The notes under the pieces were generated by a model. It saw only the letters and a program-made list of their open reading frames with translations. It was not told the origin of the DNA and ran no database searches. A program made the position numbers and the translations under genes. 64,000 bases of DNA. Source: Tubiluchus corallicola (lineage: Eukaryota; Priapulida; Priapulimorpha; Priapulimorphida; Tubiluchidae). Below are positions 1 to 64,000 of this stretch, piece after piece (the stretch's first letter is position 1; every line of letters begins with the position of its first letter). Where the stretch lies: the NCBI GenBank assembly GCA_030141605.1, contig JAQGDQ010000347.1, forward strand, positions 64,759 through 128,758, given 5' to 3'.

Positions 1-1730
1 GGAGTATTCCAGAAATGCTACAGACAAACTACACTGAATCGGAAATCAAAATATACTTTGATGAGTTCGTTACTGTGGAGGGCTTAAGGGAAAAACTAAC
101 CATCTCTCCCCCTACCGAGGGAACACCCACACATAAAATAAGAGGAAAGTCCCTGATTATAGATTTGAAAGATGAGCTTGCAGACAGCACCACTTACTCA
201 CTCGATTTTGGAGATGCTATTGTTGACAACAACGAGAGAAACCCTCTGTTAAACTATAGGTTAGCATTTTCAACCGGTCTGGAAATTGACACACTAGAAA
301 TTATAGGGTTTGTGGTAAGTGCATTCAACCTTGAACCTATAGAAAATGCCTTGATAATGCTGTATACCAGCCCAGAAGACACTATGGTTTATACCTCCAT
401 ACCAAACTATATTGCAAGAACTGATGCCGATGGATTTTTTAGAGCAACAAACTTAGCGGATAAAAAATACCAGATATTCGCCTTGAGCGATATGAATAAC
501 GACATGATTTTTACGCCAGGCCTGGAATCAATTGCTTTTCTTGACTCGCTGGTTGCCCCACACACTCCTTTTTTATATGAACCGGATACGATCGCAACAG
601 AATATAGTGGTGACTCCTTGATGAATTATGAAGATGACATATTGGATAAACTAGTACACTTACTCCATTTTGAAGAAGAGTTCTTCGACCTTAGGCTTGA
701 AGAGTATGAGCGCCCGGAAAGAAAACATGTAAACTTTACGTTTACAGAATCCGTTAAAGACACTTTCAATGTAGAAATTTTGAACATAGAGCCAGAAGGA
801 GAGTGGAAGTACATTGAAACTAGCTCTGAATTTGACTCTATAAGGGTGTGGCTGACCGACTCTGTTGTGTATAAAAGAGATTCGCTGATATTACAGGTGA
901 CTTACCAACAGCCAGATAGCGCAGGTATTTATCACGCAGAAAATGACACAGTAAAACTATACTTCTCTGACACACCACTAAAAGAACGTGGAAGAAGGGA
1001 AAAAAACAGAAGACAGATTGAACAAAAAGAACTCTTTGTTGATTTATTAAATGATATTAAAGCTACAGAATTTGACGTATATAGCGATATTAATATCGAA
1101 TCCCCAGAGCCAATAGCTGTATTTGACTCCTCTAAAGTGCACCTTTTTCTTAAAGAAGATACTCTTCTTCACTCTGTCGACTTTTCTATAGCCCTGCATG
1201 AAACAAACAAGCGCAAATTTACAATATCACATAACTGGGACTTTAAATCCAGCTACAAACTCGAAATTGACTCCGGCGCTGTTACCACTATTTATGGACT
1301 TCCATCAACTTTGTTACAAAGTGAATTTACTATTCAGGACGAGGAGCACTATGGGAAAATAGTACTTAACATACAAAATGTAAGCACTCCACTAATATTA
1401 CAATTACTGACAGATAATGAAGAAGAAAGTGTCGTTCAGGAAAAAAGAGTATATATAGACGGAGAAGCAGAATTACCTTACATCAATCCGGGGAAATATA
1501 TCATTAAAGTAATATTTGACAAAAACGACAATGGAGTATGGGATACAGGCAACCTCAAAGAGAAGAAAATGCCTGAAGAGGTCCTCTACTTTCCTGAAGT
1601 TATTCGTGTTAGATCCAACTGGGAGCAGAAGCCTACCTGGATACTGCCTCATAAGAAACAATTTAAGAAGGATATCACTGACAAAGATGCCTCAGAAGAG
1701 CAGGAAAATCAAAGAGGCCAGAGACGCTAA
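1..1730 (+). CDS. Ig-like (Big_5/SbsA-type) surface protein, 5' end outside window
   Basis: The frame is open from the first bases of the window (codons before the ATG at 15 read S-I-P-E), so the true start lies upstream and the protein is N-terminally truncated here. What is visible begins in a Big_5 (SbsA Ig-like) domain: FDEFV, then ISPP, then TTYSLDFGDAIVDNNERNPL, the hallmark segment of a Bacteroidota family of predicted lipoproteins of unknown function. A carboxypeptidase-regulatory-like fold (IGFVVSAFNLEPIENALIMLY, FRATNLADKKYQIFALSD) follows, and the C-terminus is basic and polar. It is probably anchored at the cell surface or in the periplasm. The family is known only by domain content; no enzymatic residues are seen. 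The stop at 1730 is followed by an IS remnant and the convergent infB operon. Confidence 0.8.
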   Translation, partial: SIPEMLQTNYTESEIKIYFDEFVTVEGLREKLTISPPTEGTPTHKIRGKSLIIDLKDELADSTTYSLDFGDAIVDNNERNPLLNYRLAFSTGLEIDTLEIIGFVVSAFNLEPIENALIMLYTSPEDTMVYTSIPNYIARTDADGFFRATNLADKKYQIFALSDMNNDMIFTPGLESIAFLDSLVAPHTPFLYEPDTIATEYSGDSLMNYEDDILDKLVHLLHFEEEFFDLRLEEYERPERKHVNFTFTESVKDTFNVEILNIEPEGEWKYIETSSEFDSIRVWLTDSVVYKRDSLILQVTYQQPDSAGIYHAENDTVKLYFSDTPLKERGRREKNRRQIEQKELFVDLLNDIKATEFDVYSDINIESPEPIAVFDSSKVHLFLKEDTLLHSVDFSIALHETNKRKFTISHNWDFKSSYKLEIDSGAVTTIYGLPSTLLQSEFTIQDEEHYGKIVLNIQNVSTPLILQLLTDNEEESVVQEKRVYIDGEAELPYINPGKYIIKVIFDKNDNGVWDTGNLKEKKMPEEVLYFPEVIRVRSNWEQKPTWILPHKKQFKKDITDKDASEEQENQRGQRR

Positions 1731-1743
1731 TTAGTCGCTCTTT

Positions 1744-1856
1744 AGCACTATCTCATAAACTGTGTAAATAGAAAATACCGAGGATTTGGCTCTATTTATA
1801 GCTGGACCCTTTTTTCAAGTAAAATTAAGAGCTGGTTCAGTACAACGAACACCCCA
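1744..1856 (-). mobile_element. Decayed end of an IS256-family element
   Basis: The first ~33 bases (AGCACTATCTCATAAACTGT and onward) are identical to the left tip of the intact IS256-family element at 42328. The bases inward match the reverse complement of that element's right end (43570-43660), including the codons for the transposase tail LNQ-LL-LLEKRVQL and its stop. A single-base shift separates this tail from an upstream W-G codon pair. No transposase body remains. It is a solo IS end lying between the Ig-like gene and the 3' end of infB. Confidence 0.8.
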
Positions 1857-1883
1857 GCTTCGGGTTGGCAAGCACACTATTGC

Positions 1884-4802
1884 TTAAAGAGACTTGGAAA
1901 CCTCCACTTCCTTAAAGGCTTCAATAAAATCTCCCACTTTTATGTCGTTATAAGAAGCTATATTTAGGCCACACTCATACCCGTGTGTTACCTCTTTGGT
2001 ATCCTCTTTAAAGCGTTTCAGAGACTCCAGTTCACCAGTGTAAATCACAATACCCTCACGTATCAACCTGACTTTCGAGTTCCTGTTTATCTTTCCATCC
2101 CTCACAATACACCCGGCAATTGTTCCTACCTTTGTTATCTTAAATGTTTCCAGTATTTCAGCTGTCCCAGAAATCTCCTCTTTAATCTCAGGGGTTAGCA
2201 TACCCTCCATTGCCGACTTTAACTCATTAATTGCATCATATATAATAGAATAAAGACGGATGTCTATTTGCTCTTTTTCTGCCAGTTTGCGTGCACCTAT
2301 AGAGGGGCGTACCTGAAATCCTATGATTATTGCATTGGAAGCAGTAGCGAGCATAACATCCGACTCGGTGATTTGCCCTACTGCTTTGTGCTGTACATTA
2401 ATCTGTATCTCTTCAGTAGATAACTTTATCAATGAATCAGAAAGAGCTTCAATAGAACCATCAACATCACCTTTAACAATTACATTTAGCTCCTGGAAAG
2501 TCCCTATTGCAATTCTTCTCCCTATTTCATCAAGTGTAATATGCTTTTGAGTTCGAAGCCCCTGCTCTCGCTGTAACTGCTCACGCTTATTTGATATCTG
2601 CCGAGCCTCCTTTTCACTCTCCATAACATTGAACTTATCTCCTGCCTGGGGAGCACCATTTAGTCCAAGTATAAGAGCCGGTTCCGAGGGCCCCACCTGT
2701 TTGATAGCCTGATCCCGCTCATTAAACATCGCCTTTACATGCCCAAAATACTGCCCAGCCAATACAACGTCCCCAATCTTTAACGTACCTGCCTCGAGAA
2801 GTATTGTCGTTACATATCCACGCCCTTTATCAAGAGATGACTCTATAATTGTCCCAACTGCCCGCTTATTTGGATTAGCTTTTAATTCAAGCATTTCAGC
2901 CTCAAGCAGGACTTTCTCCAAAAGCTCATTTACTCCTAGCCCTGTCTTAGCAGAAATATCATGAGACTGATATTTGCCACCCCACTCCTCTATCATATAA
3001 TTTAGTTTCGCAAGCTCCTCTTTTATCTTATCAGGATTGGCAGAAGGCTTATCCACTTTATTTATTGCAAACACAATAGGAACACCAGCTGCTGATGCAT
3101 GATTTATTGCTTCTATAGTCTGAGGCATGACATTATCATCAGCAGCTACAATAATAATTACAATATCTGTAGCTTGTGCTCCTCTGGCACGCATTGCCGT
3201 AAAAGCCTCGTGTCCTGGTGTATCTAAAAATGTTATCTTTCGCCCACTCTCTAACTTCACATTGTATGCACCAATATGCTGTGTAATACCTCCTGCCTCT
3301 CCTGCTATAACATTAGCCTTTCGGATATAGTCAAGAAGAGAAGTTTTCCCATGGTCAACATGACCCATAACAGTAATTATTGGGGAGCGGTCCTGCAAAT
3401 CTTTCTCATCATCAACCTCCTCCTGTATTGCTTCTTGAACCTCAACAGAAATAAACTCTACAGAGTAGCCAAACTCGCTAGCAACAAGAGACATTGTCTC
3501 CGCATCAAGTCGCTGATTTATTGAGACAAATAGGCCAAGTGTCATGCAGGTAGCAATAACCTGCGTAGGCTGAATATTCATCATTGAGGCAAACTCGCTA
3601 ACCGAAACGAACTCGGTGACTTTAAGTACATTTTTTTCCCCCTGAACACGTGCATGCTCCTCTGCTTGCTTCTCACTTATTGCTTGCCTCTTCTCACGAC
3701 GATGCTTAGCTGCACCCTTTGTCTTTTGTCCCTTTGAAGTAAGACGCGCAAGGGTCTCTTTTATTTGCTTTTGAACATCCTCCTCACTAACCTCTTTCCT
3801 GAATTGACTCTTTTTTCTCGACTTCTTCCTGCCTGAGTGTTCTCCTTTTGATTTTGAATCAGCACTTTTACCAGCTACAGACACCTTCTCCTGTCTATCC
3901 TTCTGTATCCGTTTTCTCTTTCTTTTTCTTTTTTGCTCAGCACTAGCACTTTCACCCTTACCTTTACCTTTACCCTCATCCTTAGTCGAAAGGTCAATCT
4001 TTCCAACAACTGTAGGGCCGTTTAGCTTTTCTCTCTGGAGCTTAAAAACCTCATCCTCTTTCTGCTTAGGTGGCTCTTTTGTAGAAGTACTCTTTTCTGC
4101 CTTTGGGCTCTCAGCAGGCTCTGTCTCCTTTTTGGGAGCTTTCTCTTTAGGCTCCTCTTTTTTAACCGGTGGGTCAAGATTTACTTTCCCCACAATCCTA
4201 ACACCCTGCTTCTTAGGAATATTAGACTTCTTCTCTTTGACACCAACATCCTCCTCACTTTTCACAGCCTCTCCCTTAACTCCCTTTTTGCCTTCAACAG
4301 CCTCTTCGCCTGCCAAAACAGCCTTATCTGTCGGCTCCGCCTCTTTCGTAGCAGGTCGTTTTTTAGGCTTTTCTGCCTTGCCTTTCTCACTCCTATCTTC
4401 CTTAGGAGGAACCTCCTGAGCTGACACCTCCACCTCCTCTTTCGCTTTATCTTTCTCTTTCTCTTTCGCTTTCTCCTTATCTTTCTCCTTATCTTTATCT
4501 TGCTCTTTCTTTGCTTTTGGGATGGTAACATCTACTTCATCAGACACAGCACTGTCCGCAGAAGCAGATTCATTTTGAGACTGATGAAGACGTAAATTTA
4601 CACGATCCGCCTCAATGCGGGCTTCATGATCTTTTTTAAACTGCTGCTCAAGTAGATCACAGGTCGCTTCATCTATCTTGGTATTTGGACTTGAAGGTAT
4701 AGTAATATTCTGTTTTTGCAGATACTCTACTAGTGTAGAAATACCTACATTTAGCTCTCGTGCAACTTTACTTAATCTTGTACCTTTTTTCCCCGTAGCC
4801 AT
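1884..4802 (-). CDS. infB: Translation initiation factor IF-2
   Basis: GTPase that brings initiator fMet-tRNA to the 30S subunit. The N-terminus ([22 protein letters not shown]) is the IF2 N-terminal helical domain. Residues ~85-360 are extremely Lys/Glu/Ala-rich, with runs such as [15 protein letters not shown], a low-complexity linker typical of long Bacteroidota IF-2. The G domain starts at about residue 478 with GHVDHGKTS (P-loop), then DTPGHEAF and NKVDKP. Domains II-IV follow, with the C-terminal [22 protein letters not shown]. At 972 aa it is normal for the phylum. It is the last gene of rimP-nusA-infB, 75 bp after nusA. Confidence 0.98.
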
Positions 4803-4877
4803 ACTCTTCCGAAACGTTTAAATGCAATAGCCCTCTCTTACAGCACTTTCAACACCAAAAGCACCGACAAACATGAA

Positions 4878-6116
4878 TTACTCAAATTCTGTTTTAAATA
4901 TCTTAATAACATTATCAATAGTCTCCTCTTCAAGGTCTGTTCGCTTAATCAAGTCATCACGGGGAATACTAAGAACATTCTTAGCTGTATCACACCCTAT
5001 AGACCTTAGAGCATCAAGCACCCATCCTTCAATTTCATCAGAAAACTCCTGAAGATTTACATCTTCATCCTCCTCCTCACCACGCTCACGATAAACATCA
5101 ATTTCATAACCCGTAAGCTGGCTGGCAAGCTTAACATTCAGCCCACCCTTACCTATTGCTAGCGAAACTTCATTAGGCTTCAGATATACATCGGCATGCT
5201 TTGTCTCCTCGTTAATCTTTATGGCAGATACCTTTGCCGGGTTCAATGACCTTTGTATATATAACTGCAAATTGCTTGTAAAACTTATCACATCTATATT
5301 CTCATTGCGTAACTCCCGCACAATACCATGGATTCTTGACCCTTTCATTCCAACGCATGCTCCAACCGGATCTACACGTTCATCATACGACTCTACAGCA
5401 ACTTTAGCACGCTCCCCCGGCATACGTACTATCTTTTTTATTGTGATAAGCCCATCATATATCTCCGGCACTTCAAGCTCGAAAAGCCTTTCCAAAAATA
5501 CAGGAGAGATACGAGACAAAACAATGTGAGGGTTATTATTTACCATCTCAACTTTTAAAACAACTGCGCGAAGAGGATCCCCTTTCCTGAAATAATCAGA
5601 CGGAATTTGCTCTGTCTTAGGAAGCAATAACTCATTTCCCTCATCATCAAGAACAAGTGTCTCCTTTTTCCATGTTTGATACACCTCTCCTGTGACAATG
5701 CTTCCAATCTTATCTCTGTAGGTATTGTAAACACTGTCCTTTTCCAACTCCAGTATCCTGGAAGCAAGGCTCTGCCTCAAATTAAGTATTGTCCGCCGTC
5801 CAAAATCAATCAACTTAACCTCATCTGAAACATCTTCTCCAACCTCATAATCACTATCAATTTTCTTCGCTTCCGTTAGGGAAATCTGAAGGTTTTCATC
5901 TGTAATATCCTTATCCTCCACCACTTCCCTGTTTCTCCAGATCTCAAAATCACCCTTGTCAGGATTGATGATAACATCAAAATTCTCATCAGTCCCATAC
6001 TGTTTTTGCAACACACTACGAAACACATCCTCCAAAACACTCATCATTGTAGCACGATCAATACTCTTAAGCTCTTTAAATTCCGAAAATGTATCAATTA
6101 AATTAAGGTTGTCCAT
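4878..6116 (-). CDS. nusA: Transcription termination/antitermination factor NusA
   Basis: RNA polymerase-associated factor controlling pausing, termination and antitermination. The N-terminal RNAP-binding domain is followed by an S1 domain (~135-200, GSIVTGEVYQTWKKETLVLDD) and tandem KH domains with GMKG at 256-259 and GKGG at 322-325. A short acidic C-terminal segment (EEEDEDVNLQEF) and a helical tail end the 412-aa protein; it lacks the two long AR repeats of enterobacterial NusA, as usual in this phylum. It starts 14 bp after the rimP stop, so the two are probably translationally linked. Confidence 0.97.
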   Translation of the reverse strand: MDNLNLIDTFSEFKELKSIDRATMMSVLEDVFRSVLQKQYGTDENFDVIINPDKGDFEIWRNREVVEDKDITDENLQISLTEAKKIDSDYEVGEDVSDEVKLIDFGRRTILNLRQSLASRILELEKDSVYNTYRDKIGSIVTGEVYQTWKKETLVLDDEGNELLLPKTEQIPSDYFRKGDPLRAVVLKVEMVNNNPHIVLSRISPVFLERLFELEVPEIYDGLITIKKIVRMPGERAKVAVESYDERVDPVGACVGMKGSRIHGIVRELRNENIDVISFTSNLQLYIQRSLNPAKVSAIKINEETKHADVYLKPNEVSLAIGKGGLNVKLASQLTGYEIDVYRERGEEEDEDVNLQEFSDEIEGWVLDALRSIGCDTAKNVLSIPRDDLIKRTDLEEETIDNVIKIFKTEFE

Positions 6117-6130
6117 CTCTGTTCATGTCT

Positions 6131-6595
6131 TTATTTAAAAGAAATAACACACTTGGCCGTTTTAATTTGGCTGAAAGCAAATGCACACAGATGTGTGGCA
6201 GTAACAGGCTTCTGCTTCCTTTTGGATCCCTCCTTTTTCGTTACTTCCAACTCAATGCCTGAACTCTCTACTTTCCTTAGTAACCCAGTATGTTTCTCTC
6301 CATCTGTTGTTACAACTTCAATATTATGGCCTGTATTCTTAGCATATTGCCTCACAACCTTAAAGGGCTGAGTTAACCCCGGAGACGAAACCTCCAGGTC
6401 AAAATCTTCACTCTCACGATCAAGGTTGTGCTCTATATGTCTACTTACTTCTACGCATTTATCAACACTTAGCCCTAAATCACTATCAATAAGTACAGAT
6501 ATGGAATTGTTTGCTGAAATATTCAATTCAACAATAAACATTTTCTCTGTTAGCATTTCAGTAACTAACTCCTTTACTCTGTCAACACTAATCAT
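6131..6595 (-). CDS. rimP: Ribosome maturation factor RimP
   Basis: Needed for 30S subunit maturation. The DUF150 N-domain (VKELVTEMLTEKMFIVELN, ISVLIDSDLGLSVDKCVEVSRHIE) is followed by the conserved EVSSPGLTQPF and an SH3-like C-domain. I place the start at the ATG at 6595 (MISVDRVKEL, 154 aa). A four-codon-longer frame begins with TTG at 6607 but adds only S-R-K and has no homology support. First gene of the rimP-nusA-infB operon; a strong hairpin lies just upstream (6616-6640). Confidence 0.95.
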   Translation of the reverse strand: MISVDRVKELVTEMLTEKMFIVELNISANNSISVLIDSDLGLSVDKCVEVSRHIEHNLDRESEDFDLEVSSPGLTQPFKVVRQYAKNTGHNIEVVTTDGEKHTGLLRKVESSGIELEVTKKEGSKRKQKPVTATHLCAFAFSQIKTAKCVISFK

Positions 6596-6601
6596 TTTAC
6601 G

Positions 6602-6640
6602 ACTCAAATAAAAATAATAGGGGACACTCCGTCCCCTATT
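6602..6640 (-). terminator. Perfect 10-bp hairpin in the rimP leader
   Basis: On the minus strand the stem AATAGGGGAC / GTCCCCTATT (loop of 5) at 6640-6616 is followed by ATTTTTATTTG, which resembles an intrinsic terminator. It ends about 7 nt before the TTG and 20 nt before the ATG of rimP. It either terminates the upstream gntR-type transcript or acts as a leader attenuator for the rimP-nusA-infB operon. In E. coli this operon's leader contains terminators through which NusA limits its own expression; whether that holds here is inference. Confidence 0.65.
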
Positions 6641-6825
6641 TCCCTTAACTTTCCCAGCTACTATCTCGCAGCGAAGGTAACATATTATTGCTAATTCTCA
6701 AAATCTATGACATATAATGAGATAGACTTACAAGAGTGGCTCCAAATATAATAAGTTACAAACAACAGCATGAAGGATAAATAATACTTGAGCTTTGTAA
6801 AAATATCAAGTAGTATCAGGTAAAA

Positions 6826-7545
6826 TTAAAATGTTCCGTAAAGCCCATACTCATCTGTGTTACAAAACACTTGAGTATAAATAAAAAACCCATCTCTACT
6901 CGTCTCCATCCTGCGGTCAAGACGTAAAATAGGATGCTCGGGCTTCACCTTAAAATACTCTTGCAGCTTATCATCTGCCGTAATGGCCATAAGCCTTTGC
7001 TCTCCCCCTATAACTTCAACCTGATAAGAAGCTCTCATTATCTCAAACAAGGATCTGTTTTCAAAACTTAGATCAGTAAAGTGGGGCAGATCAATATTAG
7101 GTAGCATTGTAATATCATAAAAAACAGGATACTTATTGACAATGCGCAAACGCTCAAATCGAAAACAACCCACTTCCCTTTCATTCTCTTGCAACGGAAA
7201 GCCAAAAGCATTATCCCAGGTAGTAAAATAGGGCTTTATAATGATTTTTGTTTGCAAATTATCCTGCCCAACAGCAGAGGTTGTCCCTGCTAAAGATAAA
7301 ATACCAACTCCTTGTGGCTGACCCAGCACAATGCTTCCTTTTCCTTGTCTCTTTTTTATATAACCTTCATGTACCAGCCGGTCCAGAGCTTTCCTGACTG
7401 TAGGACGTGTTACTTGATGCTTCACACACAAATCATTCTCTGAAGGTAAAATATCCCCCTTTGCATAAACTCCGCTTGCAATGTGCTTCCTAAGCATTTC
7501 ATAAAGCATTTTGTATTGTGGAAGTCCTTTTTTCAATACCATCAC
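6826..7545 (-). CDS. GntR-family transcriptional regulator, HutC/UTRA type
   Basis: DNA-binding repressor with a small-molecule-sensing domain. The winged helix (residues ~5-75) has YKMLYEMLRKHIASGVYAKGDILPSENDLCVKHQVTRPTVRKALDRL, the GntR signature, then the wing GYIKKRQGKGSIV. The rest (~85-239) is a UTRA effector domain (FRFERLRIVNKYPVFYDITMLP..., LQEYFKVKPEHPILRLDRRMET), which in relatives binds sugars or sugar phosphates. The start is at MMVLKKG. Downstream of the Sus-type locus and the yellow-type lipoprotein on the same strand, it may regulate those genes; no operator was identified. Confidence 0.9.
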   Translation of the reverse strand: MMVLKKGLPQYKMLYEMLRKHIASGVYAKGDILPSENDLCVKHQVTRPTVRKALDRLVHEGYIKKRQGKGSIVLGQPQGVGILSLAGTTSAVGQDNLQTKIIIKPYFTTWDNAFGFPLQENEREVGCFRFERLRIVNKYPVFYDITMLPNIDLPHFTDLSFENRSLFEIMRASYQVEVIGGEQRLMAITADDKLQEYFKVKPEHPILRLDRRMETSRDGFFIYTQVFCNTDEYGLYGTF

Positions 7546-7594
7546 TCTACTTTTTTATAAAAATAAGTAAATGAGAAATATGCTTATAAAAAAT

Positions 7595-7712
7595 GAGCCC
7601 TTTGCAAAAACACAAAAAATATAATACTTATAGCTCAGATTGAAGAAAAATCCGATGAAAAACCACAGCTTACTGATGCAAACAAGGATTTAAAAAATAT
7701 GCCATTTATGTT
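7595..7712 (+). repeat. Interspersed repeat R1, degraded copy
   Basis: It starts with the end motif GAGCCCTTTGCAAAAAC and contains the family core GATGAAAAACCACAGCTTAC followed by TGATGCAAAC. The 3' third is degenerate. It fills the gap between the GntR gene and the yellow-type gene. See the R1 copies at 8839, 10834, 16767, 42208, 60009 and 62149. Confidence 0.7.
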
Positions 7713-7720
7713 GTGAAAAG

Positions 7721-8743
7721 CTAAATGCATGGCTTAAACCTGTAAACCCTATATAACTCCCTATCTTTTTCTGGTATATGTATCTGAGATGTAGTGAAGT
7801 ACAAAAACCCTTCGCTATCCTCCGCAAAACTATCAGCCCAGCGAATCTTAGAAGAAGAAACTACTTTATGAGTTGTTCCGTTTTTAAGCAAGTTAATAGA
7901 ATTTGTTTCCAGCCCTCCTAAAATAATATCCCCATTTTGCGTGGTAAACATACCGTCTGTTGCACCCACCTTACCTACCACTTCCACAAAATCATCTATA
8001 GCCTCTGTATTATTAAGACATAAAACCTTTGCAGGTACTCTGTATAATGTGTGACCGGTAAGAGGAATATAATACAGATAATCTTTATCTTTACTAAGAG
8101 TAATACCATCGGAGTGAACTTCATTCTCCCACACAATACCACCTATCACTAGCCTGTCTGTTTCAGCTTTTACACTGTGGTTACTCTCTAAAAAACGCCT
8201 AGCTTTTCCCGTTTGTAAATCCAGCACTACTATTCCCCCCACTCCAGAATCGGTAATGTAGGCCAACTGTCTTTCCTCATCAATTCTGACATCGTTGAAA
8301 TACGAATCCTTGTAAAACACTGAAGACTCAAACACATATCTTCTAACTATTGTATCGGTTGCTAATGAAGCCTTATACAATATGGGCGCACCTATCACTC
8401 CTCTAAACATGGGATTGGAAGTCTCTAGTATCCAAAGATTGTCCTCCTCATCTACAAACACGCTTTGCACACAAACAAAGTGTTGCAAATGCTCATTGCC
8501 CATATTCCAAACAGCATTGGGAAAAGGTATTATCTCTCCACTTTCTTTTATCTCTGCTACAGAAATAGTATGTTTTTCTGACCATTGAGGAAAATTTACA
8601 AAAATCCTATTCTGCTTTTTTGAAATAGCAACTCCTGTCCACTGATTGACAGAACTTGCTACCAACTGTAAACTTTGGTTGTTTGCACACCCTGTTACTA
8701 CTAAATATAAAAAAGATATGAAAAGAGTGTTTTTTATACTCAT
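7721..8743 (-). CDS. Yellow/major royal jelly (L-dopachrome tautomerase-related) lipoprotein
   Basis: A 340-aa protein with an N-terminal lipoprotein signal (MSIKNTLFISFLYLVVTGC, lipobox V-T-G-C at ~15-18). It is a six-bladed-propeller MRJP/yellow-type protein: WTGVAISKKQNRIFVNFPQW, EDNLWILETSNP, YITDSGVGGIVVLDLQTGKARRF, HSDGITLSKDKDYLYYIPLTGHTLYRVP and WADSFAEDSEGFLYFTTSQIHI are the recurrent blade signatures. Bacterial members are secreted or envelope-attached and lack a firmly known reaction; the tautomerase name comes from homology. It lies between the GH13 gene and the GntR regulator on the same strand, separated from both by R1 repeats, so a shared transcript is uncertain. Confidence 0.82.
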   Translation of the reverse strand: MSIKNTLFISFLYLVVTGCANNQSLQLVASSVNQWTGVAISKKQNRIFVNFPQWSEKHTISVAEIKESGEIIPFPNAVWNMGNEHLQHFVCVQSVFVDEEDNLWILETSNPMFRGVIGAPILYKASLATDTIVRRYVFESSVFYKDSYFNDVRIDEERQLAYITDSGVGGIVVLDLQTGKARRFLESNHSVKAETDRLVIGGIVWENEVHSDGITLSKDKDYLYYIPLTGHTLYRVPAKVLCLNNTEAIDDFVEVVGKVGATDGMFTTQNGDIILGGLETNSINLLKNGTTHKVVSSSKIRWADSFAEDSEGFLYFTTSQIHIPEKDRELYRVYRFKPCI

Positions 8744-8838
8744 ACTTAAAACTTATGTAATAAAAACCTTTTAACAACACCCCACTACTCCAAAAAATCA
8801 GTGGCTGTATTACTTTTGGATAGCAAATATAGCTAAAA

Positions 8839-8976
8839 GAGTCCTTTTGCGTAGCAAAAGCTTTAGCTTATACAGAGATAGACTCGAAGAAAAACCTCAA
8901 TTTGCTGATGTAAATGAGAACCTTAATGAGTATTTTACAAAAATATTAATAAAAAGATAAGCTTTGCAACAGTCTC
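8839..8976 (+). repeat. Interspersed repeat R1, full-length copy
   Basis: 138 bp from GAGTCCTTTTGCGTAGC to GCTTTGCAACAGTCTC. The core reads GAAGAAAAACC, CTGATGTAAATGAGAACCTT and AAAATATTAATAAAAAGAT. The ends form an imperfect inverted repeat (GAG-xCC-TTTGC... / ...TTTGCAA-xGTCTC). It lies between the yellow-type gene and the GH13 gene. Confidence 0.85.
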
Positions 8977-8994
8977 CTCCTTTTATAAAAATAC

Positions 8995-10971
8995 TTACTC
9001 TATCTCTAAAACTAGAGACGATCTACCTGAAATTTTCAACTTATCTTTTAGCTGTATAAATTCGCCTGTCATAATGTCCTTTGACATTGAAGCCCCACAC
9101 AACACCTCCTCAAACCGCTTTAACTCTAATGTTCGCGCTTCCATGCTTCTATTTAGCACAACCATCACTCTCTCCTTATCGTCATACCTAAAATATACAT
9201 ATAAACCATCCCGTGGAGTAAAATGCATCATCTTGCCGTAATGGATAACACCCGCTTGCTTACGCCAGTTTACCATTCTCCTTACAAACTCTTGTGCCTC
9301 TTTTTGCCTGAAAGTCAAACCTTTACCTGTAAAGGCATTCACCTTATCTCCTTTCCAGCCACCAGGGAAATCACTACGAATAACTCCGTGCTCTGCCCTT
9401 TCCGTATTAGTCATCAAAACCTCTGTACCGTAATAAATCTGAGGAATGCCCCTTGTAGTTAGTATATAGGTTATTCCCAGCTTAAACATATTAAAATCCT
9501 CGCCTACCTGGGTATAAAACCTGCTCATATCATGATTGTCAGAAAAAACTACCATGTTATAAGGATTAGGATACAAAAAATCATTAGCTAACGCCTCATA
9601 AAGCTTAATCCAGTCATGCTGCCACTTCTCTTTCTCCCCATCTAAGCTTTTTTTCAGTGCAGACTGCAGTGGGAAATCCATCAGGCAAGGGAGACAGGAT
9701 CTATACCCATTAGAATTGACTTTCCCCTTTTGCCAATAAGATACAATAGCAGGATTATCTGTCCACTCTTCACCTACAATATTAAAATTAGGATACTCCT
9801 CCATCACTTCACACGTCCAGTCTCTCATAAAATCCATGTCTGGGTATGGATAAGTATCCACTCTCATACCTGCCAGGCCCAGATACTCAATCCACCAAAT
9901 ACTATTTTGTATAAGATACTTCGCCATAAACGGATTTCTTTGATTAAGATCGGGCATCGTTTTAACAAACCAGCCGTCAGTAAACATCTTATGATCTATT
10001 TTAGAAGCATAAGGATCTTGCAACACAGTCCTCTGATGATTAGTTCGTTGATACTCATCCTGAAAATTTAACCAATCTGACATAGGAAGATCTTTCATCC
10101 ACCAATGCCCTGAACCACAATGATTTAATATCACATCCATTATCAACTTAAGCCCTTGCTCTTTGGCTGTCTTGCTAAGCTGCCTGTACTCCTCATTAGA
10201 ACCATACCTCTCATCCACTCTATAGAAATCGGTAGTAGAATAGCCGTGATAAGAATATTGAGGCTGATTATTCTCAAGCACAGGGTTGAGCCATATAGCA
10301 GTAAAACCCATATCTTTAATATAACCCAAATGGTCTGATATACCACGAATATCTCCCCCATGGCGCCCATTTATATCATCTCTGTTTAGCCTATCTGGCA
10401 TACCCTCCACATTATCGTTATTAACATTACCGTTAGCAAAACGGTCAGGCGTGATAAGGTAGATAGCATCTGCATTGTCAAACCCTTCTATTGCCGCCCC
10501 CTCTTGCTCCCTTTGCAAAAGCTGATAGGTATATGACTTTACTACCTCACTGCCTTCCCTAAAGCTTATATCAAAACTCCCTGCTTTGGTATTACTCGCA
10601 ATAGTAAGGTTAACAAAAAGATAATTAGAATTTTGAACTCTTGTAGCCTGCTTCACAACTACTCCTTCATAATGAATCTCCGGCTGAAGTTTTGCGATGT
10701 TTTCGCCATATACAAGCAACTGCAACTCACTATTATTCATCTCCACCCACCAAAAGGGAGGCTCTACCCTGAGCTGTTGCGCTTCAGCAATAGTGTACGA
10801 CACTAATAGTAACGCTAAAAATGACACCCTTACAGGGCCTTTACAAGGCGAAATAATCTGACTCAAGCTGAGGAAAGATTCGGTAACAAACCGCAACTTA
10901 CTAACGTAAAGGAAGACTTTGACAAAAACATTAGCATAAAGGTAAATCTTGCAAAAATCTCTTATTTTCAT
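8995..10971 (-). CDS. Alpha-amylase family GH13 glycosidase (SusA/neopullulanase-like)
   Basis: Hydrolyses alpha-1,4-glucans to short oligosaccharides; probably secreted to the periplasm as in the Bacteroides Sus system. An N-terminal cyclomaltodextrinase-N domain (VEPPFWWVEMNNSELQLLVYG) precedes the GH13 barrel. Catalytic residues in the full frame are D372 in GMRVDTYPY, E401 in IVGEEWTDN and D478 in FSDNHDMSRF, with DVILNH at 279-284. A C-terminal beta domain follows. The frame starts at 10971, but its first ~46 codons are encoded by an R1 repeat and have no homology. The native signal peptide seems to be VSFLALLLVSYTIAEAQQ, which would need a GTG at 10827. The start is therefore uncertain and may have been altered by the repeat. 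Confidence 0.92.
   Translation of the reverse strand: MKIRDFCKIYLYANVFVKVFLYVSKLRFVTESFLSLSQIISPCKGPVRVSFLALLLVSYTIAEAQQLRVEPPFWWVEMNNSELQLLVYGENIAKLQPEIHYEGVVVKQATRVQNSNYLFVNLTIASNTKAGSFDISFREGSEVVKSYTYQLLQREQEGAAIEGFDNADAIYLITPDRFANGNVNNDNVEGMPDRLNRDDINGRHGGDIRGISDHLGYIKDMGFTAIWLNPVLENNQPQYSYHGYSTTDFYRVDERYGSNEEYRQLSKTAKEQGLKLIMDVILNHCGSGHWWMKDLPMSDWLNFQDEYQRTNHQRTVLQDPYASKIDHKMFTDGWFVKTMPDLNQRNPFMAKYLIQNSIWWIEYLGLAGMRVDTYPYPDMDFMRDWTCEVMEEYPNFNIVGEEWTDNPAIVSYWQKGKVNSNGYRSCLPCLMDFPLQSALKKSLDGEKEKWQHDWIKLYEALANDFLYPNPYNMVVFSDNHDMSRFYTQVGEDFNMFKLGITYILTTRGIPQIYYGTEVLMTNTERAEHGVIRSDFPGGWKGDKVNAFTGKGLTFRQKEAQEFVRRMVNWRKQAGVIHYGKMMHFTPRDGLYVYFRYDDKERVMVVLNRSMEARTLELKRFEEVLCGASMSKDIMTGEFIQLKDKLKISGRSSLVLEIE
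10834..10962 (+). repeat. Interspersed repeat R1 overlapping the 5' end of the GH13 frame
   Basis: 129 bp from AGGGCCTTTACAAGGCG to CTTGCAAAAATCTCT with the core CAACTTACTAACGTAAAG and GACAAAAACATTAGCATAAA. Read on the minus strand it supplies the first ~46 codons of the GH13 reading frame. Confidence 0.85.
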
Positions 10972-11078
10972 TTTATAAATGAACCCTTATTAGACTGTTA
11001 AAATGACGATACATAGCAGAAATAAGGGTGATCCCCCCTACCTCTACGATGAAAACTTTAACCTCTGTTTTTACCCCC

Positions 11079-11870
11079 TTATAACTCTATTTTATAAGTA
11101 GCCGGATCATGTCTAAGATCCAGGGTAATAGTATATGTACCCGCAGTAGTTAATGGAATAACCGGAGGGTCATCATCATCCTCTGTGGCTCTATACTGCA
11201 GCTGACCATATGCACCACCATATCCATACTGTGGCTGCCATTCACCATCAAAACGGAACTTAAAGGAACCCTCTTGGGCGGTAACATCTCCCTTTACCCA
11301 CAGGCCTGCTTCTACCTCTTTCATAATTATTACATCATCATCGGCCCAACCATTGAAGGCATCTCCAATCAACTCCCACGAGGGTGGTATATCAGAATAA
11401 GGTGCTGTAGTAAAAATAATAGAATTAGTTGAGTACATCGTATCTGCTAGTACTTCTTGAACTACCATTAACTTTAATTCAATGTCAACACTCTCACCCT
11501 CTGCTACCCCCAAGCCGTTGAAAATCCCATTATTCAAATCTTTAGTCACCATATAAAACTTCGTCCCACTTGTCTCTCCTATCGAGGTAGTGGTAGAAAA
11601 GTCTCCCCCCTTCCTGTCTATAATAACATAATACGTGGTTGCAATAGAAAGCCCATAATCAACAGCATCCCAGAATACACTATCTACTATCTCATCAGCA
11701 GCACCCTCCGATAAAGTGTAGGTCTCACCACTCTCAGGCGCTGTTATAATAGGAGACGTATAGGTATCACTGCCTCCTATTATTGTTTTATTATCCTTCT
11801 CACAAGAAAAAATAATGCCTGCGATTAAAATTGTTGTTAAAAATATATGTATCTGTTTCATAAAAAGCAC
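11079..11870 (-). CDS. SusE/SusF-like outer-membrane starch-binding lipoprotein
   Basis: Surface carbohydrate-binding component of the Sus-type locus. After the lipoprotein signal (KQIHIFLTTILIAGIIFSC) come a SusE N-terminal domain (ITAPESGETYTLSEGAADEIVDSVFWDAVDYG) and a C-terminal SusF/SusE starch-binding-type Ig domain (WELIGDAFNGWADDDVIIMKE, GLWVKGDVTAQEGSFKFRFDGEWQ, ITLDLRHDPATYKIEL). At 263 aa it is shorter than B. thetaiotaomicron SusE/SusF and has a single visible binding-type domain. Start taken at MLFMKQIH or the second Met three codons on. It follows susD by 13 bp. Confidence 0.88.
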   Translation of the reverse strand: MLFMKQIHIFLTTILIAGIIFSCEKDNKTIIGGSDTYTSPIITAPESGETYTLSEGAADEIVDSVFWDAVDYGLSIATTYYVIIDRKGGDFSTTTSIGETSGTKFYMVTKDLNNGIFNGLGVAEGESVDIELKLMVVQEVLADTMYSTNSIIFTTAPYSDIPPSWELIGDAFNGWADDDVIIMKEVEAGLWVKGDVTAQEGSFKFRFDGEWQPQYGYGGAYGQLQYRATEDDDDPPVIPLTTAGTYTITLDLRHDPATYKIEL

Positions 11871-11883
11871 TTTAATTTCAACA

Positions 11884-13467
11884 TTAATAACCGAGATTTT
11901 GTTCCAGTTTTGTGTTAGCCGTTATATCAGCAGCGGGTATAGGGAATAAATCGTATGTGGAACTTACCGACTTGCCATCCTTTACCCCTCCTTTCCATGG
12001 CCACATGTAATCTGTATCAGAAAACTTTCCAAAACGTATTAAATCAGTTCTTCTGTGACACTCCCAATAAAGCTCTCTGGCCCGCTCATCCAAAATAAAA
12101 TCGAGCGTAAGATCATCTTGATTTATATTACCAGAACTATTTCCATAAGCTCTTGCTCGCAGAGCATTGATATAACCCTCCGCATAACCTAAACGACCTT
12201 CTGCTCCTCCCCTTAGTACAGCTTCTGCGTACATAAGGTAGACATCAGCCAGACGAAACATAGGGAAATCGGTGTCAGGAAACTTAGCGGATGAACCAAT
12301 ACCGCCAGAGGAAACTTTATTGGTAAACTTCACGACCGAATACCCATGGTTAAAATTATGTATATCTTCTATCTCCAAGGTTTTACCATCATGAAAGAAC
12401 AGATACCGCTTATCATCAGGAGAGGTTGGAGGTGTAGTTGTAAACTTATCTATCAACGCTTTTGTTGTTCTTGTTCCACCCCAGCCACCTTCAACACCAT
12501 ATTCTACAGGATCCATATTCCCACCTATAGCACTGGCAATAATATACAAAGTTCCTCCCCATGTTTGTGTTCGCAACCCATCGAACCTTATGGGAAATAT
12601 AATCTCATTTTGTGCTCCATTGATATCATTATCTGCCATAAAAAGGTCTGCATAGTTGCTGTGTAAGGAGTAACCACTTTCTATTATTTTATTCAAATAC
12701 GTTATTGCCTCTGAGTATTTCCCTGCACCTACATAAACCTCAGCATTTAAATAGAGCTTAGCAAGCAACATCCAGGCAGCCGCCTTATCTGCCCTGCCAT
12801 AAGCTACCTGCTGAGGAGCTGAAAGTATCTCCTCTATATCTTTCAACTCAGCCTCTATATAATCAAACAGATCTTCCCTCTCTATCTGTTCCGGAAAAAA
12901 TGCACTTACTTCGTTATCCTCTGTAACAAAAGGAGGCCTGGCAAAAAGATCTATTGCGTGCCAATAGCTCAATGCTCTTAAAAACCTTGCCTCTGCTGCG
13001 TAAAGAGGAATATCTGTCCACTCCTCAGGAGCTTTTTGGGCCTGCCTTATAAACTCATTGCACAGCGTAACCTGATACATAATTCTCTGAAACATTGCTG
13101 TAACAAAAGAGTTTTGCGACGTCCAGCTCTGATTGTGAAAATCAGGAAGCCCCTCATCTGTCCACCCAACTACAGTTTCATCAGTAGGTAATTGCTGATG
13201 ATTAAAATATACTCTTAAATACGAATAAAAACCTTCATCTAAAACGTCAATATCGCTATTCCCGTCAGGCCCTTTCTGGCCGGTAACAGCAAGGCCTGCA
13301 TAGCACTTGGCTAATACACCCAGATAGACTTCAGGGCTGTCAAACACCTCATCCGTGGCCTTTATTTTATCGTCTATGGGTACTACTTCTAAATCCTTTA
13401 GGCAGGAGCTCAATAGAGCAACTCCCGCAATCACTATCAATAATATAATATTTTTTTGCTTCATCAC
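11884..13467 (-). CDS. susD: SusD/RagB-family nutrient-binding outer-membrane lipoprotein
   Basis: Substrate-capturing lid of a SusCD complex. A lipoprotein signal (KNIILLIVIAGVALLSSC) precedes a SusD-like domain with TPR helices: FQRIMYQVTLCNEFIRQAQKAP, AEARFLRALSYWHAIDLFARPPFVTEDN, DKAAAWMLLAKLYLNAEVYVG. The C-terminal RagB/SusD signature contains FPMFRLADVYLMYAEAVLRGG and LDFILDERARELYWECHRRTDLIRFGKF. 527 aa, a normal length. Coupled to susC (16-bp gap). Confidence 0.96.
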   Translation of the reverse strand: MMKQKNIILLIVIAGVALLSSCLKDLEVVPIDDKIKATDEVFDSPEVYLGVLAKCYAGLAVTGQKGPDGNSDIDVLDEGFYSYLRVYFNHQQLPTDETVVGWTDEGLPDFHNQSWTSQNSFVTAMFQRIMYQVTLCNEFIRQAQKAPEEWTDIPLYAAEARFLRALSYWHAIDLFARPPFVTEDNEVSAFFPEQIEREDLFDYIEAELKDIEEILSAPQQVAYGRADKAAAWMLLAKLYLNAEVYVGAGKYSEAITYLNKIIESGYSLHSNYADLFMADNDINGAQNEIIFPIRFDGLRTQTWGGTLYIIASAIGGNMDPVEYGVEGGWGGTRTTKALIDKFTTTPPTSPDDKRYLFFHDGKTLEIEDIHNFNHGYSVVKFTNKVSSGGIGSSAKFPDTDFPMFRLADVYLMYAEAVLRGGAEGRLGYAEGYINALRARAYGNSSGNINQDDLTLDFILDERARELYWECHRRTDLIRFGKFSDTDYMWPWKGGVKDGKSVSSTYDLFPIPAADITANTKLEQNLGY

Positions 13468-13483
13468 ATCTATTTTTCAAAAA

Positions 13484-16453
13484 TTAAAAACTAGCATTTA
13501 TTCCCAATAAAAATGTTCTTGCCCTGGGATAAACACTCTTATCAATAGCATTCACTTCCGGATCCAAACCTTTATACGAGGTTATAGTAAAAACATTTTG
13601 TGCTGTGCCATAAACCCGCAAACTCAACTTATCTCCTATAAGTTTCTGGAAAGTATAACCTGCTGACAAATTATCTAATTTGAAATATGAGGCATTTTGC
13701 ACAAAATAATCCGACTTATATGTATCTGCAAAGCTGGTTTCAAACCCATTATCTAACCCTATTTTCAGCAAGTTTTGAGTGTACTGCTGCCCAACATTAT
13801 AAATATCCTGCTCAATCCCTCTTGTACGCTCCACATTATTATAAAGGTAGTTACCAAAACTTGCCCGGGATGTAAAAGAGGCATCCCAATTTTTGTATTG
13901 TGCTCTTGAAGATAGTCCGAAGTACACATCTGGAGCTGGACTTTTGTAGTGGTAAAGATCTTCTTCATTTATAATACCATCATTATTTCTATCTACATAA
14001 AGCCCTTCTATTGGCTTCCCATCCTCACCATAAACCTGTTCATAAACATAAAAACTACCTGCAGCATACCCCACACTATGTATCTGGACACTATTTGTTA
14101 TATGTACATCACCATGCTCTATTCCAACATAACTGGGATCATCCGTTAATGTAAGCTTCGTTATCTTGTTCCTGTTCATTGTCGCATTAAGACCCACTTC
14201 CCAGAAAAAATCTCTCCTGTTATTAAATACTATTCCATTAATAGCAACCTCAAGGCCATTATTCTCCAGGTTTCCTACATTTGTCAATATTCTATTTGTC
14301 AGATTGGAACCACTGGGGACATTTATTTGATTGATTAAATCTTTCGTCTCTCTTCTATAATAATCAATCGTTCCATATATCCTGTTTTTTAGAAAACCAT
14401 AATCTATCCCAATATTATAGGTTGTAGTCTCTTCCCATTTTAGATTTTCATCATAGCCATCAGGCCTGATAGTTGTTATATACTGATCTCCAAACGGGTA
14501 TTGCACTTTATCATCACCATAAGTATATTTTGCAATGGCAGGATAATCTCCGGAATTAATATCCTGTTGTCCGGTAATACCATAACCAAGGCGCAACTTC
14601 AAGTTAGACACAAAGTCCACATCTGCCATGAAACTCTCCTCTTTCATCCTCCAAGCAAAGGCCACAGAGGGGAACAAGCCCCAATGGTTAAGAAACCTGC
14701 TCGTTCCATCATATCTTAACGTAGCTGTTAAAAGGTACTTATCAGCATAAGTATAATTTGCACGGCCAAAAAATGAAATTAAATAATTCTCAGTTTTATT
14801 AACTACACTATCCAGTAAGTTTGTACCTAAAGCATTTGTCTTGTACTCATCATCATATACCCAGAAATGTTGCCAGGAGTATCCTCCCATAGCGCTTATC
14901 TTGTGCTTATCTATCTCTTTGCTATATGACAAATAACTCTCTAAAAGCTTGCTCTTTTTCTCCTGTGAATACCTCTTATCAGTCCCTCCAAAATTACTCT
15001 CTTCGGTTGTAGGATGGATAGCAAAATCAAAAGCAGCATTTTCAGGTATAAACACTGTTCCATCTGACTTTGAATAGTCATACCCCAGGTTTAAATGCAC
15101 ACTTAAATCCGGTAAAAAGTGCACCTTATATACCGTCTCTATATTCCCTATAAACCTGGAAACTTTTGACCTGTCATCTCTTTGCTCTAGCTCGGCAACA
15201 GGGTTTGAAGGAGCATCTTTATTAGGTGTGCTACCGCTTGTCCAGGTATAATATCCTCCCCATTGATTATCCTCCCTAACAGGCTGGGTAGGATCAATCC
15301 TAAGAGAATTCCCTGCAACATCAGACTCAGCAAACCTGTTTTTCACAAAAACCCCTCTGCCGTTAATATTAAACTTCAGATGATCTTCCAAAAAGCTCGG
15401 CGTTAGCCCTATTGACCCAGTAGTACGTTTAAACTCCGATGTACTTAAAATACCATCAATATCAGAATATCCTACAGAGGCCCTGTAAGGAATATTTTTG
15501 TAAGAACCTGTAAGGCTAAGATTATGATCCATACCAAAAGAGGTTCTGTACACCTCATCCTGCCAGTCAGTATTGGCATTGCCAAGTAAAGAGTAAGCCT
15601 CGCTATCTTCTCCAAACCTGTCTGCAACAAGACTCCTAAACTCATCTGCACTTAAAACCTCCAGCATTTTACCCGGAGTATATATGGCCCCATAAGCACT
15701 ATAGTCTATTTTTAGAGGTGCTCCCTTCTCTCCCTTTTTTGTCGTTATTACTATCACTCCATTGGAGGCACGCGAACCATAAATAGCAGTAGCCGAAGCA
15801 TCTTTTAGTATTGTAAAAGATTCAATATCATTAGGATTAATAGAACTTAGCGGATTACTCATCCCTTTGACCTCCTTATTATCCAATGGGACCCCATCCA
15901 ATACAATCAGAGGATCATTTGTGGCAGACAAAGAAGCTCCGCCCCTTATTCTTATTTGTGTGGCACTACCCGGTTGCCCACTTGCCGCGCTTACCTGAAC
16001 CCCAGAAACTTTACCAAGCAATAATTCATCTGCAGAAACAATAGACCCATGATTAAAATCCTCTTCGGATACCCCTACAACTGAACCCGTAGCATCTTCT
16101 TTTTTCTGGGAGCCATAGCCAATAACTAGTACCTGCTCCAAGCTAATGTTGGAAGACTGTAGCTGGACATTAATAACTCCCCTTGCTCCTACTACCTCCT
16201 CCTTGGCATCCATACCTATAAAAGAAAATACCAAAACTGCATCACCTGAGGAAACAGATAATGAATAAAAACCATCTATATCAGTAATGGTTCCTGATAA
16301 AGTCCCTTTTATAACCACGGACGCTCCTGCCAGAGGCTTTCCATAATCATCCAAAACGTTACCTGTAACAGCTCGCTCTTGCGAAAAGGCCGGGCTGGTA
16401 AATACTACCAACAAAAGCAGTATAAACGGCAACCCAATAAAATGTTTTTTCAT
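13484..16453 (-). CDS. susC: SusC/RagA-type TonB-linked outer-membrane transporter
   Basis: TonB-dependent channel that pulls oligosaccharides across the outer membrane. Order: signal peptide (HFIGLPFILLLLVVFTSPAFSQ), carboxypeptidase-regulatory domain (VTGNVLDDYGKPLAGASVVIKGT, ~28-110), TonB box region (LEQVLVIGYG), plug (VVGVSEEDFN..., IRIRGGASLSATNDPLIVLDGVPLD, ILKDASATAIYGSRASNGVIVITTKKG) and a 22-strand-type barrel ending ARTFLLGINASF. 989 aa. First gene of the susC-susD-susE-GH13 locus; no anti-sigma or SusR-type regulator is seen next to it. Substrate is likely starch/maltodextrin because of the GH13 partner, which is inference. Confidence 0.97.
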   Translation of the reverse strand: MKKHFIGLPFILLLLVVFTSPAFSQERAVTGNVLDDYGKPLAGASVVIKGTLSGTITDIDGFYSLSVSSGDAVLVFSFIGMDAKEEVVGARGVINVQLQSSNISLEQVLVIGYGSQKKEDATGSVVGVSEEDFNHGSIVSADELLLGKVSGVQVSAASGQPGSATQIRIRGGASLSATNDPLIVLDGVPLDNKEVKGMSNPLSSINPNDIESFTILKDASATAIYGSRASNGVIVITTKKGEKGAPLKIDYSAYGAIYTPGKMLEVLSADEFRSLVADRFGEDSEAYSLLGNANTDWQDEVYRTSFGMDHNLSLTGSYKNIPYRASVGYSDIDGILSTSEFKRTTGSIGLTPSFLEDHLKFNINGRGVFVKNRFAESDVAGNSLRIDPTQPVREDNQWGGYYTWTSGSTPNKDAPSNPVAELEQRDDRSKVSRFIGNIETVYKVHFLPDLSVHLNLGYDYSKSDGTVFIPENAAFDFAIHPTTEESNFGGTDKRYSQEKKSKLLESYLSYSKEIDKHKISAMGGYSWQHFWVYDDEYKTNALGTNLLDSVVNKTENYLISFFGRANYTYADKYLLTATLRYDGTSRFLNHWGLFPSVAFAWRMKEESFMADVDFVSNLKLRLGYGITGQQDINSGDYPAIAKYTYGDDKVQYPFGDQYITTIRPDGYDENLKWEETTTYNIGIDYGFLKNRIYGTIDYYRRETKDLINQINVPSGSNLTNRILTNVGNLENNGLEVAINGIVFNNRRDFFWEVGLNATMNRNKITKLTLTDDPSYVGIEHGDVHITNSVQIHSVGYAAGSFYVYEQVYGEDGKPIEGLYVDRNNDGIINEEDLYHYKSPAPDVYFGLSSRAQYKNWDASFTSRASFGNYLYNNVERTRGIEQDIYNVGQQYTQNLLKIGLDNGFETSFADTYKSDYFVQNASYFKLDNLSAGYTFQKLIGDKLSLRVYGTAQNVFTITSYKGLDPEVNAIDKSVYPRARTFLLGINASF

Positions 16454-16766
16454 TTGTTTATTCAGTTTGTTTTCAATTAATTAGACAAAATCAATAATAT
16501 AAAACTATTACTCATAACATGTTAAAAAACTTTTGCTCCCACCAATAAATACAAAGTATTTGCAAATAGCTTTTTAACCATGCCTACCTCACAATTTTAC
16601 AGCGCCGATTTGAGACTAGTAAAAAGTTATTGAGACACAATATACACATATATTAACATAAATTTATATTTATTTTGAAATTTATTTTGAAATTCATCCT
16701 GATATACCAACTCTAGCAGTGCACCACATTTTTCAACCGGCTAAAGCTTTATAATGAAGCACAATA
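16454..16766. other. Intergenic leader of the Sus-type locus
   Basis: AT-rich region upstream of susC (minus strand). It contains the direct duplication ATTTATTTTGAAATTTATTTTGAAATTC at about 16669-16696 but no clear Bacteroidota -33/-7 pair in the minus orientation that I could support. The promoter of the locus should lie here. Confidence 0.4.
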
Positions 16767-16906
16767 AGATCTTTACAGATCGAAACAATTTGGCTCAGAC
16801 CAAAAATATAACCCAGTAAAAACCCGCAGCTTGCTGACGTAAATGAGGAACTTGAAGAGGACTCTCACGAAAATATTAATAAAAAGATGAATTTTGAAAA
16901 AATCTC
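16767..16906 (+). repeat. Interspersed repeat R1, full-length copy
   Basis: 140 bp from AGATCTTTACAGATCGAAAC to TTTTGAAAAAATCTC; core CGCAGCTTGCTGACGTAAAT and AAAATATTAATAAAAAGATG. It lies between the Sus-type locus and tRNA-Arg. Confidence 0.85.
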
Positions 16907-17005
16907 ATCATACTACCGTCCAAACCTGCCTGCACTAAAAAGCATACCTAATCAAGCCCCCTGTTTTATAAAAACTGTTATATTTGCACTGTTTTAGAAT
17001 TAGAT

Positions 17006-17079
17006 GGACCCGTAGCTTAATTGGATAGAGCACCTGACTACGGATCAGGAGGTTAGGGGTTCGACTCCCTTCGGGTTCA
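17006..17079 (+). tRNA. tRNA-Arg (anticodon ACG)
   Basis: 74-nt cloverleaf. The acceptor stem GGACCCG pairs with CGGGTTC (one G-U) plus discriminator A. D stem GCTT/GAGC, anticodon stem CCTGA/TCAGG with loop CTACGGA (anticodon ACG, reads CGU), variable loop AGGTT, T stem AGGGG/CCCTT with loop TTCGACT. The CCA end is not encoded. An intrinsic terminator follows at 17084. Confidence 0.96.
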
Positions 17080-17083
17080 CTCG

Positions 17084-17126
17084 AAAGAGGGCATTTAGTC
17101 GTTTTGGCTGCTTGTCCTCTTTTTTT
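17084..17126 (+). terminator. Intrinsic terminator of tRNA-Arg
   Basis: Stem AAAGAGG (17084-17090) pairs with CCTCTTT (17116-17122), followed by further Ts. It sits five bases after the tRNA. Confidence 0.75.
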
Positions 17127-17641
17127 GCCCACACCTTTCTCCTTTCTTACCGTGACCCTAACTGCACTTATACATCTTTTAAGGTTTAAAGCTGTATTAG
17201 CAGAAAAGAATATATTATCTAAAGAGCTTTTAACCAGACACATAGATAAAAAAAGGATCTACTGCTTCAAAATGTTGTGCTAATGATGTTCAGCCTCCTG
17301 TTAAAGTTTAATGTTATTTGTTTTGCCAACAATATTCAAGTATCAGATTTTGAGATAGTAATAGGCAGTTTGTTGATCATAAACTAGCTAGCTCAAATGG
17401 CTCAATTGACGCTCGTAAGCATCAATTCCGGTTCAAATCGCCTATTCAGGGAAAAGAAGCCCAACTGATAAGGCATAATATGAACAGTTCATATTATGTA
17501 GTAAACTAAAAAATTAATGATACAAAATACTAATTTATGTTAAATTATACCTATATTTAAGCTATAATTACTGTTTGAAAGCTTAGTGCAGTTAAACCCT
17601 GTGCTAATCAATACACTATATTGCTAAACAACATTAAAAAA
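17127..17641. other. Non-coding stretch after tRNA-Arg
   Basis: No supported gene. Around 17385-17450 a stretch (TAGCTCAAATGGCTCAATTG ... CCGGTTCAAATCG) resembles tRNA D- and T-arm words but no stems close into a cloverleaf. I saw no copy of the tRNA 3' end that would mark an integration site. Confidence 0.4.
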
Positions 17642-18142
17642 ATGAAGAGAAAAATTTCTACAATCATTGCTTTATTGATCACTACTTTTAGCTATTCGCA
17701 GAATGATTCAAGCTTAGCCATTGAGAAAGATAATAACTTAAAGATCAATGTTTTCTATTTATTAGCCGGATTTCCAGAATTCTCTTATGAGAGAATATTA
17801 GATGAGAATTCCGCAGTTGGAGTTTCATTAGCTTTTACTATAGACGATTATCTTATTGATAACTATAACTTTATTCTGTCACCTTACTATCGACTTTATT
17901 TTGGAAATAAAAGAGCAGCTGGATTTTTTATGGAGACCAATGGAGCAGTGTTTTCGGAAAAATATGATAAAAAGAAAAATGAAATAGGCGCAGGTATAGG
18001 TTTTTCCATTGGCGTAAAACTTCTAGCAAAAAATAATTGGACTGGAGAATTATCTTTTGGATTTGGGAGAAATTTTATAAATACAGACAAAATCAATGAT
18101 TTTTATTTGAGAAATAGTATAACATTCGGAAAACTATTTTAA
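17642..18142 (+). CDS. Small predicted outer-membrane beta-barrel protein
   Basis: 166 aa from the ATG at 17642 (MKRKISTIIALLITTFSYSQN gives a clean signal peptide ending S-Y-S-Q). A longer frame starts at TTG 17621 and spoils the signal peptide. Alternating short hydrophobic strands (LKINVFYLLAGFPEFSYERIL, AVGVSLAFTIDDYL, NFILSPYYRLYFG, AAGFFMETNGAVFS, IGAGIGFSIGVKLL, GELSFGFGRNF) ending in a hydrophobic residue (GKLF) fit an eight-stranded barrel similar to DUF3575 proteins. Function unknown. Stands alone, followed by a hairpin at 18175. Confidence 0.72.
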   Translation: MKRKISTIIALLITTFSYSQNDSSLAIEKDNNLKINVFYLLAGFPEFSYERILDENSAVGVSLAFTIDDYLIDNYNFILSPYYRLYFGNKRAAGFFMETNGAVFSEKYDKKKNEIGAGIGFSIGVKLLAKNNWTGELSFGFGRNFINTDKINDFYLRNSITFGKLF

Positions 18143-18174
18143 AATAACGCGACACAAACTACAACTGCAATTCT

Positions 18175-18207
18175 GGGTGTGTCCGGGCGCAGTCGAACAC
18201 ACCCGGA
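18175..18207 (+). terminator. GC-rich hairpin after the barrel gene
   Basis: GGGTGTGT (18175-18182) pairs with ACACACCC (18197-18204); an alternative nested pairing is TCCGGG/CCCGGA. No T-tract follows, so termination is uncertain; it may be a 3' stabilising hairpin. Confidence 0.45.
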
Positions 18208-18367
18208 ACTGCTAAAGTCAATTTTAACCTGAAACTATTGTAAAATAAAAGAATTATAAGGGAAATATTACAGATAATCATAACTAAAAAGCGGCAGCAC
18301 TTTTTATAAAAAATTTACTATCTTCGTCACGGCCAGTAGGTCTTTAAAATTTAAGGTAGAAGGTAAT

Positions 18368-20110
18368 ATGAAAACATTATTAGAATCTATAACAGCTGTA
18401 CTATTACTTGCTTTTATAATATTGGGGTGTGAAAAAAACCCTCTCTCTGAAGGCAAAGAGATCACAGACTTTGTATTTAAGACAATTGATAACAACGGAC
18501 TAAGTGCCGATGTACACCCAGAAGAAATATCAGAGAATAAAATTACATTAGCAGTTCCCTATGAGACAGATGTAACTAGATTAAGGCCCACAATATCAAT
18601 AACAGGAGTATTCGTCAGTCCGATAAGTGGTACGCCAAACAACTTCACATATGAACCTATTTACACGGTAACAGCAGAAGATGGCAGCGTGAAGCATTAT
18701 ACTATAATAGTTGTACCAAAACCCTTTTTCAATATATTGAGTTATCATGTAAAAGGCAATCGCATAGGAGCAGGTGATTTTGAGACGGTAAACCTGTTTG
18801 AAATAAGTGGTATAGAAGTTGACGGTACTTATAATTATACATTGAAGATAGCAGATAAGGAGGAGTGGAATGGCTCATTAGAGATAGTAGGTGGTAAAGC
18901 CATAATAACCAACCGTCTTTCTGTTGAAGATTGGAACTCTATACCAGAAGGAGAGATTACTATTGTGTTAACCATAGCAGATGAACAATTTAACTATAGT
19001 ATTACCAAAGAGCAGTATAAGATAAAGAGTTGGCAGGATTTACAGGGGATGAAGTATGATTTAGAAGGCGATTATATCTTGGAGAATGACATATCTCTAC
19101 CTGATCCTTCCATAACGGACGGAGATTTCCCAGAGGAGCTTCCTGCAGAAGGTTTCGACCCTGTGGGTGATTTTAATGATAGATTTACAGGCTCATTTGA
19201 TGGAGGTAATTACGTAATAAGCAATTTCTTTATAAATAGGGACAAGGCTTATGTAGGTTTGTTTGGTTGTTCTAATGGTGCAACTATAAAGAATGTGGGT
19301 ATAGAAACATCAGCAGGCGGTGTGATGGGTAAGTTTCATGTCGGCGGCTTGGTGGGGTGGGACGATTGGGGCACTATTACCAACAGTTATGTTGCTGGTA
19401 GTGTAACAGGAGATACATTCAATATTGGTGGCCTGGTGGGGTATATTCGAAATGGCACTATTACCAACAGTTATGCTACGAGTAGTGTGACGAGCATGAA
19501 GAATGGTGAAAATGTTGGAGGCTTGGTGGGAAGTGGCAACACTGAAGTCGCTATTACCAACAGCTATGCTACGGGTAGTGTGACGGGGGGAGACAAAGCT
19601 GGGGGCTTGGTAGGGTATGGCGCTGTAGTCGCTATTGCCAACAGCTATGCTACGGGTAGTGTGGAGGGAAACCAGTATGTTGGCGGCCTGGTAGGGTATG
19701 GCGCTGTAGTCGCTATTGCCAACAGCTATGCTACGGGTAGTGTGACGGGGGGTAACGATGTTGGCGGCCTGGTGGGTCTTAGCAATGGCACTATTACTGC
19801 GAGTTATGCTACTGGGAATGTGACGGGAGCTAATGCTGGTGGCCTGGTGGGGAATAATAACTATACCATTATTGCCAACAGCTATTGGGATAAGGCCAGT
19901 ACAGAACAAGATGATTCTGATGGTGATGGTGGGACGGGTGTTTCCTCAGGAGCTAACTTGAAGCAAGAAGGAGATAAGTATATAGATAAAGAAGAAGATG
20001 GCACTGGCACCGACGAGGTTTTTGTTGACTGGAAGTTTGGTACAGATGATGATAATCCCTGGAAGTGGCTGGGAGAAGGTAAATGGCCTATTTTACATTG
20101 GGCAAAGTAA
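18368..20110 (+). CDS. Lipoprotein with GLUG-motif repeats
   Basis: 580 aa. Lipobox signal (LLLAFIILGC, Cys ~21), then a DUF5018/Ig-like N-terminal domain (EITDFVFKTIDNNGLSADVHPEEISENKITLAVPYETDVTRLRPTIS...HYTIIV). From ~residue 290 there are seven GGLVG repeats (GLUG family, PF07581), each ~27 aa: GGLVGxxxxGTITNSYATGSVTG. The C-terminal WKFGTDDDNPWKWLGEGKWPILHWAK is the usual cap of these proteins. GLUG proteins are cell-surface proteins of unknown ligand, some linked to adhesion. Two repeat units are identical at DNA level (19608-19663 and 19689-19744). Confidence 0.88.
   Translation: MKTLLESITAVLLLAFIILGCEKNPLSEGKEITDFVFKTIDNNGLSADVHPEEISENKITLAVPYETDVTRLRPTISITGVFVSPISGTPNNFTYEPIYTVTAEDGSVKHYTIIVVPKPFFNILSYHVKGNRIGAGDFETVNLFEISGIEVDGTYNYTLKIADKEEWNGSLEIVGGKAIITNRLSVEDWNSIPEGEITIVLTIADEQFNYSITKEQYKIKSWQDLQGMKYDLEGDYILENDISLPDPSITDGDFPEELPAEGFDPVGDFNDRFTGSFDGGNYVISNFFINRDKAYVGLFGCSNGATIKNVGIETSAGGVMGKFHVGGLVGWDDWGTITNSYVAGSVTGDTFNIGGLVGYIRNGTITNSYATSSVTSMKNGENVGGLVGSGNTEVAITNSYATGSVTGGDKAGGLVGYGAVVAIANSYATGSVEGNQYVGGLVGYGAVVAIANSYATGSVTGGNDVGGLVGLSNGTITASYATGNVTGANAGGLVGNNNYTIIANSYWDKASTEQDDSDGDGGTGVSSGANLKQEGDKYIDKEEDGTGTDEVFVDWKFGTDDDNPWKWLGEGKWPILHWAK
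19608..19744 (+). repeat. Intragenic 81-bp tandem duplication in the GLUG gene
   Basis: The 56-bp block beginning TGGTAGGGTATGGCGCTGTA recurs unchanged exactly 81 bp later, one 27-codon GLUG unit. The reading frame is kept. Confidence 0.9.
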
Positions 20111-20360
20111 TTAAAAACAGGACTTAAAAAAGCGACAAGTGTGTTTCTGGCTGTTAATTACTAATAATATTAACAATATGTAATCAACGGTCAGAAAACA
20201 ATACACAATATTCGTGTAAAAGGGCACCTGCCTTCGCAGGTATGACATATTAAATGCCCCCTCTTAAAAATGTCATATTTCTTAGCGACTTCCTGAATGA
20301 CACCCCTTTCTTGAAGCACTTCGGGAACTACTTTTGTTTTGGGTTTCGCCAGGAAAAACT
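20111..20360. other. Intergenic stretch, no gene seen
   Basis: Between the GLUG gene and the R2 repeat. Neither strand has a convincing coding frame. Confidence 0.4.
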
Positions 20361-20530
20361 GCCCTTAAAGGATTTTGATAGAAAAACAGCAAAAGGCGGA
20401 GCGAAAAATCTTCTCACTCTCTGAGCCTTTTACCAAAAGGCCAGTTTTGAGAAGATAGCGAAACCGAAAGAGTAAACTTTCATCAAAACCCATTTACAGA
20501 CTTGGCTTCTTGCCTCTTTTGTATCAAAAC
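20361..20530. repeat. Interspersed repeat R2, copy 1
   Basis: Shares with 31408-31512 the words CCCTTAA..TTTTGAyAGAAAAA, AGCrAAAGGC, GAAAAA-CTTCT and TGAGAAGATAGC. Its distal part (CTTGGCTTCTTGCCTCTTTT, TCAAAACAAAAG) matches 58580-58605. Sequence drift between copies is substantial. Confidence 0.6.
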
Positions 20531-20549
20531 AAAAGAACGTAAAAAAAAC

Positions 20550-20762
20550 ATGTACAAACTTGATCTTTTACCTATAGGAATTTATTATACTCCAGATCAA
20601 AACATACAATCTCAGCAAAAATTAACTCTTAAAGGAGGGCTTAATTATAGTTTCCCCATAAAAAAGAGTGATAAATTTATAACTTTAGCACAGAAAGGAA
20701 TCGGTTTCACATGGGAAGTGGTGAGAAACCCAGAGATCTATTTGCAAATACTGATTGGCTGA
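20550..20762 (+). pseudogene. Unrecognised coding fragment with a second copy at 58.65 kb
   Basis: An open frame from the ATG at 20550 encodes MYKLDLLPIGIYYTPDQNIQ, then SQQKLTLKGGLNYSFPIKKSD... to a stop at 20762. The block G-IYYTPDQNIQ...QKLTLKG recurs at 58662-58733 as G-FICIPDQNMQ...QKLTLKG. I do not recognise the family. It lies directly after the R2 repeat and has no signal peptide, so it is more likely a remnant of a larger gene than a real small protein. Confidence 0.4.
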
Positions 20763-20967
20763 TACGCTAATTGACATGATGACAACATTTGCCAATTAAT
20801 CTGACTACAAACTATCTAATAATTTAGACAAAGATAGCTATAGTACTTTACAGGGTTCACTTGGCAGCAATTGCGAAGAACCTGCAAGGCCTCCTATAAC
20901 TCACCATGCTCTTAGTAGATGTTACCGCAATAAAATAATATACGACTTATTTAAAACAATTTATATA

Positions 20968-22482
20968 ATGAGACTTGTAACACTGTTTCTTACTCAAAAA
21001 ACTTTGTTGAGAACACCCAGTAATATTAGAAAACATATAAGCATTACTATTTCTCTTCTCTTATTTTCTTTGCATGCCTTAACTTCAAACAGACCTAACG
21101 TCTTATTTATCTGCGTAGATGACCTTCGTGCAGAACTTGGATGTTATGGGAGCTCGCATATCCATTCTCCAAATCTCGATAAACTGGCTGGCGAAGGCTT
21201 TTTGTTCACAAACCATTTTGTAAATATTCCAACCTGTGGAGCATCGCGCCACTGCTTGCTAACTGGGCAGTTACCTATATCTATTAATCACCTGAAAAAT
21301 AGCATTACTGCTGAAACAACATCTAAGCAGAAGGAAAAAGAAGTTCCTGAAACGTTCATCCACCACTTTAAACGCAATGGTTACTATACTGTAGGTATTG
21401 GAAAAATCAGCCATCACCCGGATGGATTACTTTATGGATACATGGAACCTAAAAGTGATATACCAGAGCTTCCATATAGTTGGGATGAAATGCTGCTCGA
21501 TGATGAAAAATGGGGCTCAGGGCATAATGCTTTTTTTGGTTATGTCGATGGCACAAACAGAAATGCCCGAAACAGAGAAGTTAAACCTTATGAGTGTGCT
21601 GATGTGGAAGATGAAGCATACCCTGATGGTTTGATTACAAAGCTAGCTATTAAAAAACTGAATGAGTTAAAAGAACGAAACCAACCCTTTTTTCTTGGTG
21701 TCGGATTTTTTAAACCACATCTTCCTTTTAATGCTCCCAAAAAGTACTGGGATCTATACGACGAAAATAAATTGCCATTAGCTCCTTTTGCCGGCATTCC
21801 TGAAAAATCATCAAAAGCAAGATTGCACGGTAGCAATGAGCTTAACGGATATAAAAAAGGAACAGAAAAAGCATCTTTAAATGCTCCGGTTTCTGACCAA
21901 TATGCCAGAAAATTGCGCCATGCATATTATGCTTGTGTGAGCTACGTGGACACTCAAATTGGGAAAGTGATCTCCGAGCTCAACCGTCTGGACTTGGCAG
22001 ATAATACCATAATCATTGTGTGGGGCGACCACGGTTGGCACCTAGGCGATCATTTGGTGTGGGGAAAACATACCATTTTTGAATGGGCATTAAAAAGTGC
22101 TTTCATCATGAAAGCTCCGGACAAAAAAGGTGGAAAAACAATTGAAAAGATTGTAAGTACAACCGATATTTATCCAACTTTGATGGAACTTTGTGACATA
22201 GAAACAACACACTCACTTGATGGGGAAAGCCTGGCAAACCTTCTGATAAGCCCTCACGAAGAATCTTGGAGGAATACAGCATATAGCTATTTCCGCAGTG
22301 GAATTTCACTACGTACCGACCGGTATAGGCTTAATGGATATTTCAAGGGGGAAACGCCTGTTTTTGAATTGTATGACCATTTAAAAGATCCATACGAAAC
22401 AAAAAATATTGCTGCAAAAAAGCCAGAAGTTGTAGAACAACTTCTACCGCTGTGGGAAAAAGGAAACACAGGGCTTTATTAG
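20968..22482 (+). CDS. Sulfatase, iduronate-2-sulfatase-like
   Basis: Formylglycine-dependent sulfatase, probably exported: a hydrophobic segment ISITISLLLFSLHALTS (~24-40) precedes the mature start NRPNVLFICVDDLRAELGCYG. Metal-ligand DD is at 51-52. The modification motif is CGASR with C90, matching C-x-A-S-R. NHFVNIPTC, FFLGVGFFKPHLPFNAPKKYWDLY, IIVWGDHGWHLGDHLVWGKHTIFE and the C-terminal FELYDHLKDPYETKN are diagnostic of the iduronate-2-sulfatase-like S1 group that removes sulfate from host or algal glycans. 504 aa. A decayed second sulfatase follows. The formylglycine-generating partner is not in the window. Confidence 0.93.
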   Translation: MRLVTLFLTQKTLLRTPSNIRKHISITISLLLFSLHALTSNRPNVLFICVDDLRAELGCYGSSHIHSPNLDKLAGEGFLFTNHFVNIPTCGASRHCLLTGQLPISINHLKNSITAETTSKQKEKEVPETFIHHFKRNGYYTVGIGKISHHPDGLLYGYMEPKSDIPELPYSWDEMLLDDEKWGSGHNAFFGYVDGTNRNARNREVKPYECADVEDEAYPDGLITKLAIKKLNELKERNQPFFLGVGFFKPHLPFNAPKKYWDLYDENKLPLAPFAGIPEKSSKARLHGSNELNGYKKGTEKASLNAPVSDQYARKLRHAYYACVSYVDTQIGKVISELNRLDLADNTIIIVWGDHGWHLGDHLVWGKHTIFEWALKSAFIMKAPDKKGGKTIEKIVSTTDIYPTLMELCDIETTHSLDGESLANLLISPHEESWRNTAYSYFRSGISLRTDRYRLNGYFKGETPVFELYDHLKDPYETKNIAAKKPEVVEQLLPLWEKGNTGLY

Positions 22483-22506
22483 AAGTTAAGTAGTTATTTT
22501 AAACAC

Positions 22507-22690
22507 ATGAAAATATTTGACATTACTATGCACTGCTTTATTTCTCACATGTTGTACTAATGAAAAAATAAGCAATAAAAAAAATGTCCTCCTTATCACA
22601 TCTGATGATAAAGACTTTGGTTTTTACGGCTATAAATACCCGAAAACTTCTCACCTTGACCAGTTGGTTTCCGCAAGTGACCGGACATAA
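22507..22690 (+). pseudogene. Decayed sulfatase N-terminus
   Basis: After an ATG at 22507 the frame shifts by one base within about 18 nt. The second frame reads LLCTALFLTCCTNEKISN (lipoprotein signal), then KKNVLLITSDDKDFGFYGYK and YPKTSHLDQLV, the sulfatase N-terminal DD motif and Asp-Gln-Leu segment. It stops at 22688. The rest of the enzyme, including the formylglycine motif, is absent. It is probably the remnant of a tandem sulfatase gene. Confidence 0.75.
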
Positions 22691-22943
22691 GTAGTTTTTA
22701 TGCCGCTCCTCTGCACTACTACCCTTTTGAACATTATAACAGAAATATGACAATATGGCTTAATGGCAAGGCAATCATCACTAAATATTTCAGGAAGTCC
22801 ACACCACAGCCAATTTTAACAAGGTAGCACCTGGGAGATAATGCATCTTTCCACCAACTGATCAGAATTTTGATATTAGCATCGAGTGGGAGATGGTATC
22901 GATCACTTGACCAGTATTACTATGATGGTCAACAACAAACCAA
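22691..22943 (+). other. Possible further remnant downstream of the sulfatase fragment
   Basis: One frame reads HYYPFEHYNRNMTIWLNGKA then IITKYFRKSTPQPILTR before a stop, and another reads HLGDNASFH. The words resemble a jelly-roll (LamG-type) domain in pieces but are too short to assign. No intact gene. Confidence 0.25.
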
Positions 22944-25784
22944 TCATTTAAACTTCGTTTCTGTTGCCCTATCCACCAAATAAAATATGGATTGATAGAT
23001 AAGTCCACTATGAAGTGATAACCCAATCTCACATGTGCGACTAGTACTGTAGCCCGCCACTGCCTGCTCAGGCACCTCCTCTTTGAGATAGCGTAAAGCA
23101 CTTTTATTTAACTCCGGCAAGCTAAAACCTTTATCACCAGCCCATCCACAACAGCCCGTCATTTTGGGACTAACTACTTCACCTGCACACAATTTAGCTA
23201 CATCTATCAACTTTTCATCCAAACCCATTTTAGTTGTACTGCAGGTAGCATGTACCATCACTGTCTCGCTCTGTTTCGTAAACTGAAGCCTGCCCCTTAA
23301 ATAACTCCATGTAAACTCTATTGGCTCATAAAACTTCAGGCGCTTATCCATCAGCTCTTTCATACGTAGTGTGCAAGGGCTCATATCACACAAAACCGGA
23401 TAGCTGCCATTATCCGATATCTCTAATAAAGCCAACTCCAACTCTTGCAACTTCATCATCCCCTGCCTTTTAAAACCTTTACTGTCAAAAGCCATTCCAC
23501 AACAAAGGCTTTTAAGACCCTTGGGGTATAAAACTTCATACCCGGCTTTATTAACCAATCTTTTAATAACACTTGTCAAAGCTTCTTTCTCCTTAACATT
23601 AGTGCCATTGCCCATCACCCGGTTAATGCAGGCCGGGAAATACACCACCTTATCACCTGATGAAATAACCGAAGTTGTATCAACCCGAGCAGCACCGGAC
23701 GGCACATATCTATTCCATAATGGAATACTCCTTCCTGAAACCTTATGTAACAATCGACTACCTCCCCTCATCAAAGGTTGAGACAGCACTTTTTGCATTG
23801 TAGCTGCCAAGCTTAACGCACCTCTAACAATCGCATTAAAACCCCCATAATGATTGGCAATACGAGAGGCTATACTATTTGATAAACCTCCTGCTTTATC
23901 ATAGCGCAACTCTGTAATTAACTTGCCAGTGTTAATATCAACTGGGCAGCTAAGTGCGCACAAACCATCAGTTGCACAACTCTCCTCCCCTTTATAATTA
24001 AATGCTTTGCGCAATAATCGGTAACTCTTTTTAGAAATACCTCTCTGACTAGAATTTAGGGCGCGATAAACAACAATGCGCTGTCTCGGGGTCAACGTAA
24101 GATCACGTGAAGGACAACTACTTTCACAGAAACCACACTCAATGCACTTATCAACAATAGGGTGCACTTGTGGCAGCGGTTTGATACTCTTTATATAAAC
24201 CTCATAATCACTATTAATCAACACTCCCGGATTAAGAATATTTTCAGGGTCAAAAGACCTCTTAATCCTCTTCATCAATTGATAAATATCACTACCCCAC
24301 TCATACTCCACAAAAGGGGCCATATTACGCCCGGTACCATGTTCAGCCTTCAGACTGCCATTAAAACGATTAACAACCAAATCTGCCAAATCATGCATAA
24401 AAGCCTTGTAGTTATCCATCTGCCAAACCTGCTTAAAATCGGGCATTATTAAAAAGTGAATATTCCCATCAAGCAGGTGCCCCCATATCACAGAGCTTTG
24501 ATAGTGGCGCTTATCAAGCAAACTCCGTAAAGCTGGTAAGGCCTCGTCAAGTACCTCTCCCGGAAACGCAACATCCTCTATAATACAGGTTGTGCCAGAC
24601 GGGCGAGTGGCTGCTGCAGACGCAAACAGCCCTTTTCGTACTTTCCAGAGAATATTATAATCTTTTGAGTCATCTGTAAACTCAATCGGATAAAGCGTCT
24701 CTATATAAAAAAGCTTATTAACAATTTCCTCTTTTTGAGCCATCAGCCCCTCTCTGGTGTGAGCAGTCATTTCCACTAACAAGGCAGCTGTACCCTTCTG
24801 CAACTCTTTTAATCGTGATGGCAACCCTTCAATATCTTCTACAGCACGTAAAGCATTTCTATCCATCAGCTCAGCAGCACTCACCCTGCAGCTTCTCAGC
24901 GAAATAATGCATTTAGCAGCTTCCACAATATCAGGGAAAAATATCAATGCACATGTTTTACTGGGGTGATCTTCGATGGTACGCATGGTTACCTCAGAAA
25001 TAAAGCCCAGGGTGCCTTCTGAACCGATCATCAAATGCATTAAAATATCAATCGGGTCATCAAAATCAACAAAAGAATTCATGCCATAACCCGTTGTGTT
25101 CTTTAACCGATACTTGGCCTTAATCTTTTCAGAAACCACTTCACTTGAACTTATTTCTTGCTTAATCTCAACAATATCCCGTAGTAATTGCGAATGGCTC
25201 TTCTCAAAGCTGCTCCTGCTGTCTTTATCATCTGTAACCAACAGGCTGCCATCATGCATTACTATGCGCATCGCTTCAACAGTATTATAGCTATTGGTAG
25301 CAATTCCATAGCTGGCACCGCTGGCGTTATTAGCAACAATACCCCCAACTTTGGCTGCGTTGACAGACGCCGGAGCAGGCCCTATCTTATAGCCATATTC
25401 AGACAGTTGCATATTGGCAAAACCTCCCCTTACTCCAGGCTGAAGCTTTATTCGCTTACCTTCATCCCGTATCTCATATCTATTAAAATAAGGACCTGTC
25501 TCAATAAGCACCGAATCTGTAATGGTTTGGCCTGATAAACTGGTACCACCGGCCTTAAAAGTTATCGATATTTTAAACTGATGCGCTGCCTTTAGCACCG
25601 ACCTAAGCTCATTTTCACTATTCACCTGCACTACCAGAAGTGGGATCATGCGATAAAAACCGGCATCAGAACCCTTAGCAAAACGGTCAATATAATCAGT
25701 GAAAACCTGCTTGACTCCCAGCAAGTGCGTAACACTCTCCCTAAACCCGGTAATATCTCTCTTAATATTCATTCTCCACTTCAC
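22944..25784 (-). CDS. FAD-linked oxidase fused to Fe-S/CCG domains (Dld/GlcDF-type dehydrogenase)
   Basis: 946-aa fusion. An N-terminal FAD_binding_4 domain (ISITFKAGGTSLSGQTI at ~75-90, GGIVANNASGASYG) and FAD-oxidase C domain (IWGHLLDGNIHFLIMPDF, LKAEHGTGRN) are followed by two 4Fe-4S clusters (CIECGFCESSCPSR ~540-555; CATDGLCALSCPVD ~600-613). Two CCG heterodisulfide-reductase-like motifs complete it (CCGMAFDSKG and CCGWAGDKG). This architecture belongs to membrane-associated D-lactate/2-hydroxy-acid dehydrogenases feeding quinones. Substrate not determined. The start could be Met1 or Met5. Divergent from namZ; a carbon-source link to D-lactate from MurNAc cleavage by MurQ is attractive but is inference. 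Confidence 0.9.
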   Translation of the reverse strand: MKWRMNIKRDITGFRESVTHLLGVKQVFTDYIDRFAKGSDAGFYRMIPLLVVQVNSENELRSVLKAAHQFKISITFKAGGTSLSGQTITDSVLIETGPYFNRYEIRDEGKRIKLQPGVRGGFANMQLSEYGYKIGPAPASVNAAKVGGIVANNASGASYGIATNSYNTVEAMRIVMHDGSLLVTDDKDSRSSFEKSHSQLLRDIVEIKQEISSSEVVSEKIKAKYRLKNTTGYGMNSFVDFDDPIDILMHLMIGSEGTLGFISEVTMRTIEDHPSKTCALIFFPDIVEAAKCIISLRSCRVSAAELMDRNALRAVEDIEGLPSRLKELQKGTAALLVEMTAHTREGLMAQKEEIVNKLFYIETLYPIEFTDDSKDYNILWKVRKGLFASAAATRPSGTTCIIEDVAFPGEVLDEALPALRSLLDKRHYQSSVIWGHLLDGNIHFLIMPDFKQVWQMDNYKAFMHDLADLVVNRFNGSLKAEHGTGRNMAPFVEYEWGSDIYQLMKRIKRSFDPENILNPGVLINSDYEVYIKSIKPLPQVHPIVDKCIECGFCESSCPSRDLTLTPRQRIVVYRALNSSQRGISKKSYRLLRKAFNYKGEESCATDGLCALSCPVDINTGKLITELRYDKAGGLSNSIASRIANHYGGFNAIVRGALSLAATMQKVLSQPLMRGGSRLLHKVSGRSIPLWNRYVPSGAARVDTTSVISSGDKVVYFPACINRVMGNGTNVKEKEALTSVIKRLVNKAGYEVLYPKGLKSLCCGMAFDSKGFKRQGMMKLQELELALLEISDNGSYPVLCDMSPCTLRMKELMDKRLKFYEPIEFTWSYLRGRLQFTKQSETVMVHATCSTTKMGLDEKLIDVAKLCAGEVVSPKMTGCCGWAGDKGFSLPELNKSALRYLKEEVPEQAVAGYSTSRTCEIGLSLHSGLIYQSIFYLVDRATETKFK

Positions 25785-26294
25785 TAATAACTCTAAAGCT
25801 TTTTTCCCTGTTAATTGATAAGCACCAGAAATGCAATACTGTAAACACTAACCCTGAACTTTCACCCTGATTAAACATACTGTTAAGCCCAAACCAGACA
25901 TTTAAACCAAAACCTCTTATCTAATAACGCTGCAAGCACCTGTAAATCAACTATCTTATGCCATTCGCCATGTATGTCAAAATTAAAAATTGTTTTAGCC
26001 AAAAACAAACAATAACTGTGCGTTATAAACATATATGACACTTTAATAATATATAGTGCACTCTTCAATAAAATCAGCCTACAACAACCAATTAGAAGTA
26101 CCTAAATGACAATACCTGTGATTGCAACACACTCCCATCACCTCATAATAAATAGACCCACTGTGTCAGAATTTCCGTAAGTTGCCTCTGTGGGGGCATT
26201 TTTCAGCAACACAGACAGAACAAATACAGTCACATAAAAATAGAGGTAAATTAAGAGTAGTGATAAAACCTCTTACATAATATTTGTGCTGTTA

Positions 26295-26325
26295 ATTGAA
26301 AAACAAAAATTAGAACCTATATTTG
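26295..26325 (+). promoter_or_regulatory. Bacteroidota-type promoter for namZ
   Basis: A -33-like ATTG at 26295-26298 and a -7 box TATATTTG (TAnnTTTG) at 26318-26325, spaced 19 nt. It lies 75 bp before the namZ ATG on the same strand. The rest of the 615-bp divergent region from 25785 shows no gene. Confidence 0.6.
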
Positions 26326-26399
26326 TGTTACATATTCACAAACACATTATCCGGAATCGAACTTTCAAACCCGATCTATCAACTGACAGAAAAATTAAA

Positions 26400-27632
26400 A
26401 TGAAACAAGCCTTGGTTTTTGTCATACTAACTCTTACTACCGGTTTAGCATTGGGACAAAATGTAAAAACCGGCATAGAAGTACTACAGGAAACCAACTT
26501 CAAAGCACTTAAAGGCAAACGAGTCGGGTTAATTACCAATCCAACAGGTGCAAACAGTAAGCTTGAATCTACAATTGATATTTTATTTAACGCAGATGAA
26601 GTTAACTTAATAGCTTTATACGGGCCGGAACATGGAGTAAGAGGAGATTACTACGCAGGCGATTTTGTAGAGTCCTTTATCGACCCCAAAACTCAATTGC
26701 CGGTTTACAGTCTATATGGCGATAATAAAAAACCCAATGCCGATATGCTAAAAGGCATCGACCTCCTAATCTATGATATTCAGGATATAGGTTCACGCTC
26801 TTACACCTATATCAGCACCTTAGGCCTGGCTATGGAAGCTGCAGCTGAGAACAACATTAAAATGATTGTGCTGGACCGGCCAAACCCTCTCGGTGGAGAA
26901 AAAATGGAAGGCTTAATTACTGAACCGGATTTTATTTCATTCGTCAGTCAATTTCCAATACCTTATGTACATGGACTAACAGTAGGTGAATTAGCACTAT
27001 TTCTAAACGGTGAAAAACTCTTAAAAGATGGTATTCAATGTAGCCTGGAGGTTATCACAATGACAAACTGGCAACGCTCCATGACTTTTGAAGAAACAGG
27101 CCTTCCCTGGATACCATCATCTCCTCATATTCCACACGCACACTCCTCTTACTTTTACCCGGTGAGTGGTATACTAGGTGAACTGTACGTATACAACATT
27201 GGTGTTGGTTACACACTACCATTTCAGGTATTTGCGGCAGAATGGATTGATGCAAGCAGCCTGGCAATTAGACTTAACAACTTAAATATTGAAGGTGTGA
27301 CTTTTCGTCCCGTTCACTTTAAACCTTACTACAGCGTCTCAAAAGGAAAGATGGTGCATGGTGTTCAGGTACACTTTAACAACTATCACAAAGCACCTCT
27401 CTCACTAATTCAATTCTATGTACTTCAAGAAGCCTATAAACTATGGCCTGAACATAATGTATTTGAATTATGTGATAAGTCACGATTAAGCATGTTTGAT
27501 AAAGTGAGTGGAAGCGATCGGGTAAGAGCGGCATTTACCAAGCGCTGGATGGTGAAAGATATCAAAAAAATGTGGTATAAGGACATTAGTAACTTTAAAA
27601 AGAGAGCAAGAAAATATCTCCTGTACAGATAA
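26400..27632 (+). CDS. namZ: Exo-beta-N-acetylmuramidase NamZ (DUF1343, GH171)
   Basis: Releases MurNAc from the non-reducing ends of peptidoglycan glycans. The ATG at 26400 gives a signal peptide (KQALVFVILTLTTGLALGQ); a longer GTG frame from 26286 adds 38 residues without homology. Diagnostic DUF1343 blocks: GKRVGLITNPTGANS, ALYGPEHGVRGDYYAGDFVESFIDP, PVYSLYG, LIYDIQDIGSRSYTYISTLG, VLDRPNPLGG, YVHGLTVGELA and PWIPSSPHIPHAHSSYFYPVSGILGE. 410 aa, a typical length. Convergent with the AmpG-type transporter gene and part of the MurNAc salvage locus. Confidence 0.95.
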   Translation: MKQALVFVILTLTTGLALGQNVKTGIEVLQETNFKALKGKRVGLITNPTGANSKLESTIDILFNADEVNLIALYGPEHGVRGDYYAGDFVESFIDPKTQLPVYSLYGDNKKPNADMLKGIDLLIYDIQDIGSRSYTYISTLGLAMEAAAENNIKMIVLDRPNPLGGEKMEGLITEPDFISFVSQFPIPYVHGLTVGELALFLNGEKLLKDGIQCSLEVITMTNWQRSMTFEETGLPWIPSSPHIPHAHSSYFYPVSGILGELYVYNIGVGYTLPFQVFAAEWIDASSLAIRLNNLNIEGVTFRPVHFKPYYSVSKGKMVHGVQVHFNNYHKAPLSLIQFYVLQEAYKLWPEHNVFELCDKSRLSMFDKVSGSDRVRAAFTKRWMVKDIKKMWYKDISNFKKRARKYLLYR

Positions 27633-27794
27633 ACGAAACCTCTGCAAAACTCACCAGTAATTCGTTCCCAAGAAATCTAGCAACACAACATTGCAGTTTT
27701 CTCTTATCATAAACACAACAGCGCTATCCCTATTTACAAACAGAAAAAACGAGAATACTAAAAAATATAGCCTTCACCCTGCAAATAACTACTA

Positions 27795-29627
27795 TCACTC
27801 AGCCTTTTTAATACCAAACGAAGGGTCGATCTTAAGAAAACGAATAACCAAGAAGCCGGGAATAGTACAAATCATTACCCATATAAAAAAACTCTGGTAC
27901 CCAATAATCTCCTGCAACCAGCCGGATACCATTCCCGGAATCATCATCCCTAATGCCATTAAACCTGAACAGATGGCATAATGAGCGGTCTTACTCTTGC
28001 CTTCTGAAAAATATATAAGATACAGCATATAAGCTGTAAAGCCAAACCCATACCCAAATTGCTCAACAGCTACGCTGCAGGCTATAAGCCACATGCTCTC
28101 TGGAGTGAAATATGACAAATAAACATAGGTTAAATTTGGCAGATTTATTGCCATCGTCATCCACCAAATCCAATACTTCAAACCATTGCGTGATGCTAGC
28201 CAGCCCCCTACAATTCCTCCAAAAGTTAAAAAAATGATGCCAATAGTGCCGTAAACCAAACCTACATCACCGGTTGTTAACCCCAATCCACCAACTTCAC
28301 GAGCATCCAGTAAAAATGGTGACGCTAGCTTCACCAACTGGCTTTCACCCAGCCTAAACACTAAAATAAAGAGAATGCCAACACCAAAATTCTCCTTTTT
28401 GAAAAATGACACAAAAGTTTTGCCAAACTCTTTTATCATGTTTTTACCTTCTGCCGCAGGCTTATCTGCAACCGGACGCGGCAAAAAGAAGCGGTGATAA
28501 ATAAGAAATACCACAAATAGTGCTGCCAGCACAAAAAATGTAACTGACCATGCAAAAGGAATATTACCAGATAAGCCACGGAAGCTCCCAGACGTAACAG
28601 CATTTAACTTAGGGTCGGCTTGTACCAGTACCCACGCTTGCTTATCCCAGTTACCACTATTGAAAACCAATCGCTGCCCTTCCACCAATGATAAATCTTT
28701 AGCCCCCTTGTAGCGGTCGAAATTCAGAACAACTACCTCTCCATCGCCTGGCGCAGCTGATAATTGCAGCCCAAGCACCGCAATATTACCTTGAACAGCT
28801 CCTTTGAACGAAACATCATCTACCTTGCCAAACTTCTCTTTTAAGAAGCCTTTTAAAGGGATAGACACTGTCGCTGACCACCATCCCGGCTCAGCAACAG
28901 ACTTCCCTCCCTGTACAACAAAGCCATTTATAATATTTTGCTGATGTGCCCAGCTCTTTAGTGAATCAGCTTCACCTTTTTGAAGCTGATTAACCCCCAA
29001 TGTAAAATCCTCAGATGTTAACACAAAGCGCAACTTACCTCTCTCCCTTACACCCACATTACCTTCCGGTATTTTCCATCGAGTAGGCTCAACTTGGGTG
29101 GTCACATTAAACTCTACCGGCTCCAATCCGGTTGACGACTCAATTGCCCCCGCAAGTATAATTAAAAGCCCTTGCCCGGTAATCATCGCTAAGCGGTAGA
29201 AAGTACTACGAATACCAATAAAATAGGCTTGCTTATGCTCATCCAAATCGAGCATATAAAAACCATCGGCAGCAATATCGTGCGTAGCTGAACTAAAAGC
29301 CAAAAGCCAAAAAAACATGAGTGTATACTGAAAAAAACCCGGAACAGGAATGGTTAAAGCCACACCGCCCAATCCTGCTCCAATAAATAACTGCATTGCC
29401 ACAATCCACCAACGCTTGGTCTTAAGCAGGTCTACAACCGGGCTCCACATCCATTTGACCACCCATGGCAAATAGAGCCAGCTGGTATACAACGCAATAT
29501 CTGAATTAGAAATTCCCAGACGCTTGTACATAATTACCGAAACAGTCATAACCACAACGTAGGGAATACCTTCAGCAAAATATAATGAGGGCACCCAGGC
29601 CCATGGAGATGTAGACTTTTGTCTCAT
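27795..29627 (-). CDS. AmpG/MurT-like MFS transporter for MurNAc or muropeptides
   Basis: Inner-membrane importer of peptidoglycan fragments. 610 aa, MFS fold with AmpG signatures: PSLYFAEGIPYVVVMTVSVIMYKRLGIS, LPWVVKWMWSPVVD, SSATHDIAADGFYMLDLDEHKQAYFIGIRSTFYRLAMITGQG. Between helices 6 and 7 an insertion of ~170 residues (~190-360, beta-rich, no membrane segments) makes it longer than enterobacterial AmpG. C-terminal helices contain FGGIVGGWLASRNG and PGMVSGWLQEIIGY. In Tannerella forsythia the equivalent MurT is encoded next to murK and murQ; here those lie 11 kb away. It follows the SpoIID gene by 117 bp. Confidence 0.88.
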   Translation of the reverse strand: MRQKSTSPWAWVPSLYFAEGIPYVVVMTVSVIMYKRLGISNSDIALYTSWLYLPWVVKWMWSPVVDLLKTKRWWIVAMQLFIGAGLGGVALTIPVPGFFQYTLMFFWLLAFSSATHDIAADGFYMLDLDEHKQAYFIGIRSTFYRLAMITGQGLLIILAGAIESSTGLEPVEFNVTTQVEPTRWKIPEGNVGVRERGKLRFVLTSEDFTLGVNQLQKGEADSLKSWAHQQNIINGFVVQGGKSVAEPGWWSATVSIPLKGFLKEKFGKVDDVSFKGAVQGNIAVLGLQLSAAPGDGEVVVLNFDRYKGAKDLSLVEGQRLVFNSGNWDKQAWVLVQADPKLNAVTSGSFRGLSGNIPFAWSVTFFVLAALFVVFLIYHRFFLPRPVADKPAAEGKNMIKEFGKTFVSFFKKENFGVGILFILVFRLGESQLVKLASPFLLDAREVGGLGLTTGDVGLVYGTIGIIFLTFGGIVGGWLASRNGLKYWIWWMTMAINLPNLTYVYLSYFTPESMWLIACSVAVEQFGYGFGFTAYMLYLIYFSEGKSKTAHYAICSGLMALGMMIPGMVSGWLQEIIGYQSFFIWVMICTIPGFLVIRFLKIDPSFGIKKAE

Positions 29628-29744
29628 TATTGTTTAAATTTAGTTCGAATCCGACACACAGAGCACAAAGTTTATATCTGTAATTATCAAGAATGCACTT
29701 AACCCATATAAACTAGTAGAAACAGGGCTTCAATATGCTATCTG

Positions 29745-31076
29745 TTAATACATTTTCTTCAATTCAGCCCCTCTAAAATAGTGCATTAAGATAGCATTAT
29801 AAGCATACCCTTTGGCTCCCATAACGGCAGCTCCAATCTGGCAAAGCCCAACACCATGACCCCACCCGGCACCTTTTAAAACAAAAACTACCTCACCATT
29901 TACCTCCCCTTTCTCTATGATAAAAGCTGAACTGTAAAGATGTGAGGCCGATAACGCCTTTCTAATCTCCAACTCCTTACCAATGGTCAGAACCTTTTTA
30001 TCTCCGACAATCTTTAGCTTTATTAAACGACCTGAAGCACCTCGCTCAACAGGAACCATCTCCTGAATAGTCCCAAAATCAAAACCGGTGCGCCTTTTTA
30101 CCAACTCACTTACCTCCCTCTGCGTGTACTCTACCTCCCAGCGATAAAAATCATTAGTCTCCTGATCATAATCATTTAACACCTGACTCAACACCTCCTT
30201 ACTATCAGTATTACAAAAGGTGTCCGGTGAACCAAGTATCCATTTCTTTGCATAGATCTCTTTTTTTAAATCAAGACTAAAACCTTCAGGATCTATATCA
30301 TTATCAACAAAAGCCTGCAAATATGGGTGCTCAACCGGCTCCCAAACATTCTCAAACTTCTCAACCATACCACCGCAACATTTGGAAAAACGCGCATCAC
30401 ATATAACATCACCGCTCATCAAAACCTCTCCCAATGTGGTACGCACAGCCTCCTCAACCTCAACAGTAGTAGAACGCGTAATGCCCTGGTAACGCTGGCA
30501 ATGATCATCAGCACAAACATCAAACATTTGATGATCCTCTCGGTCGTACCACTTAATAAACTCCGTATCAGTCTTATAAAGTGACTGATAGCACATATCA
30601 CTCCGCTGTAACGCTTTACTCTTTTTTATCTGTGCCAATAACCAGCTACGAGAAATAACCGCGTGTGCTTTAAGCAATTCTAATGATGATGTTGCACTCA
30701 TCTCGGAAGAAATAACACTCATCAGGTAATCTTCAACTGGCAACACATTAATAACTACTACCTTTTCATTATCAACCAATAACTTCAACCCACCATAAAA
30801 AGATTGATCCTCTCTGCGCTCCCAGTGAAAATTAATTCCGATTGTCACATCATGTAAAATAAAATATGCAGCTTCGCTTACGGGGTTTATTAAAATGCCC
30901 GAAGCTAAAGCTGTTGACCCACTACCATCAGATAAACTAAGCCCTCCATTGATGCAGGACACCCTACATTTACCTGTAAGCTTAACACCCGTGCCGGTTT
31001 CATACTGTCCGCGCAAAGTAAATCCAACTGTTTCTTTAAACTGAATACCTACTTGTATTACTGGTATATTTCCCAT
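29745..31076 (-). CDS. SpoIID/LytB-domain protein, predicted lytic transglycosylase
   Basis: 443 aa. The SpoIID core begins with VLPVEDYLMSVISSEMSATS then SLELLKAHAVISRSWLL; E125 corresponds to the catalytic Glu of SpoIID, which cleaves glycan strands stripped of stem peptides. The C-terminal GAGWGHGVGLCQIGAAVMGAKGYAYNAILMHYFRGAEL is the classic ending. Cysteines in the middle (CADDHCQRYQ, CCGG) are common to the Bacteroidota subfamily. The N-terminus (MGNIPVIQVGIQFKETVGFTL) has no signal peptide, which is odd for a wall enzyme and suggests action on imported oligomers or an unrecognised start. Probably co-transcribed with the AmpG-type gene. Confidence 0.88.
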   Translation of the reverse strand: MGNIPVIQVGIQFKETVGFTLRGQYETGTGVKLTGKCRVSCINGGLSLSDGSGSTALASGILINPVSEAAYFILHDVTIGINFHWERREDQSFYGGLKLLVDNEKVVVINVLPVEDYLMSVISSEMSATSSLELLKAHAVISRSWLLAQIKKSKALQRSDMCYQSLYKTDTEFIKWYDREDHQMFDVCADDHCQRYQGITRSTTVEVEEAVRTTLGEVLMSGDVICDARFSKCCGGMVEKFENVWEPVEHPYLQAFVDNDIDPEGFSLDLKKEIYAKKWILGSPDTFCNTDSKEVLSQVLNDYDQETNDFYRWEVEYTQREVSELVKRRTGFDFGTIQEMVPVERGASGRLIKLKIVGDKKVLTIGKELEIRKALSASHLYSSAFIIEKGEVNGEVVFVLKGAGWGHGVGLCQIGAAVMGAKGYAYNAILMHYFRGAELKKMY

Positions 31077-31407
31077 AGCTTATTTAACTAAAAACACGAA
31101 GCCCAATATACAAAATTCGCTGTGGCTTATAATCGATCTTTTCACTTGTTATGAAGACTATGTGTTATACTTAATAAAAAACCAGATAATAATATACCTA
31201 ACCAACCCGGTGAAGAACTACCCCTTTGCTCCTACGACTAAAGCCGTAGACTAAGACAGCTGGGGTAAATAAATATGTAATTATCTAAATAACTAAGATA
31301 ACGTAATATTATCAATAGACAGGAAATCTGCTTGAGCAGGCACAAAATATCACTTACTGCACTACCTTAAAATAAAAATGTAAAACTCTGCGAAACAGAA
31401 AGATACA
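31077..31407. other. Intergenic stretch, no gene seen
   Basis: Upstream of the SpoIID gene on its strand, so its promoter should be here; no clear -33/-7 pair was found. It leads into repeat R2. Confidence 0.35.
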
Positions 31408-31512
31408 ACCCTTAACATGTTTTGACAGAAAAATAAGCGAAAGGCAAAATGAAAAAAACCTTCTAGCTGTTTGAAATACGGAGGGTGAGAAGATAGCAAA
31501 ATCACCAGCGTA
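31408..31512. repeat. Interspersed repeat R2, copy 2
   Basis: ACCCTTAACATGTTTTGACA through GAGAAGATAGCAAAATC matches 20360-20475. It ends where the LRR pseudogene begins abruptly, with no start codon. Confidence 0.6.
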
Positions 31513-32503
31513 GCGCTGTTCTGAGAACAACCTCACAAGCTTAAACTTGAGTAGCAATACAGATTTAGTGAATTTGAACTGCGAACAAAATGCTCTCACA
31601 AGTTTGGATATAAGTAACAATACGAATTTAAGTATTTTTTATTGTTATGATAATGCTCTCACAAGTTTGAATGTGAGTAATAACAAGGCTTTAAAGACTC
31701 TTGTCTGCTCTGATAATAATCTCACAAACTTGGATGTGAGTAACAATAAGGATTTGATGATTTTTGCTTGCGACAGGAACAATCTCACGAGCTTGGATGT
31801 AAGTAATAATACAAACTTAAGTACACTGCAGGTAGATGAAGATATAAAGTGTGAACCTTCTATTGTAGAGTTAAACCCTATCAATTGCATCTATTGGTAT
31901 TGGGATGAAACCCAAAGCCGTCCTATTAAATATCACCCTGCTGTGGACTGCCATACACCTGCTGCTCTTTTCTGGGTGCCAGATGATAATTTTAGAAATG
32001 AACTAAAAAAGATAGTTCCCAATGCTTTCACCCCCAAAGATAGCCTGATAGCATACCACCCAGACGTGTTGGCTGTTACTTCTATAGATGTGGACAAAAA
32101 AATATCACATCCTTAGATGGCGTACAATTCTTTACAGCTTTAGAAGAACTGCATTGCAATGAGAATAAACTCACAAGTTTGGATCTGAGTGATAACACAG
32201 CTCTAATCAGGCTGGAATGTAATAAAAACAATCTTGCGAGTCTGGATATGAGCGGGCTTACAGATTTAATGGTCTTGTGGTTAATCTCACAAGCTTGGAT
32301 CTTAGTAGCAATACTGCTTTACGTACCATATATTGCTCTAGTAACAATCTTACATGTCTGGATCTGCGTAATAATACTGATTTAATATCTTTGACCTGTA
32401 GAAAGAATAAGATCATTTATTTGAATACAAGTAATAGTACAAACTTATGGTCTCTACAGTGCGATCAAAACCGTCTCACTAGTCTGGATCTTAGTAACAA
32501 TAC

Positions 32504-32644
32504 AGCTATAGGGTCATTGCACTGTAATAACAACCATCTTGTAGAATTGGATGTGAGCAATAATACTTCTTTAAGGAATTTTATTTGTGATAATAATCAT
32601 CTCTCATATTTGGACCTTAGTAAGAATACTGCTCTAGGCTATTT
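32504..32644 (+). repeat. 141-bp direct repeat flanking the IS1634-type element (left)
   Basis: Identical to 34292-34432, base for base as read. It starts AGCTATAGGGTCATTGCACT and ends TCTAGGCTATTT and is LRR coding sequence. Long, variable target duplications are a known feature of IS1634. Confidence 0.93.
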
Positions 32645-34291
32645 CCTGTTTTGTGCACCACAACGACGCCCCAAGAATGCACTATTGATTATCAGCAAGA
32701 TAGGAATTTCAAATTTGCATTTTGGGTGCTGCATGCTTAATTTTATGCATGTTTGTCCGAAAAAATAAGAATCGGGAGTGGTTCTGTGAGTGTACAGATA
32801 ATCTCAAAAAATCATGGTAAATATAAGGTTGTAAAAACCGTAGGTTGCGCAAAAACAAAGCGGGAAGAAGAATTGCTTTTATTGCTTGCCAACACAGAGA
32901 TAGAGCGGCTTAGGGGCATGCAATCGCTTTTTGTTGAACACGATGATTTGGTGGTTGAAAACTTTGTGGGCAGCATTGCAAACAATCATTTACAAGTTGT
33001 AGGAAGTGAATTAATTTTAGGCAAAATTTATCAAGTCTTTAACTTTCCGGATGATGGGTGCTGCAATTATTTTCGCAACCTGGTATTATGTCGGTTAGTG
33101 TACCCGGGAAGCAAATTAAAAACCGTTGACTATTTTAGACAGCACCTGAATACAGATGTTAGCGTACACACTATTTATCGTTTCCTTGACGAGCTAAATA
33201 CAAGTTTAAAGCCACAAATTGAACAACTTACCTTTAAGCACACCAGGAAGCTACTAAAAGGAAAAATAAGTGTCGCATTTTATGATATGACCACATTGTA
33301 TTTTGAGGCATCAGAAGAAGATGACTACCGTATTCCCGGATTCAACAAAGATGGCAAGCATCAACAACCGCAAATAATGATAGGTTTACTGGTGGGTAAA
33401 TATGGATACCCGATTGGCTATCAAATATTCGAGGGAAACACCTCTGAAACAAAAACACTAATCCCTGTTCTGGAAGCCTTTCAAAATAAATTTAATATCG
33501 AAAGGCCTATTGTAGTTGCCGATGCAGCTTTACTCTCGCAGAAGAACATAAATGCCTTGATTGAAAACAAATACGAGTACATACTTGGAGGACGGATAAA
33601 GAATGAAAGTCAAAAAATAAAAGAAAAAATTATAGCTCTTGATATTAAAGAAAACAAGCCAGTTGAGTTGAAAAACAAGAATGGAAGGTTGATTATCAGC
33701 TTCTCAGAAAAAAGAGCCTTCAACGATAAAAAAACAGAGAGAAGGGCTTAAAAAGACTTGAAAAACGTGTTGCTTCCGGCAAGCTAACAAAGAATCGCAT
33801 AAATAATCGCGGGTATAATAAATATCTGAATCTGTCGGGGGAGATTGCCGTTAAAATCGACTACGATAAGTTCCAGTCAGATAGAGTTTGGGATGGGTTG
33901 AAGGGTTATGTAACCAATACCCATTTACCGAGAAAAGATGTTATCGGGAATTATAGTCAGTTGTGGCAAGTGGAAAAAGCTTTTCGTATATCAAAAACTG
34001 ATTTACGAATACGGCCAGTTTATCACCGCTTAAAAGAACGCATTGAAGCCCATATCTGTATTTGTTTCACAGCCTATGCCATTTACAAAGAGCTGGAAAG
34101 GTTATTGAAGGCAAATAATATTGATATCTCTGCTGAAAAAGCCTTGGAACAAATCCGGCAGATCAGGCAGCTGCAATACACTCTGCCCAAATCGAAACAA
34201 GTCAGAACAAAAATATTACAGCCAACTGAAATGCAAAAAAAGTTGTTAAATATGAAATTATAAACTTGGGTGCTGCAATGCACAAAACAGG
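32645..34291 (+). mobile_element. IS1634-family insertion sequence
   Basis: 1647 bp, bounded by inverted repeats with a perfect 13-bp tip: CCTGTTTTGTGCA at 32645-32657 and TGCACAAAACAGG at 34279-34291. Similarity continues inward with gaps (...CCCCAAG / CTTGGG...). One transposase gene fills it, in two frames. Flanked by 141-bp direct repeats of the host LRR gene. Confidence 0.92.
32749..34263 (+). pseudogene. IS1634-family (IS4-like DDE) transposase with two A-run frame breaks
   Basis: The ATG at 32749 reads MFVRKN and leaves frame at an A6 run (32760-32765); with five As the N-terminus would continue into GSGSVSVQIISKNHGKYKVV. The central frame (to 33751) holds the first two catalytic Asp motifs, AFYDMTTLYFEASEEDDYR and PIVVADAALLSQKNI. 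At an A7 run (33727-33733) the frame breaks again; the -1 frame continues EKGLKRLEKRVASGKLT to the third motif LWQVEKAFRISKTDLRIRPVYHR and stops at 34263. All DDE residues exist but in separate frames. Either real inactivation, homopolymer errors in the assembly, or slippage. Confidence 0.85.
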
Positions 34292-34432
34292 AGCTATAGG
34301 GTCATTGCACTGTAATAACAACCATCTTGTAGAATTGGATGTGAGCAATAATACTTCTTTAAGGAATTTTATTTGTGATAATAATCATCTCTCATATTTG
34401 GACCTTAGTAAGAATACTGCTCTAGGCTATTT
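34292..34432 (+). repeat. 141-bp direct repeat flanking the IS1634-type element (right)
   Basis: Second copy of 32504-32644, after which the LRR gene continues with CHENNLTSLDVSNNKNLD. Confidence 0.93.
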
Positions 34433-34655
34433 GTCTTGCCATGAAAACAATCTTACAAGTTTGGATGTGAGTAACAACAAAAACTTAGATATTTTGTCTG
34501 TAGATAAAGCTTTAATGTGTGAGCCCTCTATTGTAAGTCAGAATCCACGTTTTTGCACTTTCTGGACTAAAAGTGGTCGTATGCTCCAATATAGACCTGA
34601 ATTGGAGTGCAATTAGTAGGAGGAAAGACAAGAACTAAAAAAATAATTATGAACT

Positions 34656-34693
34656 AAAAAAGTCGTGTCACACAAAGTAACACGACTTTTTTT
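34656..34693. terminator. Bidirectional intrinsic terminator
   Basis: AAAAAAGTCGTGT (34656-34668) pairs perfectly with ACACGACTTTTTT (34680-34692), loop of 11, with an A-run before and T-run after, so it can act on both strands. It serves the LRR pseudogene (plus) and the DUF4922 operon end (minus). Confidence 0.85.
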
Positions 34694-34812
34694 AATATTT
34701 GTAGGCGTAGTGGTAACTTTCCCAACATAACTCAATATCTTTCGCTTCACAAAGATATCCGGACATAAAAACTGAAAGCCTTTGGCTAACAGTTGACAAC
34801 TAATGCCATATT

Positions 34813-35754
34813 TTATCCCAGCAATCGTTCTGACACTTCTGTGCACTCATTTTCATCCATACACACCTGACGAAAAATATCGGCAATATCGTTGGATTCT
34901 ATTCTCTCAAAATCTTCAGACCGAGGCGTAATAAATACCCCCCCCATGTCTACTGATGCCGGGCTAATCAGAATCTGCTCATCACCCTCAGCAAAATAAC
35001 AGGCCGGACGATGAAGAACTCGTGGAAACACATGCACCACATACTCTTTACCGTCATAATAGGTCAGCACGTTAATCATGGGTTCAGCATCCTCCACCTG
35101 GCTTAACCGGAGTAACTTATGTAGCCTTACAAACAACCGAACAATCATCCCGGTATTATTGCCACTACTAAAAGTGATGACTCCACGACTATAACCCTGC
35201 CAACTATACACCTCAACCCCATCTGCCATAAAAACTCGTTTCGCGAAAGTGCTGTCTTTGAAATCTTTTTCTATAGGCATAACCCCTTTCATACCTGCCT
35301 GAAAATGAAAATGATCCGGTGCTGATGCTCCACATTTAGCACCATTATAGAATAAAACAAACCCTTCGAGCTCCCTCGCCAACTCAAGCATTGATGAAAA
35401 GTAAGGCTCAAGTAGTTGCAAAACATGCTCCCTGTGAGATATTGTCAAATGCTCAGGGAAAATTGGAAAAGGATTAATTAAAATAGTGTAATCGCCAAAA
35501 CCAACTCCCTCCTGCTCGGGTGGACGGTTTTTCTCACACAAAAAGCAAGGACGCTCTCGTATTGATATGGCATCTACCTTAGCTGCAGAAGAACGAATAC
35601 GCCCGGGGTTAAACTGTACTTTTATTTCACTACCACCTTCAAGTATTACCCTTTTAGTCCTCACATTCTGCAACCCGGCATAATTTCGTGTGGCCAAGCT
35701 CCAATTTTGAATCTGGCCTACTATTAACTTTTTGACTTTAAGAGAAATATCCAT
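34813..35754 (-). CDS. DUF4922 protein, HIT-like nucleotidyltransferase/phosphorylase
   Basis: 313 aa, cytoplasmic. A Cys pair C70-x-x-C73 in RPCFLCEKNRPPEQ resembles the zinc site of GalT/Ap4A-phosphorylase-like proteins. The catalytic motif is GASAPDHFHFQAG with H148-x-H150-x-Q152, the H-x-H-x-Q form used by the branched HIT families that transfer or phosphorolyse nucleotidyl groups (GalT, Ap4A phosphorylase, GDP-L-galactose phosphorylase). The segment INPFPIFPEHLTISHREH also fits. Substrate unknown. It starts 10 bp after the GT2 stop, so it is in one operon with the GT2 and amidase genes. Confidence 0.85.
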   Translation of the reverse strand: MDISLKVKKLIVGQIQNWSLATRNYAGLQNVRTKRVILEGGSEIKVQFNPGRIRSSAAKVDAISIRERPCFLCEKNRPPEQEGVGFGDYTILINPFPIFPEHLTISHREHVLQLLEPYFSSMLELARELEGFVLFYNGAKCGASAPDHFHFQAGMKGVMPIEKDFKDSTFAKRVFMADGVEVYSWQGYSRGVITFSSGNNTGMIVRLFVRLHKLLRLSQVEDAEPMINVLTYYDGKEYVVHVFPRVLHRPACYFAEGDEQILISPASVDMGGVFITPRSEDFERIESNDIADIFRQVCMDENECTEVSERLLG

Positions 35755-35764
35755 TATTTTACAC

Positions 35765-37231
35765 TTATACCTGTTGCCCTTTAGCTATATACTGCTGACG
35801 CGCTTTGAGCTCTATGGTTCTGATTTTATCCTTATAGAAATTATGTGTATTCATCATACTGATACCTAATGATGCATCTGAATTGTCATCCCAGCGACGA
35901 CACAGGTATAATGGCTCATAAATACGCCCAATCTGATATTGGCGGCTGATGCTTAATCCTAAAGCATAATCCTCCCCATAGCTGGTATTCGGCACTTTCA
36001 CACAACGTAACACTGGTGTATAAAAAGCTCGTGGCGCTCCCAGACCATTAATACGTAAAGCATTATTACGACCATTATCCGGCGTCCACTCTTTATGATC
36101 AATCAAACCGGGAGGAATCTCCTCCAACTTAAAATTTACCATCTGATAACTCCCCACTACCATGGCGCAACTCTGCTCATAAAATGCTTTTACCACAAGC
36201 CTAATAACGCTATCATCGATATACAGGTCATCACTATCTAGCTGGATAGCAAACTTGCCGCAACGCTCATCTGCCACCGCAACATTCCAGCAACCGCCTA
36301 TGCCCAAGTCACTCCGCTCAGGAATAATATGTATCAATCGCTCATCATCAAACGAACGGATTATTTCAGAAGTCCTATCTGTAGAATGGTTATCAACTAC
36401 AATAAGATTAAATTCAAAATCGGCTTTCTGCTTTAAAGCCGATACAATGGCATCCCTAATAGTCTTCTCACGGTTGCGTACCGGAATAATAACTGATGCC
36501 TCAACAGGGTAACTCCCTTTCGCAAACTCAATAGGTTTAAATATCGGCTTTAAATAAGCCCCAATCTCTTTTAAATGAGCTGTACAAACCCGCTCCATTT
36601 CAATCTGACGACTACGGTTACGCGGGTCTACATAATCAAACACTTTCTCACCTGACTTACGGCTATCTAACTCCACTTCTGAATAAAGCAACTCAGGCAA
36701 ATGCATTAACTCGTACTTTTGCGACACACGCAATCTTAAATCATACAAAGCTGCAAATTGATACTCAGCATCCATGGTCTCCACAGCACCTTTTAGCGCT
36801 TCAGCCGTAAATAGTAGCAACGAGCCAAAATTGAAATCATCACGCAGGCTACCCGCCTGGTATTCAATTACAGGATGAGCACTCATTTTGCCCTCTCTCC
36901 TCTCGTAATAATCTGAATATACCATTCCTGCACCGGCATCGGTACAGCAGTGGCACATACGCTCCAATGCATTCATACCAATGTTAAGCTCCATAGATTT
37001 GGTGTATACTGCTACAAATTTGCCTGTAACCTCACTTAAAAGCTGCTTCCATGTAGCAGTAGCATCCAGACCACCTTTAGACACTACAACTTTAGCCCCG
37101 TCAACAATAACACTCTCTTTAGCAACAACTACAATATTCACCTCTTCCCCAGACTCTTGAAATGACTTAACCGTTTGTGTTAACTCTTCCTTATTTGAAT
37201 AAGGAAGAATACAGGTAATTTTCTCAAACAT
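35765..37231 (-). CDS. Two-domain family 2 glycosyltransferase
   Basis: 488 aa, no signal peptide or membrane helices. The C-terminal half (~243-470) is a canonical GT2: ASVIIPVRNREKTIRDAIVSAL, LIVVDNHSTDRTSEIIRSF, and LDSDD at 331-335 as the metal/nucleotide-sugar D-x-D motif, then GEDYALGLSISRQY. The N-terminal half (1-~200) repeats the fold in degenerate form (KITCILPYSNKEELTQTVKSFQ, MVYSDYYERREG) and has no D-x-D. Sugar donor and acceptor unknown. Located between the amidase-like and DUF4922 genes with gaps of 25 and 10 bp. Confidence 0.88.
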   Translation of the reverse strand: MFEKITCILPYSNKEELTQTVKSFQESGEEVNIVVVAKESVIVDGAKVVVSKGGLDATATWKQLLSEVTGKFVAVYTKSMELNIGMNALERMCHCCTDAGAGMVYSDYYERREGKMSAHPVIEYQAGSLRDDFNFGSLLLFTAEALKGAVETMDAEYQFAALYDLRLRVSQKYELMHLPELLYSEVELDSRKSGEKVFDYVDPRNRSRQIEMERVCTAHLKEIGAYLKPIFKPIEFAKGSYPVEASVIIPVRNREKTIRDAIVSALKQKADFEFNLIVVDNHSTDRTSEIIRSFDDERLIHIIPERSDLGIGGCWNVAVADERCGKFAIQLDSDDLYIDDSVIRLVVKAFYEQSCAMVVGSYQMVNFKLEEIPPGLIDHKEWTPDNGRNNALRINGLGAPRAFYTPVLRCVKVPNTSYGEDYALGLSISRQYQIGRIYEPLYLCRRWDDNSDASLGISMMNTHNFYKDKIRTIELKARQQYIAKGQQV

Positions 37232-37256
37232 TCTATCTTGTATTTAGCCCTTTAAA

Positions 37257-40200
37257 TTATTCAGCCTTAATAAAAAAATCAAGAATATCTTTCATTAAGG
37301 CATCACGTTCACTCTCTTTAATAATCGTCTCAAAAGGAAAGCCAAGCATCACATTTTTATACTCTCCGTTATAGATAGTTCCAGCACTGGCATTATTTTC
37401 TTTATAACGAAAGGCCGTTATTGCATCTTTACCCAACGGCTCAATAGCGTCAGGCGCCTCCACCGTATAAAAATCTGGGTGGTAGTCCGTATTAAAAGTA
37501 TACTCACCTCTAATAATCGGGATAGCATAATCAGTTGTATACACACTTCCCCCTTTAGCAGCATGATTAGTTCGCCAATAAAAATGCAACACTTCAGACA
37601 CAAATGCCTCTGCAATAGTATCATTTTGAAGTATAAAATCAGAAGCTATATAAGCGCCACTCATAAATATATGCTGTCCATTAGCTGTTACCTGCTTTAT
37701 TTTATCCATAAAAGCTGGTGTGTAAACGATATATCTCGGCTCTCCTCCTTCATGTGACACCGTTGTCTTCTCCTCTCCCAATATTACATCAATTGCCTTA
37801 TAAACCGATGCATCGTATGATTTACTTTCAAACACTTCATCACTTACAGAAACAAAAGAGTAGCCCGCCCTCATAATTGACTCCCCATGAACCATAACAT
37901 TATCAAAACTATTACCTTTTATAACCTTGGATTCGCTATCTCCGTGACTGGCTCCCCATCCCGGACTATCATCATCCAACCAGGGAGACTGACGATTAAA
38001 ATCGTACTGATGACCTGTATATGCATATTCAAACTTATCTGGTACACCATGATCATCCCACCAGGCCACACCTGCAAAATTGCCCTCATCAATAAATGAC
38101 GGAGCACTAATACGGTCAAAAGCATTCACCACTAAAACCTTCTCAGCTTGCTCTCCTGCTATACCCATTGACAAAACCTCACTTGGCATGCTTTCGCCTC
38201 CATCATTAAGAGCAGTTACTTTATAACTTACAATCTGCCCCTTATCTGCCTTTGGTAATATGCAAGATGTGTCTTCAACAATGGTTCCGTTGTCAAACCC
38301 GCTGCTTCCAACACGGCGATAAACTCTGTATTTTGTTGGAATTGCCGTTGGCTCCAGGGAATCTGCTACCGCCTGCCAACTCAACTTATAACCATCGGTG
38401 CTTTCGGTAATTGCCAAATGGCTTACCGGCAGGGGGTGCACCACATAATCTCTCCCTTCCTGAAATGCTAAAAACTTAAGTATGCCCTTATAAACAGCCC
38501 GACTTACATTAAAACGAAAGTGAGGGTCCAGCCCATACCTCATATCTGCCAGATTCTGGTGCGATAAAAGTTCTAGTAGCATAGTTGGCACATTAGGCCT
38601 CCATGCTTCTGAATACTGCCTATCCCATATTCCCCTGTGCCTCCATTTTTCATTGTACAACACCCGAATATCTTCTACTATTTGCGTCTGGACAATGTCT
38701 GTTAAATCCCGGCTGGCAAGTTTAGACTGGCCGCTAAGAAAAACCCTTTCATCCCGTTCTGAACTGTAAATCCCAAGTGTTCCAATAACTGAATCATCAG
38801 GTGTTACCCCTGCATCGGTGTGGAAAGCAAGTGCTAAATCAACAGGCAGGCTTAACCCTGCTGCATCTCTGTTTTTAGCAGGCCCGTTAGGTGCTCCCAT
38901 TAAGTAATTAACCCACTCACCACGACTTTGATAATCATCATTATAATCATTCTTATCCTCATTGAGACTATATATCAACGTATCGGGCATACCTGCGTAT
39001 TGTAACCAATAACGTGAAGCCTCAGTATAGCGGGGACGCTGTGAGGTTTTCCATGTAAAACTGTTAGGGTTTACCTTTTCCCCTTCCACCTCATCTCCTC
39101 CTTCGGATCTTAACGACCATTTATTAGGGATCACCTCATCGGCAGGACGACGAGCCACATTCCCCATTCCCCCTCCAATACGTACTGCATCAAGTGAAAC
39201 CTGCCCGTTGCCATAAACCTCAACTGATGACCCTTTACCTTTCTTAAAGCAAAAAGTACCTAAATAGGCCCATGTACCTCCACCCATAGTTTGGTTTAAC
39301 ACATATGAAGTGCTCCCTCCACTATGTTTAATCGTGTACTTTACCTCTTCAGAGTTACTTGGCGACTGCCTATATGATACATAAACCGCATACTCGCCAT
39401 CCTCAGGTATCTCCGGCAAATACTCTGCAACTTTGCCGTTGGCATTTATAACAGTTTGAGATCTCCCACCCGTAAAAGGATTATCCCCTGAAAAAAGAGT
39501 ATCTTTATAAGCAAAGCCTCTCTCTCTCTTTATCCTAAGACCCTCTGCAACTATCAGTTCCGAACTTCCACTCGACCAGTCATCATCTACTATTATTTCA
39601 TTTCTCTGAAAGCATCGTTCGCGTGGCATAAACACTGTTGCTCCTGAATTTTCGAGCATAGGAGCAATATATTGTAGCACATATATCATTGGTGAAATAT
39701 CTTCAACAGATCCGTACAGACGTGCACGCTGCCACTCCCATCTGTCAAGCTTCGACTCGTAATACCAGCCATGGCTATGATACAGTGCAACATAATTGTT
39801 CGCTAGCCCTTTGGCAAAGTTCTCTGCCCCCACTTTATAAATATACTTTGCTTTATCTATTTTAGCCGGCAGCCTCGACCTGTCCACATCTTGACTATAT
39901 ATATTAGGAATCAGCTCTACAAGCTCATATCCACCCGTATATACACCTACTTGATAACCTTTAATCTTCCCCTTTAGTTCGGCAGTCAAACTGTTCTTAA
40001 AAATTGCCTCTGCCTCATGCCTCCAGGGTAAATGAGATAAAGCCTTGTTAAAATAGAAGGCAACCTCTTTCTCCGAATGATTTACCTTAAATGAATCAAG
40101 CTGAATATTTCCCACATGTGCCCACTTCTGCAAAGGAAACTGCCAATCTACCATTGACTTTCGCAGCTTTTTCTCATGCCTGTCTTTAGCTCTGGCCTGA

Positions 40201-40268
40201 GCAGCAACACTAATGAACCAGCAGGAACAGATAGCTGCTAAAACAATTGCTTTTAATATAGCTCTCAC
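37257..40268 (-). CDS. Large exported N-acetylmuramoyl-L-alanine amidase-like protein with golvesin/Xly domain
   Basis: 1003 aa. Signal peptide (AILKAIVLAAICSCWFISVAAQ). Split Amidase_3-like features: YHSHGWYYES at 163-172 (H164/H166), AFHTDAG at 481-487 (H483) and LLELLSHQNLADMRY from 564 (E566). These correspond to the zinc-binding His, SxHxDA and E-x-x-F-L-S-N motifs. A golvesin/xanthan-lyase-like beta domain (AVYVSYRQSPSNSEEVKYTIKHSG...MGGGTWAYLGTF, ~270-370) is inserted between them. An FnIII domain (~615-705) and a C-terminal glutamine-amidotransferase-like domain follow. Relatives are often annotated xanthan lyase. In this locus, removal of stem peptides from peptidoglycan is the likely role. 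Confidence 0.78.
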   Translation of the reverse strand: MRAILKAIVLAAICSCWFISVAAQARAKDRHEKKLRKSMVDWQFPLQKWAHVGNIQLDSFKVNHSEKEVAFYFNKALSHLPWRHEAEAIFKNSLTAELKGKIKGYQVGVYTGGYELVELIPNIYSQDVDRSRLPAKIDKAKYIYKVGAENFAKGLANNYVALYHSHGWYYESKLDRWEWQRARLYGSVEDISPMIYVLQYIAPMLENSGATVFMPRERCFQRNEIIVDDDWSSGSSELIVAEGLRIKRERGFAYKDTLFSGDNPFTGGRSQTVINANGKVAEYLPEIPEDGEYAVYVSYRQSPSNSEEVKYTIKHSGGSTSYVLNQTMGGGTWAYLGTFCFKKGKGSSVEVYGNGQVSLDAVRIGGGMGNVARRPADEVIPNKWSLRSEGGDEVEGEKVNPNSFTWKTSQRPRYTEASRYWLQYAGMPDTLIYSLNEDKNDYNDDYQSRGEWVNYLMGAPNGPAKNRDAAGLSLPVDLALAFHTDAGVTPDDSVIGTLGIYSSERDERVFLSGQSKLASRDLTDIVQTQIVEDIRVLYNEKWRHRGIWDRQYSEAWRPNVPTMLLELLSHQNLADMRYGLDPHFRFNVSRAVYKGILKFLAFQEGRDYVVHPLPVSHLAITESTDGYKLSWQAVADSLEPTAIPTKYRVYRRVGSSGFDNGTIVEDTSCILPKADKGQIVSYKVTALNDGGESMPSEVLSMGIAGEQAEKVLVVNAFDRISAPSFIDEGNFAGVAWWDDHGVPDKFEYAYTGHQYDFNRQSPWLDDDSPGWGASHGDSESKVIKGNSFDNVMVHGESIMRAGYSFVSVSDEVFESKSYDASVYKAIDVILGEEKTTVSHEGGEPRYIVYTPAFMDKIKQVTANGQHIFMSGAYIASDFILQNDTIAEAFVSEVLHFYWRTNHAAKGGSVYTTDYAIPIIRGEYTFNTDYHPDFYTVEAPDAIEPLGKDAITAFRYKENNASAGTIYNGEYKNVMLGFPFETIIKESERDALMKDILDFFIKAE

Positions 40269-40357
40269 CTTTGTGGTAACACTTATTATTACTAATCGAA
40301 AATATTCCGGTACACCAAAAATAGAAAGTTTTTCCTAAGGCCCAAATTTATGTCATA

Positions 40358-40370
40358 CATGTTACATGTC
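40358..40370. promoter_or_regulatory. Possible operator between the divergent amidase and murK genes
   Basis: ACATGTTACATGT, two palindromic ACATGT words one base apart, centred in the 240-bp divergent region between the amidase operon and murK-murQ. A site for the FadR-type regulator at 43.7 kb is one possibility; this is inference from position only. Confidence 0.3.
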
Positions 40371-40508
40371 GCTTTTGATTTCTATACTGTTTATTTCTAA
40401 ATTTACACTATATTTACCTCAAGCACATCGCCAAAAAATACATAAAAATCAGCACCTTAAGACCTTACAAGAGCGATGATTAGTTTATAACATGCCATAA
40501 AGCTATAT

Positions 40509-41369
40509 ATGATACTAATTGCAGATAGCGGTTCAACCAAGACAGAATGGCGCTTACTAGGCAGAAGCAACTCCCATTTGAAGACATGTATTACAAAAGG
40601 CATTAATCCATTCTATCAAACTTCATCTGAGATACTCAAAAGTTTAAACGAAGAGTATAAATTAAACAATATTAAGCTTCAGGAAGTTCATTTTTATGGC
40701 GCCGGCTGTGCTAATAAAGAGAAAAATAAAATAGTAAAAGCTGCGCTTACTAGGTTTTTTACCACCGAAAATATTACAGTAAACAGCGATCTAACCGGAG
40801 CTGCTCGCTCATTATGCCAAAATGATAAAGGGGTTGCCTGTATTTTAGGTACAGGATCCAACTCATGCTACTACAACGGGCATGAGGTGATTGCAAATGT
40901 TTCTCCTCTGGGTTTTATTATTGGAGACGAGGGTAGCGGTGCCGCACTAGGTAAAAAATTAATAGGCGATATATTTAAAAACCAGCTCTCAGATGAAGTC
41001 ACTGAAATATTTTTTAAGGAGTACCGAACAGACAGAACTGAAGTACTTGATAATATTTACAAGCGCCCTTTACCTAATCGCTACTTGGCTCAATACACCA
41101 AATTTATCTCTGCTAACATACATATTAAAGAATTAGAGAAGCTAGTGATTACATCGTTCAATGAGTTTATTTGCCGTAATCTGCTTCAATATGAAAACGT
41201 TTTTAAGGTTAAGATTAACTTCACAGGCAGTATCGCTTATCATTTTAGACCACAACTCAAAAAAGCTTTAACCCAGTTCGATTTAACACTAGGTATAATT
41301 ACGCAGGCACCAATGGACGGCCTAGTACAGTATCACCACCAGCTAAAAAATTGTAATGGCAAAAAATAA
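40509..41369 (+). CDS. murK: BadF/BcrA-family amino-sugar kinase (MurK-like)
   Basis: Phosphorylates MurNAc and/or GlcNAc at O6 before the MurQ step. 286 aa with the actin-like ATPase motifs: ILIADSGSTKTEWRLL (phosphate 1), VHFYGAGCANKEK, GVACILGTGSNSCYYNG (phosphate 2) and GFIIGDEGSGAALGKKLI, then INFTGSIAYHF (adenosine motif). Its stop overlaps the murQ start by 14 bp, so the two are translationally coupled, as with murK-murQ in Tannerella. The name is by context and family; a plain GlcNAc kinase cannot be excluded. Confidence 0.85.
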   Translation: MILIADSGSTKTEWRLLGRSNSHLKTCITKGINPFYQTSSEILKSLNEEYKLNNIKLQEVHFYGAGCANKEKNKIVKAALTRFFTTENITVNSDLTGAARSLCQNDKGVACILGTGSNSCYYNGHEVIANVSPLGFIIGDEGSGAALGKKLIGDIFKNQLSDEVTEIFFKEYRTDRTEVLDNIYKRPLPNRYLAQYTKFISANIHIKELEKLVITSFNEFICRNLLQYENVFKVKINFTGSIAYHFRPQLKKALTQFDLTLGIITQAPMDGLVQYHHQLKNCNGKK

Positions 41370-42183
41370 AAAAGAGAAGAAGTTAAGCATAACCGAATCC
41401 CCCTCCCGCTTTGATAACCTGGAGAAGATGTCGGTAGAGGAGTTAATTACAAATATTAACCTGGAGGATGCTAATGTGCATGTAGCCGTTAAAAATGCAC
41501 TACCTCAAATCAGGAAGCTGGTTGAGCGTATTATTAAACGAATGAAGCAAGGCGGCAGAATATTCTATCTTGGAGCCGGGACGAGCGGGCGCCTGGGTGT
41601 ATTAGATGCCTCTGAGCTTCCGCCAACATTCGGCGTGCCCGACAATATGGTTATTGGACTTATTGCAGGCGGCGATATTGCTCTTCGAAAAGCGGTCGAA
41701 GCGGCAGAAGATGACCCAGACAAGGCTTGGAGTGAATTATGCGAATATAAAGTAGATAGCCTGGATACTGTAATTGGCATTGCCGCATCCGGGACAACAC
41801 CTTATGTTATTGGCGGTATTAGGCATGCACGCAAAAATGGCCTATTAACCGGCTGCATCACAAGCAACCTCAAAAGTAAAGTGGCAGAAGTAACTGAGTT
41901 CCCTGTCGAAGCTATTGTTGGCCCTGAATTTGTTACCGGTAGTACCAGATTAAAAGCCGGAACAGCTCAAAAAATGATCCTTAATATGATCACCACTACA
42001 ATTATGATACAATTGGGGCGTGTTAAAGGAAATAGAATGGTCAATATGCAACTCACCAATAAAAAGCTTATTGACAGAGGTTCCAGAATGATTATGGAAG
42101 AACTAAAATTGAATTACGAAGAGGCTGAAAACCTTCTTCTAAAGCATGGGTCGGTTAAAAAGGCAATAGAAGCTTATAAATAA
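41356..42183 (+). CDS. murQ: N-acetylmuramic acid 6-phosphate etherase MurQ
   Basis: Cleaves the D-lactyl ether of MurNAc-6P to give GlcNAc-6P and D-lactate. SIS fold with the MurQ signatures GRIFYLGAGTSGRLGVLDASELPPTFGVP and GLIAGGDIALRKAVEAAEDDPDKAW; the catalytic Glu pair is E87 (SELPP) and E118 (AEDD). VGPEFVTGSTRLKAGTAQKM also matches. 275 aa, typical. Starts inside the 3' end of murK. Confidence 0.96.
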   Translation: MAKNKKEKKLSITESPSRFDNLEKMSVEELITNINLEDANVHVAVKNALPQIRKLVERIIKRMKQGGRIFYLGAGTSGRLGVLDASELPPTFGVPDNMVIGLIAGGDIALRKAVEAAEDDPDKAWSELCEYKVDSLDTVIGIAASGTTPYVIGGIRHARKNGLLTGCITSNLKSKVAEVTEFPVEAIVGPEFVTGSTRLKAGTAQKMILNMITTTIMIQLGRVKGNRMVNMQLTNKKLIDRGSRMIMEELKLNYEEAENLLLKHGSVKKAIEAYK

Positions 42184-42207
42184 CAAGGTTTAGTGTAATA
42201 ACCAGCT

Positions 42208-42319
42208 GAAGCATTTGCAGGGCAAAAGGCTTTGACTAATACTGAGAAAAACTCGATGAAAGACCTCCGTTTACTGATATAAATGAATATTTTGAAGAGG
42301 ATCTTGGCGAAAATAAGAG
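42208..42319 (+). repeat. Interspersed repeat R1, interrupted by IS256
   Basis: Starts GAAGCATTTGCAGGGCAAAA; core AACTCGATGAAAGACCTCCG, TTGAAGAGGATCTTGGCGAAAAT. It is cut by the IS insertion at 42320. Confidence 0.75.
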
Positions 42320-42356
42320 TAGCAAATAGCACTATCTCATAAACTGTGTAAATAGA

Positions 42357-42390
42357 AAATGCCGAGGGTTGCAACCCTCGGCATTTTTTT
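42357..42390 (+). terminator. Hairpin with T-run inside the left IS256 end
   Basis: AAATGCCGAGGGTT pairs with AACCCTCGGCATTT (2-nt loop) followed by a T-run. It should block read-through transcription into the transposase from murKQ. Confidence 0.8.
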
Positions 42391-42416
42391 GTTTAATTTT
42401 AAAACTTTAGACAGTA

Positions 42417-43613
42417 ATGAAAAAAGAAGATTTATTAAATGATGATTTCCTTGAACAATTTAATTCAGGGGAAGAGCTCAATGGTTTTTTACAAGAGCTC
42501 CAAAAACGAGGCATTGAAAAGATGCTTGAAGGAGAACTCGATGGTCATTTAGGCTATGATAAGAATCAAAAATCGGATAATCAGAATGCCCGCAATGGCT
42601 ATTCAGAGAAGAGAGTCCGAACCACTCTGGGAGAATCCAACATTCAGGTTCCCCGAGACCGTGATTCTTCGTTTAATCCGATGATTGTACCCAAGGGAGG
42701 GAACATGGTCGATGGCTTAGAGAATATCATTGTTTCGTTTTATGCTAAAGGAATGAGTAATAGCGATATTGAAGAGCAAATTCGGGAGCTATACGGTTTT
42801 GAAGTTTCCACATCCACCATATCAAGGATTACCGATTCAGTCACCAACGACATTGTAGCGTGGCAGAACCGACCTCTGGAAACTGTATACCTAATTGTTT
42901 GGATGGATGGCATTGTATTTAAAGTGCGGGAGAACTCTAAGGTCGTCAACAAAACCGTTTACATTGCCGTAGGACTTCGCAGAGATGGGAAAAAAGAGGT
43001 TCTTGGCTTATGGTTGGGCAAGAGTGAGTCCGCTGCCTTTTGGATGAACGTACTTACCGATATGAAAGCCCGTGGAGTTAACGATATTCTGATTACGGCA
43101 ACAGATAACTTGAATGGCTTTACAGATACTATCCGAACTGTTTTCCCTGAATCTAAAACACAAATATGTGTTGTTCATCAAATCCGTAACGCAAGCAGAT
43201 ACGTGGTTTGGAAAGATAAAAAGGCATTTACAAAAGATATGAAGCAAATCTATAATGCCCCTACAAAAGAGGCTGCAAAAGCAGCTTTAGAAGATTTTGC
43301 AGCAGCTTGGGAGGATAAATACTCTTACGCAATTAAAAGCTGGCGAGACAACTGGGAAGACCTAACAGTATTCTTTGAGTTTCCGCTGGAAATCAGAAAG
43401 ATAATTTATACAACCAACCTGATTGAGAATCTCAACGGAAAAATCAGAAAATACACAAAAAACAAACTTTCATTCCCGTCAGACCAGGCTGTAATGAAAT
43501 CTGTATTTTTGGCAACCAGAGAAGCAACTAAAAAATGGTCAATGCCAATCAGAAACTGGGGCATTGTCTTGAATCAGTTCTTAGTTATATTTGAAAAAAG
43601 GGTCCAGCTATAA
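42417..43613 (+). CDS. IS256-family (mutator-type) transposase
   Basis: 398 aa, intact. Family blocks: [91 protein letters not shown] residues appear in [34 protein letters not shown] and the C-terminal [14 protein letters not shown] region. Catalyses replicative or copy-out transposition with 8-9 bp duplications. Likely still active because element ends and target duplication are intact. Confidence 0.97.
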
Positions 43614-43684
43614 ACAGCCAAACCCTCGGTGTTTTTTTAGTTTACACACTTTGTGAAACAGTGTCTAGCAAATCAAAATACTAC

Positions 43685-44416
43685 TTACTTACTGAATGTA
43701 TCTTTAAAATATCTGTCGTACACCTCCATATTGCGCTCCAGCAACTCTACAGTGTACTGATAAGACCTACAGCTATCTTTCTCTTTAATTGCATTATAAA
43801 TTTCACGCTGAAGCCTCAATGTGTACTCTTTTTCACCCTCGATATTAGCATAAATCATATTGCGCATACGCGGTAAAAGAGAATAAATGGGCTCCATAGA
43901 AATAACAACAATTGGGTTGCCAGTCGACTTTGCCATATTTGCATGAAAGCGGTTAATTAAATCAACCTCTAACTGTGTATTATCAGGATCACACTTCTCT
44001 AACTCAGAAAGATTCTCCTGCAGGTGTCTCAAATCATCTTCACTGCGGTTATATGCTGCTAAACGCCCGATCTCCGGCTCAAATATTCGCCTCACCTCAA
44101 TAATATGGCGAATAAGGCTTGAATCAAATTTCAAATCATAATAAAGATTGAGGGACTCAATAGCATCTTCAATTCTTATTTCAGAAATATACATCCCACT
44201 ACCCTTTTTTATGTTAATTAAGCCTCGTGCACTTAATCGGCGCAGCGCTTCTCGCAGAGCAGTCCGGCTAACAGCAAAGCTCTCGCATAGCTCTTTTTCC
44301 GAAGGCAACTTAGTTCCGGGAATTAACCGCTTTGTACGAATCGCCTCTTCAACCTTACGCTCAATTTTTTGACTTAAAGTTTGACTTGATCCTATTTTCC
44401 CAAAAATATCATCCAT
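43685..44416 (-). CDS. GntR-family regulator, FadR/FCD type
   Basis: 243 aa. The winged helix (RLIPGTKLPSEKELCESFAVSRTALREALRRLSARGLINIKKGSGMYIS, ~30-80) is followed by an all-helical FCD ligand domain (IIEVRRIFEPEIGRLAAYNRSEDDLRHLQENL, LINRFHANMAKSTGNPIVVISMEPIY; the R, D/N and two His positions are metal/ligand candidates). FCD regulators sense carboxylates and sugar acids. Convergent with murKQ across the IS256 element and probably the regulator of the MurNAc locus, which is inference. Confidence 0.88.
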   Translation of the reverse strand: MDDIFGKIGSSQTLSQKIERKVEEAIRTKRLIPGTKLPSEKELCESFAVSRTALREALRRLSARGLINIKKGSGMYISEIRIEDAIESLNLYYDLKFDSSLIRHIIEVRRIFEPEIGRLAAYNRSEDDLRHLQENLSELEKCDPDNTQLEVDLINRFHANMAKSTGNPIVVISMEPIYSLLPRMRNMIYANIEGEKEYTLRLQREIYNAIKEKDSCRSYQYTVELLERNMEVYDRYFKDTFSK

Positions 44417-44501
44417 CAGTAGCAGTTTCTTAACACATCATACAAATGTACCACTTTTTCTCACTCTTTCGCCTCCAATAAGGGGAGGCAGCTTATCACA
44501 T

Positions 44502-44550
44502 GAAACCTTTGCAAAACGAAGTATTTTAATTTAAACTGAGGAAAAACCGG
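44502..44550 (+). repeat. Interspersed repeat R1, 5' fragment
   Basis: GAAACCTTTGCAAAACGAAG then AACTGAGGAAAAACCGG; it ends where the IS256-like fragment begins. Confidence 0.6.
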
Positions 44551-44728
44551 CTACAAGATTTAATAGAGATGGTGATTAAAAGCATGATGCAAACTGAACA
44601 CCGCGATTTTCTTGATTCCCACCCTAGAATAAGAGCAATGACTTTTGGCAGGGAAGAATTACTGTGGAGACAGGGTTTTAAAATTTCGTATTCCCCGGGG
44701 TCACTATGACAATTTCCATATTAGATAA
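44551..44728 (+). pseudogene. N-terminal fragment of another IS256-family transposase
   Basis: The frame reads LQDLIEMVIKSMMQTEHRDF and then LDSHPRIRA, the start of IS256-type transposases. After a one-base shift the next frame reads LKFRIPRGHYDNFHIR, the following conserved block, then a stop. No further transposase sequence or IS end was seen. It is not closely related to the intact element at 42.3 kb. Confidence 0.75.
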
Positions 44729-44828
44729 GTGCTTTTTGCCCAGCTCCATCATATATCAAAATCTTGATATAAATTACTAGTTCGAAAAATAGAGTTCTTA
44801 AAAGTCGATACAGGCTAAAACTCTTTAA

Positions 44829-47423
44829 TCAACCTGCACTCTTAAACCCTAAGCGACCATTATCCACATCAACAACTATCGGCTTATCTGTAGTAATACT
44901 CCCGGCCAGAATATGCTTAGAAAGATCATTTAATAAATACCTCTGCAAAGTGCGTTTAACAGGTCTTGCTCCAAATTGTGGATCAAAGCCTGACTTAGCT
45001 ATCCAGTCAATAGCTTTATCCGACAACTGCATTTCAACCCCGCTCCTGCCAACCCTTTTAGCAATAAGCTCAACCTGTAGCTTCACTACCTCCCTTATCT
45101 CTTTAAGAGTAAGTGGTGTAAAAACTATCACCTCATCTATCCTATTAAGAAACTCCGGCCTTATGCTTTTTTTCAATAACACCATAAGCTGAGAGCGTGT
45201 CTCCTCAGCAACTCCTTCATACTCCGACGCCGAAGAACTCTCAAGCTTTTCCTGTATTAGACGAGAGCCTATATTCGATGTCATTATTATAATAGTGTTC
45301 TTAAAATTTACAACCCGTCCCTTATTATCTGTAAGGCGCCCGTCATCCAGAACCTGTAACAACGTATTGAACACATCAGGATGCGCCTTCTCTATTTCAT
45401 CAAACAGTACAACCGAATACGGCTTCCTTCGTACAGCTTCGGTCAACTGCCCTCCTTCATCATATCCAACATATCCCGGAGGAGAACCTATCAAGCGAGT
45501 TACTGAAAACTTCTCCTGATACTCCGACATATCTATGCGGGTCATCATATTCTCATCATCAAACAGATACTCAGCAAGCGCTTTTGCCAGCTCTGTCTTT
45601 CCCACTCCGGTGGTTCCCAAAAAAATAAACGAACCTATCGGGCGCTTATCATCCTGCAGCCCTGTCCTCGACCTGCGTATAGCATCAGCAACGGCAACAA
45701 TGGCTTCATCCTGCCCAATAACTCTCTTGTGCAGCTCACTCTCAAGAGACAATAGCTTATCCCGCTCCGACTGTATCATCTTTGCTACAGGTATCCCTGT
45801 CCATCGGGCTACTGTTCCGGCAATATCTTCGGCATCAACCTCCTCCTTTATAAGTGATGACCCTGCCTGCATCTTTTTCAGCTCGCCACTTAAACGCTCA
45901 ATCTCCATCTCAGCCTCTTTTATTTTTCCGTATCTTATCTCTGCAACTGTACCAAAATCACCCCGCCTCTCTGCCTGCTCCGCCTCCAATTTTAGCCCCT
46001 CTATCTCCTCTTTGTGGCGCTGTATCCCCTCTATTAAACCCTTTTCAGCATGCCACAAAGCCCTGTATCTCGACTGCTCCTCTGTAAGATTAGCAATATC
46101 CCTTTCCAGCGTATCCAGCTTAACAGCATCACCTTCCCTTTTTATAGCAGCTCTTTCAATCTCCAGTTGCTTCAGCCGTCTCTCTATCTCATCAAGCTCT
46201 GCAGGCAGAGAATCCATCTCCATCCGCAACTTTGCAGCAGCCTCGTCCATAAGGTCTATCGCTTTATCAGGAAGAAAACGGTCTGCAATATAGCGATGGG
46301 AAAGCTCTACTGCCGCAATTATAGCATCATCCTTTATAAGCACCTTATGGTGACTTTCGTAACGCTCTTTCAACCCTCTCAATATCGATATTGCGCTCAC
46401 CAAATCCGGCTCATTAACAGTAACAACCTGAAACCTGCGCTCCAGTGCCTTATCCTTTTCAAAATATTTTTGATACTCATCTAGTGTTGTTGCTCCAACA
46501 GCCCGCAAACTACCACGTGCCAAAGCGGGCTTAAGGATATTTGCCGCATCCATAGCCCCCTCACTCTTCCCTGCCCCTACCAAAGTATGTATCTCATCTA
46601 TAAAAAGAATAACCTCCCCTTCTGCAACAACAACCTCATTGACAACCGATTTTAGTCGCTCTTCAAACTCTCCCTTATACTTAGCTCCAGCCAACAAAGC
46701 CCCCATATCAAGAGAAAAGATCTGCTTCGTTTTTAGATTATCCGGCACATCACCCCTTACAATACGATGCGCTAGACCTTCAGCAATAGCCGTTTTACCT
46801 GTTCCAGGCTCTCCTATAAGTATGGGATTGTTTTTTGTGCGTCTCGACAGAATCTGAAGCACCCGCCGTATCTCTTCATCTCGCCCGATAACAGGATCAA
46901 GCTTCCCCTCCACCACTCTATCATTTAGGTTAGACGCAAACCTGTTAAGCGAGTTAAATGTATCCTCAGCTGTCTGGCTGTCAGCCTTAGAACCCTTGCG
47001 TAACTCTTTTATCGCAGCAAAAAGCTCATCTTTGGTTATCCCGCTCTCTTTCATCATACGGCTAACCTGATCGCTGGCATCAAGCACCCCAAGCAATAGG
47101 TGCTCAACTGAAACAAATTGATCACCCATACTACTGGAGTGAGCTGTTGCCTTCTCTATGGCCGTATTTGAAGCATTCGATAGATATGGCTCTCCACCAC
47201 TAACTTTGGGAAGGCTCTCAATAATTTTATCAAGAGCCTGATTGAGCATATTGAGATTGACACCCAGCTTTTTCAATAAAAAATCTGTAACACTCTCTGC
47301 CTTTACCAAAAGCCCTTTAAGCAAATGCCCGGTATCAACCACCTGCTGCTGATTCCTCTGAGCAATTTGTATGGCATATTGAACTGCCTCTTGCGACTTA
47401 ATTGTAAAATTGTTAAAATTCAT
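44829..47423 (-). CDS. clpB: ATP-dependent disaggregase ClpB
   Basis: 864-aa AAA+ chaperone that rescues aggregated proteins with DnaK. Clp-N repeats (~1-145), NBD1 with GEPGTGKT at 204-211 and [10 protein letters not shown], a coiled-coil middle domain (~410-525, [27 protein letters not shown]) and NBD2 with [20 protein letters not shown] plus [13 protein letters not shown]. The C-terminus is [20 protein letters not shown]-type. Monocistronic; two palindromes 90-160 bp upstream suggest stress control. Confidence 0.98.
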
Positions 47424-47511
47424 AATGAGCCTGCTGTTTTAACATTAACATCAAACAATACAGTCGACCTCAAATAGCCTGCCACAGAATATATGTCAGG
47501 TAAAAGGATTA

Positions 47512-47580
47512 CTCTATATGTCAAAATGACATATAGAGCATCGATCAGTATGCCGTTTTGACATGCTGACTAATGTCAAA
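47512..47580. promoter_or_regulatory. Two dyads with TGTCA/TGACA half-sites upstream of clpB
   Basis: Dyad 1: CTCTATATGTCA (47512-47523) and TGACATATAGAG (47527-47538), perfect 12-bp arms with an AAA spacer. Dyad 2: TTTGACAT (47558-47565) and ATGTCAAA (47573-47580), 7-bp spacer. Both share TGACAT/ATGTCA. It is not the CIRCE sequence. Probable operator for a stress regulator. Confidence 0.6.
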
Positions 47581-47639
47581 CATTTACTATATCAATAGGC
47601 TCACTACTGCACAAAGAAACATTGCCCAACCAGGCACTT

Positions 47640-47712
47640 CTCTTGCAAAATGAGTGCTTTTGAAAGGCTCATCTTTTAACTAGCCATTCGCCTTTTGCAA
47701 AAGGTTCGAAAT
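47640..47712 (-). repeat. Possible short R1 derivative
   Basis: CTCTTGCAAAATGAG near one end and ATTCGCCTTTTGCAAAAGGT near the other resemble R1 termini in reverse orientation; the R1 core is missing. Confidence 0.35.
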
Positions 47713-47725
47713 AGTTTTTGGAAAA

Positions 47726-48229
47726 TCAGGTAAAAATAATCTGGGTGCTCTCTCCCCCACACATACCGTAAAAATCTCCAACTGTAAGCACTCCACTCAC
47801 CTCATCATGCAGATCTTCCTCTGACAACTTAAACATATCCATAGCCAGTTTGCAGGCATAGAACTCCCCTCCACCGGCAGTAATCATCTCAAGGAACTCC
47901 TCTACTGTTGGAATATCCAATTTCTCCATCTGTCTCTTCATCATAGCCGATACACCCGCCTCAACACCAGGCAACGCACCTAAAAGAGTCGGAAATGGCA
48001 ATCCGCCCGGCATTCTCATTGCTGGATTACCAACAGTCCCGGTATGCAGCTTATTCATCTGCTTTTTGGTAATTGCATCCAAACCAAAAAATGTGAAAAA
48101 CACCTTGGCCTCTATCCCCTCCATCACCGCACCATTTGCCAGTACCAGGGTGGCATACACGTCTTCAATTGCACCTTTGGCGCAAATCACACAAACCTTT
48201 TTCAATGGCTTATCTTCTGCTTTACTCAT
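47726..48229 (-). CDS. DsrE/DsrF/DsrH-like sulfur-carrier family protein
   Basis: 167 aa, DrsE_2-type fold: KKVCVICAKGAIEDVYATLVLANGAVMEGIEAKVFFTFFGLDAI, then PFPTLLGALPGVEAGVSAMMKRQMEKLDIPTVEEFLEMITAGGGEFYACKLAMDMF. C-x-x-C near the start and the later conserved Cys in FYACKLAM could carry persulfide sulfur. Last gene of the SQR-DUF1641-TusE/DsrC-DsrE set (minus strand), 57 bp after the DsrC-like gene. A role in accepting sulfur from SQR is inferred from the neighbours. Confidence 0.88.
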   Translation of the reverse strand: MSKAEDKPLKKVCVICAKGAIEDVYATLVLANGAVMEGIEAKVFFTFFGLDAITKKQMNKLHTGTVGNPAMRMPGGLPFPTLLGALPGVEAGVSAMMKRQMEKLDIPTVEEFLEMITAGGGEFYACKLAMDMFKLSEEDLHDEVSGVLTVGDFYGMCGGESTQIIFT

Positions 48230-48286
48230 CTTTATATATCTATTTATTTATAACATACGGGGGCATATCCGCTCCCCATTCTCCCC

Positions 48287-48598
48287 TTATACACAACTTG
48301 TGGGCTTGGGTATTCCTGCAATCTTAGATGAATTTTTTAACGGTGCACCAGGAAACAGCTTATAAAACCCCTTGATATCAACTATACCTGACTTCCCTAT
48401 TTTGCGAATGGTAAGCTGCTCTCCAGCCAAAAATTTCTCACGCAAAAAATCAATCACCTCATAATGCTTATTGGTAAGCTCAATACCTAAATCCTTTGCA
48501 ATTTCAGCAGCAACTTCTTTACTCCACTGCTCACAATCAATCAGATAGCCCTCATCGTTTACCTGTACCGTCTTACCGGCAATTAGCTTATCACTCAT
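48287..48598 (-). CDS. TusE/DsrC-family sulfur relay protein with single C-terminal Cys
   Basis: 103 aa: VNDEGYLIDCEQWSKEVAAEIAKDLGIELTNKHYEVIDFLREKF is the DsrC/TusE fold; the mobile C-terminal arm ends IAGIPKPTSCV. The penultimate Cys (CysA, C102) is kept, but the second Cys of true DsrC, eleven residues before it, is Ser91. That makes it TusE-like and unable to form the DsrC trisulfide with dissimilatory sulfite reductase, which is also absent here. It probably hands persulfide sulfur between SQR and DsrE-like partners. Confidence 0.9.
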   Translation of the reverse strand: MSDKLIAGKTVQVNDEGYLIDCEQWSKEVAAEIAKDLGIELTNKHYEVIDFLREKFLAGEQLTIRKIGKSGIVDIKGFYKLFPGAPLKNSSKIAGIPKPTSCV

Positions 48599-48660
48599 AA
48601 TCTCAAAATTTTATGATTACACACTTACTTATAACTTCATCTACCAGACTGTCAAAAATA

Positions 48661-49329
48661 CTAAGCACTCGTTCCAGCTAGGCTTTTAATAAATGTTACC
48701 ATGAAGCCCAAAGCCTTCTTCATTTCAGGCTTTCCCAACTCCCGCATTAGTCTCAAAACTGAATACTCAGGTATATCTTTACCCTCTATGCTCTCACAAG
48801 CTTTCACCACACTACTCATCAGCCTGAGCATTTCCGGCTGGGTAATACTTTTAACTATTTGAAGCATCGGCACAATATTATCTGCCAGCAACTTTACATC
48901 TTCAATAGAAAAATGCTCAATAACATTATCCGCAATCTTTCCAGCCTCACCTAGGAACTCAAAATACCCTTTCTGTTCAAAAACATACAACCTCTTCGTA
49001 AAATCAATAATTAGATCATTCATAATCGGTTCGGCGTCTTTAGCAAAATCTGTAGCGCTTTCAAACAATGCTATAACCCCATTGATATTCTTTATGTTTT
49101 TCAACACCCTTACCCCCAGCCTTTTAACCTCGTCTGGATCAATCTCTACATTCTGATTATCCAGCTCCTCAACAGCTGAATCATACACATCTTTCCCAAT
49201 AATTGATAAATCAGCAGCCATATCCTCAATAGCTTCAGCTTTAATCCTTTGCTGATTGACAATATCCAGAATTAAATCCGTCTTACGGTTTAACTCATCC
49301 ATCTGTGCCTTTAGCTCTTTCGTGTCCAT
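48661..49329 (-). CDS. DUF1641 protein
   Basis: 222 aa, mainly helical, no signal peptide. An N-terminal coiled coil (ELKAQMDELNRKTDLILDIVNQQRIKAEAIEDMAADL) precedes the DUF1641 region (GVRVLKNIKNINGVIALFESATDFAKDAEPIMNDLIIDF, GKIADNVIEHFSIEDVKLLADNIVPMLQIVKSITQPEML). DUF1641 genes repeatedly accompany SQR-like flavoproteins; the biochemical role is unknown, perhaps membrane or partner docking. It starts 24 bp after the SQR stop. Confidence 0.85.
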   Translation of the reverse strand: MDTKELKAQMDELNRKTDLILDIVNQQRIKAEAIEDMAADLSIIGKDVYDSAVEELDNQNVEIDPDEVKRLGVRVLKNIKNINGVIALFESATDFAKDAEPIMNDLIIDFTKRLYVFEQKGYFEFLGEAGKIADNVIEHFSIEDVKLLADNIVPMLQIVKSITQPEMLRLMSSVVKACESIEGKDIPEYSVLRLMRELGKPEMKKALGFMVTFIKSLAGTSA

Positions 49330-49353
49330 TGCAATATTATAAGCTACTTAAAA

Positions 49354-50592
49354 TTAGAAGCTAACCTTCTTCTTACCCGCCATAGTCATATTAGCTTCAA
49401 TTGGCAACTCTTTGCCCTTAAGCAACATGTGCCAGTAAATCCAACGAAACATGATTTTACCATAATGATTTATCTTGGTATTCCTCAGCAACCCAAACGG
49501 ACCAATACCGGGCAACGGAAAAGTTCCAGGCAAAGGCTCAGTCTCATAATTAAAATCTATTAATGCCCCCTTTCCAAACCCGGTTTCAATATAGCAATTG
49601 GCATGCCCATCAAACTTTGCAACTAAAGGCCTTCCCTCAATAGCACTCATTATATTCTCAAACAATATTTCTGAAGCAAAATGAGCCACCGACCCCGCCT
49701 TTGATGTAGGAATATCAGATGCGTCTCCCAGCACAAAAATATTTTCATGCTTCTCCGACCGCAAAGTGTACTTATCTGTAGGCACAAAATTTAAATCATC
49801 ACCTATTCCACTACGCTCAATCATCTTATCTCCCATATTAACAGGGACAATAACTAACGCATCAAAAGGCACCTCTCTCTCATCGTACGACACCAGCACC
49901 TTCTTGTCATTATCCACTCTCTCAACATAAAACTCGCTAATCACCTCTATACCCTTCTCTTTAAGCAACCTACTTAACATCTTTGTTGCTATAGGCTTGG
50001 TGAAAGCACCCGGTAGCGGAGTAACAAGAGATATATCAACCTTATCCCTTATTCCTTTTTTGGTAAAAAAATCATCTGCAAGACAAACAAACTCTATAGG
50101 TGCAACAGGGCATTTATATGGAATTTCAGACACAGCCATAACCAGCTTCCCCCCTTCCCACGACTTAAAGTACTTTTGTAAAGCAAGCGCCCCTTCAATG
50201 GTATAAAAATCAAAAATATCCTTTTGCCAGAGCTTATCCTTCAGCCCCGGTGTCTCATCAGGGTAAACCTGGGTGCCAGTCGCAACAATCAGGTAATCAT
50301 AATGTAACCTCTTACCTCCTTTTAAAAACACTATATTTTGATCGGCTACAACTTTATCTATATCCGAAAATATAACCTTCACTCCCGAGGGGAAAAAATC
50401 GGCTTTAGCCTTTACCACATCTTGCTTATTATAAATACCGAAGGGAATAAACAAAAACCCAGGCTGATAATAGTGTGTCTTATGCTTGTCAACGATGGTT
50501 ACTTCCCACTCTTCACAACTGAGTGCCTTTCTTAGTTTATTGGCAATTATGGTGCCGGCTGTACCTCCACCAAGTATTAATAGCTTTTGCAT
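49354..50592 (-). CDS. Sulfide:quinone oxidoreductase-like flavoprotein
   Basis: 412 aa. N-terminal FAD site LLILGGGTAGTIIANKL, YDYLIVATGTQVYPDETPGL and ENIFVLGDASDIPTSKAGSVAHF. Redox Cys candidates are C161 (YKCPVAPIE) and C333 (HANCYIE), the pair expected for sulfide oxidation to polysulfide; C170 is extra. The C-terminal amphipathic segment (KIMFRWIYWHMLLKG) could bind the membrane next to the quinone pool. First gene of the sulfur cluster. Confidence 0.88.
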   Translation of the reverse strand: MQKLLILGGGTAGTIIANKLRKALSCEEWEVTIVDKHKTHYYQPGFLFIPFGIYNKQDVVKAKADFFPSGVKVIFSDIDKVVADQNIVFLKGGKRLHYDYLIVATGTQVYPDETPGLKDKLWQKDIFDFYTIEGALALQKYFKSWEGGKLVMAVSEIPYKCPVAPIEFVCLADDFFTKKGIRDKVDISLVTPLPGAFTKPIATKMLSRLLKEKGIEVISEFYVERVDNDKKVLVSYDEREVPFDALVIVPVNMGDKMIERSGIGDDLNFVPTDKYTLRSEKHENIFVLGDASDIPTSKAGSVAHFASEILFENIMSAIEGRPLVAKFDGHANCYIETGFGKGALIDFNYETEPLPGTFPLPGIGPFGLLRNTKINHYGKIMFRWIYWHMLLKGKELPIEANMTMAGKKKVSF

Positions 50593-50978
50593 TTGATATT
50601 ATATTACATAGACTTTCTATGGAAAACTTACAGGTTATTAAAATACTCTATAACATTTAAAAATTTCAACAGTATATAAAAAGCAAGCTAAGGCAACATA
50701 ACACCCACTCGCTTCTCACTATACTTCAAAAACAGTGCAATACCCAAATAAAAAACTCACAACAATCTCTGTCCGAACTGCCTGAACCAATCAATCATAC
50801 AGAGATTGAATACTCTCCCCATCCCATTTGGCAAATATGACTTCCCGTCCCATTTTCCCTTAACCCAAACCAAAATCTCTCGCCTTACACAAAAACCACG
50901 ACTTACAACTCTAAAGAATCCCTGCACACCAAACCTTACACTTCTGCACGTAAGTCAACCATCAGCTTAAAAGCGTTT
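50593..50978. other. Intergenic region between nrdJ and the sulfur cluster
   Basis: No gene. 50842-50898 (CCATTTTCCCTTAACCCAAACC ... TCTCGCCTTACA) matches the terminal part of R1 in reverse orientation as in 60090-60130. The promoter of the sulfur cluster should lie near 50600-50700. Confidence 0.4.
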
Positions 50979-53528
50979 TTAACAACATTTGGAAGAACCG
51001 CAACCCTGACAGGTTAAACACCCCTCCTGGTATACAATATTTTCAGAGCCACAACTTGCACATTTCCCTTTGGCGGCAGTACCGTCAGGAATATATTTCT
51101 TTAGTGCCCGAGCAACACCATTCTTCCACGTATTAATAGAGTCCTCTTTAAACTCAAGGCTATTCACAAGATCACATACTTTCTCGATAGGCATACCGTG
51201 ACGAATAATACCCGATATCAGCTTCGCATAATTCCAGAAAATAGGATTAAACTGATGTGAAAGTCCCTGCATAGTCGTCTTATGCCCCCATTTATTGGTA
51301 TACTCAAAATCATATTGAGAATACCCCTCACTATCCTTTCTCTTAATTATTCTCCCCCTAGATATCGACCTTGGAACAACAAAGCCCTCTTCATCATCGT
51401 CAAGACCTGTAAATATCTCATAAGGATTATCTTCGGCAAGGCCAATAAAAGCAATCCACTTCTCCTTATTGTTTTGGAAGCGCACTACATCAGCATCTAA
51501 TGCCTCAGGACGATTTACAGGAATTAAACTCTCAGACGCTTTCTCATCTTTTTTGGCAGAAAGCAAAACACCTGAACGAGAACCCTCACGATAGACAGTA
51601 ACACCCTTACAACCACTCTCCCACGCAGTAAAATACAGCTTACTAACAAGCTTCTCCTCTGCTTCGCTTGGAAGATTTATAGTAACAGAAATAGAATGAT
51701 CTACCCACTTCTGTACCACACCCTGCATTCTTATCTTTGCAACCCAGTCTACATCATTTGAAGTACCCTTGTAATAGGGAGACTCAGCAATAAGTGCATC
51801 CAGCTCTTTTTCAGTATACTCTTTTTCCGTATCGTATCCGTTAACCTCCATCCACACCTTAAACTTGTGGTGGAAAACCACATACTCCTCCCAGCTGTCC
51901 CCTACTTCATCTTTAAAATCGACCCTTACATCTTTATCGTTGGGATTCACTTTACGGCGACGCTTATACACAGGGAGAAATACCGGTTCAATCCCGGAAG
52001 TGGTTTGAGTCATAAGGCTTGTTGTCCCCGTTGGCGCAATGGTTAGCAACGCAATATTACGGCGCCCATATTCGACCATCTCCTTATAAAGCTCAGCATC
52101 TGCTTCGGCAATCCTATTGATATAAGAATTATTCTGCTCCTTGCTGGCATCATAAATGGAGAATGCCCCACGCTCCTTGGCTAAGTTTACAGAACTGCGA
52201 TATGCTTCAAGTGCAATGACCTTATGGACTTCGGATGAGAAGTCTACAGCATCATCTGAGCCGTACTGCAACCCCAGCGCCGCCAACATATCTCCCTCCG
52301 CAGTGATGCCAACACCTGTGCGACGCCCCTCCTTGGTCTTTGCCATTATCTTCTCCCACAAATTAGTCTCAACACGCTTGATATCGCTGCTCTCACCATC
52401 GGAGGTGATTTTTTCAAGAATACTCTCAATCTTCTCAAGCTCCAGATCTATTATATCATCCATTATTCTTTGAGCAAGCTGCACATGCTTACGAAACAAC
52501 TCAAAATTGAACCTTGCTCTTGAAGTAAACGGATTCTCCACATAAGAATACAGATTAATAGCAAGCAAACGGCAGCTATCATAGGGACAAAGAGGTATCT
52601 CTCCACATGGATTTGTAGATACAGTTTTATAACCCTTATCTGCATAACAGTCCGGCACCGACTCCCTAACTATTGTATCCCAAAACAGCACGCCCGGCTC
52701 AGCCGATTTCCACGCATTATGCACTATCTTTTCCCACAACTTAGTGGCATCTGTATCTCTAGTATAAGACGGAGTGATACTGTCAACAGGGTACTGCTGT
52801 GTATAAGGCTTCCCATCACGGACAGCTTTCATAAAGCTATCATCCAGCTTAACAGAAACATTCGCTCCCGTCACCTTTCCCTCTATCATCTTTGCATCAA
52901 TAAAATTTTCGGAATCGGGGTGTTTTACCGAAACAGATAGCATCAATGCACCCCTTCTCCCGTCCTGAGCAACCTCCCGGGTAGAATTTGAGTACCGCTC
53001 CATAAAAGGAACAACACCGGTTGAAGTAAGAGCTGAGTTTTTCACAGGCGAACCCTGAGGACGAATATGTGAAAGATCATGGCCCACCCCTCCACGGCGC
53101 TTCATCAGCTGCACCTGCTCCTGGTCAACCATCATAATTCCCCCGTACGAGTCAGCATTATTACCAATAACAAAACAGTTGGACAGTGACGCAATCTGAT
53201 AATCATTCCCAATACCCGTCATAGGACCACCTTGCGGAACTATGTATTTAAAATCACGAAAAAGCTCATAAAGTTCATCTTCGCTAAGTGGATTAGCATA
53301 GTTCTTCTCCACGCGAGCAATCTCACATGCAAGCCTGCGATGCATATCATCCGGGGTCAACTCAAATATATTTCCAAAAGAATCCTTTAACGCATACTTA
53401 TTTATCCAAACACGCGCCGCAAGATCATCTCCTTTAAAATACTTTACCGAGGCACTAAACGCCTCTTCCATAGAATACGACTTTCTGCTCATACTTACCC
53501 TTTGAGGTAAAATCTCTTTTAATTCCAT
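50979..53528 (-). CDS. nrdJ: Class II adenosylcobalamin-dependent ribonucleotide reductase
   Basis: Makes deoxyribonucleotides with a B12 radical and without oxygen dependence. 849 aa. Substrate-site Cys C118 in SLSNCFVIGNNADSYGG; loop RRGGVGHDLSHIRPQGSPV; active-site NPCGE at 306-310 (C308, E310); IAPTGTTSLMTQTTSGIEPVF. The tail is a Cys-rich zinc/thiol arm, CASCGSENIVYQEGCLTCQGCGSSKCC, for re-reduction. Monocistronic. No cobalamin riboswitch was recognised; instead four tandem 85-bp repeats lie upstream. Confidence 0.97.
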   Translation of the reverse strand: MELKEILPQRVSMSRKSYSMEEAFSASVKYFKGDDLAARVWINKYALKDSFGNIFELTPDDMHRRLACEIARVEKNYANPLSEDELYELFRDFKYIVPQGGPMTGIGNDYQIASLSNCFVIGNNADSYGGIMMVDQEQVQLMKRRGGVGHDLSHIRPQGSPVKNSALTSTGVVPFMERYSNSTREVAQDGRRGALMLSVSVKHPDSENFIDAKMIEGKVTGANVSVKLDDSFMKAVRDGKPYTQQYPVDSITPSYTRDTDATKLWEKIVHNAWKSAEPGVLFWDTIVRESVPDCYADKGYKTVSTNPCGEIPLCPYDSCRLLAINLYSYVENPFTSRARFNFELFRKHVQLAQRIMDDIIDLELEKIESILEKITSDGESSDIKRVETNLWEKIMAKTKEGRRTGVGITAEGDMLAALGLQYGSDDAVDFSSEVHKVIALEAYRSSVNLAKERGAFSIYDASKEQNNSYINRIAEADAELYKEMVEYGRRNIALLTIAPTGTTSLMTQTTSGIEPVFLPVYKRRRKVNPNDKDVRVDFKDEVGDSWEEYVVFHHKFKVWMEVNGYDTEKEYTEKELDALIAESPYYKGTSNDVDWVAKIRMQGVVQKWVDHSISVTINLPSEAEEKLVSKLYFTAWESGCKGVTVYREGSRSGVLLSAKKDEKASESLIPVNRPEALDADVVRFQNNKEKWIAFIGLAEDNPYEIFTGLDDDEEGFVVPRSISRGRIIKRKDSEGYSQYDFEYTNKWGHKTTMQGLSHQFNPIFWNYAKLISGIIRHGMPIEKVCDLVNSLEFKEDSINTWKNGVARALKKYIPDGTAAKGKCASCGSENIVYQEGCLTCQGCGSSKCC

Positions 53529-53589
53529 ATTAAAACTAAAACTCTGTTAAAACAACTGACTATCAGAATAGGGTGTTAAGTTTTATTGC

Positions 53590-53930
53590 ATATATGCCGA
53601 CACAAGGTATGAAATAACTTTGTGAAAAATGAACCTTCATTGCAAGTTCTCAAAAAAAACTTTCAACTTATATAATATATGCCGAGACAAAGCATGAAAT
53701 AACTTTGTGAAAAATGAATCTTCACTACAACCTATTAAAAAAACTTTCAACTTATATAATATATGTTGACACAAAGCATGAAATAACTTTGTGGAAAATG
53801 AACCTTCATTGCAAATTATTAAAAAAAGCTTTCAACTTATATTAACATATGCCGACGCAAGATATGAAATAACTTTGTGGAAAATGAACCTTCATTGCAA
53901 ATTATTAAAAAAAGTTTCTCATTCATATAA
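53590..53930. repeat. Four tandem ~85-bp repeats upstream of nrdJ
   Basis: Units start at the ATATGCCGACA-type word (53596, 53681, 53765, 53851; spacing 85, 84, 86). Each carries GAAATAACTTTGTG, AAAATGAACCTTCATTGCAA and an AAAAAAACTTTCAACTTATA-type end. On the plus strand each unit has TAACTTTG (53615, 53700, 53784, 53870), which fits the Bacteroidota -7 box TAnnTTTG, pointing away from nrdJ. The rest of the 505-bp gap shows no gene. Confidence 0.93.
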
Positions 53931-54033
53931 GCTATATCGCATATAATAAGCAAAATAAATAATTTTTAAAAACTCTACTATTTTCAAAAATTATTTTTTT
54001 AAAATATTAATCACAAAAAAGTGATCTGCAAAA

Positions 54034-55278
54034 TCAAACATTCGAAAGATTGTGAAATATATGGCTCATCATCTTTGCTGTCGCACCTCTGTGCTCTTTA
54101 ATATATCTCCGAGTTATTTGGGAAACATCTTCAATATATTGAGGATTTTTAAGAAACCTCCCTAGAAATGACTCCATATCATTAAAATTCTTTACACAAA
54201 AAGCTGCTTCCAGATCAATTAAATCATGCGCCTCCTGGAACTTTCTGTAGTTAGGTCCAAAAGCAATGGGCATCCCAAAAGCTGCAGCTTCAAGAATATT
54301 ATGTATCCCATCTGTAAAGCCTCCTCCTATAATAGCTATCTTCCCATACCTGTAAATTGGCATGAGGTAACCGTATTCGTCAACTATAAGGACACGCGCC
54401 CGCTTCAGATCAGCATTATCTGCTATCGAAAATAGAGTATATGAAACTGACAACTGCTTACTAATCCTCTCTATAGACTTCTTGCTAATCTCATGAGGAG
54501 CAATTACAAACTTTTCCTCACCTCCGGTATTATTTATGTATTTCGTTACCATTTTATCCTCTGTTTGCCATGTGCTGCCTGCAACAATAACTTTTTTACC
54601 TTCACAAAACACCTCCATCTTTTGCAAACTGGATGAAGCATCAGTAACCTGTCCCACCCTGTCAAAACGAGTATCGCCCACAACCATGACATTATCAAAT
54701 CCTATTGACCTCAGAAGACTGAGCGACTCCATATTTTGCACATATATGTAACTAAATGCCTCCAGCGCTTTGCGGTACCACTTCCCCCACGGCTTAAAAA
54801 AAAGATTGGAAGGACGAAAAATTGCTGAAAAAAGATATGTGGGTATACCTCTGACTTTTAGCTGAGTAAGAAAATGATACCAAAACTCATACTTCACAAA
54901 AAAGACATACTTCGGCTTTACAATATCAATAAACTGTTTTGCATTAGCCAATGTATCAGCAGGAAGATAAAATGCATAATCCACATGCTCGTAATCCTTT
55001 TTCACATCGTAACCGGATGGAGAAAAAAAAGTTACAAGTATTTTCAAGTCTGGATAAAACTTCTTTATTGTATCGATAAAAACTCTTCCCTGCTCAAACT
55101 CTCCCGATGACGACGAATGTACCCAGCAAATATCATGGTCAGAGCAGATAGCTTTCTTCATCACAGAAAAAATACCCTTGCGCCCATCCAACCATCTTTT
55201 TGCCTTTTGATTTTTTAAGGCTGCCAACCTGATAAGCAAACAATAACCCCTTATAATAATATCGTAAATCAATCTCAT
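54034..55278 (-). CDS. waaA: 3-deoxy-D-manno-octulosonic acid (Kdo) transferase
   Basis: Transfers Kdo to lipid IVA at the inner membrane during LPS assembly. I start at MRLIYDIIIRGYCLLIRLAA (55278, 414 aa), which gives the membrane anchor; the longer frame to 55326 runs into an R1 repeat end. Then HDICWVHSSSSGEFEQGRVFI, KPKYVFFVKYEFWYHFLTQL, LFSAIFRPSNLFFKPWG, VAGSTWQTEDKMV, FVIAPHEI and the GT-B C-domain IAIIGGGFTDGIHNILEAAAFGMPIAFGPNY. The last is the classic WaaA nucleotide-sugar site. Confidence 0.96.
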   Translation of the reverse strand: MRLIYDIIIRGYCLLIRLAALKNQKAKRWLDGRKGIFSVMKKAICSDHDICWVHSSSSGEFEQGRVFIDTIKKFYPDLKILVTFFSPSGYDVKKDYEHVDYAFYLPADTLANAKQFIDIVKPKYVFFVKYEFWYHFLTQLKVRGIPTYLFSAIFRPSNLFFKPWGKWYRKALEAFSYIYVQNMESLSLLRSIGFDNVMVVGDTRFDRVGQVTDASSSLQKMEVFCEGKKVIVAGSTWQTEDKMVTKYINNTGGEEKFVIAPHEISKKSIERISKQLSVSYTLFSIADNADLKRARVLIVDEYGYLMPIYRYGKIAIIGGGFTDGIHNILEAAAFGMPIAFGPNYRKFQEAHDLIDLEAAFCVKNFNDMESFLGRFLKNPQYIEDVSQITRRYIKEHRGATAKMMSHIFHNLSNV

Positions 55279-55311
55279 AATATAACGTACTAAAAAGCAT
55301 AAACTTAAGAC

Positions 55312-55360
55312 AAGAGGCCCCTGCAAAGCTCATCCTGCTTATTAATATTTTGCCTTACGC
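55312..55360 (-). repeat. Interspersed repeat R1, truncated end (reverse)
   Basis: AGGCCCCTGCAAAGCTCATC then TATTAATATTTTG is the reverse complement of the R1 3' end. It lies immediately upstream of waaA. Confidence 0.65.
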
Positions 55361-55391
55361 TCTGTATCTACCACAACAGAAACACACATCA

Positions 55392-56219
55392 CTATATAAA
55401 TATATCATGCGTAACCGGTGCAATGATACCTTTCTCCGCTGCCTGCTCAAAAAGCGTATATACAGCTCTCTTCCCCTCTCTCCCCAGACTTATCGTAAAA
55501 CCATTCACATACAAGTCAATATGACTTTGCATCACTTCATCATCCATTTCCTGTGCATGCTCCCGCATAAAAGAGTAAGCTGCATGCGGATTTTTAAGAG
55601 CATACTCAACACTTCTTCTCAGCACACGATTTACTTTTTGGTGCACTTTTGCTTCAAGCTCCCTTCTTGCTACAATACCCCCCAGCGGGATAGGCATACC
55701 TGTCAGACCTTCCCAGTACACTCCCAGGTCAGTTATTTTTCTCAACCCCTTTTTGACATACGTAAACCTGCTTTCATGAATAATAAGGCCCGCATCAGCT
55801 TCTTCCGAAAGCACCGCTTCCTCTATATCTGAAAACAGGTACTCCGCCTTTTCTTTTACTTCAGGATATGCAATATTCAGCAGCAAATTAGCAGTTGTGT
55901 ACTCCCCCGGGATTGCAACCTTCAAGTCTGAAACCTCATCAGGATATATCTTATGTTTACTAACCAACAACGGCCCGTTGTTTCGCCCTAACGCGCTACC
56001 TGCATTCAACAGTATATATTTGTCCAGAACAAAAGCATAAGCGTGATAGCTAAGCTTAGTAACATCAATATCTCCTGCAAAAGCACAACGATTTAGCTCA
56101 TCAACATCAGCTACCACCGGCTCAAACTCAAACCCCTCTGTATCCACCCTACTATGAATCATTGCTTCAAAGATAAAAGTATCATTAGGGCATGTTGAGA
56201 AACCAAGCTTTAACTTCAT
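55392..56219 (-). CDS. mqnD: 1,4-dihydroxy-6-naphthoate synthase (futalosine menaquinone pathway)
   Basis: Converts cyclic dehypoxanthine futalosine to 1,4-dihydroxy-6-naphthoate. 275 aa, periplasmic-binding-like fold, with LKLGFSTCPNDTFIFEAMIH, VTKLSYHAYAFVLDKYILLNAGSALGRNNGPLLVSK, IAIPGEYTTANLLL-type AIPGEYTTANLLLNIAYPE, ADAGLIIHESRFTY and GLTGMPIPLGGIVARRE. The presence of mqnD means the cell makes menaquinone by the futalosine route. Other mqn genes are not in the window. Confidence 0.95.
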   Translation of the reverse strand: MKLKLGFSTCPNDTFIFEAMIHSRVDTEGFEFEPVVADVDELNRCAFAGDIDVTKLSYHAYAFVLDKYILLNAGSALGRNNGPLLVSKHKIYPDEVSDLKVAIPGEYTTANLLLNIAYPEVKEKAEYLFSDIEEAVLSEEADAGLIIHESRFTYVKKGLRKITDLGVYWEGLTGMPIPLGGIVARRELEAKVHQKVNRVLRRSVEYALKNPHAAYSFMREHAQEMDDEVMQSHIDLYVNGFTISLGREGKRAVYTLFEQAAEKGIIAPVTHDIFI

Positions 56220-56323
56220 ATCTATTATAAGTTTTGTTTTTACTAAATATTAAATAGAGCCTACCACAACTCTATAACTACAGGCGTTTTACCAACTCCG
56301 CTTAAAAATCGCCTTACACCTCA

Positions 56324-57589
56324 CTAAACCGGATCACGCAAAATAGGGCATGTCATGCAGTGCCCACCACCACGCCCTTTACCAAGCTCTGAGCCATCTA
56401 TCGTCAACACCTTTATACCTGCTCGCTTAAACTGTAGATTTGTATATTCATTTTTCTCATAAGATATAACTATGCCGGGCTCAACAGCAATAACATTGTT
56501 AGCATCATCCCACTGCTCTCTTGCAGCCTGATACTCATCCCCCCCTGTCGGTATAATACGTAAATTTCTTATACCAACTGCATCTGAAACAGCATCAATA
56601 AAACTTCTTTCCCTGACCACAGAAAACCTGTTACCCTCCTGGCGTATAGAATAAGCCGTTATTGCATCTACCACTTTAGGGTATATAGTAATCGCATCCC
56701 TGTCAAGAAAGCTAAATACTGTGTCCAAGTGCATATGTGCTCTGTCTTTTGTCATCTGACATGCAATAACCCTTTCCACCTCTCCCCTGTCAAATAGCAT
56801 TTTAGCGATCTGCTCTATCACCACACCTGTGGTCCGCTCACCCATACCTATCAAAACGGTCTTGTTTCCAATAGGCATAACATCCCCCCCTTCCAGAGAT
56901 GAGTACCCAAAATCAGGATTACGACCCTTGCTAAACAGATTGCCATCTGTCCACAAAAATTCAAAATTGGCACTCCTAAACATAGGGTGATACCTGTAAA
57001 TAGTCGCCATGTTTATCACCTCAAGCCGGCGGGCAGAGGAGTACATAGGATTTAAAGAGACGCTATTATACACCCAACTGGAAGAATCACGGGTAAAAAG
57101 ACTGTTGGGTAAAGGCCTAAGTATAAAATCATCATCTCCGGAAGCAGATGATATAAGAGAGTGACGTACCAGCCCGTCTAAATCAACACCACACTTCTTT
57201 AGCTCCCCTTTTGTTATACCACCGATAAAATGCTCTGCTAAAACTGCTGGCTCCATCTCTACCAGAGATCCCCGTATTTCCTGCAGTGCCCCAACTCCCA
57301 CAGAATGCTCGCTTACAGCCATATTTACCGCACTCTCCCGTGCATATTTGCTCTGAAAAGAGGTAGACAACAAATCTTTAAGATAAAATACCTCAACACC
57401 ACAGCTATGTAATATATCGACAAATGCATCGTGTTGTTCCCCCGCCTTTTTCACCCAAAGTACATCATCAAAAAGTAACTCATCATGGTTTGATGGCGTT
57501 AACCTTCGCAGCTCCAGGCTAGGCCGGTGCACAATAACTTTACTCAGCTTTCCAATCTCCGAATCGACATAGAAATCTTTTGCTTGCAT
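56324..57589 (-). CDS. arcA: Arginine deiminase
   Basis: Hydrolyses arginine to citrulline and ammonia, first step of the ADI energy pathway. 421 aa: IGKLSKVIVHRPSLELRRLTP, FDDVLWVKKAGEQHDAFVDIL, FTRDSSSWVYNSVSLNPM, MGERTTGVVIEQIA, HMHLDTVFSFLDRDAITIYP, GGDEYQAAREQWDDANNVIA. The catalytic Cys is C411 in GGGHCMTCPILRDP. No arcB or arcC adjacent. Confidence 0.97.
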   Translation of the reverse strand: MQAKDFYVDSEIGKLSKVIVHRPSLELRRLTPSNHDELLFDDVLWVKKAGEQHDAFVDILHSCGVEVFYLKDLLSTSFQSKYARESAVNMAVSEHSVGVGALQEIRGSLVEMEPAVLAEHFIGGITKGELKKCGVDLDGLVRHSLISSASGDDDFILRPLPNSLFTRDSSSWVYNSVSLNPMYSSARRLEVINMATIYRYHPMFRSANFEFLWTDGNLFSKGRNPDFGYSSLEGGDVMPIGNKTVLIGMGERTTGVVIEQIAKMLFDRGEVERVIACQMTKDRAHMHLDTVFSFLDRDAITIYPKVVDAITAYSIRQEGNRFSVVRERSFIDAVSDAVGIRNLRIIPTGGDEYQAAREQWDDANNVIAVEPGIVISYEKNEYTNLQFKRAGIKVLTIDGSELGKGRGGGHCMTCPILRDPV

Positions 57590-57893
57590 AATAACTACTT
57601 AGTTGTCCGTTATGTTTTCACAAAACGAAAGTAGCGAAAATTGACCGGATATGTTAACATAACTTACGGAGATAAAACCAACACTATTCTGCAACATGAG
57701 CCATACCCATCAGAAATAACTGAAAAGGATAAAAAAACACGCCATACCTGTTTGCTTATTCGACCTGTAACTAAACCAGCCAGGAAAATCAAACTTTCAT
57801 TTTGAAGCCTGTCGAATAAAAATAATCCGAGAGAATAACACCATTAAGCTATCAGTTTATTATATTTCGCTGTCAAATCAAAAACAAACGGGT
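57590..57893. other. Intergenic stretch, no gene seen
   Basis: Divergent region between arcA and the UpxY-like gene; the UpxY frame stays open back to 57771 but without homology. Confidence 0.35.
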
Positions 57894-58430
57894 ATCGACT
57901 ACAACACTAAGACATCAAAGTATAATTGGCTTGCCATATATGTTAAAGCACGTTCCGAAAAAAAAGTATTCTCTTTACTATCCAATAACAACATTGAAGC
58001 CTACCTGCCTCTACAAAAAAAACTAAGAAAGTGGAGTGACAGAAAAAAATGGGTTGAGGTGCCGCTATTCCCCGGATACCTTTTTGTGAAGGTAAGCAAA
58101 AAAGAATATAATAGTATATTACAGATCAAACATGTAGTTTGCTATATCACATTTGAGGGCAAAGCATCCGTTGTCAGAGAAGAAAATATTATCTCTTTGA
58201 AGCGACTGTTGGAGCAACAGGAGGTTGATATAGAAATAACCTCTGAAACATTAAAAGTTGGACGCAAAGTTGAAATAACCACAGGGCCACTGATAGGAGT
58301 AAAAGGTGAACTGATTGAAGTGCGTGGAAAAAAAAACGTATGTATCCGCATTGGACCAATAGGACAAACCGTCATTCTAAATACTCCGGGAAAAAACATT
58401 GCGCTACTCCCTCCCGAAAAACTACCTTAG
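57894..58430 (+). CDS. Orphan UpxY/NusG-like antitermination factor lacking a normal start codon
   Basis: NusG N-terminal domain YNWLAIYVKARSEKKVFSLL, NNIEAYLPLQKKLRKWSDRK, then KWVEVPLFPGYLFVKV, followed by a linker and a KOW domain (VGRKVEITTGPLIGVKGELIEVRGKKNVCIRIGPIGQTVILN). UpxY proteins are normally ~175 aa and drive capsule operons. Homology begins at 57921. No ATG is in frame between the stop at 57768 and the GTG at 58059, which would delete half the NGN domain. Candidate starts are ATC 57894 or ATT 57864; I list the former. No capsule genes follow. It may be a relic. Confidence 0.7.
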   Translation: MDYNTKTSKYNWLAIYVKARSEKKVFSLLSNNNIEAYLPLQKKLRKWSDRKKWVEVPLFPGYLFVKVSKKEYNSILQIKHVVCYITFEGKASVVREENIISLKRLLEQQEVDIEITSETLKVGRKVEITTGPLIGVKGELIEVRGKKNVCIRIGPIGQTVILNTPGKNIALLPPEKLP

Positions 58431-58439
58431 TTATATTTT

Positions 58440-58548
58440 GAAGCCTTCGCAAAACCCGTATTTCTTATTAGTGCTCTCTTCAAATCCCTCATTTACATTA
58501 GTAAATAGTCGCTCATCAAACTCCTTAAAAAGATAAACAAAGCCGACA
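58440..58548 (-). repeat. Interspersed repeat R1 (reverse), first part of a split copy
   Basis: GAAGCCTTCGCAAAACCCGT ... CATTTACATTAGTAAAT ... CTCATCAAACTCCTT. The remainder of the element reappears at 58750 after ~200 bp of other sequence. Confidence 0.7.
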
Positions 58549-58749
58549 GCGTAGGCTTTCACCAAAAGCATTTAATGACTTGACCTTTTGCCTCTTTTAC
58601 ATCAAAAGCAACTGTATAATCGCCAATACGAACTGTACGCTTTTTTTAAGCCTCCAGAGGGATTTATTTGTATCCCAGATCAAAATATGCAAATAGTAAA
58701 TTTACCTCAACAGAAATTAACTCTTAAGGGATAACCTGGATAGTGGTTT
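58549..58749. repeat. R2-like sequence with degraded coding fragment inside R1
   Basis: TTTTGCCTCTTTTACATCAAAAG matches R2 at 20510-20530. 58662-58733 matches the coding fragment at 20550-20640 (PDQN-Q...QKLTLKG) with stops on both sides. Confidence 0.55.
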
Positions 58750-58797
58750 CTCATCAAACTTCTCCTTAGCCCGAAAAAACTTTCGCCATGCAAAGGT
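58750..58797 (-). repeat. Interspersed repeat R1 (reverse), second part of the split copy
   Basis: TCTCATCAAACTTCTCCTTA through CGCCATGCAAAGGTCTC is the reverse R1 5' terminus. Confidence 0.65.
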
Positions 58798-58829
58798 CTC
58801 TCATTATCTAAAACCAGCAGCTGACTTTA

Positions 58830-59849
58830 TCAAGTACGGCCTTTTGTTGACAACAATCCACAGGCTGCAGATATATCTTTCCCTCGTGAAGTGCGTATGG
58901 TTGTCGTTATTCCTTTACTACTAATAAGATCTTTAAACCTAAAAATAGCGCTATTATCTGAACTTTTCATGGGGAAACCGGGCGTAGGGTGAAAACGAAT
59001 AAGATTGACTCGGCACCTTATGCCACGTAGCATACGTACCAGCTCCATAGCATGTTTGTGGGTATCGTTGAACCCCTCAAACATTATGTACTCAAACGAA
59101 ACTCTGCGCTGCCTCCCAAAGCTATGCTCCCGCAAAAGATCTATGACCTCTTTAATGGGGTACGCCGCCTGTCCAGGCACCAGCCTTTTACGCTCTTCTT
59201 CAAACGGCGTATGTAAACTGATTGCAAGATGGCAGCTTGATGACCTCAGAAACTCCTTTATCCCGGGATTAACCCCAATACTTGATACAGTAATTCGCTT
59301 GGGACTCAAAGCAAAACCATAGCTGGAAGTTAATATCTCAAGGCTCTTCATCACGTTATCAAGATTGTCGAATGGCTCCCCCATCCCCATGTATACAATA
59401 TTGGTAATCTCACTGTGCTCATCAATACTCTTCACCTGATTAATAATTTCACCAGGTGATAACTGTCCCTGAAAACCCTGTTCTCCGGTCATACAAAAAC
59501 GACACCCCATTTTACACCCAATCTGTGATGAAACACATACAGTCTTTCGCTCCGCATCCGGGATCATCGCCGTCTCAATAAACTTCCCACTATTGGTAGT
59601 AAAAAGATACTTTTTCGTTCCATCAATGCTGGATTGAACCTGCGTAGGGCTGGTAAGCCCAAAACTATAACGATTCTTCAACCTCTCTCTACCCCGCTTT
59701 GATATATCAGACATATCGTCAATAGATGACACGTCTCTCTTATAGAGCCAGGCTGCTATTTGCCTTGCCGCAAATTGTGGTAGCTCCACACTCTCAACAA
59801 CCTCATACAACTCCTGCAATGTTTTCCCCAGTAGGCTCTCCTTTTTCAT
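58830..59849 (-). CDS. rlmN: Dual-specificity 23S rRNA/tRNA adenine-C2 methyltransferase RlmN
   Basis: Radical-SAM enzyme methylating A2503 of 23S rRNA and A37 of tRNAs. Start at MKKESLLGKTLQELYEVVE (59849, 339 aa); the longer frame to 59900 adds 17 unrelated residues. Cluster motif SSQIGCKMGCRFCMTGEQGF (C-x3-C-x2-C), NIVYMGMGEPFDN, ITVSSIGVNPGI, LAISLHTPFEEER, VSFEYIMFEGFND and the C-terminal catalytic Cys in GKDISAACGLL. Monocistronic. Confidence 0.96.
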   Translation of the reverse strand: MKKESLLGKTLQELYEVVESVELPQFAARQIAAWLYKRDVSSIDDMSDISKRGRERLKNRYSFGLTSPTQVQSSIDGTKKYLFTTNSGKFIETAMIPDAERKTVCVSSQIGCKMGCRFCMTGEQGFQGQLSPGEIINQVKSIDEHSEITNIVYMGMGEPFDNLDNVMKSLEILTSSYGFALSPKRITVSSIGVNPGIKEFLRSSSCHLAISLHTPFEEERKRLVPGQAAYPIKEVIDLLREHSFGRQRRVSFEYIMFEGFNDTHKHAMELVRMLRGIRCRVNLIRFHPTPGFPMKSSDNSAIFRFKDLISSKGITTTIRTSRGKDISAACGLLSTKGRT

Positions 59850-60008
59850 AGCCTGTATGTTAAAGATATAACTGATAACACAAAAACCTCTCCTTTTCAA
59901 TAAATTATCACGCTACAACTCCAATCTATAATTAAAAACCGAAGAGCAAAGGTAGTCAATTTAATCGCGGTAGCAGCTACGCAATTTCACCGGCCTAATA
60001 TTAAAATA

Positions 60009-60138
60009 GAACCCCTTGCAAAACTCATATTGTATTATTAAGTTTTCATCAAAACTCTTACTTACATCAATAACCTATAGTCTCTTCTCCAAGTTTTCCT
60101 CAGTCCAAACCCAAAACAGCTCGCCTTGCAAAGGCCTC
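60009..60138 (-). repeat. Interspersed repeat R1, full-length copy in reverse orientation
   Basis: 130 bp from GAACCCCTTGCAAAACTCAT to CTCGCCTTGCAAAGGCCTC. The two ends are imperfect inverted repeats of each other. It fills most of the 330-bp gap before yidD. Confidence 0.85.
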
Positions 60139-60178
60139 AAATAATACTATCTTCGTACTGGATATAATAGTTTTGGCT

Positions 60179-60433
60179 GTGATCAAATGTTTTAGAAAGA
60201 TATTGATTCAAATGTTAAAACTACCTGTTCTACTTTACAGGTATGCCATATCACCTATAAAACCAGCTTCATGTAGGCATTTGCCTACCTGTTCGCGGTA
60301 TGCAATTGAGGCATTGGAAACTCATGGCCCGCTGAAAGGAAGTTGGCTGACTATCAGGCGAATCCTGAAGTGCCATCCTTGGGGAACACACGGATATGAT
60401 CCCGTCCCTCCTGTGGTAAACAAGAGAAAATAA
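60179..60433 (+). CDS. yidD: Membrane protein insertion efficiency factor YidD
   Basis: Small amphipathic membrane-associated protein that assists YidC. Core [60 protein letters not shown] matches the family (PSCRY-PTCS, RC-PWG-GGxDPVP). The start is GTG at 60179 or ATG at 60212; TTG at 60173 is less likely. Followed 22 bp later by the metal-binding lipoprotein gene. Confidence 0.93.
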
Positions 60434-60454
60434 TAATCAATAATAACATGTATA

Positions 60455-61327
60455 ATGAAGCGTAATACCATTCTTTTCACTCTATCTTTGCTTCTTTTAT
60501 CGTGCTCTATAAAAAACAAGAAGGTTAGTAACCCTGTGATTTTTGTAAGCATACATCCTCTTAAATACTTTGCTGACAGGGTTGTAGGCGATAACTACTC
60601 TGTTATGGTAATGATTCCACCAGGGACAAGCCCAGCAACATGGGCTCCAACTCCCACACATATGCGCAGCTTGTCAGATGCCAAAGCCTACTTCTCTATA
60701 GGGCATCTCGGTTTTGAAAAGGCATGGGTAAAAGAATTTAAAAAAATGAACCCCAACATGAGGGTTATAGCAACATCCGTTGATGCAGACCTGATAAAAA
60801 TAGTTGAACAAGACCACGGAGACCATGTTCATCGCGGAATCGATCCGCACGTATGGGTCTCACCCAAACAAGCATCTGTTATTGCAAAAAACATATTTGA
60901 AGGAGTAGCCTCAATAGACCCTAAAAACAGAGAGTTATACTACCAGAATCTCTTAAAATTACTGTCCGATATTGATATGGTGGATAAAAAAGTTGAAACC
61001 AGCCTCACCCCCATATCAGGTAAAAAATTTATAATCTTTCACCCTTCACTCGGTTATTTAGCACGCGATTACGGACTGGAACAAATCCCAATAGAATTTG
61101 ATGGCAAGCTGCCTTCGCCTTCCTACATGCAACATCTTGTAGAGACTGCAAAAGCAGAAGATATAAAACTGGTTTTAATACAAAAAGAATTTGATATTGA
61201 TAACGCCAGATCGCTAGCTAACGAGATCAATGGTACCGTTGTGCAAGTTAACCCGCTTGATTATGACTGGGCACAACAGGTAATATACATTTCAACAGTA
61301 TTATCAGAGAACCTAAAAGACAATTAG
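60455..61327 (+). CDS. znuA: Metal (zinc-type) ABC transporter substrate-binding lipoprotein
   Basis: Captures Zn2+ (possibly Mn2+). Lipoprotein signal RNTILFTLSLLLLSC, then ZnuA-type VFVSIHPLKYFADRVVGDNYSV with a metal His, GTSPATWAPTPTHM (the usual second His is replaced in this subfamily), a short His-rich loop DHGDHVHRGIDPHVWVSPKQ and IIFHPSLGYLARDYGL. 290 aa. Followed by ATPase and permease genes. Confidence 0.9.
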   Translation: MKRNTILFTLSLLLLSCSIKNKKVSNPVIFVSIHPLKYFADRVVGDNYSVMVMIPPGTSPATWAPTPTHMRSLSDAKAYFSIGHLGFEKAWVKEFKKMNPNMRVIATSVDADLIKIVEQDHGDHVHRGIDPHVWVSPKQASVIAKNIFEGVASIDPKNRELYYQNLLKLLSDIDMVDKKVETSLTPISGKKFIIFHPSLGYLARDYGLEQIPIEFDGKLPSPSYMQHLVETAKAEDIKLVLIQKEFDIDNARSLANEINGTVVQVNPLDYDWAQQVIYISTVLSENLKDN

Positions 61328-61370
61328 CGCTACGGGGTAGTTTTACTATAAGCTATAAGAAAAAGGAGGT

Positions 61371-62123
61371 ATGAAAAAACTACTGAAAATACAGAATATG
61401 TCGGCTGGATATGGTAGGAATATTGTACTGAAAAATGTCAACCTGGAAGTAAATAGTAAGGATTTTATAGGAATAATAGGCCCAAATGGAGGAGGAAAAA
61501 CAACTTTGCTAAAAGCCATTTTGGGTATATTACCTAAAATGGATGGTAATATAACTTTCAGTCCGAAAATAAAGAGAGGAAAGCGACACAGTATAGGGTA
61601 TTTACCCCAGATAAACAATATTGACAACAAATTTCCCATATCGGTACATAATGTGGTGCTGTCTGGGCTAATGTCCGGCGGCAGATTGCTGGGAGGCTTC
61701 TCTCGAGCTGAAAAAAGAAGAGCCAACGAACTACTAGCAGAAATGGGTATTTATGATATACGAAACAGTCCCATTGGAAAGCTTTCAGGAGGACAAGTAC
61801 AACGCACACTGCTTTGCAGAGCATTGATTAACAGCCCCAGGCTGCTTATTCTCGATGAACCATCTACCTATGTTGACAGTAGGTTTGAGCACAACCTCTA
61901 TGAAAAGCTCAGAACTATGAATGAAAAAATGGCAATACTTCTTGTATCACACGATATTGGTACAATCTCATCCCACGTTAAAAGTATTGCCTGTGTAAAC
62001 AAAACACTGCACTACCACCCATCAAACAAGATTACTCCTGAGCAACTGGCAGAATACGAATGCCCGATACAGATTATATCACACGGAGATATACCCCACA
62101 CTGTGCTTGGAGAGCACAGATAA
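61371..62123 (+). CDS. znuC: Metal ABC transporter ATP-binding protein
   Basis: 250 aa ATPase: Walker A GPNGGGKTTLLKAI (~37-50), Q-loop YLPQINNI, signature LSGGQVQRTLLCRALINSP, Walker B LLILDEPSTYVD, H-loop LLVSHD. Zn/Mn-type by neighbours. An R1 repeat separates it from the permease gene. Confidence 0.93.
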   Translation: MKKLLKIQNMSAGYGRNIVLKNVNLEVNSKDFIGIIGPNGGGKTTLLKAILGILPKMDGNITFSPKIKRGKRHSIGYLPQINNIDNKFPISVHNVVLSGLMSGGRLLGGFSRAEKRRANELLAEMGIYDIRNSPIGKLSGGQVQRTLLCRALINSPRLLILDEPSTYVDSRFEHNLYEKLRTMNEKMAILLVSHDIGTISSHVKSIACVNKTLHYHPSNKITPEQLAEYECPIQIISHGDIPHTVLGEHR

Positions 62124-62148
62124 CAATAAAACTAATAAATTAAAACTA

Positions 62149-62284
62149 TGGTAATTGCAAAGCAAAATATTCTGGCTAAGGTTAAAACTCGATGAAAAAC
62201 CGCAGCTTACTAACGTAAATAAAGGTACAAAAGAGGATTTTGATAAAAATATTAATAAAAAAATAAAGCCATTCAAAAAGCATC
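62149..62284 (+). repeat. Interspersed repeat R1 inside the znu operon
   Basis: GGTAATTGCAAAGCAAAATA ... GATGAAAAACCGCAGCTTAC ... GATAAAAATATTAATAAAAA ... fills almost exactly the znuC-znuB gap (173 bp), ending 12 bp before the znuB ATG. Confidence 0.85.
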
Positions 62285-62296
62285 AAACCATAGCAA

Positions 62297-63121
62297 ATGA
62301 AATTTAGCGCAATATTCCAGTACAGTTTCTTTCAAAATGCATGCATCGTGGCACTGCTTGCAAGCATTATCTGTGGCATAATAGGCACCTATATTGTATC
62401 GCGAAGAATAGTATTCATAAGTGGAGGAATTACACACGCTTCATTTGGAGGTATTGGAATAGGATACTACCTGGGATTTGAACCTATATTGGGGGCACTG
62501 GCTTTTGGAACACTTTCGGCACTCGGTATTGATCTTTTTTCAAAAAAAGCAGACATAAGAGAAGACTCGGCAATAGCCATATTCTGGACATTGGGAATGG
62601 CAGTAGGTATAATATTTATACATATGACTCCCGGTTATGCACCCAATCTGATGAGTTATCTTTTTGGCAATATCCTTACTGTCTCAACACTCCATATATT
62701 CATGATGCTACTGTTAGCGCTGACAGTATCTTCTTTCTTTATCCTGTTCTTCTGGACAATACTCTCTGTATCGTTCGATCAGGAATTTGCCCTCAGCAAT
62801 AACGCTCCGGTAAAGGTATTCAACGCTGTGCTTATATGCCTGGTTGCATTCACAATAATACTCAGCATTCGCGTTGTAGGTATAATACTTGTAATGTCTC
62901 TGCTTACTATCCCTCAGTCAATAGCAAATATCTTTACAAAGAAGTTTGGCAATATGATTTTTATCTCCATAGCTTTCTCCTTCGCTGGAACTTTTGCGGG
63001 GCTAATTGCTTCTTACTGGATACCTGTCCCTTCAGGAGCAGCTATAATATTCTCTTTGATATTAATGTTCCTGTTCGTTCGACTGGGCGCTTACATTATG
63101 GTGAAACGTAAGCATAAATAA
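62297..63121 (+). CDS. znuB: Metal ABC transporter permease
   Basis: 274 aa, ABC-3 family with ~8 membrane helices: ALLASIICGIIGTYIVSRRIVFISGGITHASFGGIGIGYYLG is the family signature; MSYLFGNILTVS and VVGIILVMSLLTIPQSIAN follow. Works with znuA and znuC at the inner membrane. Confidence 0.94.
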   Translation: MKFSAIFQYSFFQNACIVALLASIICGIIGTYIVSRRIVFISGGITHASFGGIGIGYYLGFEPILGALAFGTLSALGIDLFSKKADIREDSAIAIFWTLGMAVGIIFIHMTPGYAPNLMSYLFGNILTVSTLHIFMMLLLALTVSSFFILFFWTILSVSFDQEFALSNNAPVKVFNAVLICLVAFTIILSIRVVGIILVMSLLTIPQSIANIFTKKFGNMIFISIAFSFAGTFAGLIASYWIPVPSGAAIIFSLILMFLFVRLGAYIMVKRKHK

Positions 63122-63166
63122 AAACTTACTAAGAAGTTTTGACAAAAACATTAATATAAAAGCCCT
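63122..63166 (+). repeat. Interspersed repeat R1, 3' fragment
   Basis: AACTTACTAAGAAGTTTTGA then CAAAAACATTAATATAAAAG; the middle is deleted. Confidence 0.5.
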
Positions 63167-63168
63167 CC

Positions 63169-64000
63169 TTAATCTGTGTAAACCTTTATAGTTCGGTACC
63201 CAAAAACTGCAATTATAACAAAACAGAACAGGGGTAAAACAAACGATATGCTAACCGCAGGCTGCGAAAAAATCGTTTCGAAGTCAATGATAGCAGCCTG
63301 AATTTTTGGAAGAAACGTTCCCCCGACAATCGCCATAATTAGACCGGCAGCGCCAAACTTTGCATCATCGCCCATTCCCCTTAATGCTATACCATAAATG
63401 CTGGGGAACATCAATGACATACAGGCAGATATTCCCATAAGGCAATACAGCCCTGTCACACCATCAATAAACATAGTTCCGATAGAAAGAATAATACCGC
63501 CCACAGATAACACCATCAGCAACAGCCCTGCACTTACATACTTAAGAATAAAAGTGCAGATAAAACGCGAGGTAAGGAAAAACAGCATAGCCAGTATGTT
63601 ATAAAGCTGTGCCACATGTGCAGCAGAGCCGGCGCTTAACCCGCTAACAGCTTCACCTGAACGAATAGCCGAAACAGTCTCTGCGCTCACTAAACCTCTT
63701 GCATTCATAAAGCCCAACCAGCCCGACTCAATAGCATCAGCACTGAGCCCCTGCTCCATAAATATTCTTTTCCCATACTGAACAATAAATGTCCAGCACA
63801 TTATCTGGGCCCCTACATAAAAAGCCTGAGTAACAACGCCGTCACGGTATCTTTTAATCCTGAACAGGCGCCCCAAAGCTTTAAACAGATCAAGCTTATG
63901 TGTCGCCTTTTCATTTTTGGGCATCTTCACAACTGCAATCAATATTAGCATTGCAATAATAATAAACCCGATAGATATATATGGAGAGCTCAGTATTTCA
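63169..64000 (-). CDS. FucP-type sugar MFS transporter, 5' end outside window
   Basis: Proton-coupled sugar uptake at the inner membrane. The frame stays open to the right edge (codons beyond the Met at 63951 read SPYISIGFIIIA), so the N-terminal half is missing. Visible: FKALGRLFRIKRYRDGVVTQAFYVGAQIMCWTFIVQYGKRIFMEQG, RFICTFILKYVSAGLLLMVLS, SLMFPSIYGIALRGMGDDAKFGAAGLIMAIVGGTFLPKIQAAI, the FucP/GluP C-terminal signature. A segment of ~35 residues between helices (GLVSAETVSAIRSGEAVSGLSAG) is longer than in E. coli FucP. Substrate not determined; fucose, glucose/galactose or N-acetylglucosamine are all possible. Confidence 0.9.
   Translation of the reverse strand, partial: EILSSPYISIGFIIIAMLILIAVVKMPKNEKATHKLDLFKALGRLFRIKRYRDGVVTQAFYVGAQIMCWTFIVQYGKRIFMEQGLSADAIESGWLGFMNARGLVSAETVSAIRSGEAVSGLSAGSAAHVAQLYNILAMLFFLTSRFICTFILKYVSAGLLLMVLSVGGIILSIGTMFIDGVTGLYCLMGISACMSLMFPSIYGIALRGMGDDAKFGAAGLIMAIVGGTFLPKIQAAIIDFETIFSQPAVSISFVLPLFCFVIIAVFGYRTIKVYTD

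Follow-up and report, generated by a model that had tools for sequence, protein, structure and literature searches.

Comparison with known recycling systems

Recycling of the Escherichia coli type runs through AmpG, NagZ, AnmK and MurQ. For Tannerella forsythia, the operon description in PMC5388701 gives the order 'xanthane lyase', gtf, gtf, lytB, ampG, ybbC, murT, murK and murQ (Tanf_08345-08385), with the genes in this order found on one transcript by RT-PCR and with both gtf genes and lytB carrying no assigned function in that description. No AnmK is predicted in this bacterium, yet it uses GlcNAc-anhMurNAc imported by AmpG; the authors of PMC7670621 leave this gap open and state disaccharide use by bacteria without AnmK as an open question.

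The locus studied here lies in a stretch of 64,000 nucleotides (the window) from the assembly of a eukaryote, Tubiluchus corallicola. The contig is probably bacterial, because this assembly comprises 343.5 Mb in 2344 contigs and the nearest relative of the window is Carboxylicivirga (DUF4922 identity of 65-72% among the best 80 of 108 related loci). Pfam and NCBIfam scans of the window's open reading frames located NamZ, an AmpG-like importer, a SpoIID-type protein, an amidase-like exoprotein, a BadF kinase and MurQ where a sequence-only reading had placed them (Table 1), and the spacing it gave is exact (25 bp between the amidase-like gene and GT2, and 10 bp between GT2 and DUF4922). The joint presence of NamZ, an AmpG-like importer (under the TIGR00901 cut-off), a MurNAc kinase candidate (assigned at BadF level) and MurQ identifies a MurNAc/muropeptide salvage locus.

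Like E. coli recycling, the window combines AmpG import with MurQ, and it would pass through MurNAc-6P if the BadF kinase, which stands in place of AnmK, is MurK; unlike E. coli, it has GT2, DUF4922 and a predicted cytoplasmic SpoIID (together, the trio), which are present in genomes that often lack NagZ and/or AnmK. Compared with the T. forsythia operon as described, the window has counterparts of all genes except murT, with GT2, DUF4922 and NamZ matched by position, and no sodium symporter was detected among the 26 window ORFs scanned for murT. The earlier interpretation was right to see salvage genes around the amidase-like, GT2 and DUF4922 genes, but its claim that Tannerella murTKQ does not explain the latter two fails, since the described operon has gtf, gtf at those positions, and this gene order rules out GT2 and DUF4922 as strangers to known mur operons. 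The window differs from T. forsythia in the inverted NamZ, the MurK-MurQ pair at the opposite flank of the amidase-like gene, the GntR regulator and FAD oxidase alongside, and an IS-bearing LRR block that parts SpoIID from DUF4922. A DDE_Tnp_1 IS, whose transposase pieces lie at 32753-33751 and at 33898-34263, splits the LRR gene, with an exact direct repeat of 141 bp on either side. No real match to the Carboxylicivirga GNAT gene was obtained when the SpoIID-DUF4922 gap was searched for a remnant of it.

Table 1. Genes and insertions at the salvage locus (positions in the window)
Feature	Position	Strand	Basis or remark
FAD-linked oxidase with Fe-S/CCG domains, 2-hydroxyacid dehydrogenase type	22944..25784	-	domain scan
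NamZ, exo-beta-N-acetylmuramidase with signal peptide	26286..27632	+	Pfam
AmpG-like MFS importer, 610 aa	27795..29627	-	NCBIfam
SpoIID/LytB-type protein without signal peptide	29745..31076	-	Pfam, TIGR02669, fusions
Inserted block: LRR-repeat gene split by DDE_Tnp_1 IS	about 31547..34620	+	outside module
DUF4922, predicted HIT-superfamily GalT/Apa2-branch phosphorylase or nucleotidyltransferase	34813..35754	-	fold + motif
GT2 with two GT-A domains	35765..37231	-	Pfam, alignment, AF2 model
Exported Golvesin_C / Amidase_3-like protein	37257..40268	-	Pfam; T. forsythia 'xanthan lyase' position
BadF-family sugar kinase, MurK candidate	40509..41369	+	Pfam
MurQ, N-acetylmuramic acid 6-phosphate etherase	41356..42183	+	NCBIfam
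IS256/mutator-type transposase	42417..43613	+	domain scan; outside module
GntR/FCD regulator	43685..44416	-	Pfam

Salvage genes flanking the trio

NamZ was identified by strong matches to NamZ_N (7e-83) and NamZ_C (4e-38); its true start is likely the internal ATG at 26400, and the N-terminus is hydrophobic in 9 of 10 NamZ proteins from related loci. The MFS protein is closest to AmpG, scoring 165.5 bits against TIGR00901 (below the 350-bit cut-off), and contains about 185 central residues that are missing from shorter AmpG homologs. The exoprotein matches Golvesin_C strongly (6e-20) and Amidase_3 below threshold (8e-5, 23.1 vs 27 bits), which makes 'amidase-like' a fair label for it. The kinase narrowly exceeds the threshold of BcrAD_BadFG (1e-7, 32.2 vs 31.5 bits), as MurQ does the cut-off of TIGR00274 (305.5 vs 302 bits). 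Neighbourhoods were counted in the best 80 of 108 related loci; these loci were found through likeness to the window's DUF4922, so that the counts are biased, and they are also limited by contig ends. Homologs of the GntR/FCD regulator adjoin MurQ in 11 of these 80 loci, and homologs of the FAD/Fe-S 2-hydroxyacid oxidase, which could oxidise the D-lactate released by MurQ, occur in 12 (five of them weak, at 150-180 bits).

Predicted activities of the trio proteins

The Glycos_transf_2 match of GT2 (4e-19) is located in the C-terminal half, and the duplicated fold noticed in the sequence-only reading was confirmed by an AF2 model (pLDDT 92.0), which matches a two-domain chondroitin polymerase best. 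DxD and ED motifs are marks of GT-A-fold GT2 glycosyltransferases; alignment and model together revealed this fold with both motifs, and QLDSDD and GEDY are invariant in the C-terminal domain of 53 aligned sequences (L038 was omitted because its match contains stops). GT2 resembles the K4CP (chondroitin) and PmHS2 (heparosan) polymerases in having two GT-A domains and QLDSDD in the C-terminal one, whereas the domain arrangement differs (rmsd of 22 Å over both domains) and the N-terminal domain, on visual inspection of the alignment, has no canonical DxD. The fold does not fix the donor, because against the GT2 model the WrtF fucosyltransferase reaches the scores of GlcNAc enzymes.

The DUF4922 protein (Pfam, 5e-57) belongs to a family with more than 7000 protein clusters at E<=0.001. 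The H-x-H-x-Q motif read from the window sequence is present as HFHFQ and, like CxxC and N..G.S, does not vary across 66 aligned relatives. A HIT-type fold with this nucleotidyl-His motif predicts a phosphorylase or nucleotidyltransferase of the GalT/Apa2 branch. Fold, HxHxQ and CxxC liken DUF4922 to Apa2 (Ap4A phosphorylase), GalT and the GDP-L-galactose and GDP-glucose phosphorylases, the fold being compared with Apa2 and GalT only; identity to Apa2 is about 16-18%, and the partner proteins differ. A literature search on DUF4922 returned plant papers only. Among the 120 matches listed of 7319, most of them unnamed, no T. forsythia protein was found by name, and 'Tannerellaceae bacterium' is the only name for Tannerella kin.

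The SpoIID protein (Pfam, 9e-24; TIGR02669, 165.4 bits, above the cut-off) combines a SpoIID domain with Glu125, which aligns with the catalytic Glu101 of Clostridioides difficile SpoIID, indicating a lytic transglycosylase. The catalytic role of this Glu and the action of known SpoIID on peptide-free glycan strands are described in the relevant parts of PMC6221140. The protein shares the domain and the catalytic Glu column with the SpoIID lytic transglycosylases of PDB 4rwr, 5i1t and 5txu; unlike them, it has no signal peptide or anchor, it has counterparts fused to cytoplasmic enzymes, and the trio SpoIID has a near-invariant motif of its own, FDVCADDHCQRYQG. An exported or membrane-anchored form is at odds with the relatives, as a hydrophobic N-terminus was detected in 1 of 52 stand-alone copies and the protein is fused in 29 of the best 80 of 108 loci. 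SpoIID as an outside enzyme is ruled out by the fusions with GT2-DUF4922 and the missing signal peptide; it is the third member of the trio, with a predicted cytoplasmic location. If borne out, this would to our knowledge be the first lytic transglycosylase of the SpoIID type put to use in the cytoplasm.

Linkage and distribution of the trio

GT2, DUF4922 and SpoIID occupy one open frame at 29 of the best 80 of 108 loci, in which 35 fused frames were counted, and co-occur in an identical 22 of 148 Bacteroidota genomes, unlinked in many. Weak DUF4922 matches in two genomes (G046 and G155) were dropped before counting; for SpoIID, 43 genomes had matches at E<=1e-5, of which 22 were counted and 21 weak ones (E 9e-12 to 2e-6) dropped. 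Judged by locus neighbourhood only, SpoIID is missing near 12 of these 80 loci, and in six of the 12 the sequence runs on for about 10 kb downstream; among the loci without it, L030 and L031 (Parabacteroides) and L022 (Paludibacter) carry GT2-DUF4922.

Some DUF4922 copies occur without the other genes (L029, L032, L044, L052 and L054), which would suit a metabolite repair role, in which DUF4922 is a GDP-glucose/NDP-sugar phosphorylase clearing wrong nucleotide sugars and the vicinity of GT2 and SpoIID has some other cause. Some UniRef names of DUF4922 homologs ('GDP-D-glucose phosphorylase 1'), PF26216 on most homologs among the 120 matches listed, and a plant GGP-family protein annotated with the DUF4922 superfamily point the same way. 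The fused frames and the identical distribution in 148 genomes argue for a shared task instead, making repair improbable.

Association with AmpG, AnmK and NagZ

An AmpG homolog was present in 22/22 trio genomes. Among the 148 genomes, kinship ignored, the trio was found in every AmpG-positive genome without AnmK (n = 13) or without NagZ-type GH3 (n = 8), and all AmpG-positive genomes without the trio (n = 22) have both. Eight of the 22 trio genomes retain AnmK and NagZ-type GH3 together, and a close Carboxylicivirga relative of the window has AnmK (1e-61) and a weak GH3 (4e-15). In a Planctomycetota MAG, a NagZ equivalog directly adjoins GT2-DUF4922. Some absences may be gaps, because genome completeness was not given for these genomes.

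Ancestry alone might link the trio, AmpG and AnmK/NagZ loss, with the trio unrelated to the import step. On the AmpG tree, the trio changes state just four times, as a lineage effect would allow, but AnmK absence requires at least six changes and is confined to trio rows; an independent-pairs test on this tree had no power. Moreover, the AnmK pattern recurs in a second, order-level sample (47 GT2-positive and 151 GT2-negative genomes, with the trio scored on GT2 only); excluding one weak GT2 match (G333, 33% identity), kept among the 47, the figure for AnmK is 5/46. Against the association, 8/151 GT2-negative genomes of this sample lack NagZ-type GH3 and 22/151 lack AnmK. The recurrence of the pattern, together with the co-transcription in T. 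forsythia of ampG and the syntenic genes, as described in PMC5388701, makes a pure lineage effect rather unlikely.

Proposed role

Fusion, co-occurrence, the lack of a signal peptide, kept catalytic residues, presence only alongside AmpG homologs and the enrichment of AnmK/NagZ loss lead us to favour, with somewhat better than even confidence, GT2, DUF4922 and the signal-less SpoIID as a module that works in the cytoplasm on muropeptide sugars imported by AmpG and, in many Bacteroidota, takes over part of the work of NagZ and AnmK. Dependence of the trio on MurNAc-6P catabolism was rejected (MurQ over cut-off in 16/22 trio genomes vs 84/126 without the trio).

Outside the cell, the Golvesin/amidase-like protein may strip peptides and NamZ would free MurNAc from glycan ends, while AmpG would import GlcNAc-(anh)MurNAc. 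GT2 might then run in reverse, converting GlcNAc-beta-1,4-(anh)MurNAc and a nucleoside diphosphate to NDP-GlcNAc and (anh)MurNAc; DUF4922 could split NDP-GlcNAc with phosphate to GlcNAc-1-P, recycling the NDP; and SpoIID might open the 1,6-anhydro ring, undoing the kind of bond that it forms elsewhere. The BadF kinase (MurK) and MurQ would then handle the MurNAc, with the FAD oxidase taking the D-lactate. This exact chemistry (GT2 reversal, DUF4922 phosphorolysis and SpoIID ring opening) is offered tentatively and is unlikely to hold as drawn. The same low confidence attaches to nucleotide-carried phosphorolysis as such, by which GT2 and DUF4922 would yield GlcNAc-1-P and (anh)MurNAc with no nucleotide spent and SpoIID would open the anhydro bond; a literature search found no phosphorylase acting on GlcNAc-anhMurNAc.

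K4CP, which the GT2 model matches best overall, would also fit biosynthesis, with DUF4922 activating a sugar, GT2 polymerising or transferring it and SpoIID trimming the product, giving a cytoplasmic glycan or glycoconjugate from imported wall sugars. A glycosyltransferase of GT4 type (cluster c5, with one member scanned) adjoins SpoIID in 10 loci and in one (L105) stands between SpoIID and GT2-DUF4922, an LPG_synthase_TM-domain membrane protein recurs in 11 of the best 80 of 108 loci, and MurQ is missing in 6/22 trio genomes. Nevertheless, Apa2/GGP-like phosphorylases degrade nucleotide conjugates, and presence only alongside AmpG with AnmK/NagZ-loss enrichment fits processing better, leaving biosynthesis a doubtful option.

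As a proposed module for imported muropeptide sugars, the trio represents a concrete three-gene, sometimes one-gene, candidate for the use of AmpG-imported disaccharide in bacteria without AnmK, T. forsythia included. It gives a SpoIID-type enzyme a cytoplasmic context and suggests a likely substrate class for DUF4922. If true, nucleotide-carried phosphorolysis would be an energy-saving replacement of NagZ and AnmK.

Gene layout of the salvage locus

In a DUF4922 search of GTDB genomes, Carboxylicivirga were the nearest named relatives of the window, and because the assembly holding it comprises 343.5 Mb in 2344 contigs, the window is probably a Carboxylicivirga-like bacterial contig, contaminant or associate, inside a eukaryote's assembly. 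The sequence-only reading had described a MurNAc/peptidoglycan salvage locus with two unexplained cytoplasmic partners, GT2 and DUF4922; every gene it named was found, Pfam/NCBIfam profiles upheld its family guesses, and its operon gaps were exact. NamZ sits past AmpG and is divergent from the FAD/Fe-S oxidase gene, while the BadF kinase and MurQ genes overlap in the orientation opposite to the amidase-like, GT2 and DUF4922 genes. The direct repeat around the insertion sequence (IS) is far longer than an ordinary target duplication.

Features of the window
Feature	Position	Strand	Remarks
Starch-use locus	8995-16453		SusC/SusD pair and cyclomaltodextrinase-type alpha-amylase
SGSH-type sulfatase	20968-22482		adjoins salvage locus
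AmpG	27795-29627	-	after SpoIID, same strand
SpoIID	29745-31076	-	same strand as DUF4922, parted from it by 3-kb block
LRR gene with inserted DDE-type IS	31547-34620		3-kb block parting SpoIID/AmpG from DUF4922
Exact 141-bp direct repeat	32504-32644, 34292-34432		either side of IS, within LRR gene
DUF4922	34813-35754	-
GT2	35765-37231	-	10 bp from DUF4922
Amidase-like gene	37257-40268	-	25 bp from GT2

Neighbourhoods of DUF4922 relatives

The GTDB genomes yielded 108 DUF4922 relatives, and the best 80 of these were used with up to 10 kb per side, some loci being curtailed by contig ends. GT2 was the immediate upstream neighbour of DUF4922, in the same orientation, in 67 of these 80 loci; MurQ and Golvesin/amidase recurred in 23 each and NamZ in 10. 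SpoIID was near DUF4922 in 68/80 and AmpG in 62/80, followed by MurK (23/80), FAD oxidase (12/80, five weak) and GntR (11/80). Five loci (L029, L032, L044, L052, and L054) had DUF4922 with no GT2, SpoIID or AmpG within 10 kb per side, and those of Parabacteroides and Paludibacter had GT2-DUF4922 with no SpoIID nearby. The trio of GT2, DUF4922 and SpoIID was kept in one KSB1 MAG, where the GT2 match is interrupted by stops, and in one Deltaproteobacteria MAG. In a Planctomycetota MAG (L078, 7338-10924), a NagZ equivalog (276 bits, cut-off 207) lies directly upstream of GT2-DUF4922, with no SpoIID match across the 20-kb locus.

Further genes accompany the trio. Two separate groups of loci have a GNAT-type acetyltransferase, assigned from one scanned member per group, inside the module (L002, 11184-12089, with similar ORFs in L003-L006; L098, 9672-10181, cluster c32, also in L095 and L099); an amino sugar that has lost its acetyl group might be the substrate. 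In L016 (3433-5904), a large protein combining GH9 and polysaccharide deacetylase is encoded between the SpoIID and AmpG genes, and its cluster recurs in 10 other loci. A GT4-type glycosyltransferase (one member scanned) adjoins SpoIID in 10 loci (L105, 8673-9785, and nine more of L103-L119), which strengthens a biosynthetic role as a possible alternative for the module. In those loci whose SpoIID is remote from GT2-DUF4922, SpoIID is also accompanied by a BatA-type protein and an HflX-like GTPase (one member each scanned).

Fusions and predicted location of SpoIID

A single GT2-DUF4922-SpoIID frame of ~1250 aa occurred in 29 of the best 80 of 108 loci (two cut by a contig end), and partial fusions were DUF4922-SpoIID (5/80) and GT2-DUF4922 (1/80). 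Named strains with fused frames include Prevotella jejuni, Hoylesella buccalis and Xylanibacter rodentium. Two genomes carry two GT2 copies, namely G219 and H. buccalis G012 (L046; contigs C79 and C115), where one copy is the triple fusion. Stand-alone SpoIID sequences begin right at the N-terminal domain, and only 1/52 of their N-termini, an over-long start, exceeded the hydropathy threshold, compared with 20/23 Golvesin/amidase, 9/10 NamZ and 0/22 MurQ proteins. Taken together, the fusions, the start position and the hydropathy result indicate that SpoIID of these loci is very probably cytoplasmic. In addition, SpoIID Glu125 was invariant in 32 sequences and aligned (HMMER) with residue 101 of 5txu; Glu101 of C. 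difficile SpoIID is described as needed for activity (PMC6221140).

Co-occurrence with AmpG, AnmK and NagZ

Among 148 evenly drawn Bacteroidota genomes of unstated completeness, strong DUF4922, GT2 and SpoIID matches marked an identical set of 22, although SpoIID was not beside DUF4922 in 14 of them (13 on another contig, G143 distant on the same contig) and GT2 and DUF4922 were likewise apart in G093, G101 and G151. All 22 were among the 44 genomes with an AmpG homolog (E<=1e-30; Fisher p 2e-14, ancestry uncorrected). AnmK, present in 104/148, was found in 9/22 trio genomes versus 22/22 AmpG-positive non-trio genomes (p 2e-5), and NagZ-type GH3 (better than 1e-30) was absent from eight genomes, all with the trio (p 7e-8; p 0.004 among AmpG-positive genomes only), again uncorrected for ancestry. 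One or the other was missing from 14/22 trio versus 0/22 AmpG-positive non-trio genomes (p 6e-6, likewise uncorrected). Many GH3 matches lay within ~1000-aa frames that may be exported, so 'NagZ' is a loose label here. MurQ exceeded its cut-off in 16/22 trio genomes and 84/126 others, and Carboxylicivirga (G001), close kin of the window, retains AnmK.

Mapped onto a tree built from the 44 AmpG proteins, AnmK absence required at least six changes, all in trio rows; the trio itself changed just four times, and an independent-pairs test could not attain significance. A second sample, 198 genomes from the order of G012 (completeness unstated), was searched for GT2, NagZ and AnmK only; AnmK occurred in 6/47 GT2-positive versus 129/151 other genomes (p 5e-20) and NagZ-type GH3 was missing from 10/47 versus 8/151 (p 0.002), both without ancestry correction.

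Proposed role of the module

In Tannerella forsythia, one transcript is reported to span Tanf_08345 ('xanthane lyase'), 08350 (gtf), 08355 (gtf), 08360 (lytB), 08365 (ampG), 08370 (ybbC) and murTKQ (PMC5388701). Its order as far as ampG and NamZ matches L026, L033 and other loci, and therefore Tanf_08350 is probably this GT2 and Tanf_08355 probably DUF4922. AmpG of this species is described as required for growth on GlcNAc-anhMurNAc and GlcNAc-MurNAc, with anhMurNAc by itself a poor yet usable source and no AnmK predicted, and the authors term the processing of AmpG-imported fragments an important question (PMC7670621). MurK reportedly does not phosphorylate anhMurNAc (PMC5790795). Our literature searches, of partial coverage, found no paper giving trio-type genes a function. 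In a tentative scheme, GT2 acting in reverse together with DUF4922 would split the GlcNAc-MurNAc linkage by phosphorolysis, with a nucleotide as carrier, and SpoIID would open the anhydro ring. The simplest account is that the trio forms a cytoplasmic module for muropeptide sugars imported by AmpG, able to replace NagZ and AnmK.
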